Position numbers and translations under genes: made by a program. The notes beneath the pieces are model-generated. The model had not been told where the DNA came from, did not search any database, and was given only the letters and a program-made list of their open reading frames with translations. Below, piece by piece: positions 1 through 64,000 of a DNA stretch of 64,000 bases (position 1 is its first letter; each line of letters starts with the position of its first letter). The stretch spans positions 14,693,201 to 14,757,200 of the forward strand of contig NC_092670.1 of the NCBI RefSeq assembly GCF_964355755.1, given 5' to 3'. The stretch comes from Antedon mediterranea. Taxonomy: Eukaryota > Echinodermata > Crinoidea > Comatulida > Antedonidae.

Positions 1-558
1 TCTTGTGGGTCTAAGCTTTCTTTGGGCTATGTCCAATGAATTACTACTTAGTTTAATGTCTTGCCGTACTTGCCTAGCAGTCGATTAGCCTCGACTCGAC
101 ACATTTTGTGTGAAGAAGAGTGCGCGAAGGCAATCACGTGAATTTACTTAGAATCCTAGGCCTACTGTAGAAAGTATCGTATCGCAGTTGTGTAATCACT
201 TCTTGTTGCTATACGCTTGGGTGCACACGGAACAACAAATTTAACTGATGAATTATTCATGTTTATTTTGTGACGTTTCATGAAGGGGTCCCCAACTTAT
301 GTACGAAAAAAAAAAATCGCAGCCGGCCTATTAACCACCTGCGCATTTAAGACGTTTAATTTCACCAGGACAAGTAACCACCTGCGCATTTTAGAAGTTA
401 CTGTGCACATGACCGGTGGTAGACTTTTTAGTTCAGAATCATGGTTTACTCATTATCAGAAAAGAATTTGGAGTGAGTCGGCTGTGAACCTGTCAGTCAC
501 TGAAATCTCTCTATAAGTTTTATTTCTATTTAATATTGACCACAAATGTAAAACCCAC
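1..558 (-). other. Intron of gene 1
   Basis: No exon is seen. The part around 355-520 resembles the intron sequence of gene 2 around 9168-9300 (shared words such as gtgacc-ggtggtagact and attcattatcagaaaa), so it belongs to the repeated exon-intron unit of this gene family. The short plus-strand open frame at 280-516 has no recognisable product. Confidence 0.5.
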
Positions 559-3486
559 CTTTGCATTCAGCATATGATGAGCTGTATTGTCCATTATCAC
601 AAGATATTGTTGTTTCTCCTACCAATGTATAGCCAACATCACATGTGAATGTAATAGATCCTCCATGAGTATACCTACCAGTGTACTGACCATTTACAAT
701 ACTGATGGATGACTCACAGTTAGCTAGAGAAAAGGACATACACATGTACTTAGAAGTCGCTAATTTAGCTAAAGTAAATATACATTATTATTTTTCACAT
801 TATTAGTAATGTCTGAATGTATTTATTGTTACCACCTTTGCATTTCGCAAATGATGAGATCTATTTTCTCGAAGATCAGAGCACATAAAGGTACGTGTAA
901 CACTTTTCACAAATTTTCTTCTCTAAAGAAATGGTGATGGTACGGCGGTGTCAATAAGAATCTTAAACATAAATTAAAAACTGCCCAAAACAAGATGGCA
1001 CGTTTCATTTTAAATGTTGGTCCAAGGTCTCACATACGTGCCAAAAAGCTTTCCGATCTTGGGTTTCTTAATGTCAGCCTCAGAAATAAGTTTTTAAGAT
1101 TAAATTATGTTCACAAAATTCGCTATATAACTTTAATACGCCTTCTTTCCTTAAGGATAACTTTTTGTTAATTTATGATCATCATAACCATTTCACCAGG
1201 GGTACAACATTTAATTTTGTCACTCCTAAGGCTACTGGCATGGCGTTAATGATTCGACTTTTTATTTCTTAGGTATCCGTGACTGGAACAGGCTCCCCAA
1301 TTCACTCAAATCAATACAAAATAATGCAACCTTCAAAATAAAACTTAAAGAATATTTTAATAATGAACAGCTTGGAATATCAGTTTAATTAAGTTATTTT
1401 TTAATAATTATTGTTTTTTGATGTTATCTTGTCTTATATGTATTTTCTTGTTTTTTCAATTTTACTGCGTCCAACTTAATGATATATTGTACTAGGCCCA
1501 ACCACTCACTTTTTCAGTTAATACGGATTGGACCCCATTGGAAATAAGTTTACTTTTATTTGTCGACTTAATGGGTTATCCTGGTATCCTTTTTGTACAT
1601 TGTATATTTTAACTTTTGTGTATGAATATCGAATAAAATCAATCAATCAATCAATCAATCAAAAGCATCGTTACATGTCATAATTATACTGTACATTAAA
1701 TGTATGATAAGTATAAGTTTACTCAATAGCTATTGTAAAATCATGAACATTCTAACACAATATTAATTATTTCCTACAATAAAATAACCTTACCAAAACA
1801 GCGAGGAGGTTTCTCTAAAAAAACACCATTCCGACAATGTAGGTATTCATTTCCAACTAGTTTATATCCATCTAAACAATTGAACTGAATCACACCACCG
1901 TGCTTGATCGATCCATTAAAACGGTGCCATTCAAGTGGTGTCAGTTGACAATGGGCTATTAATAAAACATATGAAATAATTATTGTTTAAAAATATTACA
2001 AATGTGTTGTTAGGATGGGGCCTGTCCGCGCATTTTGAAATAATTTCTAGAAGTACAACGATTTTCCATTTTATTCTGCCCTGACATTATTGCTGTAAAT
2101 TTGTGATAAAACATTCAACAAGAGCCATACAGATTTTGAGTACTGTATACGTACATCAAATAAAATTATACAATGTAATTATAATTTTAAATTTAAAAAA
2201 AAGTAAATATAATACTGTAAATATAATAATGTAAAAATATTGAAGGATTGAAAATTTGATCCGGTGGTGTTTTATTGAAGCAATTTGGATTGAATTTCAA
2301 TTTCCAAATGCCACTCCTTATTTCAAGTTAACTGTAAAGACATTCCAATGCACTTCTAATGACTCTTTTATGAGGATTACTGTATACGTGACGTCATTAT
2401 CTTGACAGCAAATTATAATTAAAAAAATATTAGATGATTGAAGATATTAGAATAAGAACAGAACATTTATTTAATAGATATCAGTAATACTAATATTATC
2501 AACAGGTACCCACATTGTATGTATAAACAAATTCTGATCCATTTACAGAAAGTTTCTAGGACATTTTGCGCATTTAAATTTTTTTTTTTTTTGTATTTTA
2601 TATTTTGGGTTTTTTTTTTATCTAAAGATTAAAGTGATTCTAAAATTTACGGTATCACCTATTTCGTATGGTTGGCGTATTTTGTGGGGTTCGCTTTTGA
2701 GGTCTGCTTGCTTTAGAAATAGAAACACCCTGCTGGTTCAGTTGTGTTGTGCTTATTAAGTCAATTTTTTTTTAGGAGACTGTTAAAAAGTCTATCATCT
2801 ATTAAAGAATCGTGTGAACTAATTAATCAAAATAGCTTTGTTGTTTTCTATTAAAATTTGTCCCTGAATTTTAAAATAAAATACTGTGACGTAAACGTGA
2901 TAATTAATCAATACAAAATAATTATCTTGTATTTAATTATTTTATTATTAAGTGTCAATATAATTATATGTGCAATACGATTTGTTTGCGCGGATCATCT
3001 AATCTTAATGATAAATTCATGTCTATAGTTTTTTTAATGCAATAATCGAAAAATCATCAACATTTGACAAGCTATCATTTCAATACAAATCAGTTTATCG
3101 TTAAGTTATTAAATAATGCAATTATTAAACGAAATAATCATACAATATCAATTACATCTTACTTTTGTTTCTCCTGTAAGTGTAAGTCAATATACATGTC
3201 TCTGGATAATAATTTTTTTCAACTGCTAAAAAAAATCAACAATGAATCTAATTATATAGATGATTTTTTTGTTCGTAATATGTTAACTACTGTTATTGTA
3301 ATATTAATTTATATTATCGTAGTCGTCGTCCACTGATTTCCATAAAACATCGAAACCAACCCTTGAAAAAGAAAAAAACAAACAAAACAACTTACTATTA
3401 GCCGGAGATTGTGGGGGTGTATTTCCAAAAACATAGGAGTTGATCACCAGGAAAAACAAAGAAAAAACAATTATTCTTTTTCTCAT
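559..3486 (-). CDS. Gene 1: secreted CCP (sushi) protein, 5' part; continues beyond left edge
   Basis: Three exons are visible. Exon 1 (3396-3486) encodes 30 residues starting MRKRIIVFSLFFLVINSYVFG, a clear signal peptide (basic start, hydrophobic core), and ends in phase 1 at a GTAAGT donor. Exon 2 (1794-1955, 54 codons) is a CCP module with motifs HCQLTPLE, KHGGVIQFNC and a final PPRCFG. Exon 3 (559-723, 55 codons) is a CCP of the [13 protein letters not shown] type ending AECKG. All introns are phase 1 with consensus splice sites. An in-frame ATG 27 nt upstream (3511-3513) exists, but the chosen start gives the textbook signal peptide. The intron between exons 2 and 3 holds a LINE fragment and a CCP exon relic. 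CCP modules bind proteins or glycans outside cells; no specific partner can be inferred. The gene is a duplicate of gene 2 (6438-11882). Further exons should lie left of position 1. Confidence 0.8.
836..870 (-). pseudogene. Relic of a CCP exon (3' end only)
   Basis: On the minus strand the sequence reads SSFAKCKG followed by a GTGG donor, matching the end (SSYAECKG) of the neighbouring CCP exons. The rest of the module is missing and the reading frame upstream is not CCP-like. The same relic sits at the equivalent place in gene 2 (9924-9957), so it predates the gene duplication. Confidence 0.55.
927..1680 (+). mobile_element. 5'-truncated non-LTR retrotransposon (LINE) fragment
   Basis: The plus strand around 951-1130 encodes the C-terminal region typical of LINE reverse transcriptases (AQNKMARFILN, then PRSHI and LSDLGFLNV). 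After frame damage the usual tail GIRDWNRLPNSLKSIQ appears at about 1264-1388. The 3' end is a short AATC microsatellite (1635-1663), as in CR1/L2-like elements. The equivalent intron of gene 2 lacks the insert: the flanks ttcttctctaa and taattat are nearly contiguous at 10000-10020. The element therefore inserted after the gene duplication, or was lost from the other copy. It is dead: truncated and frameshifted. Confidence 0.8.
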
Positions 3487-3502
3487 TTTAGTTGATGTAC
3501 AC

Positions 3503-3527
3503 AGCACATACATAACATGTATGTGCT
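3503..3527. promoter_or_regulatory. Perfect inverted repeat just upstream of the gene 1 start
   Basis: agcacatacat and atgtatgtgct form an 11-bp perfect inverted repeat around a 3-bp centre, 17 nt upstream of the chosen ATG. It is kept unchanged upstream of gene 2 (11899-11923). It may be a 5'UTR hairpin or a dimeric protein site; the role is unknown. Confidence 0.4.
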
Positions 3528-5931
3528 ATGTATAATACGCTGGTGGCAATGATTGACTTCACAAACAAGTATCATAGTTGAAACATACTGTAAGCAAAAC
3601 AAGTTAAATATTAATGCCACGTGATGTTCAATGTATTTTCAATTGTTATAACAGCTTATCAATAAATAGTAAATTGTTTAGGCTATTATTGATGGTTAAT
3701 ATTGAATAAACTCTGCTATTGAAACTGCGATCAATTTCATATCAAAAATTAATGTATGATTACCTAGTTTGATTTACCATTATGTACTTGTAACCATGGA
3801 GCTATAAATTAGAATAATGTATAGCTCTATGCTTCAACCTTTCACCAACAAACAAGATATATTTATCTTATCTATAATTAAGAAACTGGCTTTAAAATCG
3901 AATAACATTAATGGACGAACATACAAGCAGAACCCCTATTCTGAGAACACTGATATTAAAAACAATAAACTCTGATAACACTAATAATAACACTCATTTA
4001 AAAAAAAACTATTTTAATCTCCGAGTATAGTAACAAACATAAATAGTTTATTAATAGGGGTTTTCTCGAGAAACAAGAAACCCATGCCATCCAACATTCA
4101 ACTTATATTGTAACGTTTTCAATGCATTGTAAGAGTAAGTTAAAACCATTTACTGTCAAGCAATGTTTCTACAGAGTAAGGTTATGATTTAGATATAAAT
4201 ATAAAATTAGATATGGAAATAAAACTACATTATTTTCAATAAAAGCCTTTCATAGAAAATTTCAGTTGCGTACCTTTATTGAACGTCATATCCGAACGGT
4301 ATAGAACTCATTAAATAATTATAATTTCTGGGTTTTTTTTTTCAACTGGAGGTACAATTTATTCACGATATCTAGTAGTATGTACTCCGTCTCCGCTGTC
4401 AGACATGCCTACGGGGTGATCCTGGGATGGGCTGTCCTATGCTAAATACATCGTCTCCGTCACGCTCATATCCGTCACATTTCCCAATGTTTCGTTGTGA
4501 CGGAGATGACGGCCTTTTGTTGTTGCCAGGGCCTTTTTCTGTTGTACATTTTGTATATCCATGGAGAATTCTCCATGATATATCTTTATTATGTTATTAC
4601 ATTGTATATATATATATGTGACTCTGGCCAATAAACATATTCAAATCAAATTTTAAAGTCATTTCCGTCGCATCATTTTGAGGTTCGTACATATCCGTCA
4701 CGGTTTAATCTCCGTCACATGGATATTTTATCCTTTTAAATAAATCCTAAAATATTTCAGTAATGAACGCAACTATGTGGTATAAATGAAATATAAACAA
4801 TATTCTTATACTATGTCAATGGTTAGTAATATTAGTTGTAAATTTTGTAAAACATCAGTCATAGGCCTACTATTTTTTTAAATTAATATTTTTTGGAATT
4901 ATAGTAAATGGTTTTGAACATATAACATCATACTAATAAATGCTAAAACAGTCATTTTTTTATTAATCGAGAAAAAAATACTGTATAGTATCAAACAATT
5001 AATAATGGAAATAGTTTTATAATTCCTAATCCGTTATTTTTTCTATCTTTGTATATTCCATGTGACGGATATGACAGCAACATGAAACCATGTTCGAATA
5101 AATACAAATTATATAATAAAGATTGCGCCAAACATACGCTTGCCATGTAATACATGTTCATTTATCTGAATAAACTTTAACAATTAAAAAAAAAGTTTTA
5201 TAATCGATTTTTTATGAACCTGAAATTAGACACTTACTGAAGAATGACCCATTCATATTAACGGAATAATACAGGTGTTCATAAGACAAAAAATATTTCT
5301 TACAAAAAACGCTGCTCGCTTATTTATGTAACAGTTTTAAAGATATATTGTCCCTCTGAAAAATATTTTTTATTTCAAATTTGTTTTTGAATGTGTCATT
5401 TTATTGTCACATAATAGTTATTTTACCTGAAAAAATGTAATTTAAAACAAAAAATATTAAATTGTCTGTCAGACAATCAGACAATGGGTTATAATTAAAC
5501 GTTTCTTTTCTCTTTTTATACGTGAATAAATATTATTTTTTTGTTACAGAAGTGATAACTTTGATATGAAACACGGACTAAATTTCTTTCACTTTAGTTT
5601 ATTTTATTGCTAAGGTCAAGTCTGGGGGTCACTTCATCACGCCTAGATACTTCAAGTGTGAAGTATCCTATTACAAACAAAACTTTAATGGACTGTTTTG
5701 ATAATAATTCAATGATTATCTGACAGCGAATTATATATATCGGTCAAATACCAGAAATGCTTTGGGATTTGTAATTTTAGCATGACGTGTCCTAATAGAC
5801 TCTCTTTTTTGGGTCCAGCAGCTGGGACCTATAAAGTATAGTCGCGTTTCCATTTTCGCAAAAACGTCAGTCTCTTTAGTACTATAACTGCTGCTTGCTT
5901 TCTGCTTATAAAGGAGTCATCTCTTGTGATG
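3528..5931. repeat. Upstream region of gene 1, left copy of segmental duplication
   Basis: No gene is seen. This stretch matches 11924-14700 almost base for base, apart from small indels and a LINE insert in the right copy. It contains a word family around gtgacggagatgacgg and ccgtcac (4387-4730). At 5270-5931 is a repeat found again in inverted orientation at about 17856-18460, and as a diverged trace at 34855-35045. The match to the right copy stops at ttgtgatg (5931/14700). The two short overlapping open frames at 4427-4631 lie in repeat sequence and are not convincing genes. Confidence 0.7.
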
Positions 5932-6437
5932 AAATGAAAAATAAAGATGAAAAAAATCAAATTTTGAATAGCCCGTTTTGTAGTTAACATAAAGTTATTC
6001 ACTTCCACCGAAAAAAAATCCGAAAAAAATATTGATTTCGCTTATAAAAAAATCAAAATAAGTTTACCATTTTTTCGAACTCATCGGCTCAGAAATTAAG
6101 CCGGTAGAGCTAACTCATACATATGCATGATATGTTAATGAGCATCCACACAGCAGAGATCTGATCTAACAATGGACGATGCACGTTGTATGTACAACAA
6201 CACCACCAGAGATCGACGCGACTCGACTGTGGGTTTCCCTGGCCTGATCGTATAAATATGTAAAGCTGAGCTGTTAATTTGTCGGTAAGTAGGCCTAGAC
6301 GGTTATTTTAAATATAATAATATATATAACGCAATAATAACAGGAAGGTAAATTAATTAACTTAGCCTGGGATTTTTTCAGTTCAGGGCTAGGCCTAGAA
6401 TAATTAATACATGCTGCTGCATATTACTAATACTAGG
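5932..6437. other. Intergenic, nothing recognised
   Basis: AT-rich sequence between the right edge of the left duplicated segment and the proposed last exon of gene 2. No CCP exon, repeat or RNA gene was recognised. Confidence 0.5.
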
Positions 6438-6550
6438 CTAGTATCCGTAGCAACATGATGGAGGTATAAAATGGTACTCCCAAAGATGCCAATCACCCCA
6501 TGAACCTCCATGATCAGCCCAACGACTGTTGCATATGTATAGACGATTAT
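6438..6550 (-). CDS. Candidate terminal exon of gene 2, Trp-rich, with stop codon
   Basis: A strong acceptor (pyrimidine run then ATTACAG) is followed by a phase-1-compatible frame of 36 codons ending in TAG. The peptide begins NRLYIC, contains RWADHGGSWGDWHLW and ends SCCYGY. It has five Trp and four Cys in 36 residues. NxRLYxC followed by GxWGDW loosely recalls the repeat of vitelline membrane outer layer protein 1 (VMO-I), but one short exon cannot establish that. The exon fits the phase of the upstream CCP exons and would supply the missing stop. It could also be an unrelated relic. Confidence 0.4.
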
Positions 6551-9500
6551 CTGTAATAAAAAAAAATGTCTGAGTTCACATGTGTAATGTATTCAAAACA
6601 AAGGCAGTGTTAACAGGGGTACCCGACAGGGGTACGCAACGGGTTTTTTAAATAATATTGTGTATATGTAAATCAATTGTGTTGCGTAGCACTGTGTAAA
6701 TTATATTAAATCATACTGTTAAGTTATAGAAACAGTGCTCATATTCGGAACATGATCTTATAATCGCGTCGAGCCTCAATTGATTGTGAGGGCGTTTGTT
6801 GCATGAGAGAATCTAACTTGTGGGTGAAAATCTGCGATAATACCATATATGTTTTTCCTAAGGGAGGTGAATTAATTTGAAATATGGCTCTGTGGTCTAG
6901 TGGTATGATACTCGCCCTGTAAGCGAAAGGTCGCCGGTTCAAATCCCGTCAGAGACATATATTCATAGAACTAAAAAAATATGCCGATGAGCTATGCTCG
7001 ACGGGATTATAAGATCAAAGAAGATAGCTTGGTAGATATAAACAATTTTGGAATAAAACTAAAAAAACAGCTTAAATGATGGTTAATATTGAAATTTAAA
7101 TTTAGGTAGTCAATGGAGTAATTTTACCGATCTGTGAGTACCCTATGTTCCTAGTGTTAAGTCCAAAAGTTATGTCATCTTTGTAACATATACTGTAAAT
7201 GTATTTTCTATTCAATACAGAGACAATGTGAAAAGTGATAACCACCAGCTTACCTCAAAAGATGTAAGAAGTTTACGTGAATGAGGACAAGCAATGTACA
7301 CGTGACCGATGGTAGACTATTTTTATTTTATTCTTATAAAAAAATAATTTATAATACCAGATCCACAACGTGAGTCGGTTGCGAAGCTACCAATGAATGC
7401 ATTCTATAAACTGATATTTCTATGTAGGCCTATATGGCAATAATGTAAAACCCACCTTTGCATTCTGGATAGGATGAGCTGTATTTTCCATTTCGACACG
7501 TTATTTTTGATTTTCCAACCAATGTATAACAAGCATCACATGTGAATGCAATGGATCCTCCATGAGTATAGCTACCAGAGTACTGACCATTTACAATACT
7601 GATGGATGATTCACAATTAGCTGGAAATATTAAGTAGTATATTAGGAAGCTTAATGTTTCTTGCATTAAAACTTATTCCTATTGGTGAACTTTATAAAAA
7701 TAAGCTTTCAGAAACATGTTGTTTGTGTTTTAGTAGTATTAGTCACTTATATAGCCAGCAATGTACACGTGACCGATGGTAGACTTGCTATTCTATGGTT
7801 TATTCATTATCAGAAAATACTTTATAATACCAGAACCACAGAATAGTGAGGCGATTGCGAACATATGCTACTAAAATCGCTCTATACCGTAACTGATAGT
7901 TCTATGTAGGCCTATATGACAATAATGTAAAACCCACCTTTGCATTCTGGATAGGATGAGCTGTATTTTCCATTTCCACACGTTATTGTTGATTTTCCCA
8001 CCAATGTATAACCAGCATCACATGTGAATGTAATGGATCCTCCATGAGTATAGCTACCAGTGTACTGCCCATTTACGATGCTTATGGATGATTCACAGTT
8101 AGCTGGGGAGAGGACACACAGATGCATTTAGAAGTCGCAAGTATGCGATTGTGGCTAAGGTCCATAGAGACTCTTTGGGAAAACAAAATATACCAACATA
8201 TATAGTAATACCTACCTTTGCATTCAGCATACGATGAGCTATATTGTCCATTATCACAAGTTATTGTTGTTTCTCCTACCAATGTATAACCAGCATCACA
8301 TGTGAATGTAATGGATCCTCCATGAGTATAGCTACCAAAGTACTGACCATTTACAATACTGATGGACGATTCACAATTAGCTGGAAATATCAAGTAGTAT
8401 ATTAGGAAGCTTAATGTTTCTTGCATTAAAACTTATTCTTATTGGTGAACTTTATAAAAATAAGCTTTCAGAAACATGTTGTTTGTGTTTTAGTAGTATT
8501 AGTCACTTATATAGCCAGCAATGTACACGTGACCGATGGTAGACTTGCTATTCTATGGTTTATTCATTATCAGAAAATACTGTATAATACCAGAACCACA
8601 GAATAGTGAGGCGATTGCGAACATAATGCTACTAAAATCGCTCTATAACTGATATTTCTATGTAGGCCTATATGGCAATAATGTAAAACCCACCTTTGCA
8701 TTCTGGATAGGATGAGCTGTATTTTCCATTTCCACAAGTTATTGTTGATTTTCCCACCAATGTATAACCAACATCACATGTGAATGTAATGGATCCTCCA
8801 TGAGTATAGCTACCAGTGTACTGACCATTTACAGTGCTAATGGATGACTCACAGTTAGCTGAAGATATTAGGTAATTTTATTAGGAAGCTTTTATAATGT
8901 TTCTTGCATTTAAACTTATTTCTGTTGGTGAACTGTGTCAACATATGCTTTCCTAAACCTTTTGTTGGGTTGTCGCAGTATCATCTATTTATATAGCGCA
9001 GCCTATTCACGAAGATCACAGCGCCAAAGATATTAACGCTTTCAATAATATTATTAATCTCTAAAAGTTATGTCTTCTTGTTTGCAACATAAACTGTACA
9101 TGTCTTTATTTTCTATTCAAGACAGACAATTTGAACTGTGGATCTCAAAGAATTTAAGAAGTTGAAGTTCACCGGGACAAGCAATGTAAATGTGACCGGC
9201 GGTAGACTTTCTATTCTATGGTTGATTCATTATCAGAAAAGACTCTATTACAGAACCTTGAACTGAGTCGTTTGCGAACCTATGCCAATGAACTCCCTTT
9301 ATAAATGTTATTTCTATGTAGGCCTATATGGCCACAAATGTAAACCCACCTTTGCATTCCGGATATGTTGAGTTGTATTGTCCATTATCACAAGTTATTG
9401 TTGTTTCTCCTTCTAATGTATAACCAGCACCACATGTGAATGTAATGGATCCTCTATGAGTATAGCTACCAGTGTACTGACCATTTACAATACTGATTGA

Positions 9501-11882
9501 TGACTCACAGTTAGCTATGGAGAAAGTTTTATCATATATCATTAATAAATGGCACTAAAATGTCATTGCCTAAAACTTTCAAGTAATAGACAATGTGCAA
9601 CTAATATTAAATTATAATACGTGTTCAAGACATTGCATACATACCTTTACATACAGCATATGATGAGCTGTATTGTCCATTATCACAAGTTATTGTTGTT
9701 TCTCCTACCAATGTATAACCAACATCACATGTGAATGTAATGGATCCTCCGTGAATATAGCTACCAGAGTACTGACCGTTTACAATACTGATGAACGATT
9801 TACAGTTAGCTAGAGAAAAGTACATACACATGTATTTAGAAGTCGCTAATTTTAGCTAAGGTAAATATACATTTATTATTTTTCACATTATTAGTAATGT
9901 GTGAATGTATTTATTGTTACCACCTTTGCATTTCGCAATTGATAAGCTCTATTTTCTCGAAGATCAGAGCACATAAAGGTACGTGAACACTTTTCTCAAT
10001 TCTTCTTCTCTAATTATGTTGTACATTCAATGTATGATAAGTATAATTTTACCCATTAGCTATTCTAATTCTAACACAATATTAAGTTAAATTTCCTATA
10101 ATAAAATAACCTTACCAAAACAGTGAGGAGGTTCCTCTAAAAAAACACCATTTCGACAGTGTAAATAATCATTTCCAACTAGTTTATATCCATCCAAACA
10201 ATCGTACTGAATCACGCCACCGTGCTTGATCGAACCATTAAAACGACCGTTTTCAAGTGGTGTCGGTTGACAATGGGCTATTAATAAACCATATGAAATA
10301 ATTATTCTTTAAAAATATTATAAATGTGTTGTTAGGATGGGGCGTTCCCGCGCCTTTTGAAATAATTTCTAGAAAGTACACTAATTTTCCCTTTTATTCT
10401 GCCCCTGACATTATTGCATAGAAGGCCTATTGATCATTGCGAGAAGAATGAAAAAATGGTTTTCATGAAAACCATTGAAAAAGAATAAACAAAACACGAG
10501 ATCTGTAAATTTGTGATAAACCATTAAACAAGAACCATACAGATTTTACATATACAGTACTGTATACGTAAATCAAATAAAATTATACAATGTAATTATA
10601 AATTTAAATTATAAAAAAGTAAATATACTACTGTAAATATGATAATGTAAAAATATTGAAAGATTCAAAATTTGAAGATCCGGTGGTGTTTTGTTGAAGC
10701 AATTTGGTTTGAATTTCAATTTCCAACTACCACTCCTTATTTCAAGTTGTAAAGACATTCCAATGCACTTCAAATGACTCTTTTATGAGGATATTGTGAC
10801 GTCATTATCTTGACAGCAATTTGTAATAAAAATTAGATGATTAAAGATTTTAGAATAAACATAATATTTATTTAAAAATTGTAAGTAGGAAATACTAATA
10901 TTATCAAAAGAAAATGACAGGTACCCAAATTATATGTTTAAACAAATTCTGATCCATTTAGAGAAAATTTCCAGGACATTTTGAGCATTTAAAAATGCGG
11001 TGCATGTTTTTTTTATCTAAAGATTAAAGCGACCAATTTCTTTTAATATAATCCTAAAATTTACGGTATCACCTATTTCGTAGGGTTGGCGTATTTTGTG
11101 GGGTTCGCTTTTGAGGTCTGCTTGCTTTAGAAATAGAAACACTGCTGGTTCAGTCGTGTTGTGCTTATTAAGTCAATTTTTTAGGAGACTGTTATAAAGT
11201 CTATTCATCTATTAATGAACTGATAATAAGAATCGTGTGAACTAATTAATCAAAATAGCTTTTGTTTTTTTCTATTAAAATTTTACTCTGAATTTTAAAA
11301 TAAAATATAACTGACGTAAACGTGATAAATAATCAATACAAATTAATTATCTTGTATTTATTTATTTTATTATTAAGTGTCAATATAATTATATGTGCAA
11401 TACGATTTGTTTGCGCGGATCATCTAATCTTAAAGATAAATTGTATGTCTATAGTTTTTTTAATGCAATATTAAAAAAATCACCAACATTTGACAAGCTA
11501 TCATTTCAATACAAATCAGTTTATCGTTAAGTTATTAAATAATGCAATTATTAAATGAAATAATCATACAATCTCAATTACATCTTACTTTTGTTTCTCC
11601 TGTAAGTGTAAGTGAGTATACATGTCTCTGGATAATAAGAATCATTTTTTTCAACTGCTAAAAAAAATCAATAATTAATCTAATTATATAGATGATTTTT
11701 ATCATAATATGTTGCAATATGTTAACTACTGCTATTGTATATTATCGTAGTCGTCGTACAACAAAAGAAAAAAACAAACAAATCAACTTACTATTATCCG
11801 GAGATTGTGGGGGTGTATTTCCAAAAACATAGGAGTTGATCACCAGGAAAAACAAAGAAAAAACAATTATTCTTTTTCTCAT
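6438..11882 (-). CDS. Gene 2: secreted protein with seven CCP modules and a possible Trp-rich tail
   Basis: Exon 1 (11792-11882) is a signal peptide nearly identical to gene 1. CCP exons follow at 10116-10277, 9645-9809, 9350-9514, 8694-8858, 8216-8380, 7938-8102 and 7456-7620. All are 162 or 165 nt with phase-1 introns. The first CCP is distinct (HCQPTPLENGRF, ending PPHCFG). The other six are near-copies of one type ([13 protein letters not shown] ... SSSYPECKG or SSSYAECKG). The last two exon pairs form a tandem unit of about 760 bp that includes their introns (the 7620-7800 intron matches 8380-8590). A possible final exon is 6438-6550 (see separate entry). The predicted product is about 455 residues, secreted, with no membrane segment. 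The tail exon is the least certain part; the CCP exons themselves are secure. Confidence 0.78.
6887..6958 (+). tRNA. tRNA-like sequence, probable pseudogene (anticodon region TGT)
   Basis: The sequence has an A box (tggtctagtggtatgata) and a B box (ggttcaaatcc) correctly spaced, and acceptor strands GGCTCTG/CAGAGAC with one mismatch. The anticodon arm TCGC-CCTGTAA-GCGA puts TGT at the anticodon, with C instead of the invariant T at position 33. The T stem also has a mismatch. It most resembles a decayed tRNA-Pro or tRNA-Thr copy or a tRNA-derived SINE head. It lies in the last proposed intron of gene 2. Confidence 0.5.
9924..9957 (-). pseudogene. Relic of a CCP exon (3' end only), gene 2 copy
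   Basis: The minus strand reads IAKCKG before a GTGGTAAC donor, matching the relic at 836-870 in gene 1. No complete CCP can be read upstream. Confidence 0.5.
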
Positions 11883-11898
11883 TTTAGTTGATGTACAC

Positions 11899-11923
11899 AG
11901 CACATACATAACATGTATGTGCT
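11899..11923. promoter_or_regulatory. Perfect inverted repeat just upstream of the gene 2 start
   Basis: Same 11-bp inverted repeat with a 3-bp centre as at 3503-3527, again 17 nt upstream of the ATG of the signal-peptide exon. Confidence 0.4.
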
Positions 11924-14700
11924 ATGTATAATACGCTGGTGGCAATGATTGACTTCACAAACAAGTATCATAGTTGAAACATACTGTAAGCAAAACAAGT
12001 TAAATATTAATGCCACGTGATGTTCAATCTTATCAATAAATAGTAAATTGTTTAGGCTATTATTGATGGTTAATATTGAATAAACTCTGCTATTGAAACT
12101 GCGATCAATTTCATATCAAAAATTAATGTATGATTACCTAGTTTGATTTACCATTATGTAATTGTAACCATGGAGCTATAAATTAGAATAATGTATAGCT
12201 CTATGCTTCAACCTTTCACCAACAAACAAGATATATTTATCTTATCTATAATTAAGAAACTGGCTTTAAAATCGAATAACATTAATGGACGAACATACAA
12301 GCAGAACCCCTATTCTGAGAACACTGATATTAAAAACAATAAACTCTGATAACACTAATAATAACACTCATTTAAAAAAAAACTATTTTAATCTCTGAGT
12401 ATAGTAACAAACATAAACAGTTTATTAATAGGGGTTTTCTCGAGAAACAAGAAACCCATGCCATCCAACATGCAACTTATATTGTAACGTTTTCAATGCA
12501 TTGTAAGAGTAAGTTAAAACCATTTACTGTCAAGCAATGTTTCTACAGAGTAAGGTTATGATTTAGATATAAATATAAAATTAGATATGGAAATAAAACT
12601 ACATTATTTTCAATAAAAGCCTTTCATAGAAAATTTCAGTTGCGTACCTTTATTGAACGTCATATCCGAACGGTATAGAACTCATTAAATAATTATAATT
12701 TCTGGGTTTTTTTTTAAACTGGAGGTACAATTTATTCACGATATCTAGTAGTATGTACTCCGTCTCCGCTGTCAGACATGCCTACGGGGTGATCCTGGGA
12801 TGGGCTGTCCTATGCTAAATACATCGTCTCCGTCACGCTCATATCCGTCACATTTCCCAATGTTTCGTTGTGACGGAGATGACGGCCTTTTGTTGTTACC
12901 AGGGCCTTTTTCTGTTGTACATTTTGTATATCCATGGAGAATTCTCCATGATATATCTTTATTATGTTATTACATTGTATATATATATGTGACTCTGGCC
13001 AATAAACATATTCAAATCAAATTTTAAAGTCATTTCCGTCGCATCATTTTGAGGTTCGTACATATCCGTCACGGTTTAATCTCCGTCACATGGACATTTT
13101 ATCCTTTTAAATAAATCCTAAAATATTTCAGTAATGAACGCAACTATGTTGTATAAATGAAATATAAACAATATTCTTCTACTATGTCAATGGTTAGTAA
13201 TATTAGTTGTAAATTTTGTAAAACATCAGTCATAGGCCTACTATTTTTTTAAATTAATATTTTTTGGAATTATAGTAAATGGTTTTGAACGTATAACATC
13301 ATACTAATAAATGCTAAAACAGTCATTTTTTTATTAATCGAGAAAAAAATACTGTATAGTATCAAACAATTAATAATGGAAATAGTTTTATAATTCCTAA
13401 CCCGTTATTTTTTCTATCTTTGTATATTCCATGTGACGGATATGACAGCAACATGAAACCATGTTCGAATAAATACAAATTATATAATAAAGATTGCGCC
13501 AAACATACGCTTGCCATGTAATACATGTTCATTTATCTGAATAAACTTTAACAATTAAAAAAAAAGTTTTATTATCGATTTTTTATGAACCTGAAATTAG
13601 ACACTTACTGAAGAATGACCCATTCATATTAACGGAATAATACAGGTGTTCATAAGACAAACAATATTTCTTACAAAAAACGCTGCTCGCTTATTTATGT
13701 AACAGTTTTAAAGATATATTGTCCCTCTGAAAAATTATTTTTTATTTCAAATTTGTTTTTGAATGTGTCATTTTATTGTCACATAATAGTTATTTTACCT
13801 GAAAAAATGTAATTTAAAACAAAAAATATTAAATTGTCTGTCAGACAATCAGACAATGGTATATAATTAAACGTTTCTTTTCTCTTTTTATACGTGAATA
13901 AATATTATTTTTTTGTTACAGAAGTGAATTCTAAATAGAATAGTCAAGACCGCATCGCGTATAATTGGATCTACACAACTGCCTCTGGAGAACATATTTT
14001 CGGATCGTCTTCTGAAAAAGGCAGTGGCTATCAAAGATGATCATTTTCATCCGGCCTCTAGTATGTTCCAGTTGATGCGCAGCGGTCGGCGATTTCGTTC
14101 TATTAAGGCCAATAAGGCACGATTTACAAATAGTTTCTTTCCAGGATCTATTAGAGCCTTAAATATGATGTAGACACTTTTTTTTTGTAATGTTTTTGTT
14201 TTTGAGTTCGTGTTGTGTCCGTTGGATATTGTGCTCCGCCAACAGAGCAAACAGAATTTCTATGTTTTTTCTAAAACAAATGATAATAAATGATACTTGA
14301 CTTGACTTGACTTGAATAACTTTGATATGAAACACGGACTAAATTTCTGTCACTTTAGTTTATTTTATTGCTAAGGTCAAGTCTGGGGGTCACTTCATCA
14401 CGCCTAGATACTTCAAGTGTGAAGTATCCTATTACAAACAAAAACTTTAATGGACTGTTTTGATAATAATTCAATGATTATCTGACAGCGAATTACAGTA
14501 TTATATATATCGGTCAAATACCAGAAATGTTTTTGGATTTGTAATTTTAGCATGACGTGTCCTAATAGACTCTCTTTTTTGGGTCCAGCAGCTGGGACCT
14601 ATAAAGTATAGTCGCGTTTCCATTTTCGCAAAAACGTCAGTCTCTAGTACTATAACTGCTGCTTGCTTTCTGCTTGATAAAGGAGTCATCTCTTGTGATG
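11924..14700. repeat. Upstream region of gene 2, right copy of segmental duplication
   Basis: Near-identical to 3528-5931, with the same ccgtcac-rich block at 12760-13100 and the same right-hand end at ttgtgatg. No gene is seen apart from the LINE fragment listed separately. The offset between copies is about 8.4 kb here and about 9.1 kb at the CCP exon 3 level, because of indels in the introns and within the copies. Confidence 0.75.
13928..14316 (+). mobile_element. 5'-truncated LINE fragment with ACTTG tail
   Basis: The plus strand encodes a LINE C-terminal tail (RIVKTASRIIG, then NIFSDRLLKKA, then FTNSFFPGSIRALNMM and a stop). A 3' UTR follows, ending in four ACTTG units (14295-14315). 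The left duplicate has the empty site at 5553 (gaagtga-taacttt). The family differs from the fragment at 927-1680, since both the tail repeat and the protein motif differ. Confidence 0.8.
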
Positions 14701-15379
14701 TGTAGCGGGCTAGACGAGCAGCAGCAGAGCGTGAAAAATAACGTATTCAGTACTACATTGGTGGCGCGCTCTACATTGCCATAAATCATCTCGAGCGCGG
14801 TGTGAAAAACAAGGCTAGGCTAGGTTTTATTTATTTATATCCGATATTAAACAATAAAATGGTATTGACGATAATATTTAAAGGCCTATTGCTTAATACA
14901 CGTATTACTGTTAGGGTAAGTATTGTAAATCTGGTTAGTGAGGTTGTTAAAATAAAAAAGAGGCTTCTCTCCACCACCTGCCACCACAACCAGCAGGCCC
15001 TTCTATTAGGGACGTTACGGATCAGGGACGTTTCGTCCCAATTTCAAGCAGTCTTGTCACACTTTTAGAAATTGACTAGGCCTATATCGGCCAGCCAATC
15101 ATCAACTACTTACAAGTAAAACATTGATTTTGTGATGTGTGTTCAACAACAAATCTGATTTCTTTGTACTGTACTGTATACAATGAAACGAAAGAGGATT
15201 GACTGTCTGCAGTCAGTGAGTGTGCTGTATGTGTGTGGTGTGTCTTGCTGAAAGTTATTAAAAAACAAATGTAAATTACAACAACATCTTTGACTTGCGC
15301 AACAGAAATGTGTGTTTCTTTAAAATAGGCCTAGTAAACATTAAAAAGTCACAATTGGCATATATTTGGTTTATCCGGT
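14701..15379. other. Spacer upstream of UQCC1, nothing firmly recognised
   Basis: It begins with tagcgggctagacgagcagc, which reappears inverted near 17860-17890 as part of an element. The rest is unremarkable AT-rich DNA. The short open frame at 14802-15068 has no recognisable product. A 5' exon of UQCC1 could lie here but none was identified. Confidence 0.4.
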
Positions 15380-16728
15380 CATCTATATATAAATTTATGG
15401 TTAATTCTGACATAGGCGAGCACAATGCAAAAACTTCTCTACAAATCTCCGCCTTGGATACCTACCTTATCTATCCGAGATGTACCGCGAAACGTAGATT
15501 TGATAACATTAGTGTGCACGCCGACGCTATTGTTCCATATTTATATCTTAGGAAGATATTATAAAGAGTTTTTTAACAACATTTATGATTTCAACATTGG
15601 AATTTCCTCTCAATTTCAATTCTTCCCGGTCAAAGTAATTTCCGGGTTTAAGATAAGTTCACCTTAGTTTCAAATATTTTCTCTCTTTTATACACAAGGG
15701 AGCAGTTAAAATAATAGATTTGACCCTAAAGGTGACTGGAAACAGGCACTTTCCATCAATCAATACAGTGTCCCTTTGGAAGACGAAAAAAAAATTGGCC
15801 ATTAATCATAGCCATTTCAGTTTTTTGTTTATTTTAAAACATACCACACGTGTGTGAAGGTACAGTAGTTAAATAATAGGAATTATACTGCAAATTAATA
15901 AAGATCAAATTAAATATACGCCATAAAGAATCAGAATATATTGTGGGGAATAGTATTATAAAATTACATAGGGAGATTTGATAAGACATTTTTCGAGTGA
16001 AATCCCGATAGCTGAGTTTTATTGAGTAAGCTTGCAGGAATAACTGTAGGCTATCTTCCTGTGTCCCGTTAGGACCGAGATGTCTGCCCATGTTGCAAGC
16101 CGTAATGTCTTCTTTCTTGGGCCCACTCTGTCACGGCAGTTAGTTTCAAAAGATGATTAAATTAAATAATGTATTAATAATTATTAGGATGGTATTCATT
16201 TGAATAAACGCCTCTCCAATAAAACATCACTTTGAATAATAACCCCCCCCCCCCCCCCCACAACTCAACTATCTAATAAACGTCCATCCACATATTTATA
16301 ATAACACAATTATACTATTTGTAGTAGAATTCACCGCACTGTTATCTGCAATTTACCAAGCATTTGTTATTCTTTTTTACCACTTTTCATATCTATGAGA
16401 GGATTTCATTTGATTATAAATGTTACCATATTATTAGAACTAACAAATTTAACATATATCCCTCGAATAAGCACCTCCCTCAAATGACCTCCGCCTCCCC
16501 AAAGGGCCTCCGCCTCCCCAAAGGGCCCTACCAAACAATAAAAACTATACTTTAAAATGTTATTAATCATCTAAAACACTGTGAAACAAAGTAGTTTAGT
16601 TTTACGAATGTCAAGCATTTTCAATAATGGTAACCGACAGAAAATGTATAAGGAGAACATTATCATTCCGAGAACCATCGTCTACACTTCCTAGAGGGGG
16701 AGCGAGCGAAGCGAGCTCACCCTCTAGT
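15380..16728 (+). repeat. Interspersed repeat, copy 1 (inverted partner at 61428-62700)
   Basis: Many words match the reverse strand of 61428-62700: ctccgccttgg, cgagatgtaccgcg with cgtagatttgataaca, the block around caggaataactg and ggacc, cagagtgggccc in antisense, and the end gagcgagcgaagcgagctcaccctctag. The two copies are diverged (many substitutions and indels). The copy also holds a C homopolymer (about 16243-16259) and a local duplication of ctccgcctccccaaagggcc (about 16487-16526). It is probably a non-autonomous transposon; no coding sequence is recognised. Confidence 0.65.
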
Positions 16729-16842
16729 GTTTGTGATTACGTTTTCATTTCAGTCGCATATTCAAGCATGGAGGTATTCAAGGCATAGGCGTATACCAAA
16801 TGAAGGGTTCACATTTTTTTAAGGGGATGAAAAATATTATAG

Positions 16843-19800
16843 ATGAATGAATTATTTAATGTGTTTGTAAACTTGCAGAATTTTGGTAGCAACTATCATT
16901 CATACAGCAATGTTTTGAGAGAAGCCCTTTGTTGTTCCAAGTGCACAAATAGAAGAATAGCAGTACTACCTATTTCAACACGTTTAGTTTCAGTTTGGCA
17001 AAATCACATAGCAAGAAATGATTTGCATACAGAGTCAGATGCAAAACAGGTAAATAGCTGATTTTGGTATTGTATGTATAATTATCGTAGGCAAATTCTG
17101 TCTAATTAATAGCATAGTCACATGTGACACTGTGTTACATAATTTGCCTATGCCTATGATGGACAAATTATGGCATATGTGGAAATACAGTTACAGAGTA
17201 TCGAGTACACCAATAATGTACATTCAAATTTAAGTTTAAAGTTTCCTGTATTCACCAAGCATACATACCGTAAGTAAGATATTTTTATTGGTTTTGATAC
17301 CATACAGAATGAAAAACACAGAAGAACGAAAAAAAAACACCATTGTTAGTGGGTAGCCCTCTCAATCCCCCAAGTGGGATATTTTATATTCTGAGGGGTT
17401 CCAGCAAACATAAAAACAATTAACATACATAACTTTAAAATAAATTCTCATTAAAAAGGACAAATTTTTAATTTAAATTGTGAGTGTTTCCCTTAGCCTA
17501 AAGTGTGATTAGTTAATAGGTTACATGCATACTCCTTAAAAAACCGTAAACACAAAAACATAATTTATTTTAAATTTTGTAAATTCACAATCTGGACTGA
17601 AAACCAGCTCCAAATTCAGTATTAACGTGAAATTTAAGGAAATGCAATTAAAATTAATATTTAAAATTTATAAAGTGGATACCACTTAACGGAAGTCCTT
17701 AAATATTTATTGTCTAAAGTGAGATATAAAATATTTAATAATAAGTGTGATAGGTGAATATGGCAACATGACATGTTGGGCAAACTCATGCGACCTTTAT
17801 TCAGAGAGTTGACTTTACTGCAATACTACTACTAGTTAAAGCCCCATTCCCTACGTTTTCACGCTGCTGCTCTAGCCCGCTACGTCCCATTAGGACTACT
17901 CAATCAGAAGCTAAAGCAAGCAGCAGTTATAGTTCTAAGGACAGACAGTTTTGTGAAAATGGAAACTCCACTATGATTTATTGATTCCAGTAGACCCAAA
18001 AAAAACGGCTGGGAAAGAGTCTATTAGGACATGTCATGCTAAAATTACAAATCCCTATATTCACTGTCAGTGTCAGATATTCATTGAATTATTATCGAAA
18101 CAGTCCATTAAAGTTTGTGTTTGTAATAGGATACTTCACAATTGAAATATCTAGGGTGATGAAGTGACCCCCAGATTTGACCTTAGCAATAAAATTAACT
18201 AAAGTGACAGAAATTGAGTATTCACTTCTTTAACAAAAAAGTAATATTTATTCACATATAAAAAATGAAAAGAAACCCAAAAACCATTGTCTGACAGACA
18301 ATTTAAGTATTTGTTGCTTTAAATTACATTTTTTCAGGTAAAATAACTATTGTATCTATTATGTGACAATAAAATGACACATTCAAAAACATTTGAAATA
18401 AAAAATATTTTTCAATAAGCGAGCAGCGTTTTTTGTAAGAAATATTTCTTGTTTAGATCTAATTTAAGATCACAAACTATATTTAATGTAAAAATAATAC
18501 TATTATATGGTCCTATTGCGGTAACTTTTTTCGTCTTTAAACGGTTAAAAATGTGAAAAATAAATCGATTCTAATAATTATAGCGGCCCGCTATAAATCC
18601 CAAAATGCATTGCGCGCGGATTGATATTTTTGTTTTTCACCTGTAATTCGCCCACTTTTCGATCGATCGTGAAGCCAAAACAAATGGAAGACTCCTAACT
18701 TTTCAGCGAAAATACCGGGTTTTCCCCAATTTGTATCAACGGAGTCTGGCAAAAATAGAAAGACAATTAATGCAGCAACTATACAACGTCAGGCTAGGTA
18801 TATAGCTAGCGTACGATGTTCGTACGTTATCGATGTTTACCAGCTAGGCCTACAAAACTAAGCCTAGCTAGGCTAGGCCTAGACCGTCCACGAGAGGTCG
18901 ATCGCCGCGAGCTACTTAGGTAGTGCATTGTTTCTCACTTTTTATCATAATTTACCATAAAACGTACATTTAAGACAAGGAATGACATGGTTTAATGTTT
19001 TTAAAGTGATATATATGTATTATTTTCCAAAAAACGTCCAAAATTGCAGGGAAGGGGTCTTTAAATAATGACTGACGCAGTTATACCATTAGACCTATAA
19101 ATTAGGTACATGGTACATACAGTATAATAAAAAGATTCTCGCAATAAATTAATGAAATGGTATTGTATTATTGCAGAATCCATTAAAAAACAGGTAAAAA
19201 GCATAGCTGATTCTTGTTATTGTATAGTTTATCCAGTAATTCTGTATAATACAATGTATTCAGAATTTGCCTAGGATGTGGCAAATTGTTGCCATATTAA
19301 TATATTACAGAGAATCGATGGAAGCGCATGGGAATACAGTACCAAATTAGATATGATTATAAGTCACATATGTATCACATGTGATACTGTATTACAGAAT
19401 TTGCCTAGGATGTGGCAAAATGTTGCTATATTAATACATTAAAGAGAATCGATGGAAGCGCATGGGAATACAGTACCAAATTAGATATGATTATAAGTCA
19501 CATATGTATCACATGTGGTACTGTATTACAGAATTTGCCTAGGATGTGGCAAAATGTTGCCATATTAATACATTACAGAGAATCGATGGATGCGCATGGT
19601 AATACAGTACCAAATTAGATATGATTATGAAGCAATTTTGTAATCAACATAAATAAACAAAACAATTTAATATAATAAGATATAATAAGAAAATCTCGCA
19701 AATTGAATGATTTGAAAGCATTGCATTGTTACAGTTTGTATTGACCAAGTTGAATTTCATTATACAATTTCAGTATTAAAACAAGCACGAATGTGCAATA

Positions 19801-22800
19801 CTCGGGGTACAGCGAAAGAAGCTGTAATGACGTCATAAGACCGGATGTAACGTCACATACACATCAATAACCGCGCTACCAAATACTGCTATACGGTACC
19901 ATCTTCGAGACGTCATATGGCTGCATCCGGTATGAAATTAAAAAATCCGGCTCTATAGCTTTGAGGACATGTCCCTGTAGTATATTCATGCTAAATCCGA
20001 GCTCAATACTACAACGAATAAGGGAGGAGTAGTACTTTATAAATCGCACTTTTTGCTCAATAGTGTCCGGATGGAAGAAGAAAAGGAAAAGATGAGAGAG
20101 TCCTAGACTCAGGTACCCCGAGTAATAAAACGAGATATACTCTATATCATTTTACGTATACAGTAATAGTATTTTTCACCATAAAGTTAAAGAAAAATAG
20201 GTTTCGCCAGGGCTCGAACCGGGACCTTCTGCGTGATAAGCAGACTTGACTACCACTACACTACGAAACCTCTTATACTAACAAGCACGAATGTGCAATA
20301 CTCGGGGTACAGCGAAAGAAGCTGTAATGACGTCATAAGACCGGATGTAACGTCACATACACATCAATAACCGCGCTATCAAATACTGCTATACGGTACC
20401 ATCTTCAAGACGTCATATGGCTGCATCCGGTATGAAATTAAAAAATCCGGCTCTATAGCTTTGAGGACATGTCCCTGTAGTATATTCATGCTAAATCCGA
20501 GCTCAATACTACAACGAATAAGGGAGGAGTAGTACTTTATAAATCGCACTTTTTGCTCAATAGTGTCCGGATGGAAGAAGAAAAGGAAAAGATGAGAAAG
20601 TCCTAGACTCAGGTACCCCGAGTAATAAAACGAGATATACTCTATATCATTTTACGTATACAGTAATAGTATATTTCACCATAAAGTTAAAGAAAAATAG
20701 GTTTCGCCAGGGCTCGAACCGGGACCTTCTGCGTGATAAGCAGACTTGACAACCACTACACTACGAAACCTCTTATACTAACAAGCACGAATGTGCAATA
20801 CTCGGGGTACAGCGAAAGAAGCTGTAATGACGTCATAAGACCGGATGTAACGTCACATACACATCAATAACCGCGCTACCAAATACGGCTATACGGTACC
20901 ATCTTCGAGACGTGATATGGCTGCATCCGGTTTGAAATTAAAAAATCCAGCTCTATAGATTTGAGGACATGTCCCTGTAGTATATTCATGCTAAATCCGA
21001 GCTCAATACTACAACGAATAAGGGAGGAGTAGTACTTTATAAATCGCACTTTTTGCTCAATAGTGTCCAGATGGAAGAAGAAGAGGAAAAGATGAGAGAG
21101 TCCTAGACTCAGGTACCCCGGGTAATAAAACGAGATATACTCTATATCATATTACGTATACAGTATATTTCACCATAAAGTTAAAGAAAAATAGGTTTCG
21201 TCAGGGCTCGAACCGGGACCTTCTGCGTGTTAAGCAGACTTGACCACCACTACACTACGAAACCTCTTACACTAAAAATGTGGGTTACACAAAGTTTTTT
21301 AATCCATTTAAATTACAAATAAATATGGTAATAAGCATAAAGCAAAATAAACGTGTGTAAAAGTGATAATTACCGATTACACAAAGTAAGTATTTAAAAA
21401 AATAATAAAAATAAGATATAGTGTGTATAATTATCATATTGCGTATACAGTACTTTTCACCATATAAAGTTTTAAAAAAAAAACCTTCGCCCGGGCTCGA
21501 ACCAGGTACCTTCTGCGTGTTAAGCAAACGTGATAACCACTCGCCAAGAAGCCGCATATAACTACATAACGCTGTGGTGTGTGTCACACATTGTGGCTTC
21601 TTAATCGAAAAAATTAATTAACAAAAAAGCATGAATGTGCGATACTCGGGGTGCAGCAAATGAAGCTGTAATGACGTCATAAGACGGGATGTGACGTCAC
21701 ATACACATCAATAACCTACCAAATACGGCTATATGGTACCATATTCGAGACGTCATATGGCTGCATCCGATTTGAAATTTAAAAATCTGGCTCTATAGCT
21801 TTGAGGACATGTCCCTGTAGTATATTCATGCCAAATCCCAGCTCAATACTACAACGAATAAGGGAGGAGTAGTACTTTAAAAATCGCACTTTTTACTCAA
21901 TAGTGTCCAGATGGAGGAAGAGGAGAAAATGAGTAAGTACTAGACTCGGGTACCCCGAGTAATAATATGCATTTATGGCATTGTCCATCATTGATATAGT
22001 AGTAAAATATGAGAATTGTAATGTTAATAAAGGTAAATGGTAGTTTTGTATTCATTTTAAAGGGGGGTTCCGGGTTTAAAATGAATAGTAAAAAATGTAA
22101 AATATATTTGTTTGTCTCTTGAACGGGAAAAGTTTCAATTTATATAAGCGCCCAGTGAAGCAGAACGAAGGCTGTGAAATGAGGCCAGATTACAAGTGCA
22201 GCTACGGCAAAATCACACTGTGGTTACAGAATAGGAAATTCATGAAATGGTCAATCTTCCGACGACTCGTTATCATTAACCATATCAATTACTTTTGTAA
22301 AATTATACTTATTTGATGTAATTTTAGTCGGTCTTCCCATTTATAAAGTCAATTTTCTATGAAAATCCATCAAAACAGTGAAAAATTAGATAGGTTTGCA
22401 CTTTACGTTTGCCGATTTTTGCACTGACTTAGGGAAAGCCTTAAAAATCAATGAAGCGTAACGTATACATTCCTGCTGAGCAAGGAGAGCGAGACGACAC
22501 ACATGCTCTCTCTGCCCCATGCCTGGCATCGTCACGTGATAAGCAGATACAGTATACAATACCAAACTGGTCGGGTCGAGTATACCCCGTCTATAATCAC
22601 AACATGAACGATGTACAGTATTTGATTGAAGGTCAACTCGACCTACCGGAATGGTATAGATAATATAGCTCGAATGAGAGAGTTGGAATATTTGTATAAA
22701 CACAAGTATTGCTAATTTTAACAAGTGTAGCATATAGTAAAAGGCCTGGTAGTATCAATTCGCATAGGGTCTACTACAACACTAGCTAGCTCAATTTTTA

Positions 22801-25800
22801 ACTGGGCCGGATCGGCTAGGAGGTCTACTTGCTTGAATGCAGTATCCGCTTTTTTGGAGAGTAAACTAGGCCTAGCTAGGCCTATTTTTTTATTAATTAG
22901 ACGATCGGGACACCATACGTGCGGACGGCGATCGGACCTTGTTTTGCCTCAATATTTACAGCCGATTTTGTAGAACGTTTTAGAGGTTAAAGATTGTTTA
23001 GGAGTTTGGTTGATAGGATGGGTTTGGAATCCACTGAGTTTTGTTATTTATGGGCCAATCGTGTAGTAGTAGGCTAGCTAGGCCCATGATGGCCCCAATG
23101 TTTTAACGTAGCCATCGTGGCATGGAATCCCTAGTCAGAAATGGCTCTCACCCATGAATGAAATGATTTAGGCTAGGCCTAGCCTAGTACGTGAAGCCGA
23201 TTTACGATCTGTACTACTCCGTAATCTGTACTAAATTTTGTATTTCATTAATGTCAAATGAATATATGCTACACTTTAGGCCCAGCTTAGAAAATCTACA
23301 AAAATGTATTTCACAATGATCGGGTGGTCGTCGTTTGACAGGGGAGAGTACAACGTACAAGAAGCTTGACGTCGCGATCCGAGTTTGGAATCCACTGATG
23401 ACGTGATTTTGTGAATATCTCATGAATATTAATGAGCTTCCCTAAGCTGCTGAAAAACAGACTATCCATGAATTTACCCTAAAATTTATATGAAATTTAA
23501 TTTTTTAAATTTCTCGTTATTACTTCTTCATTCTGACATGTCTATATTGTTATAATATTTTTTATTTAATAAATAAACGATATTTAAAAGCAATTTTAAA
23601 CCCAGAATCCCCCTTTAAATGTAAGGAATGAGCTGTTAGAAGCTCATTTTATTAAGTCTCTGTAAGTCAGTTCATTTCCACGCCGCCTATACCTTCCCTA
23701 ATATTTTTCAACCATGTACTCATTTACAGCTGAATGAACTGGGATTTGTTCTTTAGCAGTTGAACCTGGGTCTTTTAGTAAGTATACTTTAAGTCCTGTG
23801 TCTTAACCACTCACCTACCAAAAATGAAACTCAAAATTCTCTGATGTTTACATACTGACTTAAATATGAACTTAAGTACCTATTTACATTTCTTATAGGC
23901 TTTAGTTCGACGGACAGCAGAGTCAATCCTACACTCAGAACCAACATTTTTAATGAGATTAAAAGATCGATTTAGTTACCTCAGCCGTTTAAGATTCAAT
24001 CGCTTTGTAAGTATACAGTATTTTTTTTTCTGGTAATGAATGTCACCAAAAGAGTAGTACCAGGTTCTAGATTGCGATTTGACTTATATTGTTAAAAAGA
24101 TTAATGTTTATGGCACATACGGTGTGTCATATATATACTTGAGCTGGAACTTAGTTTCAAACAAAAATATCAAAATGTGATGATCCGCTTGTGGCACTCG
24201 TAAAGGAATACTAACAACCTATAAAAAAACTAGGTACTACAGAAACAAAAGCCTGCGTTTGTTAATATACAAAATTCCTACTCTTTATCATCATAATAAG
24301 TATTATACTGTAATTTGTATTTTTAGATATTTCTGTAATAAGTTTATTAAATTAATTTCAGAAAATGAGAGTTGCTGGTCTAAATATGTATTCATCATGT
24401 GTAGATGGTGTAGATTTTGTTAATTTCTTTAAAGGTAAGTTAGCATCACACTTTATTTTCATTTGTTTGGTGTATAAATTCAATCAGCATAATAGCCATA
24501 TTGTACAATAACATTCAATGTATAAATAGAAACATGCTGGGCATGGGAATATTATTAGTTGGTTAAAATCAGTACCGAAAAAAGTACGAACCAACCTTAT
24601 ATACCATCGAGTAAAAATTCTAGAAAGAAGTAAAGCGTGATTTAACAAATTTTTCCCTTACGTAAATCTATATATGACATTATCATTACCCACCTTACAG
24701 AACACAGGACCACAAAGTATTCAGTACTCTGGTGCCAAACTTTGAAATATTTTTATTGGAATATATTATTTATTATCAATATATACAGTATTTACCATTA
24801 TCATTCAATAGAAAATACATTAAATATGATTTATACTGTAATTAAAATGTAATGTTTTAAGTTTTGCTATATTTATATATATATAATATTTTTGTTTCTT
24901 TTTGTTCACTTCTATATGTTTTGTTTAATGTCCCAAAGTACAGTATATTGCTTTTTAAGTGATGCCACCATTACTTTTGGAAATAAATGTTTCTATTAGG
25001 GGTTATTGTTAGGGTTAGGGTTACAAGGACACTTGTTGGGTCCCAAATGTGTCCCTTAATAGGGTTCTACTTTATTATAATGTATATGTATTGCAGTTTG
25101 TTAGAAATTATGGAATCAAACCAATTCCGTCTCTGATTGAAATTGCTTGTTAATTAATACCTTTTTAACAAAGTATTGTCATTGTCTATGTTCTGTGTAT
25201 AATATACCTTGCTTTCAAAAGAAGAAACCCTGCTTGACCAAGTCCATATCTTTTTTTATCCCAGCTTGTAAAATGTCAGACACATTGTTTTCCTGGTTTT
25301 TAGTGACACAACTTCATGTTTGGTAAGTCATTAATTATTGATACTTTTTGTCTTATTATTTAATTATTTATATAAAATCTGTAAACACAGTTTGTGTACC
25401 ATAAATGCATTATATACAGTAGAACGCCTTCTATTCAGGGGACATCCATATTAATGGGTCACTTTCCTATGAAATAAACCAAGGAAAACATAAGTTTTAA
25501 TGCAGTGGTCAACCCATAATCTGGGGACACTTTCCTATGAAATAAACCAAGGAAAACATATGTTTTAACGCTATGGTCAACCCATAATCAGGGGACACTT
25601 TCCTATGAAATAAACCAAGGAAAACATATGTTTTAACACTATGGTCAACCCATAATCAGGGGACACTTTCCTATGAAATAAACCAAGGAAAACATGTTTT
25701 AACGCTATGGTCAACCCATAATCAGGGGACACTTTCCTATGAAATAAACCAAGGAAAACATGTTTTAACGCTATGGTCAACCCATAATCAGGGGTCACTT

Positions 25801-27809
25801 TCCTATGAAATGAACAAGGGAAAACATAAGTTTTAATGCAATGGTCAATGTTCGTTTGAATAGCATAACATTCATTTTTTAGGATGTGTATGGTAAGACT
25901 GAGGCAGGAAGGACGTGAAGGCAAATATCTTACACATTATCTTATACTCTCCATGTGGACAGATATTGCAGAAAGAGGACGTGTTATGAACGTAAGCTCT
26001 AGCACCTCAAAAGCAGCTCCGCAAATCTGGTCCAAAGGGCCATTTCATATGACCCACAAAAAGCTACTGCTTTAAAAAAATATATAAAAATTAATTTTCA
26101 AAGAGTTAATGACCTTAAAACACACAGGCTTCCCACACACCCACCTATGTATTGGGGCCGTTCCAATCCATACATGACACTATGCCTAAAGCTCCGTCTA
26201 CACTAGCACACTTTATGTGACAAAAAAATGTAATATGCCCATATATGGATAAGATGATGTCATATCACAACCATAATTGGGTACATCACACATTTTTTGT
26301 CATACTAGCCTAGATTGATAGTAGACAAAGCTTTAGAATTCGTCTGTGCCAACATCAATTGTACAGTCACTGTTCAACTTATATGTTGATAACGGTTTAT
26401 GTATAGTTTCACAGTTAATACATAGTTCTGTAAGGCCTGTTTTCCTGTCGACGCTATCGTCAACAATAATCGCCGATCATCTAAGTAAACATTGACATGT
26501 TAACGATTTACAGGAAAAGGTACTCGCTATCGAACTGTTATGATCAACAACGATAGCGTCGAATAACGTCGACAGGAAAACAGGCTTAAAGTGTTACGCT
26601 ACGTTACGTGAACCAGGTTTAATTATTTTTCAGATTCCTACATCTAAGATGAGAGCAGCAACTTCAAAGATGGTTGAACAATTTCATGGAGTTTTATTGG
26701 CATATGATGAAGTATGTATGCTTGAAATATTTTCTAAATGGTTGAATGTCATTTTTTTTTAATTACTGCAGTATTCTTGTCTTTTGAACTGTATTTAGGG
26801 TGTCAAATGATAATAAATAGTTTCATAGTTGCCATTAAAAGGAAATGTTATGATGAAATTCTAGTTTTGTCTTACTTATTATATTGTTTTCTTTGTTAAT
26901 CTATAGTCTCTTTTATGTGGCAGGGTGTGATGTCGGATGACCGAGTTCTTGCTGGTGCTCTTTGGCGCAATATATTCCTTCAGAGGTGCGATGACCCTGA
27001 GTCATTAGCAAATATGGTGGAATATGTTAGAATGCAGGTAGAGCACATTCCAATGTTATTAAGTATTACCATCAACAATTATCATTTTTATCAACATCAT
27101 TATCAATACTAATACTACTATTAACTACTATAACTCGTAGGGCCTAGGTACAGTGTGTGAGAAATATAAAATTTTTGCTACACTGGAATAGCTAGCCTAT
27201 GCCTAGCACCTTATTTGATAGGTACAAAATTGATAAGTATATTAATAATTAAAATATTTTCAAGTTTGATTGTAAGAAGCATTATAAACATTTTCTTACT
27301 GTTATGGTTTGCACAATTTTTTTGGTTTGCATAGTGACAAGACAATTTTCTTGAAATTTTCCCAATTCTCGTAAGAAAAACAGGCTTTTTAGTCGTACAG
27401 CTCACTATGTCGGGTCAGTTGGTCGGTAAATACTAACTTGAGCACGCGACTGCAGCCATGTATATGGCCTTGTTTTTGTTCAGAGAAAACGTGTAATTAA
27501 TCAGGAGATCAAACCTGGTTACAAGTTGTAACAATTTATGCATATGTGAAAAGTGTATATGTTCTCCTTTAGTTTACAACAATTGACCTTTCTCCCTACT
27601 ACATCCCATCATCTTACCGATTTTATCTTTTTTAGATTCAGTATTTGGAGACATTAGACAGTTCACAACTCCTACAAAAAGGACGAATCAAATGGTTACC
27701 ATTCAAAGCAAACACATCACATCTAGAGGGAGACCTTCCAAAAGCATTATCACTTGACGAGGAACTACTAGGCCCTGATCCTAATGTCATTGACAAGGTT
27801 CCAACATAA
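16843..27809 (+). CDS. UQCC1: UQCC1: ubiquinol-cytochrome c reductase complex assembly factor 1
   Basis: Eight exons: 16879-17049 (or from an ATG at 16843 without splicing), 23899-24006, 24362-24434, 25265-25322, 25883-25991, 26634-26711, 26924-27037 and 27636-27809 with stop TAA. All have GT-AG borders and phases that join in one frame. The 294 residues (306 from 16843) match the family length of about 300. Recognised family blocks are LNMYSSCVDGVDFVNFF, LFSWFLVTQLHVWMCMVRLR with EGREGKY, SMWTDIAERGRVM, LLAYDEGVMSDDRVLAGALW and ANMVEYVRMQIQYLE. UQCC1 works with UQCC2 in the mitochondrial matrix or inner membrane in early assembly of cytochrome b into complex III. The first residues (RRIAVLPISTRLVSVW) could be part of a mitochondrial presequence. 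The true first exon is uncertain: the acceptor before 16879 is weak, and the start could be upstream. The gene sits between the two CCP gene groups, on the opposite strand. Confidence 0.93.
17835..19068 (-). mobile_element. Non-autonomous DNA element with imperfect terminal inverted repeats
   Basis: The left end ttaaagccccattccctacg and the right end (agggaaggggtctttaaat, antisense) form imperfect inverted termini about 1.23 kb apart. The part 17856-18460 is the reverse complement of the repeat seen at 5270-5931 and 13645-14740. It includes the words tagcgggctag, cctaatagactc and ctgtcagacaat. The interior also has a GC-rich block (18590-18700). No transposase frame is seen. It lies in UQCC1 intron 1. 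Confidence 0.55.
19263..19627. repeat. 134-bp tandem repeat, about 2.7 copies
   Basis: Units begin gaatttgcctaggatgtggc at 19263, 19397 and 19531, a constant 134-bp period, and differ at only a few positions. A related single stretch occurs at 17040-17200. The open frame at 19412-19618 merely runs through this repeat. It lies in UQCC1 intron 1. Confidence 0.9.
20200..20270 (-). tRNA. tRNA-Val-like, anticodon changed to ATC (copy 1)
   Basis: The acceptor stem GGTTTCG/CGAAACC is perfect, the D arm is tRNA-Val-like (TAGTGTAGTGG), and the anticodon stem TCTGC/GCAGA is perfect with loop TTATCAC. The anticodon is therefore ATC (Asp codons) on a tRNA-Val body. The T arm CCCGG/CCTGG has one C-T mismatch and loop TTCGAGC. 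The length is 71 nt, slightly short in the D loop. It could be functional, a pseudogene, or a tRNA-derived repeat. Confidence 0.65.
20700..20770 (-). tRNA. tRNA-Val-like, anticodon changed to ATC (copy 2)
   Basis: Same as copy 1 500 bp to the left, with one D-arm change (GGTTGTC instead of GGTAGTC). The anticodon loop is again TTATCAC. Confidence 0.65.
21194..21264 (-). tRNA. tRNA-Val (AAC)-like (copy 3)
   Basis: Same body with anticodon loop TTAACAC, giving anticodon AAC as expected for valine. The D arm reads GGTGGTC. The acceptor pair opposite the 3' strand is altered (CAGGGCTCG region has gacgaaacc in antisense). This is the copy closest to a normal tRNA-Val by anticodon. Confidence 0.65.
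21484..21553 (-). tRNA. Degenerate tRNA-Val (AAC)-like sequence (copy 4)
   Basis: It keeps the A box (gcgagtggttatcacg), the B box (ggttcgagccc) and the loop TTAACAC, but the acceptor strands GGCTTCT and GCGAAGG no longer pair well. Probably a pseudogene. Confidence 0.5.
22057..23618. mobile_element. 1.56-kb element with terminal inverted repeats, no transposase seen
   Basis: The left end aaaggggggttccgggttta (22059) and the right end (reverse complement aaagggggattctgggttta) form a terminal inverted repeat of about 25 bp. The flanks are tttaaa-like on both sides. The interior holds the open frames at 22119-22316, 22386-22733 and 22451-22663, none with a recognisable product, and several taggcctagc words. 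It lies in UQCC1 intron 1. Confidence 0.65.
23750..23822 (-). repeat. tRNA-derived SINE-like remnant
   Basis: The minus strand reads tggtaggtgagtggttaaga (A box-like) and cccaggttcaactgc (B box) at tRNA spacing, preceded on the plus strand by catttacagctgaatgaact. No good acceptor stem is seen. It lies just before UQCC1 exon 2. Confidence 0.5.
25440..25855. repeat. 66-70-bp minisatellite in UQCC1 intron 4
   Basis: About six units containing cactttcctatgaaataaac and tggtcaacccataatc. Starts are near 25455, 25523, 25591, 25659, 25725 and 25791 (periods 68, 68, 68, 66, 66). The long minus-strand open frame 25577-25924 is a translation of this repeat and not a gene. Confidence 0.9.
26187..26335. 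mobile_element. Short inverted-repeat element (MITE family A, copy 1)
   Basis: The ends taaagctccgtctacacta and (antisense) taaagctttgtctac are inverted repeats about 149 bp apart. The interior has gatgatgtcatatcac. Related copies are at 31286-31432 and 60664-60804. It lies in UQCC1 intron 5. Confidence 0.65.
26431..26588. mobile_element. Short inverted-repeat element (MITE family B)
   Basis: The left end taaggcctgttttcctgtcg and the right end (cgacaggaaaacaggctta) are a near-perfect inverted repeat of about 20 bp. The inner words acgctatcgt and acgatagcgt extend the pairing. Total length about 158 bp. It lies in UQCC1 intron 5. Confidence 0.7.
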
Positions 27810-30286
27810 TAGTACTTACCTAAAAGTTTGTAGGTGTGATGTGATGTATGTGAGTTATAGAGGAACACAAGGAAGCTAGCCATATAATATATTATTTCTC
27901 ATAATTATCATTTTGTTGTCAGTATATATTTTCATTACCACTAATTTATATTCACTCCAATTTCCTCATACTATTTCATACGTTTACTAATTATCATCAT
28001 TATTTTAAATATAATTGGTTATTGGAATATGTTTAATTTCCTATTCTATGAATTTACCTATTCCATGTACAAGGAAATTCTGTAGATGTCACAATAATCG
28101 ATCAATTTAGTTTTTATAGATGACCATAAATACAACTTTTTAGCCAATAGTTGATTTTCCTAATCATAATGAAAAGTAAGCAATTTCAGGGATGATCTAC
28201 AAACATGAAAAAGAAATTAGATCAAGGTGCACATTAGACTCATATTTGCTCATTAACTGCTCAAACTGCTAAACAAATTGCAGGAAAGTGTTTGAAGAGC
28301 CCAGATCGCCCTTGACTAGTTTAGAAGAGGATTATTAAATTCCATTTTGAGTTCAGGTAATGCTGTTCAGAAACTTCTATTTATATTTTTAAACTAAATT
28401 TACTTTCAACAGAAAGTACATTGTAAGTATAAATATATTATTTTACAAAAATGTGAGGAAGGTTTAAATAAATATACAGTAATAACATTGAGTCTTTGAT
28501 GTCTATCAATAATCATTTCAATATAAGCCCTTAAACTAATCCATCTGTAAATAACTATTTAACATAACTTGTATTTAAAATCCTGTTGTACAGTATTAAT
28601 GCATTCTGTGATGTTTTATACTAACCCCTTGAAAGCTCCTTGAAAAAACATGCATTAATTGCATAGACGAGGCCCAAGTCTGTAGTTATTGTCTTTTTTA
28701 TGTTAATCCACCAATCGGCATTTCGATTTTGTCTGAAAACTGTTTTTATTGAGTTCAAGTATTATACATATGAAACGACATATGTGCCAAAATATTTATC
28801 TCTTTACTAAATATTAAGTCAAAACACATTCTATAACCTAGACTACTGATTTTAGAGAGCAAGATGGCACATATGTTCAAATTCATGTGTGCGGTGCCAT
28901 AGGGGATGGGTCAGGTGGTCGTCAGACTCGCGCTGGCGGCGGCTTCTTAAAATGCTACTATACTATTTGCATTCTTCAGTGACAATCGATGAGTTTGTCC
29001 TTTCAAAAAGTGAAAATTGAAACCTGCCCAACCAATTTGCGACGGCCTGGTGTTAGAAGGCATATGAGTTGGAGACTCGTCTGTCCCTGGTTAGCGTTGA
29101 TGTTTGCTAATATGTTCAGTTCTTCCAAATGCATCTTTTTTTTTCAAAAAGAGACTGGAAAATCAGACCAAGCCAAGATTGTTTGTTGTTGGGAGAATTA
29201 ACTCACCTCACGACATTGCCTCATTCGTCGAAAAAGACATTAAGCCATTGGTCCTTTGTCAATCGTATAGTATTTAAAAAGTGGTCAGTGGCCAGTCACA
29301 AACTTCCTCCTGTTGCGCCACAAACATCGATACTGGTGCATATTAAAAATTACTACAATTTTTAATTACAAAATAAAAACAAATTGTTTAAAAGTGTAAT
29401 TTATTTACCTTAAAACCTTAAAATATTATAAATATAGCACATGAATATTCTAATACATTTTAAGGAGTTTGTGTGTAAAAAAATAATTTTAGCGAAATAA
29501 ACTACAATAAAGAAACAAATATGCATAACGAACAAGTACATCTAAACATATTGTTCTACGCCTAAATTTATTTAAAAACCAAATTATAGCTCATCACTGT
29601 AATCTTAAAATTGTCCGTATTGTTCTATTACATTTTGATCTTGTAGGCAATGATTCCTAAAATTTTCCGCATTTATATTTTTTCTATCTAAACTAAAATA
29701 AGCATGGGACCAAAATGTGAACCTTTGTACATTAACCTACAACATATGAACACAATGTCAACAGTTATTTCCTTGTATAATTATAAATCCCATTTAAATA
29801 ATATTTTAAAATGTTTCCCATAATTAGATGTACAATTTGTTTAACCAAAAAGGAACTACTACCTCCTAATAAAGACATGCAATATATTTAAAGAAATGTT
29901 GAATGGCCATATTCAGCATTATAAATTCTAAGGCTTGCTTCCCACGAAATAGGCACAATGCAAGTGAAGTTTGGATTGTCCATCATGATGCGTCATGATT
30001 GGTATAATTATATTGCGTCAAAGTGAGAACTAAGCTAAGTGAATATCAATTGAAAATCCTTAAATATTAATTTATTGATGTAATTGTTTTGACATTGTCT
30101 TTGATTGATTTCCATGTTGTATGCATTCATAGCATCTTCTTTAATTTGATTTATTTTGATACATGAACTGATAGTGTCGAAGCCACAGATAAACCCTTTG
30201 ATCTCCGCTCAGCATCCTGTTAGATTTCCTTGCCTATATATACACAGTAGTAGATACTTTAAAGCATACTGTTAATGTGTAAGTGT
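27810..30286. other. Spacer between UQCC1 and gene 3, holding both 3' ends
   Basis: The two genes converge here. An AATAAA at 28467-28472 (plus) is a candidate UQCC1 polyadenylation signal. AATAAA on the minus strand at 30150-30155 and 30071-30076 are candidates for gene 3. A GC-richer patch lies at about 28890-29060. The open frames at 28989-29201 and 29129-29365 have no recognisable product and no splice support. Confidence 0.45.
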
Positions 30287-30414
30287 TTATGGACATTTTG
30301 TTAATTGTCCTCTGCAACCTTCGTCACTGTTGTCTCCACAATTGTCTTCTCGGTCACATGTAAACATGCACTGTATACACTTTTGGTTTTCACATCTAAA
30401 TCCATCACAAACAT
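30287..30414 (-). CDS. Gene 3 terminal exon: LDL-receptor class A module and stop
   Basis: The exon reads [15 protein letters not shown], then [16 protein letters not shown], then RGQLTKCP and TAA. The calcium-cage motif [12 protein letters not shown] is intact. There are seven cysteines in the module region instead of the usual six (an extra one after KCIQ), plus one near the C terminus. Only eight residues follow the module, so there is no anchor or transmembrane tail. Confidence 0.85.
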
Positions 30415-33400
30415 CTGAAAATATAACACGTTAATTTTATGATGGATATTCAACTCATTGTTATGTATTAGTAATCAATTCGGTTGTGAATATTCAACGC
30501 ACAATTAATGAATAATAATTATTTCGCTGATGATCAAATATTCAGACAAATAATGTATTTATATTTAGTACAAACAATGTATTAATAATTCATTCAGTTA
30601 ATAACACCCATATTATGCACTACTAACTTGAGTTAAATAGGTAATTGCGGCTGATTTTGATATAGGGTAGGTGTGTCGGGGGGTAAACAAGGGGCATAAT
30701 TTACCTATCTTTCACATTGCACTGGATATAATAGGTGATTATTTCAGAATATTGAATTATCTAACTTGAGATTGGGATCATGTCAACATTATTTTACTGC
30801 ATGAGTAACGACATTTGTTTTCTACAACATTAGTTCGTTTCAATTTAAAAGTTTATGAGACAGTCACTGCAATAAATATTTTGTACGAATACACAATCAA
30901 AAGCTTGCTAAATAATTAAATAAACAAGTTAAAGAGTAAACTAAATGAAGTTGAAATGCAATAGATAATACAAGATTTTTTGAGAAATTTCGACCCAAAA
31001 TTTTAAAATGGAGCAACACAGTGGTATGTTTAGGTTTGTATTGGTATTGAAATAAATTCAGCTTTTATAATTATTGTAAATGTAATGATAAAAATTTACC
31101 TCGCTTTTCACAGTTTTTTCCTGAATTTCCTCTTGGACAATTGCAATAGTAATCGGAGAAATCCTCTGTTACCTTGGAAAAGCATTTACCACCATTGACG
31201 CAAGGATCGTTATCGCATGGGTTCGAAATACCCGGATCTGAAAATTAAAAATCTCATAATTAGTTGAAGTTGATTAGATTTAGCATAAAGCTTTGTCTAC
31301 ACTATCAAAATTTTATGTGCCATTATATCGACACAATGATATCATATCAGTACCATATTTGGGCATATCACTACAATATTTTGGCACATATTTTTTTTCT
31401 TCAAAAAGTTTGATAGTGTAGAGAGAGATTTAGGGTTTATTACAATGTATATTTCATTGTATTGCCATTTGTGTTTATTGTGTTTTATTTATTTTATTTA
31501 GTTGTTCAAGGAAATAATTTTCCACCATTAGGTTCCCAGTGAGAATTGGCAGCACTGACATGAGGTGACCCTTAGTGGAGAAGCATGTGAGTTGAAAAGT
31601 GTAACATCCAAGTCCACAATGCCATAAGCTCAATGATCGTTGGAATTGTGTAATAAAAATAAACATCATCATCATTATTATTATTAATTGTCTTCCGTAT
31701 TCAGTTTTAACATAATATAAATATAATAAACAAAAGAATACTGTGTTTTTATACTGTTGATAAGTAATATTTTCTAAAACAATTTTTTCATGACATAACT
31801 CCTACTCTCAATACTCTCAAAGAACTACGTTTTATGTAAAGTATCGTGTTTATCTTGTGAATGGATTGTCTCTAATCAGGACATTATTAAGATTGGCAAT
31901 GTGCTAAATACTAATACTGTAACTATGATTTGTACTTACTCAGTGCAGCACTCTTCTGACATATATATGGGAATCTGAAATCGTCACACTCTGAGTGATA
32001 CCAGGGCAGAGCTTCATTCTCACTCAAAATATATGCACATCTGAAATCTGGCCAGTACTTGAATTCATAAGGCACAGATGGCACAACCCATGTCCACTCT
32101 GAATCAATTGTCTCTCGACTTAAACCAATCCAGAATTGTGTCTCTGGGAAAGGACCACAGTCATTTATCAAATCATTAACTGCTTTCTGTTCTTCTAAGT
32201 CACTAATTACCACCAGGTTACCATTTGAACTCTGACAATATTTTTGTGCATCCATCCAACTTCTGGTGTTTATGTCTTGAACTTGGTAACAATGGCCATT
32301 GTATTGAATTGATTTTGATAGACAATAAATGTTGGTCTGACAATCTGGAAAAAAAAACACAATTGTTTTTTTTTAATGAAGTAGAATCCCAGAGGCCTAG
32401 ATATAAAATTGTCCGAAAAAAAAACTAGGATATTGCATTACATTGCCTTACAAATATTGGTTGTTACTCTGTGTTTATTCAGTGTTCGTAATGCCTTCAA
32501 CATGGCCTAATATTTATGAGCAGATAAAAAATCGGAGACTTTTTGCATCCAGATGGGAGAAGTAGGTGAACGAAAGCATGACTTTAAGTTATTCTTTCGT
32601 ACTGTAAGTGAAACACAATTTTAAAAGAAAGAAAAGAATGACAGGAAGATTGGGGCATGTATAGTGTAAAAGTAGGTGTGCCGATGCTATGAACTGTCAT
32701 CCTGTGCTTTCCATCCCTACACTAGTATACTACAAGCTATTGAGTCAGATATTCTACGCACTCTAAAACATGAAATGCACCGAATGTTCAGCCAGGGAAT
32801 TGCCTTTGTACCTGGAGGCTACCATCCACACCAATCTCCATTTTCATAATTTCATTTGGTTGAAAACGGTATACTTACTTCTCGGTGTTTCGCAGATAAA
32901 CTGCTTCTTATCAGTACACGGCACTAGGTTATCCCAACGATCTGTTTTGTGGTATGCACAGTTATGTTGTGGCCAGTTAAAATAACTACTTTCTTCACTT
33001 GTCTCTCGTCCCCAATTATCTTCTTGAGCTTTAATTCCAATGTAAAACCTCAGATCATACAAAGCTTCTGTTTGGACTGATTTAAGTTCTTGTTGTGTGG
33101 TGAATGTAGCAAGATGTCCATTTTCTTCTTCGCATCTTTCTTGTGCGATGTCATAGAATTCACGCCTGTATTTCAGATTGTAACAAGACCCATTGAAGTA
33201 TGTAGCTCCTTCCTCGCAAGCTAAAAATATAAGACATGTATTTTGTGGTATTGATTACTTGATTTGTTTTATAAAATCAATATATCTATAAAATACAGTA
33301 AATACACAAAACACGCACAATTAGGATCATAAAATTGAAACCAAATTGTTGAATTTGAAGGAGACATATCATGGACCAAAATACAATGATCTTATAGGAA

Positions 33401-36400
33401 ACTACTCCAAATTTAGATAGAGCACACACAATAATGATTAGCACTTACGGTTACATTGCGGGATGCTTGCATTCCATGTGCCATTTTCGCAAAGCAGATA
33501 TTCGTCTCCGTCTAGTGAGAATCCAGATGTGCAACCAAAATGAATGATGCCTTCATGACTTAGGGAAGAGCTGTGACGGAAACCTGCTGATGGAGTTCCT
33601 GGGTCCTTGCAGTTGGCTTAAAAAGTTATAAGATGGAGTTACTGAAGAGTTTTTAACACATCAATGGTAAAAATAGCACCAAATAATCAGTAGGGGTATC
33701 AGTAACAATTCTTAAATAGATAATATATAATAACCAGTCAGGAAAATTTATATTTCATTGTATAAATTATAGCATTTTTTGTAAAATTGATCGAATTGGA
33801 AAGTATTGTGTAAAATATGTTTCTATTATAATTTCATTATTAGTAAATCAATTATAATACAATAAAATAACCTCACCAACACAGCTGGGATGTTCCTCTA
33901 AAAAGATGCCATCTTGACAATTTAAGTATTCATTTCCCAATAATTGAAATCCATCAAAACAGTAAAACTGTACAACACCACCATGGTAGGTCGATCCATT
34001 AAAACGTCCATTTAAAATGAGGGATGGCTGTTGACAATCCACTGTAATATAAAAATGTGAAAATGTTCTCTTAATGACAGGTTATTTCTCTATTTTGTTA
34101 ATGGTGGCCTCTGGTTAAAGTATATTTCTAGACTTATTATGACCACCATGACCAGCTTTATTAACAAAATATGTGTTATTTTTTTTAAACTAATAAACAA
34201 AACAAAAACAAAATATAAGTCTTTCAATTTCTCAAGATACCAAGAGATTAAAATAACGTTAAAAATATTTAAATGAATAATATATTACTGTGACATTCTG
34301 CAACTACATCACTGTAAACACCATTAACACAGAATATCTGAGGTTTGCCAGTCAGTGTATATCCAACATCACAGCTAAAACCAATAACATCTCCATGCGA
34401 AAATGAGCCTGTTATTACACCGTTTACAGGGGATTCCAGTGGAGCACAATTAGCTGTGAATAACACAAATGTGTATATATGTAATGCATCGATGGGTCTC
34501 AAATATTTTGTATGTACATTGAAAAATAAAATGAATTAGTCTTGTATTACCTTTACATTCTGCAAATGCTGCAGAGAAGGCTCCATCATAACAAGTCACA
34601 ATTCTTTCACCAACGAGTGTATAGTCATTATTGCAAATAAAAGTCACCGAATCACCATGGTTGTAACCACCAATAAACACTCCGTTTTCAATAGTAATCA
34701 ATGGGGAGCAGTTTGCTGATAATGTAATTATTATTATTAAACTAAACCATTTAAACAACTGAAAATAGGCCTATGGATTTAATTTGTAAGGATAAGGTTA
34801 CAATATGTATTGTTGTAATGTGTGCTATTATCCAATAACCAGCCAATTTGACTATTTTTTTGTTTAAATTATATTTTTTTCAGGTAAATAAATTTTTTTT
34901 TCAATCCAATTTTTGGTCAAAGGGGATAACTATTATATGATATTAAAATGGCGTATTCAACAAAAAAAATATTTTTTCAGGGGGACAATACATCTTTAAA
35001 CTTTTTGTTGGAGGATGACGCTGTTTTTTGAACATACAAAATGGATTGCTGCCATTTAATAATACCAATATTTGTATACCAGTATTGATGCTTATACTGT
35101 ACACTTTATAAAAAAAAATTAAACGTTGTATAGTAAATGATTAGTAGTTCAAACCATTGTGTAACTTAACGTATGCACAATTATATTAAAGTATACATAT
35201 TTCACTTACCATAACAGGTACCAAGTGCATTGCTATATAGTCCATCATCACAAAATGCTTGGTTTTGGCCAACTAATGTAAACCCATCATTACATATAAT
35301 TGTAACACGATCATTGTGATTAAACCCTCCCGTTACTCTTCCATTTTCGATGCCACCCAATGGGAAGCAATTTGCTGAAAATAGTAACACAGTCATTGTC
35401 AATTTTCATCAAAAATTGTACATCATAAATTGTACATCATAAATTCTTATCATCATTGTTTCATTAATTCATTTAAATATTCAATTGTCTAACTCATACA
35501 AGTTAATAAACTGTCATTCCTTGCTGCTATATCATTAAGTCAATTATTATAAACCTTGCATTCACATTAAAAATAGATATAAACTTACCTCTACAAATTG
35601 CATATGATGAGCTGTATTGTCCACTATCACATGTTATTGTTGTTTCTCCTACCAATGTATAACCAACATCACATGTGAATGTAATGGATCCTCCGTGAGT
35701 AAAGCTACCAGAGTACTGACCATTTACAATACTGATGGACGACTCGCAGTTAGCTAAAGATAGGAGAATATTTATTTGTAAGAAGTTTTCCTCATGCTAT
35801 CATTTTTCAATTATTTCTATTATTTTAGCCTTCAAGATTATTTCCCATAAACTAAAAATTTAACCTTTGGCAATTATACATAACAAAATATATACATAAT
35901 TAAAACACCAAGAAATAACAAATTAAATAATTAAAATAGATAAAAGTATGCTTCAAAACAAGAATGTTGAATATTTTTATAAATTGTTAAAAATGTATTT
36001 TAAAATATTTTAATAAAAATAGTAATTAAAATTTTGTACTATTGTTCAAATAAAAAATAGACCTTCGGGTAAACATGAATGTTGATCTATATTTTGAGAA
36101 GGATTCGTGAATAGTCTAAAACAAAAACCATTAAAATGATATTGCACATGTAAGTTTTGTACAGCATTATTTTTGTATTTTTTTTTCAAATTTGAAAATT
36201 GGAAAAAAAGATATCATTATCATTGCTTGATTTAGAGAAGGACTGATGTATTACAATATTTTATTGTCATTTGTATTACCATAGCAAACAGGGAATGCAT
36301 CTTGATATTGTCCATCTAAACACATAGTACTTGAAACACCAACTAATGTGTATCCATCGAAACATGTAATGGTAGTTATGCCTCCATGGGATTGGTTTGA

Positions 36401-39400
36401 CTCTACCCGACCATTAATGACAGGCGACGGTGTCTGACAATTAACTATAGTATAAGTCAAAGGTTAGTTAGTTATACATATATAGTCTACAATTTTTTAT
36501 AGATACAAGTCGTGGATAAATCAATTAAGTATCTTACTCATAGACAACCAAAACCATTGATGGTTTGTTTAATCAAAACCTTTGATGAACTTGGTCAAGT
36601 ATAATCAAAGTAATTCTAATACATTTTACTTTCATATTCTTTAAAATTAACACATAAAATCTTGTCATAATCATTTTATATTAATATTACCTGTAGGTTT
36701 AGAAATATTATTTTATAAAAAAAAAAAAGCATTCGGATTAAACAATTAGTAATTTTAACTTACGTCGACATTCAGCAATAGCTGAACTAAATTGTCCATT
36801 ATTACAAGAAACTGTAGATTCTCCAACAAGTTTGTAATCAACGTTACATACAATATTAAAAGAACCTCCATGGATGAAGCTGCCAAATACTTGTCCATTT
36901 GCAACACTTGTTGTAGAGTCACAGTTTGCTGAAAGAATAATGAAAGTTTAATGTTTAGTTAGAGTGATGTTGGTACTTAAAATAATCTTAATTCCTGAAT
37001 AGAAATCATTTGAAACATGGATGTCATCTATGGTTGAAATATGCAGTTTCAGGGAAAAATTTCATTTTAAAATTTTGTTTAGCAATATTGCTAATCAAAC
37101 TGATTTTTGAGTCAAGGAACATAGTTTTGTATTGCATTTTTTGCTATACAATTTTAGAAATGTGTAGCAATAAGGTTGTTTTGTATAGCTTTTTGCTATG
37201 CTACACTGGCGAAATTATTCCCTGAGTTTGTACAAAAAAATTTGTAAAATAACTGTACCTTTACATTCCGCATATGATGAGCTGTATTGACCATTATCAC
37301 ACGTTATTGTTCTTTCTCCAACCAATGTATAACCAACATCACATGTGAATGTAATGGATCCCCCATGAGTAAAGCTACCAGAATACTGACCATTTACAAT
37401 ACTTATAGATGACTCGCAGTTAGCTATGGAGAAAGTTTTATCATATATCATTTAAATGGCACATAAATGTCAATGGAAAACGTTTAAGCAATGAACAAAT
37501 GTGCAACTAATATTAAAATTATAATACGTTTGTCAAGACATTGCATACATACCTCTACACACAGCATATGATGAGCTGTATTGTCCATTATCACAAGTTA
37601 TTGTTGTTTCTCCTACCAATGTATAACCAACATCACATGTGAATGTAATGGATCCTCCGTGAATAAAGCTACCGGAATACTGACCGTTTACAATACTGAT
37701 GGATGATTCACAGTCAGCTGGGGAGAGGACACACAAGCATGCATTTAAATTTAAATAATGTGCATTTTTTGGCTAAGGTACCTGTATGTAGAAATAATTG
37801 TTATGAAAGATCTTTCCCACATATATGATTTACTTCTCTTTTACCCGATTGTTATGAAATTGATCTAAAAAATATCTTTTTAGCAACAATTGCAGTTCTA
37901 ACATAGCAGAAGTTGCTCCAGCAGGGCCAGAGATAGAGCAGGGCCAGAGATATAGTAACACATTTCATGGTTAGCGCTATTTTAATATTGATATCGTGAT
38001 AGTACTTACAACTACAAACAGGGAATGCATCTTGATATTGTCCATCTAAACACATAGTACTTGAAACACCAACTAATGTGTATCCATCGAAACATGTAAA
38101 GGTAGTTATGCCTCCATGGGATTGGTTTGACTCTACCCGACCATTAATGACAGGCGACGGTGTCTGACAATTAACTATAGTATAAGTCAAAGGTTAGTTA
38201 GTTATACATATATAGTCTAGCATTTTTTATAGATAAAAGTCGTGGATCAATCAATTTTACTCCGATGACTTTAATTAGAAATATTTTTTTAAGAAACATG
38301 TTTACTTTATTTTTTTCAGTCCTGTGGAATACTGAAATGTCTTGGCTACAAGACAATGAATCTTTGGAAGAGCATGTCACACTAAAAGGAAGAAACTGTA
38401 TGACCCTGTGTCATTGAAACAGTATGCATCAAAAGGACGATTTTATGCGTAAAGACATTTATACAAATCGTTACGTCGTCAGGACTTTCCATTTTTCTTT
38501 AAGAGGTATATTTGGGGGAATGGCATTTTTAGAGTTTATACAGGTAAGTATCTTACTCATAGACAACCAAAACCATTGATGGTTTGTTTAATCAAAACCT
38601 TTGAGGAACTTGGCCAAGTATAATCAAGGTAATTCTAATACATTTTACTTTCATATTCTTTAAAATTAACATTTAAAATCTTGTCATAATCATTTTATAT
38701 TAATATTACCTGTAGGTTTAGAAATATTATTTTATAAAAAACAAAAAGCATTCGGATTAAACAATTAGTAATTTTAACTTACGTCGACATTCAGCAATAG
38801 CTGAACTAAATTGTCCATTATTACAAAAAACTGTAGATTCTCCAACAAGTTTGTAATCAACGTTACATACAATATTAAAAGAACCTCCATGGATGAAGCT
38901 ACCAAATACTTGTCCATTTGCAACACTTGTTGTAGAGTCACAGTTTGCTGAAAGAATAATGAAAGTTTAATGCTTAGTTAGAGTGATGTTGGTACTTAAA
39001 AGAACCTTAATTCCTGAATAGAAATCATTTGAAACATGGATGTCATCTATGGTTGAAATATGCAGTTTGTACAAAAAAATTTGTAAAATAACTGTACCTT
39101 TACATTCTGCATATGATGAGCTGTATTGACCATTATCACACGTTATTGTTCTTTCTCCAACCAATGTATAACCAACATCACATGTGAATGTAATGGATCC
39201 CCCATGAGTAAAGCTACCAGAATACTGACCATTTACAATACTTATAGATGACTCGCAGTTAGCTATGGAGAAAGTTTTATCATATATCATTTAAATGGCA
39301 CATAAATGTCAATGGAAAACGTTTAAGCAATGAACAAATGTGAAACTAATATTAAAATTATAATACGTTTGTCAAGACATTGCATACATACCTCTACACA

Positions 39401-42400
39401 CAGCATATGATGAGCTGTATTGTCCATTATCACAAGTTATTGTTGTTTCTCCTACCAATGTATAACCAACATCACATGTGAATGTAATGGATCCTCCGTG
39501 AATAAAGCTACCGGAATACTGACCGTTTACAATACTGATGGATGATTCACAGTCAGCTGGGGAGAGGACACACAAGCATGCATTTAAATTTAAATAATGT
39601 GCATTTTTTGGCTAAGGTACCTGTATGTAGAAATACTTGTTATGAAAGATCTTTCCCACATATATGATTTACTTCTCTTTTACCCGATTGTTATGAAATT
39701 GATCTAAAAAATATCTTTTTAGCAACAATTGCAGTTCTAACATAGCAGAAGTTGCTCCAGCAGGGCCAGAGATAGAGCAGGGCCAGAGATATAGTAACAC
39801 ATTTCATGGTTAGCGCTATTTTAATATTGATATCGTGATAGTACTTACAACTACAAACAGGGAATGCATCTTGATATTGTCCATCTAAACACATAGTACT
39901 TGAAACACCAACTAATGTGTATCCATCGAAACATGTAATGGTAGTTATGCCTCCATGGGATTGGTTTGACTCTACCCGGCCATTAATGACAGGCGACGGT
40001 GTCTGACAATTAACTATAGTATAAGTCAAAGGTTAGTTAGTTATACATATATAGTCTAGCATTTTTTATAGATAAAAGTCGTGGATCAATCAATTTTACT
40101 CCGATGACTTTAATTAGAAATATTTTTTTAAGAAACATGTTTACTTTATTTTTTTCAGTCCTGTGGAATACTGAAATGTCTTGGCTACAAGACAATGAAT
40201 CTTTGGAAGAGCATGTCACACTAAAAGGAAAAAACTGTATGACCCTGTGTCATTGAAACAGTATGCATCAAAAGGACGATTTTATGCGTAAAGACATTTA
40301 TACAAATCGTTACGTCGTCAGGACTTTCCATTTTTCTTTAAGAGGTATATTTGGGGGAATGGCATTTTTAGAGTTTATACAGGTAAGTATCTTACTCATA
40401 GACAACCAAAACCATTGATGGTTTGTTTAATCAAAACCTTTGAGGAACTTGGCCAAGTATAATCAAGGTAATTCTAATACATTTTACTTTCATATTCTTT
40501 AAAATTAACATTTAAAATCTTGTCATAATCATTTTATATTAATATTACCTGTAGGTTTAGAAATATTATTTTATAAAAAACAAAAAGCATTCGGATTAAA
40601 CAATTAGTAATTTTAACTTACGTCGACATTCAGCAATAGCTGAACTAAATTGTCCATTATTACAAGAAACTGTAGATTCTCCAACAAGTTTGTAATCAAC
40701 GTTACATACAATATTAAAAGAACCTCCATGGATGAAGCTGCCAAATACTTGTCCATTTGCAACACTTGTTGTAGAGTCACAGTTTGCTGAAAGAATAATG
40801 AAAGTTTAATGCTTAGTTAGAGTGATGTTGGTACTTAAAAGAACCTTAATTCCTGAATAGAAATCATTTGAAACATGGATGTCATCTATGGTTGAAATAT
40901 GCAGTTTGTACAAAAAAATTTGTAAAATAACTGTACCTTTACATTCTGCATATGATGAGCTGTATTGACCATTATCACACGTTATTGTTCTTTCTCCAAC
41001 CAATGTATAACCAACATCACATGTGAATGTAATGGATCCCCCATGAGTAAAGCTACCAGAATACTGACCATTTACAATACTTATAGATGACTCGCAGTTA
41101 GCTATGGAGAAAGTTTTATCATATATCATTTAAATGGCACATAAATGTCAATGGAAAACGTTTAAGCAATGAACAAATGTGCAACTAATATTAAAATTAT
41201 AATACGTTTGTCAAGACATTGCATACATACCTCTACACACAGCATATGATGAGCTGTATTGTCCATTATCACAAGTTATTGTTGTTTCTCCTACCAATGT
41301 ATAACCAACATCACATGTGAATGTAATGGATCCTCCGTGAATAAAGCTACCGGAATACTGACCGTTTACAATACTGATGGATGATTCACAGTCAGCTGGG
41401 GAGAGGACACACAAGCATGCATTTAAATTTAAATAATGTGCATTTTTTGGCTAAGGTACCTGTATGTAGAAATACTTGTTATGAAAGATCTTTCCCACAT
41501 ATATGATTTACTTCTCTTTTACCCGATTGTTATGAAATTGATCTAAAAAATATCTTTTTAGCAACAATTGCAGTTCTAACATAGCAGAAGTTGCTCCAGC
41601 AGGGCCAGAGATAGAGCAGGGCCAGAGATATAGTAACACATTTCATGGTTAGCGCTATTTTAATATTGATATCGTGATAGTACTTACAACTACAAACAGG
41701 GAATGCATCTTGATATTGTCCATCTAAACACATAGTACTTGAAACACCAACTAATGTGTATCCATCGAAACATGTAAAGGTAGTTATGCCTCCATGGGAT
41801 TGGTTTGACTCTACCCGACCATTAATGACAGGCGACGGTGTCTGACAATTAACTATAGTATAAGTCAAAGGTTAGTTAGTTATACATATATAGTCTAGCA
41901 TTTTTTATAGATAAAAGTCGTGGATCAATCAATTTTACTCCGATGACTTTAATTAGAAATATTTTTTTAAGAAACATGTTTACTTTATTTTTTTCAGTCC
42001 TGTGGAATACTGAAATGTCTTGGCTACAAGACAATGAATCTTTGGAAGAGCATGTCACACTAAAAGGAAGAAACTGTATGACCCTGTGTCATTGAAACAG
42101 TATGCATCAAAAGGACGATTTTATGCGTAAAGACATTTATACAAATCGTTACGTCGTCAGGACTTTCCATTTTTCTTTAATTTGGGGGAATGGCATTTTT
42201 AGAGTTTATACAGGTAAGTATCTTACTCATAGACAACCAAAACCATTGATGGTTTGTTTAATCAAAACCTTTGAGGAACTTGGCCAAGTATAATCAAGGT
42301 AATTCTAATACATTTTACTTTCATATTCTTTAAAATTAACATTTAAAATCTTGTCATAATCATTTTATACTAATATTACCTGTAGGTTTAGAAATATTAT

Positions 42401-45400
42401 TTTATAAAAAAACAAAAAGCATTCAGATTAAACAATTAGTAATTTTAACTTACGTCGACATTCAGCAATAGCTGAACTAAATTGTCCATTATTACAAGAA
42501 ACTGTAGATTCTCCAACAAGTTTGTAATCAACGTTACATACAATATTAAAAGAACCTCCATGGATGAAGCTGCCAAATACTTGTCCATTTGCAACACTTG
42601 TTGTAGAGTCACAGTTTGCTGAAAGAATAATGACAGTTTAATGCTTAGTTAGAGTGATGTTGGTACTTAAAAGAACCTTAATTCCTGAATAGAAATCATT
42701 TGAAACATGGATGTCATCTATGGTTGAAATATGCAGTTTGTACAAAAAAATTTGTAAAATAACTGTACCTTTACATTCTGCATATGATGAGCTGTATTGA
42801 CCATTATCACACGTTATTGTTCTTTCTCCAACCAATGTATAACCAACATCACATGTGAATGTAATGGATCCCCCATGAGTAAAGCTACCAGAATACTGAC
42901 CATTTACAATACTTATAGATGACTCGCAGTTAGCTATGGAGAAAGTTTTATCATATATCATTTAAATGGCACATAAATGTCAATGGAAAACGTTTAAGCA
43001 ATGAACAAATGTGCAACTAATATTAAAATTATAATACGTTTGTCAAGACATTGCATACATACCTCTACACACAGCATATGATGAGCTGTATTGTCCATTA
43101 TCACAAGTTATTGTTGTTTCTCCTACCAATGTATAACCAACATCACATGTGAATGTAATGGATCCTCCGTGAATAAAGCTACCGGAATACTGACCGTTTA
43201 CAATACTGATGGATGATTCACAGTCAGCTGGGGAGAGGAAACACAAGCATGCATTTAAATTTAAATAATGTGCATTTTTTGGCTAAGGTACCTGTATGTA
43301 GAAATACTTGTTATGAAAGATCTTTCCCACATATATGATTTACTTCTCTTTTACCCGATTGTTATGAAATTGATCTAAAAAATATCTTTTTAGCAACAAT
43401 TGCAGTTCTAACATAGCAGAAGTTGCTCCAGCAGGGCCAGAGATAGAGCAGGGCCAGAGATATAGTAACACATTTCATGGTTAGCGCTATTTTAATATTG
43501 ATATCGTGATAGTACTTACAACTACAAACAGGGAATGCATCTTGATATTGTCCATCTAAACACATAGTACTTGAAACACCAACTAATGTGTATCCATCGA
43601 AACATGTAAAGGTAGTTATGCCTCCATGGGATTGGTTTGACTCTACCCGACCATTAATGACAGGCGACGGTGTCTGACAATTAACTATAGTATAAGTCAA
43701 AGGTTAGTTAGTTATACATATATAGTCTAGCATTTTTTATAGATACAAGTCGTGGATCAATCAATTTTACTCCGATGACTTTAATTAGAAATATTTTTTT
43801 AAGAAACATGTTTACTTAATTTTTTTCAGTCCTGTGGAATACTGAAATGTCTTGGCTACAAGACAATGAATCTTTGGAAGAGCATGTCACACTAAAAGGA
43901 AGAAACTGTATGACCCCGTGTCATTGAAACCGTATGCATCGAAAGGACGATTTCATGCAGACAACCAAAACCATTGATGGTTTGTGTAATCAAAACCTTT
44001 GAGGAACTTGGCCGAGTATAATCAAGGTAATTCGAATACATTTTACTTTCATATTCTTTAAAATTAACATATAAAATCTTGTCATAATTATTTTATATTA
44101 ATATTACCTGTAGGTTTAGAAATATTATTTTATAAAAAACAAAAAGCATTCGGATTAAACAATTAGTAATTTTAACTTACGTCGACATTCAGCAATAGCT
44201 GAACTAAATTGTCCATTATTACAAGAAACTGTAGATTCTCCAACAAGTTTGTAATCAACGTTACATACAATATTAAAAGAACCTCCATGGATGAAGCTGC
44301 CAAATACTTGTCCATTTGCAACACTTGTTGTAGAGTCACAGTTTGCTGAAAGAATAATGAAAGTTTGATGCTTAGTTGGAGTGATGTTGCAATTTAATAG
44401 AATCTTGATAGCTCGTAATTCCTAAATATAAATCAATTGAAACAAAAATATCATCTATGATTGAAATAAGTAACAAAACAATTTGTAAAAAAAACTGTAC
44501 CTTTGCATTCAGCATATGATGAGCTGTATTGTCCATTATCACAAGTTATTGTTCTTTCTCCTACCAATGTATAACCAACATTACATATGAATGTAATAGA
44601 TCCTCCATGAGTATTTCTACCAGAGTACCCACCGTTTATAATAAGGATGGAGGACTCACAGTTAGCTGGAAAAAGGACAGAAAAAGGACACATAAATACA
44701 TTATACAACTGTGACTATGGTACATAGACATTACTAGGGTGAACCAGATATTCCAACAGGATTGTAATTGCATTTATCTGCTGTGGAGTTGGAGTAGTTT
44801 TGCATCAGGGAGTTGAGAATTGGTCAGATTTTTTGCCCTACTCTGATGTGTAATTTGTATTACATTGAGAACACTTTGAAAAATTAATTCGATCAGGTGC
44901 GAATTACTTGTGACTTTTTTGCCAGGGTTCCCAATGTATTAACACCTACCTTTGCATTCCGCATATGATGAGCTATATTTTCCATTATCACAAGTTATTG
45001 TTGTTTCTCCTACCAATGTATAACCAACATCACATGTGAATGTGATGGATCCTCCATGACTAAAGCTACCAGTGTACTGACCATTTACAATACTGATGGA
45101 AGACTCACAGTTAGCTGTAACAAAAAATAAATGGAAATAAGTAACATGCACCAATAATATGGTACTTTGAAATATATAATGCATTTATGATTAAACATTT
45201 CTGCTAAAGTTTATGAACAGTCAGTGCCCCACAGATTAACGGTCCAGGAGCCAACATAACCATCTGATATTCTTTAACATGTTTTGCACAAAACAAAAGT
45301 GTTCGAAATACATTTGGAGAATTGATTTAAACATTTTAGAAATAACCAATCTGAAAATTACAAACCTTCACAAACTGGCAATTTGTCTGTGAATTGTCCA

Positions 45401-48400
45401 TTATCACACACTGTACTGCTAGGTCCAACAAGTGTATATCCTTCATCGCAAACAAATGTGCTAACAGATCCGTGCTTTGCTCTGAAAATTACTTTACCGT
45501 TCAGCAGTTGTATCCTTTGACAATTGGCTGATGTGTGAAATAAATTGTGAGAATATTAATTTTCAATTTTTCTATTCGTTTCTTAAAAGTTCAGACCGGG
45601 AGAGCCCGTGACTTTATATATTCCAACACATTTCGGAAATCAAATTTATTAGGAATACTAGGGTACCAATGCATGGAGAAGTTCACTAACTCTAAACCGA
45701 TGAAATCGATCATACAGTAAGAATTAAGCCGTGTGTCAATAGCTGACGAAAACTAGATACATTATAAATTTGTAAAAAATAACATGGCAAACTAGAACAA
45801 CTGACATACAGTACAATTGAAATAATGTGAAGATTGCACAATTAAAAATTAAACGGTGTGTATTTGTGTACAATTTTGACCTACAGTGGTATCTGAACAA
45901 ACAAAATTAACATCATGTAATCATTTTTAGCACATTGTGCTCACATGGTGTAGTACAGTTATAAGGTAGTTTAGTAAGACATTGTGAAAAACAATCAGTA
46001 AATCTATTTCCATGCAGCTAACCATTTTCAAGTAAGTTCGATATCAAAAGTAGTAAATTAATTCCAAAATTACTCAATTCAAGTATATGCATACCGTAAA
46101 TGACCAAAAAAGCACTGCGAAGGTTTTCAATGTGAGCTTATTTGACTGCGCTTGATAGATTTTGATTAATAAAATCATTGTTGTAAGAAACTTATTGGTT
46201 AGACCTATAGTTCTATATCGCTTTTTTCTGGTTATATTTAGCATATTTTAAAATCTTGAAAATGTTATACATTCCGCAAATAGATCATATGCTGTGCTTA
46301 TCGATTATTTACGGTATAACATTTTTATTTTTGAATCACATTATATTATTGTGTATCTGTCTATTTTTTATTTTTTTTATTTTCCACAATTCAAGGTCTA
46401 TAGAACAAAATTATTTGTGAACTTCATACCATTACAAACTGGCACATCATAGTCATATTGGCCATCGTTACAAATGAGCTTTTTTTTGCCTTCCAACCTG
46501 GAACCCTCGTTGCATGTGAATTTTATTCTCCCATCATGCATGAAGGAACCAGATACGTCACCATTTGCAAACTGAACGATCGGTTCACAATCAGCTGTAA
46601 GTTGTTTAAACATGTAAAGTGCAAAAAATAAAATAAAACTACCACAAGTGATATCACTAATACGTATAGACCATTTTATGACCTGATTTAAGTTTTGTAA
46701 AGAAAATGTTTTTCGCAGTGCCACGCATTGCATGATAAATTAAAGTTATGTATACTGTTGCTTTTTTGTATTATTGCAGTAATGGACCGCACCACAATCA
46801 GATACTTCTGGGGTAAAGAAAACCTGTATACAAATACTCGTATACCGTTATGCTTCTTTGTTTAAATAGAAAGCCTAAAATCGGTACAATATCACAGGTA
46901 AGATTGAGTACATTTTGAACATCAGTATTATGTGTGGCTGCTCATTATGCTACCAGCAAAATGTAATGGTGGTTGCTAGGTTATATTACATACTTTTCAA
47001 TTTGTTATTGATTGCTTCTTGGAAATCTTGGAGGCATTTTACAGCAAAATGGTCTATATGTATCTAACTCACAAACATGCATTAGTACAAGTGAACAAGT
47101 CATACAAACAAGATGTGTATTCAGTCAGAGGATTAAAGGGAAGCACTTAAAGTGAACAAGAAATCATATATTTGTAGATGTTAAAATATTTTCAAAAGTT
47201 ATTCAATTGGTGATCTATCAATGTCGATATCACGGTCCGTCATAATTTATCATAAATATCGTCATAACAGTCACTTCTGTTGCAAATGGACAATTGTTTC
47301 TCCTTCATTGATGATATTGATGTTAATGTTTATCAACATCAACATTGTTATCACAATTATCATTATCAACATTGCATCATAGTTAGAATGATACTCACTT
47401 CCATCAACCTCATCAACATTAATAATTATTGTACCATCAAATGTCGGTTGAAGTTAAGCATAACTGCAATTATGACCAAATGAATATTAGTCCACTGTGT
47501 TACAACATGCTCTTATAAATTACTTGATAAAGTGCAACATAATTTTAGTACCAAATGTGTATTATGTAACAAACCTGTATATAGCGAGACTTCTAATAAT
47601 AATTGCATACCTTTACACACAGCATATGATGAGCTGTATTGTCCATTTTCACAAGTTATTGTTGTTTCTCCTACCAATGTATAACCAACATCACATGTGA
47701 ATGTAATGGATCCTCCATGAGTAAAGCTCCCAGTGTACTGACCATTTACAATACTGATGGACGACTCACAGTTAGCTAGACAAATCAAACTTTGGTTAAT
47801 AACTTATAACCAATTATTTTAATGAATAGAAGAAATTCAGATTCCAGTTCACATAATACTATACAATATTGTATTGTGAAAGTACTTACAACTACAAACA
47901 GGGAATGCATCTTGATATTGTCCATCTAAACACATAGTACTTGAAACACCAACTAATGTGTATCCATCATTACATGTAAAGGTAGTTATGCCTCCATGTG
48001 ATTGGTATGACTGTACTTGACCATTTATGATAGGTGACGGTGGCTGACAATTGGCTGTTAAAATGTAAAAAGAAATGGAAAACATAACATACACATTATA
48101 AATTCGTACACATTTAAAAATTAGGTTGTAATCAATATTTTAATACCTCTTACTTTCTCATAAAATAATATTAAGTTTAAGAAATACAGTAGTAACTAGA
48201 AAGACACTCCGAGAGTGCATACCTCCGCCTACTGTAAAATTCTCCTACATAAGATTTCTCCGGTAAAAAAGAAATATATATATATATATATTTGTGTGTG
48301 TCTTAATGCTGTTTGTGATTTAGGCTATTTTCACTACAAGCATGTGTATGTGAGTTTGGTGTAATGGTTATGTAAGCCTTTCAATTAACAATAGCTTCAG

Positions 48401-51400
48401 TTGACTAACAATAGAACAGCAACGCGAAAATCAAACGAGTGAATTTGAAAAGAAATAGGTTTTTTAAGCTACTCGCATAAAAAAACGTGCACATTAAATC
48501 GAATTATGTTTTAAATTTACAAATCACAAGTTATAACTCTTGCCTCTTGTACAAAAATGAAATTTTTTGGACAAGTAGTTCTCGAGAAAATGCAATTTTA
48601 GTTTATTTGTTACTTTAAGACTGCTTGCCGGCTTTTAACACTAGCAGGTCTGAATGGTATACTAAAAAAGTGGTCCAGAATTATTGGGACCATGGTCCCA
48701 AATGGTCCCAAAATTTAATGGAATGGTCCTTGACCACATATCTATCCGTATATTCATTTTGGTAAAGATCTTGTAATTACTTTTTGAGTAATCCTGCTAA
48801 CAAACAAACAGACAGACAGACAAACACACGCGATCGATTACATATACCTCCTTGGCGGAGATAAATAATGATTTGTATTTTCGACTTACCCCGACATTCA
48901 GCAATAGCTGAACTAAACTGTCCATTATTACAAGAAACTGTAGATTCTCCAACAAGTGTGTAATCAACGTTACATACAATATTAAAAGAACCTCCATGGA
49001 TGAAGCTGCCAAATACTTGTCCATTCGCAACACTTGTTGTAGAGTCACAGTTTTCTAAAATATATATGGAAAATAAGTTGATAATTATTATATTAAAAAT
49101 ATGTGAATTTTAAAGTAAAACATCAAAGAAGACAAATAAAAATACATTTGTGATCATTCACAATACATTCTATTTTCCTAAAACAGTATTTCACCTGACC
49201 ACATAAACAGGCACTGTGACTAAGCATGGAGTTTTTTCTCCTTTATTTTCTCTCCTTGACTTAAACATTAAAATATAATATTGAAAAAAATGCTGAAGTT
49301 TAAAATTTGGAAATAACGAAGTGCCTACCTCTGCACACAGCATATGATGAGCTGTATTGTCCATTTTCACATGTTATTGTTGTTTCTCCTACCAATGTAT
49401 AACCAACATCACATGTGAATGTAATGGATCCTCCATGAGTAAAGCTACCAGTGTATTTACCATTTATAATACTGATTGTAGCTTCACAGTTTGCTAAAGG
49501 AAATATACAAGTTTATAAATCAACTAACCATTTTTGTTTACACTTTTAAAGAAAGGTTTGTCTGTACCTTATTGAGTAATATAAAAGAAAAAACACTATG
49601 AAAGAATATGAAACATTTCAACAACAAAATGAAATATTTTCTTACCATAGCATGTCGGTTTAGGACTTGTATATTTTCCATCTTCACAATACACGACATC
49701 AGCCCCAACCAAACTAAAGTTGTCAAAACATCTGTATGAAGTTTTACCACCATGAGTAATATCGTTCTTGATGATTCCATTTTCAAGATTACTTTGTTTT
49801 GCACAATTTACTATAAAAAATATGTAACAATTAAAAAAATGTAAATGGTTTCGTCAACAAAATTGACAACACCCTATGTGAACTACAAACAAGTGTGTCA
49901 ATTTGTAGAGTTGAAGGATATTTATATTCCCTAAACATGTACTATAAAGTTTGATTAATTAAAGCCCAAATTAAAAACTTACGTTTACAGCTGGGTATGT
50001 TACTACTATATTGACCATCATAGCAAAAGATTTCATAGTTGCCAACCAAAGTATACCCAGCATTGCAAGTAAATGTTGCATTCTGACCATGAGTCAAGCT
50101 ACCAGACATTTCACCATTTTTAATTAGGTTGTCTGATGGACAGTTGGCTAGAAGATAATAATTAATTATTATAATAATAAATTATCATCAGAAGAAGTAA
50201 GCCAATTTGAAAAGGTAGAACATTTCAATATAAACAACCTCTATATTATTGTTTTATGAAAATTTTTTGGTTAAATAAATATTACGAAAATTAAAATTAA
50301 GCCTGGCTTTGCGTAAACCCGGCTTTGCGTAAACCCAGCAAAACTGGTTCTTCACAAATAGAAAGAGCATCCGTCAAGTCAATCCAGATTAGGATGAATA
50401 CAAGACTTCAACATATACATATATACAATTCTTGACAATCATTTTGGTTTATAATAGAATCCCTTTTTCACTTTGGGGAAACCTGTATTTACTTACTGTG
50501 AAACTAAAAAGTTGGAATACATGTGTTAACATTAACTCTAACCACTCCCTATTCAGGGAACATACCTATTCGTGCTACTGCCTACTTACCAAAACATTCA
50601 GGTGAAGGATCTGTCAGAAGTCCATCTAAACACACCGAGCTATCAACACCAACTAAAGTAAAACCTTCATTACAGCTAAATGTTGTTACTCCTCCATGAA
50701 CCAAATCAGCAACAATTGTACCATCTATTAATTCTGAAGGTTGTGTGCAGTCACCTGTAAAGATTAATAATTAAATAACAATCAAAATGACAAAGAATAT
50801 AATAGATATTTTTATAAGTCACAAAACTATGTCAGATAAACCTATTGTAAAAGTACTTTCAGATAAGACAAATGATTGTATTGATTATTAAAAATAATGT
50901 TCATAAACATTTAATCATGAGAATATAAATACCTACCTCTACAAACTGGCATTTCTGAACTAAGTTGTCCATTGTAGCATGTCATGTTAGACTGTCCTTC
51001 AAGACTAAATCCAGCATCACATATGATGTATATAGCACCATCATGTTTCAGCGATCCAATGTATCTGCCGTTTCTGATGACTAGGGATGGGCCACAGTTC
51101 TCTGAAAATTAAAATAGAAAATTGTTTACTTTTACCTGTTAATTTATTCGTTTGTAGCTATAATAAAATATTTCCTACAAAATACTAATAAATGTTTTAA
51201 ATAACAACAGCTCAGTTAGATCAAAGGTTTTGTATGTGGTTGCAACATGATCACTTCCATGCCCCCTAAAAGTTTGACTGAATTTCCATTGGCCAATTGT
51301 TTGGTTAACAGAAACCGGAGAATATTGTACAGACTTTGTTGCAGCCAATCATCTTTTGCACCAACAATATGTGTTTGTATATATAAAATGTGTTAGAACG

Positions 51401-54400
51401 TGACTTACCATAGCATACAGGGTTAGGATCTAAGTATTGTCCATTCTCGCAAACTGTATTTGTGACTCCAACTAACGAGTATCCGGGATTGCATGTAAAG
51501 CGTATATTATCATTATGTTTATATTTTCCTTGTATGTTACCATTTACAAGTGCTTCTGGTTCTTTGCAATCAGCTAAACAAAAATAAAATTAACATTAAG
51601 ATGGAGTAAATAAAAATTAAATTAAATAATTATATGAATTCTGGTCATAATGGTGGTCATAATTGTTGAGAACAACATAACATTATCAATATCATAAAGA
51701 ATTATGCATCATTGTTAAATTCGCTGTATAAAGTATTAGAGATACAGTTGAATTCATTCTGGCCACCATTTTTTGTATGTTTAAGCAAGGCAATCTAACA
51801 ACACAACACTGAGCTCGTCTTGCCAACATAGGTACTCGTAACTAGTCAATTGATCTTATGTTATCGACTGTACTCTTCATCTACTGTGTCTTGTACTGTT
51901 ATTATCGTGTCGCAGAGCTCAGGATTCTGTTTGATTGCCTTGGTTTATAAAGGATTATACAATAAATGGTACGTACCTTGACAAATAGCAAACTCTGCAT
52001 TATAGGATCCATCTTTACATGTTACCTTCTTCTTTCCCACAATGGAATAGCCCACATTACACGTTATAGTAATGATATCTCCATGGTTAAAACCACCAGT
52101 AAACTGACCATTCACTATTTCAGTCAAGGGAGCACAGTTTTCTGAAGAAAAAAAAAATCAAAAATAGTATTGATATTATAATTTGAAATAAATATATTTT
52201 GGAATGGGCATATTAGAATATTAATTGTTTAAGTTGTTTTTGCCATAAGACAGTTTGTGAGCCTAAGTGTAGGAAAAGTCTTGAAAGATCTGTAATCAAG
52301 GAATGTGCAAGTAAACCCTACAGATATTATATTTATGATTAAACTAAACCAATAACCAAACAAAAAAACAACACAAAAAAACAACACGAAAGAGAAAGAA
52401 GAAAGAGTTATAGTTGTTACGTTATACTTACCTTTACATTTTGCAGGCTTGTGGTTAAATTCGCCATCATCACATAAAATAGTTGTTTTACCAACTGCAG
52501 TATAGCCTTCATCACAAGTTATGTTGATAGAGCCACCATGATCAAAGCTACCGCTGTACTGTCCATTGGGTATTACCAGTGAGTTGTTACAATTTTCTAA
52601 AATAAGTAATAATAATTTGAATACAGATTGTTTGAGTCTAAGGGGTTCCGAGACAGTGTAATAAACTGGTTTTATCTTAGTTGCATATATGTCTTGTATG
52701 CCTCCACACATTATAATTCAATAAATACATTCAGTATACAGGGCCGGATCCAGGTTATTATAGGGTAATTGCTCTTCTCTTTTGACAGCTAGAATTAAAT
52801 TCTGAAATAACTTTATATACAATTAATGTTTTCTGTTAGTGCTCCTTCATTTAAAAAATCCTGAATCTGCTCCGACGTACTGTCTAACATTTTAGGCTAA
52901 CTAATTGCTTGTAAAAACCTGGTGAATGTAAGTTGCCTTCCCATACATGGTATCGTATGAGGCACTACAACCGTAAATTAAATATTCACTGTGACTGTTG
53001 ACTTACTGTAACATTTTGGTGGTTCAGTTTGGTAGTTTCCAAATTCACATTTCACCTTCAGAGTTCCTACTGGTGTAAATCCATCATCGCAACTGTACGT
53101 TGAACTGCCACCATGCACTACTTCAGCTGCTACCTGTCCATTTTGAATTGGAGCCGGCTGTAGACAGTTTGCTGAAGAACAAAATATTAAATATTGTATT
53201 CATACTGATTCTCAGTACTGTATCTCTACGTATTTATATACAGTGTGTACGACATGTTGTGCCTGTATCATGGAAGGTTAGGTATGTATGATACAAGTGT
53301 TACATGTGATATTTTTATACAGTATATATTAATATACATACGACTACAAATGGTATCGTCTTTTTCAAAAATTCCACTGCTACATGTCAAAGTTGGTTCC
53401 CCTACCAACGTAAACATGTCATCACAAGATACCTCTATACTCTTTCCATGTTCTGCACTTCCATTTATTTTAGAGTTTGGTATCACAGGTACACCACAGT
53501 TTACTGTAAAAGAAAATTGATATTTATTATTATCTAAACTATCGAATCAAAATATTTATATAATATTAGTTTAACTCAATAGACGCTAACAACACTTATA
53601 AGACAAAGTATTGACTTAGAACCTGGACACTTTAATTTTAAATTTTTTTAAATTCTGCATTACTCACAAAAGCATTCTGGATTTGGGTCTTCATAATTTC
53701 CATCATTACAAGTAGTTTCAGAAACTCCAACAAGAGTAAATCTTGGTGCACAGTTGAATACTGCTATTCCACCATGATTAGTGTCAGCCTGCACAGTGCC
53801 ATTTCCAAGAGGGGCTGGATACTCACAATTTTCTACCAAAAAAAAGAATGTTATCATAATAATCCAAAATAAGTACAAGATAATCTTCCTGAGCCTAAAG
53901 ATAAACCAATACTCTGAGAATAGAGATACTAATTAACTAACCAATTTACTCACCGCAATCACATCTGGAAATAAATACACCATGCAGAAGATTCACTGAA
54001 TATGACTGCATCCTTGCTAGTCGGATACACTGGATTGATATAATGTATTTCTTTAGTTTATTCAATTTGTTTTAGTAATTATGTACTTACTTTTACAAGA
54101 AAAGTCAAAATCTGCAAATGTTCCATCATCACACGTGGTATAGTTAACGCCTACAGCTGTGTAGCCCTGTACACAACTGTAGAACAATGAATCACCGTGT
54201 TTCGAATTACCTACAAACTCAGCGTTGAGAATGATAGGTGGTGTTGTGCAGTCGGCTATAAAACAAAAGTAGTGGAAAAAAAAATGTTGAATTCTATTCT
54301 TCTGCTTCAAAAATAATAAAATTACCTTTACCATAATTGTCCAGACATTGCTTGTAAGTAGTCAAAACTCAAGAGTATTCAACAGTCTGACAAACTTGTT

Positions 54401-57400
54401 AGACCATGACCATGAAGTATTCAGTGGACAAAGTACCCATTTAATTAAAATTGGCTTATTCAAAAGATTAATATTGTCATCTATTTAGAATTTGCTAGTT
54501 TACACTAAAAAAAATTTATAAACTAAAATAAAAACATATTTACCATAGCAAACTGGAGCCTCGCCATTGTACTGTCCATCTCTACATGAAAGTGAGGGTC
54601 GACCCACAATACTGTAACCATCATTACATCTAAAGCGTACTTTATCACCATGGTTGTTACCTCCGTTGACAAGTCCATTCTCAAGGTCAAGAGGACGACA
54701 GTTAGCTGAAAAGTATTTCATGGTGTTAACTCAAGAAACCATTTCCAAGAGACGTTCTTTACTAGTATTGTTAATGTAGCGTTCAATTTAAATTATGTAA
54801 GTTATGTCCATAGTTATCATCAACTAAAATGCACTATTGCTTACCTCTGCATACAGGTGAAGCCGTGTTGTAAATACCATCAGTACACTCGAGAACTGGA
54901 GAACCCACCAGTATATACCCATCGTTGCATTTGAATGTAAGGACACCACCGTGTGAAAAACTTCCAGACACTTCTCCATTTTCAATCTTTTCTATTTCAT
55001 CACAATTGTCTGTCAATGGAAGAATTAAGGTAAAGTAATTAGTTTGTAAGAATAGGGAATTAGAAAATTTAACAGATATGTAAGAAAAGAGTCATTCACC
55101 ATAGAACATTATTATGCTATGTATTGAATAGTTTTAAATTTTGCAAATTTAAGAAGTCAGATAATTCAAATTCTGAGTATTATTTTACTAGGTTAATCAT
55201 AAATTGTGTGAAATGTTTACCTTTAACAGGGACAAAATTTAATTAATACATTTAGTTATTTATTTCAACAGTATTTACGAGGGTAGTTTATCTAGCCAAA
55301 GATGATAATTTAGAACACTCAGAGCAATTTGATTTGAATTTGACAAGATAAATAATACTAATATAAACAACTTACCACTACAAATTGGTAATGAATTATC
55401 ATATAGACCATCGTAACATCTTACTTCAGCACTACCAACAAGTGTATAACCTGTTATACAACTGAAACTCAGACTTCCTCCATGTTCACTTGAACCAGTA
55501 ACAAACCCATTTACAAGATTGTCGATATCTTGACAGTTTTCTGTACAAAAAAAGAATACGGTAGCATTAGTTTTTTATTTAAGTGACAAGTTCAATATTA
55601 TTCATCATCATCATTTAAGTTTCATGAGTTTAATATTGTCCAGAGAAAAACCCTGCATGACATATAGCTAAAACTTTCAAAAATCTGATAGAGTACTTTA
55701 CCAAAACACTCAATTGACTTGGCATCAACATCAAAGTTTCCATTATAACATGTCGCCCTGTCAGACCCCACAAGAGAAAAGCCAGCATTACACGAGATGT
55801 AGACAGTTTCATTGTGAGTAGTTTCCCCAGTGACCAGAGCATCTGATATTGGTCCAAACTGCTCACAGTTTGCTAAAAATAAAAATAGACAGACACTATC
55901 AAAATATTACTGCGAGTTATACATTGATAGTTACTTGCCTGACCCCAAAACACTATGTTAAAATCCTGTCTGGTGTCAGATTTCTCTCATAGCAACGCAA
56001 ATCCACTAAAGACTATTAAGGTAGAGCGTCTTGTGTGTATGCTTGTCTTGTAAACAAAAACAACTTAAATTTGATCTTGAGGATTGTTGGCAATATATCA
56101 GTAGATTCAGAGCTTATATGATGTACTAACTTATAAAATAGATTCAGTGGTACTGTATATTGTGCATAAGAGTTAAATAAACATTTTTCTTACCATAACA
56201 TTCTGGAAGTTTTACATTTAGTGCACCATCAACACAGGCTATTTCTTCATATCCCACCAGAGTATAGTCACCATCACATGTAAAAGTGATGACACTACCA
56301 TGGCGAAGTGAGCCTGTAATCTGACCATTAGGAAAATCAATACTCTCTGGTGGACAGTTTGCTGAAAAAGGGAAATATTGGTAATTTAAATTTTTTTTTT
56401 AAGCATAGCTTGCCATCATCTCCATGCTATTAATTATGAGTGGTCTTGTCATATTAAGCAATATCTTTTGGAATATTTCTATTCAGGAATCCAGAGGAAA
56501 CCCCTCTTAAGAGGACTCTGAAAAATGACATTTTTTTAAATTAAGGCCAACCCTTATTCAGGGGACATCCCTCACAAGGAGAACCTTTGTTGGGTATTGA
56601 AGGTGTTACATTAATATGAGATTTAAAGATAATAATTAAAATATTACCATAACATTTCGGTAAACTTGTGTTAGAGGAATACACGTAGCTTCCATCAATA
56701 CAAGTGGCTGACGATTCTCCAACTAATTCATATCCATCAATACATGTGAAGAATACCATGCTGTTATGTTCCAAGCGTCCTTGGACTGTGGCAAAATCAA
56801 CATCTGGTAACGAGGTACAGCGAGCTGTGTTGAAACAAATTATACAAATACAATTATTATTATTACAACAATACAATACAAAGGGTTACATTAGGTGGTT
56901 AAAATCAGTGCTGAATGTATGAACCAACTTTTTACCTAATTTTGCCCTTATGTAAATTTATATATAGATACAATTCTTCAATAATGTCTGGATATTGGTG
57001 AAATTAATAATATTTATTACAGGGGTGGCGCCAGGATCTTCCCGACGCGGGGGATACAATCCTCGACGAGGGGGCTATGCGAGCGAAGCGAGCATCACAA
57101 GGCTGGGGGCCAGGGGGCCGCCAAGGGCCCCCGGTGGGAGTCCAGGGGGCGAAGCCCCCGGCAGCAACGCGTTCTAGCGTCATTTGAGGTCATTTTAATC
57201 AGATTTAGGGTAGCCATTTTTTCCATTTTTTATAATGCATAAATAAAATACTGCGTGCAAAAAAACGATGCGCGATGACTGTTTCAATCCATATTTTTCA
57301 ATTTAAAAAATAAAAGTTCAAAGAAAATTTAGAAAAATAGAGTTGGAGGTCCTGGAAATTGGACTTATTATATTTCAAAACATGAAACAAAATATATAAG

Positions 57401-60400
57401 TCCCTATCATGGTTGTGACTGAGCTAAGAAATGTTTGAAAAATATAGATGTTAGGTCTCGGAAAATGCACTTCTTGTACTTCGAAATATGACCAGCTTTA
57501 TTGTTGGGGCTGAGCTAAGAAAATGTTTAAAACTAGAGCTGCAGGTCTTCAAAAAATTGCATTTTATACTTTGGAAACATCAGGCCCATAGGCTTAAAAA
57601 ACGCAAGCGTAGACCTTTTTCAGTCGGGGAAATAAGTTTATTCCTCCCAAGTGTATGCCTGCGTACCATCTGGACTTCCGAGTGTTGAGAAATTCATGAC
57701 ATACAGGACATTGAAAATTTAATAACTTAGCTATAAAGATGTTGGCTAAGCGAAAATGGCATGTTTTTTTGTTTAGTAATGGATGAAATATTTATTTTAG
57801 GTGCCCCACGGTACAGGTTACTTGTAAATTAAAAAATTGGTGAACATACGAACAATTAACATAATTCGTTTTTGCTGTAGTGTAGCGTACGTCGACACAG
57901 TACACGACGTAACCGTCGGTAAACTTCGCCTGGAAAATAACTACAGTACACATTTTGGTCCCTGGATGGAACATGATATCACGACCCAACGTTGAACGAT
58001 TCGTACAACGGGATACCGCCAGACAAGTGCGTACCTATAGCTATTGTTTAGTAGTAAGTTAGATCGCTGGCAATAATGAATGCATATAAAGTGCATAATA
58101 TTACTCTGACGTACTCTCACGGTCAATGAAACGTCGCGGTTTTCTAGGCGCTGAAGCTACCAAGTGAACGCTAACGTTTTTTACTGTATATTATATTCCC
58201 CGACAAAAAGTACCCGTGTTCCCTTCGGTAACCGTCGGTAAACTTCGCCTGGAAAATAACTACATTACACATTTTGGTCCCTGGATGGAACATGATATCA
58301 CGCGTCTCGACCCAACGGTGAACGATTCGTACAAAGGGATACCGCCAAACAAGTGTGTACTAGCTATTGTTTAGTAGTTAGATCTCTGGCAATAATGAAT
58401 GCATAAAAGTGCATAATAGCCCTCTGACGTACTCTCACGGTCAATGGAATGTCGTGGTTTTCTAGGCGCTGAAGCTATATGAAGTGAACGTGAATTTTTG
58501 TTACTGTATGTTATATTCCCCAACAAAAAGTACCCGTGTTCCCCGACGGGGGGGCTAGGCTTCCCGACGAGGGGGCTAGAGCCCCCGTAGCCCCCCCCCC
58601 CCCCGCTGGCGCCACCACTGATTTGTTAATCACTTCTTACCATAACAGACTGGTTTTAACTCATTTACTGGATATTCATATGTTCCATTGTTACAAGTTG
58701 CAGATGATGCTCCTACTAAATTGTAGCCAGAGTCACAGCTAATATCCATTGTACTCGCATGAGCATCCGAAGTCCGTTGAACACTTCCATTTGGAATGAG
58801 TGGGGTTAAGGCACAGTTTTCTACAAAGAATACACAAATTGTTATGTTAAGGGAATTCCGTAAATCCTAAAATAAGCTGCCATTTGCTTATGGTATTTCT
58901 AATCTAATCCCATATAAGTAAACAGGCACTATGATTAAAGGTTTGAAAGATGATAATGGATGGACTGACTCAATGTTTGATTATAGATCCTGCTAAATGA
59001 GCTCTTTTTTACATTGTTCTTTTAATCAATGTATATTAGGTACTGCATGTAGCTGTAGGCCTAATTGATAACGTGAAAAGACCAATATATTATTTTACCA
59101 TAACAGACTGGAATTTCATCGCTATATTTTCCGTTGTTACATGTTAACTTTTTGCGTCCTACCAGAGTGTATCCATCAAAACACGAGAAACGTACACGAC
59201 CATCATGTTCAAATGACGTGGCAGTCACCAGACCATTTGGTAGAAAGAAAATGGGCTCACAGTTTGCTACAAAAAATGAGTATAGTGTAATAATAAATTA
59301 GGGAAGTTGGCAGTTTCACGATGATAGTTTCATGGAGAAACAGTACTTAATAGTGGAGAAGATATTGAGAGGGTTATTCTCAAGTATTTTGTTTATTGAG
59401 ATAAAAACATGGGATATAATACAATTAAAGATTAGGCGACACCATTTAAAAATGCAAAGTTTCAAGAAAATTACTATAAAAATAGTACAATAAAAAATAA
59501 TAATAAAAAAAATAATTTTTTCTTTTTTATTTTTTCCCTTAGATTTCCTAAAGTCTAGATCTTACCATAACATGTTGGTTCCTTTTTCTTATTGGCCAGA
59601 ACATATTGACCATCATCACATGTTGAAAACTTAGCACCAACCAATGAATAACCTTCGTTACATGTGTAATCAATAGTGGATCCATGGTTGTTTGATGATT
59701 TGGTAACACTTCCATATTCAAGAATTGGTTCATCAAAACAATTTTCTAGTATTAATTAAAAACAAGAAATAGAATAGAGTTAATTGTGTATAATAATGTT
59801 TTTTTTTATAAATACTGCAAAACACCACATGGTAAGTATTTTAATAATATATTAATTTTACTAGAAATAAATAATATAGAAGATAATAAAGAAGAAATAA
59901 AAAATAGATTTAGGAGAGATTGCAAAATCAAAATACCATAACATGTTGGAAGTAGTCCTCCTTCATATACAAAGTTTCCTGCATCACACTCAGCATAGCT
60001 ACCTCCCACACGAGTGTAATCATCATTACATTCAAATGTTACCACACTTCCATGTGTACTGTTGCCATTTACAACACCATTATCAAGAGGGGGTAAAGTA
60101 AGACAATCAGCTGAAAAACACAACATTTAAGTTTAACATTTCTCAAAGGGTACTATTGACTTGCTATGAAATGGTAAGACCATAATAACATATTCTGTGA
60201 TGTTAGCTTTTACTTTTATAGGAAATATATATATATCTTTTAAAAAATTAATAATCATTTTGCATTTTCTAATTTAACTGATAGATTAATGAAAAAAAAT
60301 GGGATTAAAGAACTGACTGATAGATTTAAAATGGAAACTAATATTAATGTACTCTTCCAGGTAAGAAAATATGTATTTTAGCTGATATTATATCTAGAAT

Positions 60401-63400
60401 ATTTATCTAACCATGAGATACAAAAGTGTATATGTAGGCCCTACCTATGCATTGAGTATCAGTTGAACTCAGCTGACCATCTTCACATGTAATAATGTTT
60501 GATCCAACAAGACTATATCCAAAATCACATGTAATTTCAATAGCACCTCCGTGTTGGAAACTTCCACTAAATTGCCCATTTGGAATAGTGAACTCGTTGC
60601 AGTTGCCTGAAATAATAGTAAAATACACATATCACATACATATTAAAACCAAACAACTTATCCTAAAGCTCTTTCTGCATTATTAAACTAGTTTGACAAA
60701 AGAAAGTATGATTTGCCCAAATATTATGGTAATATGATGTCATCGTTATGGGTACATCACATTTTTTTGTAACATAAAGTTTGATAGTGTAGGCAGAGCG
60801 TTAAACCATCCCTGTTGCAGAGAGAGATTTTGAGATTCCTGATTTGATTCATTTTGTCTAATTATTAAAATAGAAAATAACATTATTAAATTAACAGTTG
60901 TTTCTGCATTTTTAGTGAGATCTCAATTTAGGACCTACGCATTATTGTGTCTTAGAATCCACCAAAACCATGTTGAATAATCGAAAACTTCCCTGCATAC
61001 ATTGTATATATATTATATGTCCAAATGTCATTTCAAATTGAAAGCTCCCAAATAACATATACACAATTTTTGTAACATGTAAAAAGAATTTAATTTAGTT
61101 TTAAACGACAATCTATAATTATTTTACCAGGTTTTTAGCTGAGACTAGTCTTTTAAAAAGTAGGCCTACTATTATATAGAAAAATGTCTTTTTCTTAATT
61201 TTCTTTAATATTTACCTAAGCACTGTTGGTTCAATTCTTCAAATTGTCCATTTATGCATGTTGTTCTGGCTGCCCCAATCAGTGTGTATCCATCATTACA
61301 TTTGAATTTAGCCACACCACCATGATTGAGTACAGCATCTACTCTTCCATTGTCAAGGAACGGTGGTGACTCACAGTTTTCTAACAAAATCAAAACAAAT
61401 GGTTCTCTTCAGGAAATTCCTACACACTATAGGGTGAGCTCACATCGCTCGCTCCTCCTCTAGGAAGTGTAGACGATGGTTCTTGGAATAATAATGACTC
61501 GGATAAAAAGGTTTTAGAAGGACGTTTTCCTTGTACGTTTTCTGTAGGTTACCATTATTGAAAATTCTTGACATTTGTAAAAACTAAACCTCCGTTTCAC
61601 AGTGTCTTAGATGATTAATAACATTTTAAAGTATAGTGTTTATTGTTTGGTATGGCCCTTATAGGGCGGAGGTGGGGAGGCGGAGTTCATTTGAGGGAGG
61701 TGCTTATTCGAGGGATACGTTTAATTTTTTAGTTTTAATAATATGGTAACATTTATAATCAATTGAAATCCTCTAGTAGATATGAAAAGTGTTAAAAAAT
61801 AATAAATGTTTGGTAAATTGTGTGATGAATTCTACTACAAATAGTATAATTGTGTTATTATAAATATAATACAAAATTGTGTGTATAAATGTGGATAGGC
61901 GTTTATTAGATAGATAGGTTGGGGGGCGGGTATTATTATTCAAAGCGATTTTTTATTGGGGATGTTTTGGGCATTTATTCAAATAAATACCATCCTAATA
62001 ATTAATACATTATTTAATTTAAACATCTTTTGAAACTAACTTTCGCGCGACAGAGTGGGCCGTTTCGGCCAAAGAAGGAAGACGTTTTAGACAGCTTGCA
62101 ACATGGGCAGACGTATCCTGGTCCCAACGGGACACAGATAGCCAATAGTTACCCAATAAAACTCGGCTATCGGGATTTCACTCGATTTTAAACAAAAGGT
62201 CTTATCATCAGATCTCCCTTATTTTATATTACTATTCCCCACAATATACTCCGATGCTTTATGGCGTATATTTAATTTGATCTTTATAGTAGCAGTATAA
62301 TTTTTATTAACTACTGTCCTTCACACGCGCGGTCCGATCCGAAAGTAAACAAAAAACTAAAATGGCTATAGCCACTAACTGCCAACTTAGTTGAAACCAG
62401 GAAGTTGCAAGGTGAACACCCGTGAACGGTGAGCTCATCATGAACCCAGAAATTACTTGGACCGCATACAATTGAAATTGAATTGAAAATCTACCGATGC
62501 AATCAGAACTTTGGTGTTAAAACCCTTTATATATCTTCCTAAAATAGAAATATATATCGTAATAGTGGAAACTAATGTTATCAAATCTACGTTTCACGGT
62601 TCATCTGAGATATATAAGGTAGGTAACCAAGGCGGAGATTTGTCCCAAAGTTTTTCCATTGTGCTCGTCTATGTCAGAATTAACCATAATTTATATACAG
62701 TATAGATGTGCAAACAACTTTGATGGATGATAATTTAAATAATGTTTTCCATTGCTCATTCATGCATTAGTCTACTAATGAGTTTTCTTTCTACACAGAA
62801 AGTTTAATCTTCTGTCATGTGTATGTAACTGCCATCTGCTGGACAATCCTATCCAAATTCACATTTTCAATCAAGTTTCCCTTATAATTCATTGATAACA
62901 AGATCTTATGAGTTGACAATGAAAATGGCAATTTCATTTGTACAATGAAATATAACTATGAAATAATTTTAGATGGTATTAAGGTAAAGTGATTTATTAT
63001 TCTAGTACTTTAATCTAGTGATTTAAATTCTAGGCCTATGAAATGATGTCGAGAATCTACTGTAGGCTTACTTAGCATTTATTAAATCAGTCTACTTACT
63101 GAAACAAGATGGGATGTCTCCATTGTATTGTCCATCATTGCAGTCAACCTTCTTACGTCCTACCAAAGTGTAGTCCTCATTACAAGAAAATCTAACTCTT
63201 TGGCCGTGATCAAAAGAACCTTCTAGTTGCCCATTTTGGAAATCAGTAATAGGAACACAATTTGCTTTAATGGAAAGAAAATCATTAAACTATTAGTAAT
63301 TACTATGTATTTATCTACATACTGTAGGTGTCAAAACGTATAGACTGTAAGTGAAGGAGTAGCGTTACTACTCAAAAATAACATACATATTAATACAGTG

Positions 63401-64000
63401 TGTATGTCGAAAAGGGAGATGAACATCAAGATTGTTAGCAAAGGTTCAGTTTCTACTTGAACTAACCCACGGACAGTATGTGGTATCATTCAGTGAAGTG
63501 ACTGCCAGTACTAAATTCCTATCTCACAACATTTTTGTATACCAGTACCATTGAAAATAGTACAGTAGTAGTAGTAGTACAAAGTATTACCATAACATTT
63601 TGATTCAGATTCTTCTGAACCAATTACATAGTTTCCATTGTCACACACAGCAGTGTTAGCTCCAACTAGCGAATACCCTTCGGAACATTGATAGTTCAGT
63701 GAACTTCCATGGATGTTAGATGAGTATGAAACGTTTCCATTTTTCAAGATGGGAGCATCATCACAATTTGCTAAAATGAAACAAAGCAATTAAATGTAGT
63801 TTGATAACTGTAGTTTACGAAATAATTTCATGAAGGGAATGAAGTATGATGATATAAAACAGAAATAATATTTGTTAATATAACTAGAAATGTGTTGATT
63901 TGTCTTGTTTTGCCTTGTTATTTTGTAAGACCAGTTTTTGGCGTAGACCTAGTAACTTATAAAAGTGATAGAATGTTAACTGACTTTTAACATATAAGTA
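30287..64000 (-). CDS. Gene 3: giant secreted CCP-array / C-type lectin / EGF / LDLa protein, 5' end beyond window
   Basis: Sixty-one exons are visible. In protein order they are 57 CCP exons (63770 down to 33449), two C-type lectin exons, one EGF exon and an LDLa exon ending in TAA at 30287-30289. The visible coding length is about 10.5 kb, near 3,500 residues. Every exon is bounded by GT-AG, every intron examined is phase 1, and exon lengths are multiples of 3 except the last, so the frame stays open throughout. No signal peptide, internal start or stop was found between exons, so one gene is the simplest reading. A split into two or more genes cannot be excluded without transcripts. There is no C-terminal membrane segment, so the product is probably secreted. 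CCP, lectin and LDLa modules are extracellular binding modules. Complement-like, pattern-recognition or adhesive roles are inference. Exon blocks are described separately. Confidence 0.85.
31100..31237 (-). CDS. Gene 3 exon: EGF-like module
   Basis: The 46-codon exon contains [14 protein letters not shown], then [14 protein letters not shown], a six-cysteine EGF pattern. It has no clear calcium-binding D-x-D/N-E start. Phase 1 on both sides. Confidence 0.88.
31286..31432. mobile_element. Short inverted-repeat element (MITE family A, copy 2)
   Basis: It starts taaagctttgtctacactat and ends (antisense) taaatctctctctacactat. The interior has gatatcatatca and a gggcatatcac word shared with the other copies. 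It lies in the gene 3 intron between the EGF and lectin exons. Confidence 0.65.
31940..32344 (-). CDS. Gene 3 exon: C-type lectin-like domain, C-terminal of two
   Basis: One exon of 135 codons. It starts CQTNIYC and has the long-form N-terminal cysteines. The fold core WIGL is seen in FWIGLSRE, and the module ends [11 protein letters not shown]. The calcium and sugar-contact motifs EPN or QPD are absent, with KYWPDFRC at the equivalent place, and the WND motif is not intact (PWYHSEC). Calcium-dependent sugar binding is therefore doubtful; protein or other ligands are possible. Confidence 0.88.
32879..33220 (-). CDS. Gene 3 exon: C-type lectin-like domain, N-terminal of two
   Basis: One exon of 114 codons: [34 protein letters not shown], then [29 protein letters not shown] and KKQFIC. 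All four core lectin cysteines are present. EPN/QPD is replaced by NWPQH; the WND position reads WDN. The pair of lectin domains lies directly after the CCP array. Confidence 0.9.
33449..35753 (-). CDS. Gene 3 CCP exons, C-terminal block of six
   Basis: Exons 33449-33616, 33877-34041, 34289-34453, 34551-34715, 35210-35374 and 35589-35753. The one next to the lectins (33449) is the only CCP seen that keeps the canonical Trp ([13 protein letters not shown]). It also starts [12 protein letters not shown] like ordinary CCPs. The exon at 33877 resembles the first CCP of genes 1 and 2 ([17 protein letters not shown], ending HPSCVG). The exon at 35589 is the [13 protein letters not shown] type, nearly identical to exons in gene 2. 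Each has four cysteines, and all are phase 1-1. Confidence 0.88.
34855..35045 (-). repeat. Diverged trace of the 17.8/5.3-kb repeat
   Basis: Words such as tttttcaggtaaata, gataactattatatga, aaaatggcgtattcaacaaa and gggggacaatacatctttaaa align with antisense 5280-5460. It lies in the gene 3 intron between CCP exons 34551 and 35210. Confidence 0.5.
36280..44345 (-). CDS. Gene 3 CCP exons, amplified V-B-A-R block (18 exons)
   Basis: Four CCP types recur in order. R (REC..., [17 protein letters not shown]): 36764-36928, 38783-38947, 40622-40786, 42454-42618, 44181-44345. A (GERTITC): 37259-37423, 39098-39262, 40937-41101, 42769-42933. B ([19 protein letters not shown]): 37553-37717, 39392-39556, 41231-41395, 43063-43227. 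V ([19 protein letters not shown]): 36280-36444, 38010-38174, 39849-40013, 41688-41852, 43520-43684. All are 165 nt, phase 1-1, open, with four cysteines. The copies differ by single bases: V has TFTCFDG in most copies but TITCFDG at 36280 and 39849, and R at 38783 has Phe for Ser before the third Cys. Confidence 0.9.
37050..37224. mobile_element. 175-bp MITE inserted in one copy of the 1.84-kb repeat
   Basis: The ends cagggaaaaatttc and gaaattattccctg are inverted repeats with one mismatch. The flanking agttt (37045-37049 and 37225-37229) is a perfect 5-bp target duplication. The other three repeat copies have the empty site gcagtttgtac. Confidence 0.85.
38257..38545 (+). other. Insert in V-R intron with exon-like edges on the plus strand (repeated in the array)
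   Basis: This 289-bp segment is absent from the homologous intron at 36526. On the plus strand it has a good acceptor (pyrimidine tract then ttcag, at about 38320) and a good donor (cag-gtaagt, 38543). The part between would be about 225 nt. It reads [19 protein letters not shown] in one frame and [19 protein letters not shown] in another, each ending in a stop. It looks like a captured, now broken, exon of unknown origin. Copies lie near 40096-40384 and 41935-42216, with a truncated one near 43756-43957. Confidence 0.45.
44501..48054 (-). CDS. Gene 3 CCP exons, block N-terminal to the amplified array (six exons)
   Basis: Exons 44501-44665 (A-like, [16 protein letters not shown]), 44950-45114 ([19 protein letters not shown]), 45366-45527 ([18 protein letters not shown], 54 codons), 46430-46594 ([19 protein letters not shown]), 47611-47775 (B-like) and 47890-48054 (V-like, [19 protein letters not shown]). 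The B-like and V-like exons next to the R-like exon at 48890 suggest this is where the ancestral module of the array lay. Confidence 0.87.
48185..48870. mobile_element. Probable repeat element in gene 3 intron
   Basis: The ends cgagagtgcatacctccgcc and (antisense) ctccgccaaggaggtatatg are rich in cctccgcc/ggcggag. The interior has an AT microsatellite (48271-48290) and the acagacagacagacaaacac run (48810-48830), as seen in many invertebrate interspersed repeats. No coding sequence is recognised. Confidence 0.45.
48890..56824 (-). CDS. Gene 3 CCP exons, diverse block (19 exons)
   Basis: Exons 48890-49054 (R-like), 49329-49493, 49646-49810, 49983-50147, 50590-50754, 50937-51101, 51409-51573, 51977-52141, 52432-52596, 53007-53171, 53342-53503, 53668-53832, 54091-54255, 54544-54705, 54845-55009, 55376-55540, 55702-55872, 56194-56361 and 56648-56824. 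Lengths are 162-177 nt, all phase 1-1, all with four cysteines and a central G-[YF]-[ST]-x-V-G motif (e.g. GYTLVG, GFSLEG, GYSIVG). Sequences differ strongly from each other, unlike the amplified block. The canonical Trp is replaced by Tyr, Phe or Leu (e.g. [33 protein letters not shown]). R-like 48890 ends CR before GTAAGT. Confidence 0.88.
57020..58620. mobile_element. hAT-like non-autonomous DNA transposon, 1.6 kb
   Basis: The termini caggggtggcgccagg and (antisense) cagtggtggcgccagcg are inverted repeats. The flanks atttatta (57012-57019) and atttgtta (58621-58628) match at 7 of 8 bases, as expected for an 8-bp hAT target duplication. GC-rich subterminal blocks (ccccgacgagggggct) occur at both ends. 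The interior has a direct repeat of about 280 bp (about 57911-58190 and 58228-58510). No transposase frame is seen; the open frames at 57488-57688 and 57792-58126 are unrecognised. It lies in a gene 3 intron. Confidence 0.8.
58641..63770 (-). CDS. Gene 3 CCP exons, N-terminal-most visible block (eight exons)
   Basis: Exons 58641-58820, 59099-59266, 59566-59745, 59937-60110, 60445-60606, 61216-61380, 63100-63264 and 63591-63770. Several are longer (174-180 nt) because of extra residues between the third and fourth cysteine, e.g. [16 protein letters not shown] at 63591 and [15 protein letters not shown] at 59937. Most of the long ones also start with an acidic or polar stretch ([17 protein letters not shown]). 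Phase 1-1 throughout. The gene continues to the right; 63771-64000 is intron. Confidence 0.87.
60664..60804. mobile_element. Short inverted-repeat element (MITE family A, copy 3)
   Basis: It starts taaagctctttctgcattat and ends (antisense) ttaacgctctgcctacacta, with gatgtcatcgttatgggtac inside, closely matching copy 1 at 26187-26335. It lies in a gene 3 intron. Confidence 0.65.
61428..62700 (-). repeat. Interspersed repeat, copy 2 (inverted partner at 15380-16728)
   Basis: It begins gggtgagctcacatcgctcg and reads on as the reverse complement of copy 1. Shared landmarks are tcctctaggaagtgtagacg, a ggcggaggtggggaggcgga block, cagagtgggcc, and aaatctacgtttc near the far end. It lies in the 1.7-kb gene 3 intron 61381-63099, where no missed CCP exon was found. 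Confidence 0.65.

Follow-up and report, generated by a model that had tools for sequence, protein, structure and literature searches.

We describe a predicted gene of Antedon mediterranea whose product would be a secreted, very long rod of CCP modules that carries lectin-fold and Kazal modules at its ends and has probably been lengthened by unequal crossing-over. We assign this reading, which is drawn from DNA sequence, a probability of about 0.75. Both the CCP array and the gene extend past the edge of the window (the whole stretch of 64,000 nucleotides that was analyzed, contig C1:14,693,201-14,757,200), and the complete gene needs 26.7 kb more. With that addition, the predicted gene spans 60.4 kb and consists of 89 exons, all joining in phase 1, which amount to 14,907 nt when spliced and contain a single stop codon, at the end. 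The predicted protein (4,968 amino acids, 533 kDa, pI 4.5) begins with a signal peptide, followed in order by two EGF modules, three Kazal modules, 79 CCPs, two CTLDs, another EGF module and an LDLa module. Coordinates are listed in Table 1.

CCP exons were located with a profile seeded with candidate exons from the same region that had been recognized by their cysteine and splice-site pattern. The profile was applied as a six-frame search to the window and to 49.8 kb upstream of it (113.8 kb in all), with a cut-off of >30 bits. In addition to 57 exons in the main part of the array, it detected 22 farther upstream and nine below 30 kb. Every one of these exons lies on the minus strand. Five weaker hits (7.8 to 12.7 bits, three on the plus strand and two on the minus strand) were excluded before counting. 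Because the profile was seeded from the region's own exons, the Pfam Sushi model PF00084 serves as an independent test. This model matched 57 of the 57 exons in the window (E<=0.01) and 22 of the 22 upstream. Each of the 57 is flanked by AG/GT and is in phase 1-1. Most are 165 nt long (n=44), and the others measure 162 nt (n=4), 168 nt (n=3), 180 nt (n=3) or 171, 174 and 177 nt (one each). A first-pass annotation of this DNA had proposed 57 consecutive phase 1-1 CCP exons of 162 to 180 nt, and this count proved exact according to the profile, PF00084 and the splice sites. The tail of two lectin exons, EGF, LDLa and stop that it had placed after the array was likewise borne out.

Table 1. Predicted features of the giant CCP gene and of its neighbors, on the coordinate scale of the window; positions above 64,000 lie beyond its edge.
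Feature	Position	Strand	Evidence and remarks
Signal-peptide exon	90,681-90,615	minus	MASHWLNCYIAVLLFATPIFGI; donor TAG/GTAAGT
EGF exon 1 (head)	88,829-88,713	minus	domain match
EGF exon 2 (head)	83,507-83,388	minus	domain match; donor GTTTGT
Kazal exon 1	82,169-82,023	minus	domain match
Kazal exon 2	81,616-81,476	minus	domain match
Kazal exon 3	80,044-79,895	minus	domain match
CCP modules 1-22	64,172-79,678	minus	upstream of window; profile and PF00084
CCP modules 23-79 (57 exons)	33,449-63,770	minus	profile and PF00084; phase 1-1
D-Q-S-S four-CCP higher-order repeat	37,225-43,958	minus	1,839-bp unit; three full copies and one of 1,224 bp
CTLD exon 1	32,879-33,220	minus	PF00059; without EPN/QPD or WND
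CTLD exon 2	31,940-32,344	minus	PF00059; without EPN/QPD or WND
EGF-like exon (tail)	31,100-31,237	minus	domain match
LDLa exon (last)	30,287-30,414	minus	domain match; stop TAA at 30,287
Small gene	7,430-11,882	minus	signal exon 11,882-11,792 and seven CCP exons; 422 aa; 3' end provisional
Tandem relative of small gene	530-3,486	minus	signal exon from 3,486 and two CCPs; 148 aa; 3' end provisional

Two exon boundaries of the giant gene are provisional: the end of the second head EGF exon, whose donor is the least consensus-like among the head exons, and the exact end of the first CCP exon, for which several acceptors are possible. A candidate signal peptide at 81,364 was rejected, as it lies between Kazal exons and has no phase-1 donor above 4 bits. 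Additional modules were sought by scanning with Pfam the three minus-strand frames of 30.3-33.4 kb, of 80.0-113.8 kb and of array introns longer than about 1 kb. In these stretches, the only match beyond the modules already named was a GIY-YIG piece; collagen, VWA, VWD, pentraxin and CUB models had no match. The GIY-YIG endonuclease-like frame lies on the minus strand within an intron of 5.9 kb, at 67,163-67,564 in window coordinates (L002:3363-3764), and we presume that it might come from a Penelope-like mobile element. Such an element may explain the size of this intron.

Outside the signal peptide, the giant protein has no hydrophobic segment (best 19-residue mean, 1.06). We therefore predict that it is secreted and has no membrane anchor, in agreement with the soluble protein envisaged in the first-pass annotation. 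Its two CTLDs match PF00059 with E-values of 1.9e-16 and 8.5e-12, and the best-scoring solved chains for the second are PLA2R, an IgY receptor, lymphocyte antigen 75 and mannose receptors. None of the motifs EPN, QPD and WND occurs in the two CTLDs of the giant gene or in those of a paralog described below. Because these motifs are missing, protein ligands are likelier than sugars, and carbohydrate recognition is not supported by the CTLD sequences.

The repeated modules have a number of features in common. The four cysteines are invariant in both CCP alignments (the 57 exons of the window and the 22 upstream), and a histidine is located 7-9 positions before the second cysteine in 77 of 79 modules of the giant gene and in 15 of 19 modules of the paralog. 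An AlphaFold model calculated from the 57-row CCP alignment is a confidently predicted CCP fold (pLDDT 96.1). When the 54-residue CCP model was used as a Foldseek query, CR2, factor H and CD55 were among the matches listed, with TM scores to the query of 0.66-0.89. The titles of the matches listed were mostly those of CCP proteins, the second being titled as an F-box zinc-finger entry, and the best E-value among them was 1.3e-3, none reaching 0.001. The linker between successive CCPs (C4 to next C1) is three residues long at 78 of 78 joints in the giant gene and at 18 of 18 in the paralog. These lengths depend on the chosen splice sites, in that farther donors would lengthen 3 of the 78 joints. 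The published range of CCP linkers, as given in an excerpt of PMC6683126, is 3-8 residues. An excerpt of PMC10518620 describes the tryptophan between the third and fourth cysteines as conserved in CCPs. This residue is present in only 4 of the 79 modules (3, 4, 10 and 79) and is otherwise tyrosine (51), phenylalanine (18), leucine (5) or methionine (1); in the paralog, 1 of 19 modules has it. As the tryptophan is conserved yet not universal in CCPs, its replacement marks a subtype, and the modules remain CCPs.

The modules differ in how closely they resemble one another. Modules 1-11, 22-47 and 75-79 are diverged singletons, and modules 12-21 and 48-74 form two blocks composed of a few recurring types (S, D, Q, E and K). 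Copies of the D-Q-S-S repeat (Table 1) are 99.1-99.4% identical, introns included, and in six pairwise comparisons they differ at 0-0.8% of exon positions and 0.3-1.2% of intron positions. A four-CCP genomic block has thus recently been duplicated in tandem. The dN/dS ratio is 0.18 for S-type exons (91 pairs, 14 distinct exons), 0.38 for D (6 pairs) and 0.30 for Q (10 pairs); single pairs give 0.53 for K and 1.69 for E. By these ratios, the main repeated exon types are under purifying selection, though not uniformly. Between the youngest units, differences number 5/660 in exons versus 3/1,179 in introns (u0-u1) and 3/660 versus 4/1,171 (u0-u2), and the higher exon rate counts against uniform purifying selection.

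The array most likely grows and shrinks when its exon-intron blocks undergo unequal crossing-over. Because every CCP exon is in phase 1-1, gain or loss of a block cannot break the reading frame. Given symmetric exons and like joints, blocks could be gained, lost or skipped with frame and pitch intact. The resulting 79-CCP rod would separate an N-terminal EGF-EGF-Kazal-Kazal-Kazal head from a C-terminal CTLD-CTLD-EGF-LDLa head.

A second gene with the same plan was identified when the genome (354 Mb, 18 contigs) was searched. This paralog, G2, lies 20 Mb away on the minus strand (C1:34,904,167-34,927,251) and encodes, in order, two EGF modules, three Kazal modules, 19 CCPs (all phase 1-1), two CTLDs, EGF and LDLa. 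Its CTLDs match PF00059 with E-values of 3.3e-17 and 8.7e-10, and its second and third EGF modules were recognized on visual inspection and in pairwise alignments instead of through Pfam. Identities between corresponding end modules of the two genes are 49% and 43% for the head EGFs, 42, 56 and 58% for the Kazals, 35 and 39% for the CTLDs, 60% for the third EGF and 52% for LDLa. The last CCP of the paralog and module 79 are reciprocal best matches; its first CCP is nearest to module 1, but not reciprocally. The signal-peptide scan described below found no signal peptide for the paralog within 14.7 kb upstream. Because their end modules agree in kind and order, the two genes are, by sequence, members of one family. 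The heads are conserved and the CCPs number 19 in one gene versus 79 in the other, which indicates that the chain of beads changes length in evolution.

Several known proteins share part of this organization. Selectins also combine CTLD, EGF and CCP modules in one protein, but in the order CTLD-EGF-CCP-TM, opposite to that of the giant protein, and they have few CCPs and a membrane anchor. CSMD1-3 are likewise CCP-rich giants; however, they alternate CUB and CCP modules and are anchored in the membrane, whereas the giant protein has no predicted anchor, and CUB was unmatched in the stretches scanned. The sea-urchin mosaic proteins Sp5 and Sp5013 were reportedly described by Multerer and Smith in 2004, under a title that names domains of factor H, factor I and C6/C7. 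Judged by that title, these are also invertebrate deuterostome proteins that unite factor H-type with factor I-type domains; they are, to our knowledge, shorter, and we know of no CTLD-CTLD-EGF-LDLa tail in them. Polydom (SVEP1) resembles the giant protein in being a large mosaic of EGF modules and a long CCP array, and it is not known to contain CTLDs or Kazals. In C4BP, the CCPs are spread over several chains. Excerpts of PMC6683126 report 59 CCPs for C4BP and 34 for polydom, and the full name that they give for polydom includes VWA and pentraxin, modules that were unmatched here in the scanned stretches.

CR1 offers a close parallel to the shaft, namely a long uninterrupted CCP array made from multi-CCP blocks, of seven modules in CR1 (excerpt of PMC6683126) versus four here. 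An excerpt of PMC10518620 gives 30 CCPs for CR1 and alleles with 23, 30, 37 or 44. These alleles, which differ in seven-CCP blocks, make such a length mechanism visible in a known gene, and by analogy the long homologous repeats of CR1 could serve as a model for drift in shaft length. CR1 differs in being membrane-anchored and in having 23-44 CCPs, whereas the giant protein is predicted to be secreted and has 79. In contrast to CR1 and other RCA proteins, the giant protein is not composed of CCPs only, but adds EGF, Kazal, CTLD and LDLa ends. The longest single-chain CCP counts in the excerpts cited are those of polydom (34) and of CR1 (30, with alleles to 44). As the array has 79 modules, the first-pass annotation, which had called one of 57 unusually long, understated the case. 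The arrangement EGF2-Kazal3-CCPn-CTLD2-EGF-LDLa had no match in the literature searched; protein-architecture databases were outside that search, and priority is not claimed. Relative to this literature, we provisionally regard the architecture, a CCP-array mosaic, as new and its modules as known.

What such a protein does can be approached through its modules. Between its Kazal-EGF and lectin-fold heads, the rod would serve as a long spacer and as a multivalent ligand surface on which a few CCP types are displayed in many copies, and the most likely setting would be extracellular defense or recognition, at the body surface or in coelomic fluid. We lean toward defense because of the domain company, the kinship of the CCPs to complement proteins, a thioester-domain family in the genome and a factor-I-like Kazal signal below the cut-off. 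Taken alone, a defense role has, in our estimation, slightly less than an even chance, and a role in matrix or adhesion comes close to it in likelihood. In the latter case, the protein would be mainly a polydom-like scaffold in extracellular matrix, mucus or adhesive, in which the CCP rod acts as spacer and immunity plays no part. Modules of the EGF, CCP, CTLD and Kazal types occur also in matrix and adhesive proteins, and predicted secretion with no anchor, the acidic pI and CTLDs devoid of sugar motifs would all suit a scaffold. According to a text search, papers on a limpet adhesive and on red-coral skeleton each contain five of six domain words. Against a scaffold is the fact that collagen, VWA, VWD and other typical matrix modules were unmatched in the scanned stretches. 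Recent copy-number change is common to matrix and immune proteins and so does not decide between these roles, and we hold the scaffold to be a tentative but serious possibility.

An unlikely role is that of a complement regulator or receptor in which CCP triplets bind thioester proteins in the style of CR1 or factor H. Among solved chains, CR1, CR2 and factor H receive the top scores from the CCP profile, but high total scores for CR1 and factor H are expected for any long CCP chain, and 75 of the 79 modules have another residue in place of the conserved tryptophan. Potential partners exist in the form of the thioester-domain family, which has 51 exon-level matches and is clustered and multi-copy (C11:5.49-5.55 Mb, C8:15.55-15.64 Mb and C4:30.42-30.52 Mb). 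This family may be of the C3 or alpha-2-macroglobulin type; however, PF07678 also matches in bacterial controls and hence does not establish C3, and ANATO was unmatched in a search that had no working control. The third Kazal module of both genes hits the factor I Kazal model, although below the cut-off, and the 2004 title on sea-urchin mosaics cited above, as far as a title goes, also favors a regulator. A more speculative reading, which we consider quite improbable, is that the array is a length-variable rod that differs from animal to animal in the number and order of its CCP types and serves self or microbe recognition. Such differences would arise by unequal crossing-over of phase-neutral exon blocks and possibly by skipping of symmetric exons.

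The preferred reading of a long secreted rod presupposes that the exons belong to one gene, as the first-pass annotation had proposed. Signs of separate genes inside the array, namely internal signal peptides and exons of the head or tail kind, were sought in the sequence. The signal-peptide scan required an ATG, a hydrophobic core and a phase-1 donor scoring >8, and covered both strands of the 113.8 kb. On the minus strand, its only candidates were that at 90,681 and two ATG pairs (11.9 and 3.5 kb) with which two small genes downstream begin; a single hit on the plus strand indicates that chance hits are rare, not absent. No minus-strand candidate with a donor score >8 lies between 30,287 and 82,200, and relaxing the donor score to >4 yields four weak hits in 30.3-82.2 kb. 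Within the CCP array, exons of the head and the tail had no match. Since the paralog has the same end modules, both ends of the giant gene are real gene ends, and the prediction of a single gene from 30.3 to 90.7 kb is supported. It is very improbable that this gene is an annotation illusion in which adjacent CCP genes or assembly-made tandem copies have been joined: the model is indeed predicted from sequence alone, two introns (5,874 and 5,205 bp) are of intergenic size and small separate CCP genes seem to be present just downstream, but frame and phase hold over 89 exons, the scan that detects the neighbors' signal-peptide exons finds no strong one in the array, the paralog is bounded on both sides by these end modules, the repeat copies are not identical to one another, and the 5.9-kb intron contains the GIY-YIG piece and no other Pfam match. 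Chance or artefact as the source of the observed array is rejected on the basis of the domain matches, the frame and the paralog.

Two short genes of their own, and not the giant gene, appear to account for the nine CCP exons at 559-10,277. That they are pseudogene scraps was rejected, as a signal exon lies 5' of each group. In both genes, the last CCP exon reads into a stop, with a weak donor present, and an additional CCP exon without a donor is found about 4 kb beyond the left edge of the window (C1:14,689,320-14,689,481); for these reasons, the 3' ends are provisional. Most of the small-gene CCPs are of the S type, as in the giant gene, and S-type modules seem also to be secreted alone, through these two genes.

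Other CCP loci are present in the genome. Two clusters 43 kb apart, at C1:14.594-14.603 and 14.637-14.646 Mb, each consist of eight full modules and a fragment, are 98-99% alike in DNA and share the D, Q and S types with the giant gene. Head and tail exons had no match in either cluster. Among the 150 of 409 candidates that were scored, the CCP exons at C4:11,936,556-11,938,384 are spaced evenly and score equally or nearly so, and C6:19,649,741-19,654,625 has many CCPs in single long open frames of 639 and 687 amino acids. A copy of the giant gene's second EGF exon, 95% identical, is located at C2:11,762,728-11,762,850.

Further observations concern the window and the genome at large. Positions 19,780-21,275 of the window hold three tandem units of 500 bp that match at 97%. 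Genes resembling tRNA-Asp(atc) and tRNA-Val lie within and beside them, and this looks like a tRNA-derived repeat. Family searches of the genome for COX1, whose control gave matches in 8 of 14 genomes, and for GFP, which had no working control, yielded no match. A search for Hox genes gave 11 matches at E<=1e-15, of which 10 are on one strand within 7.90-8.21 Mb (0.31 Mb) of C2. At this threshold, the result points to one ordered Hox cluster. A Hox9/10-type homeodomain among the matches scores 129.8 bits with Hox-A9 and 94.2 bits with Drosophila Abd-B (solved chains). Together, these Hox results are indicative of an invertebrate deuterostome.

The two genes that share this plan constitute, in one genome, a family with fixed heads and a CCP shaft of 19 or 79 modules. 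At 3-4 nm per CCP, the longer rod would measure roughly a quarter of a micrometre. The lengthening mechanism is visible in the DNA, and copy-number variation between individuals is consequently directly testable. The three-residue linker predicted at all 96 joints suggests that a uniform pitch is either selected for or strictly inherited. If this is true, the protein would lend itself naturally to tests of how long CCP rods behave mechanically.
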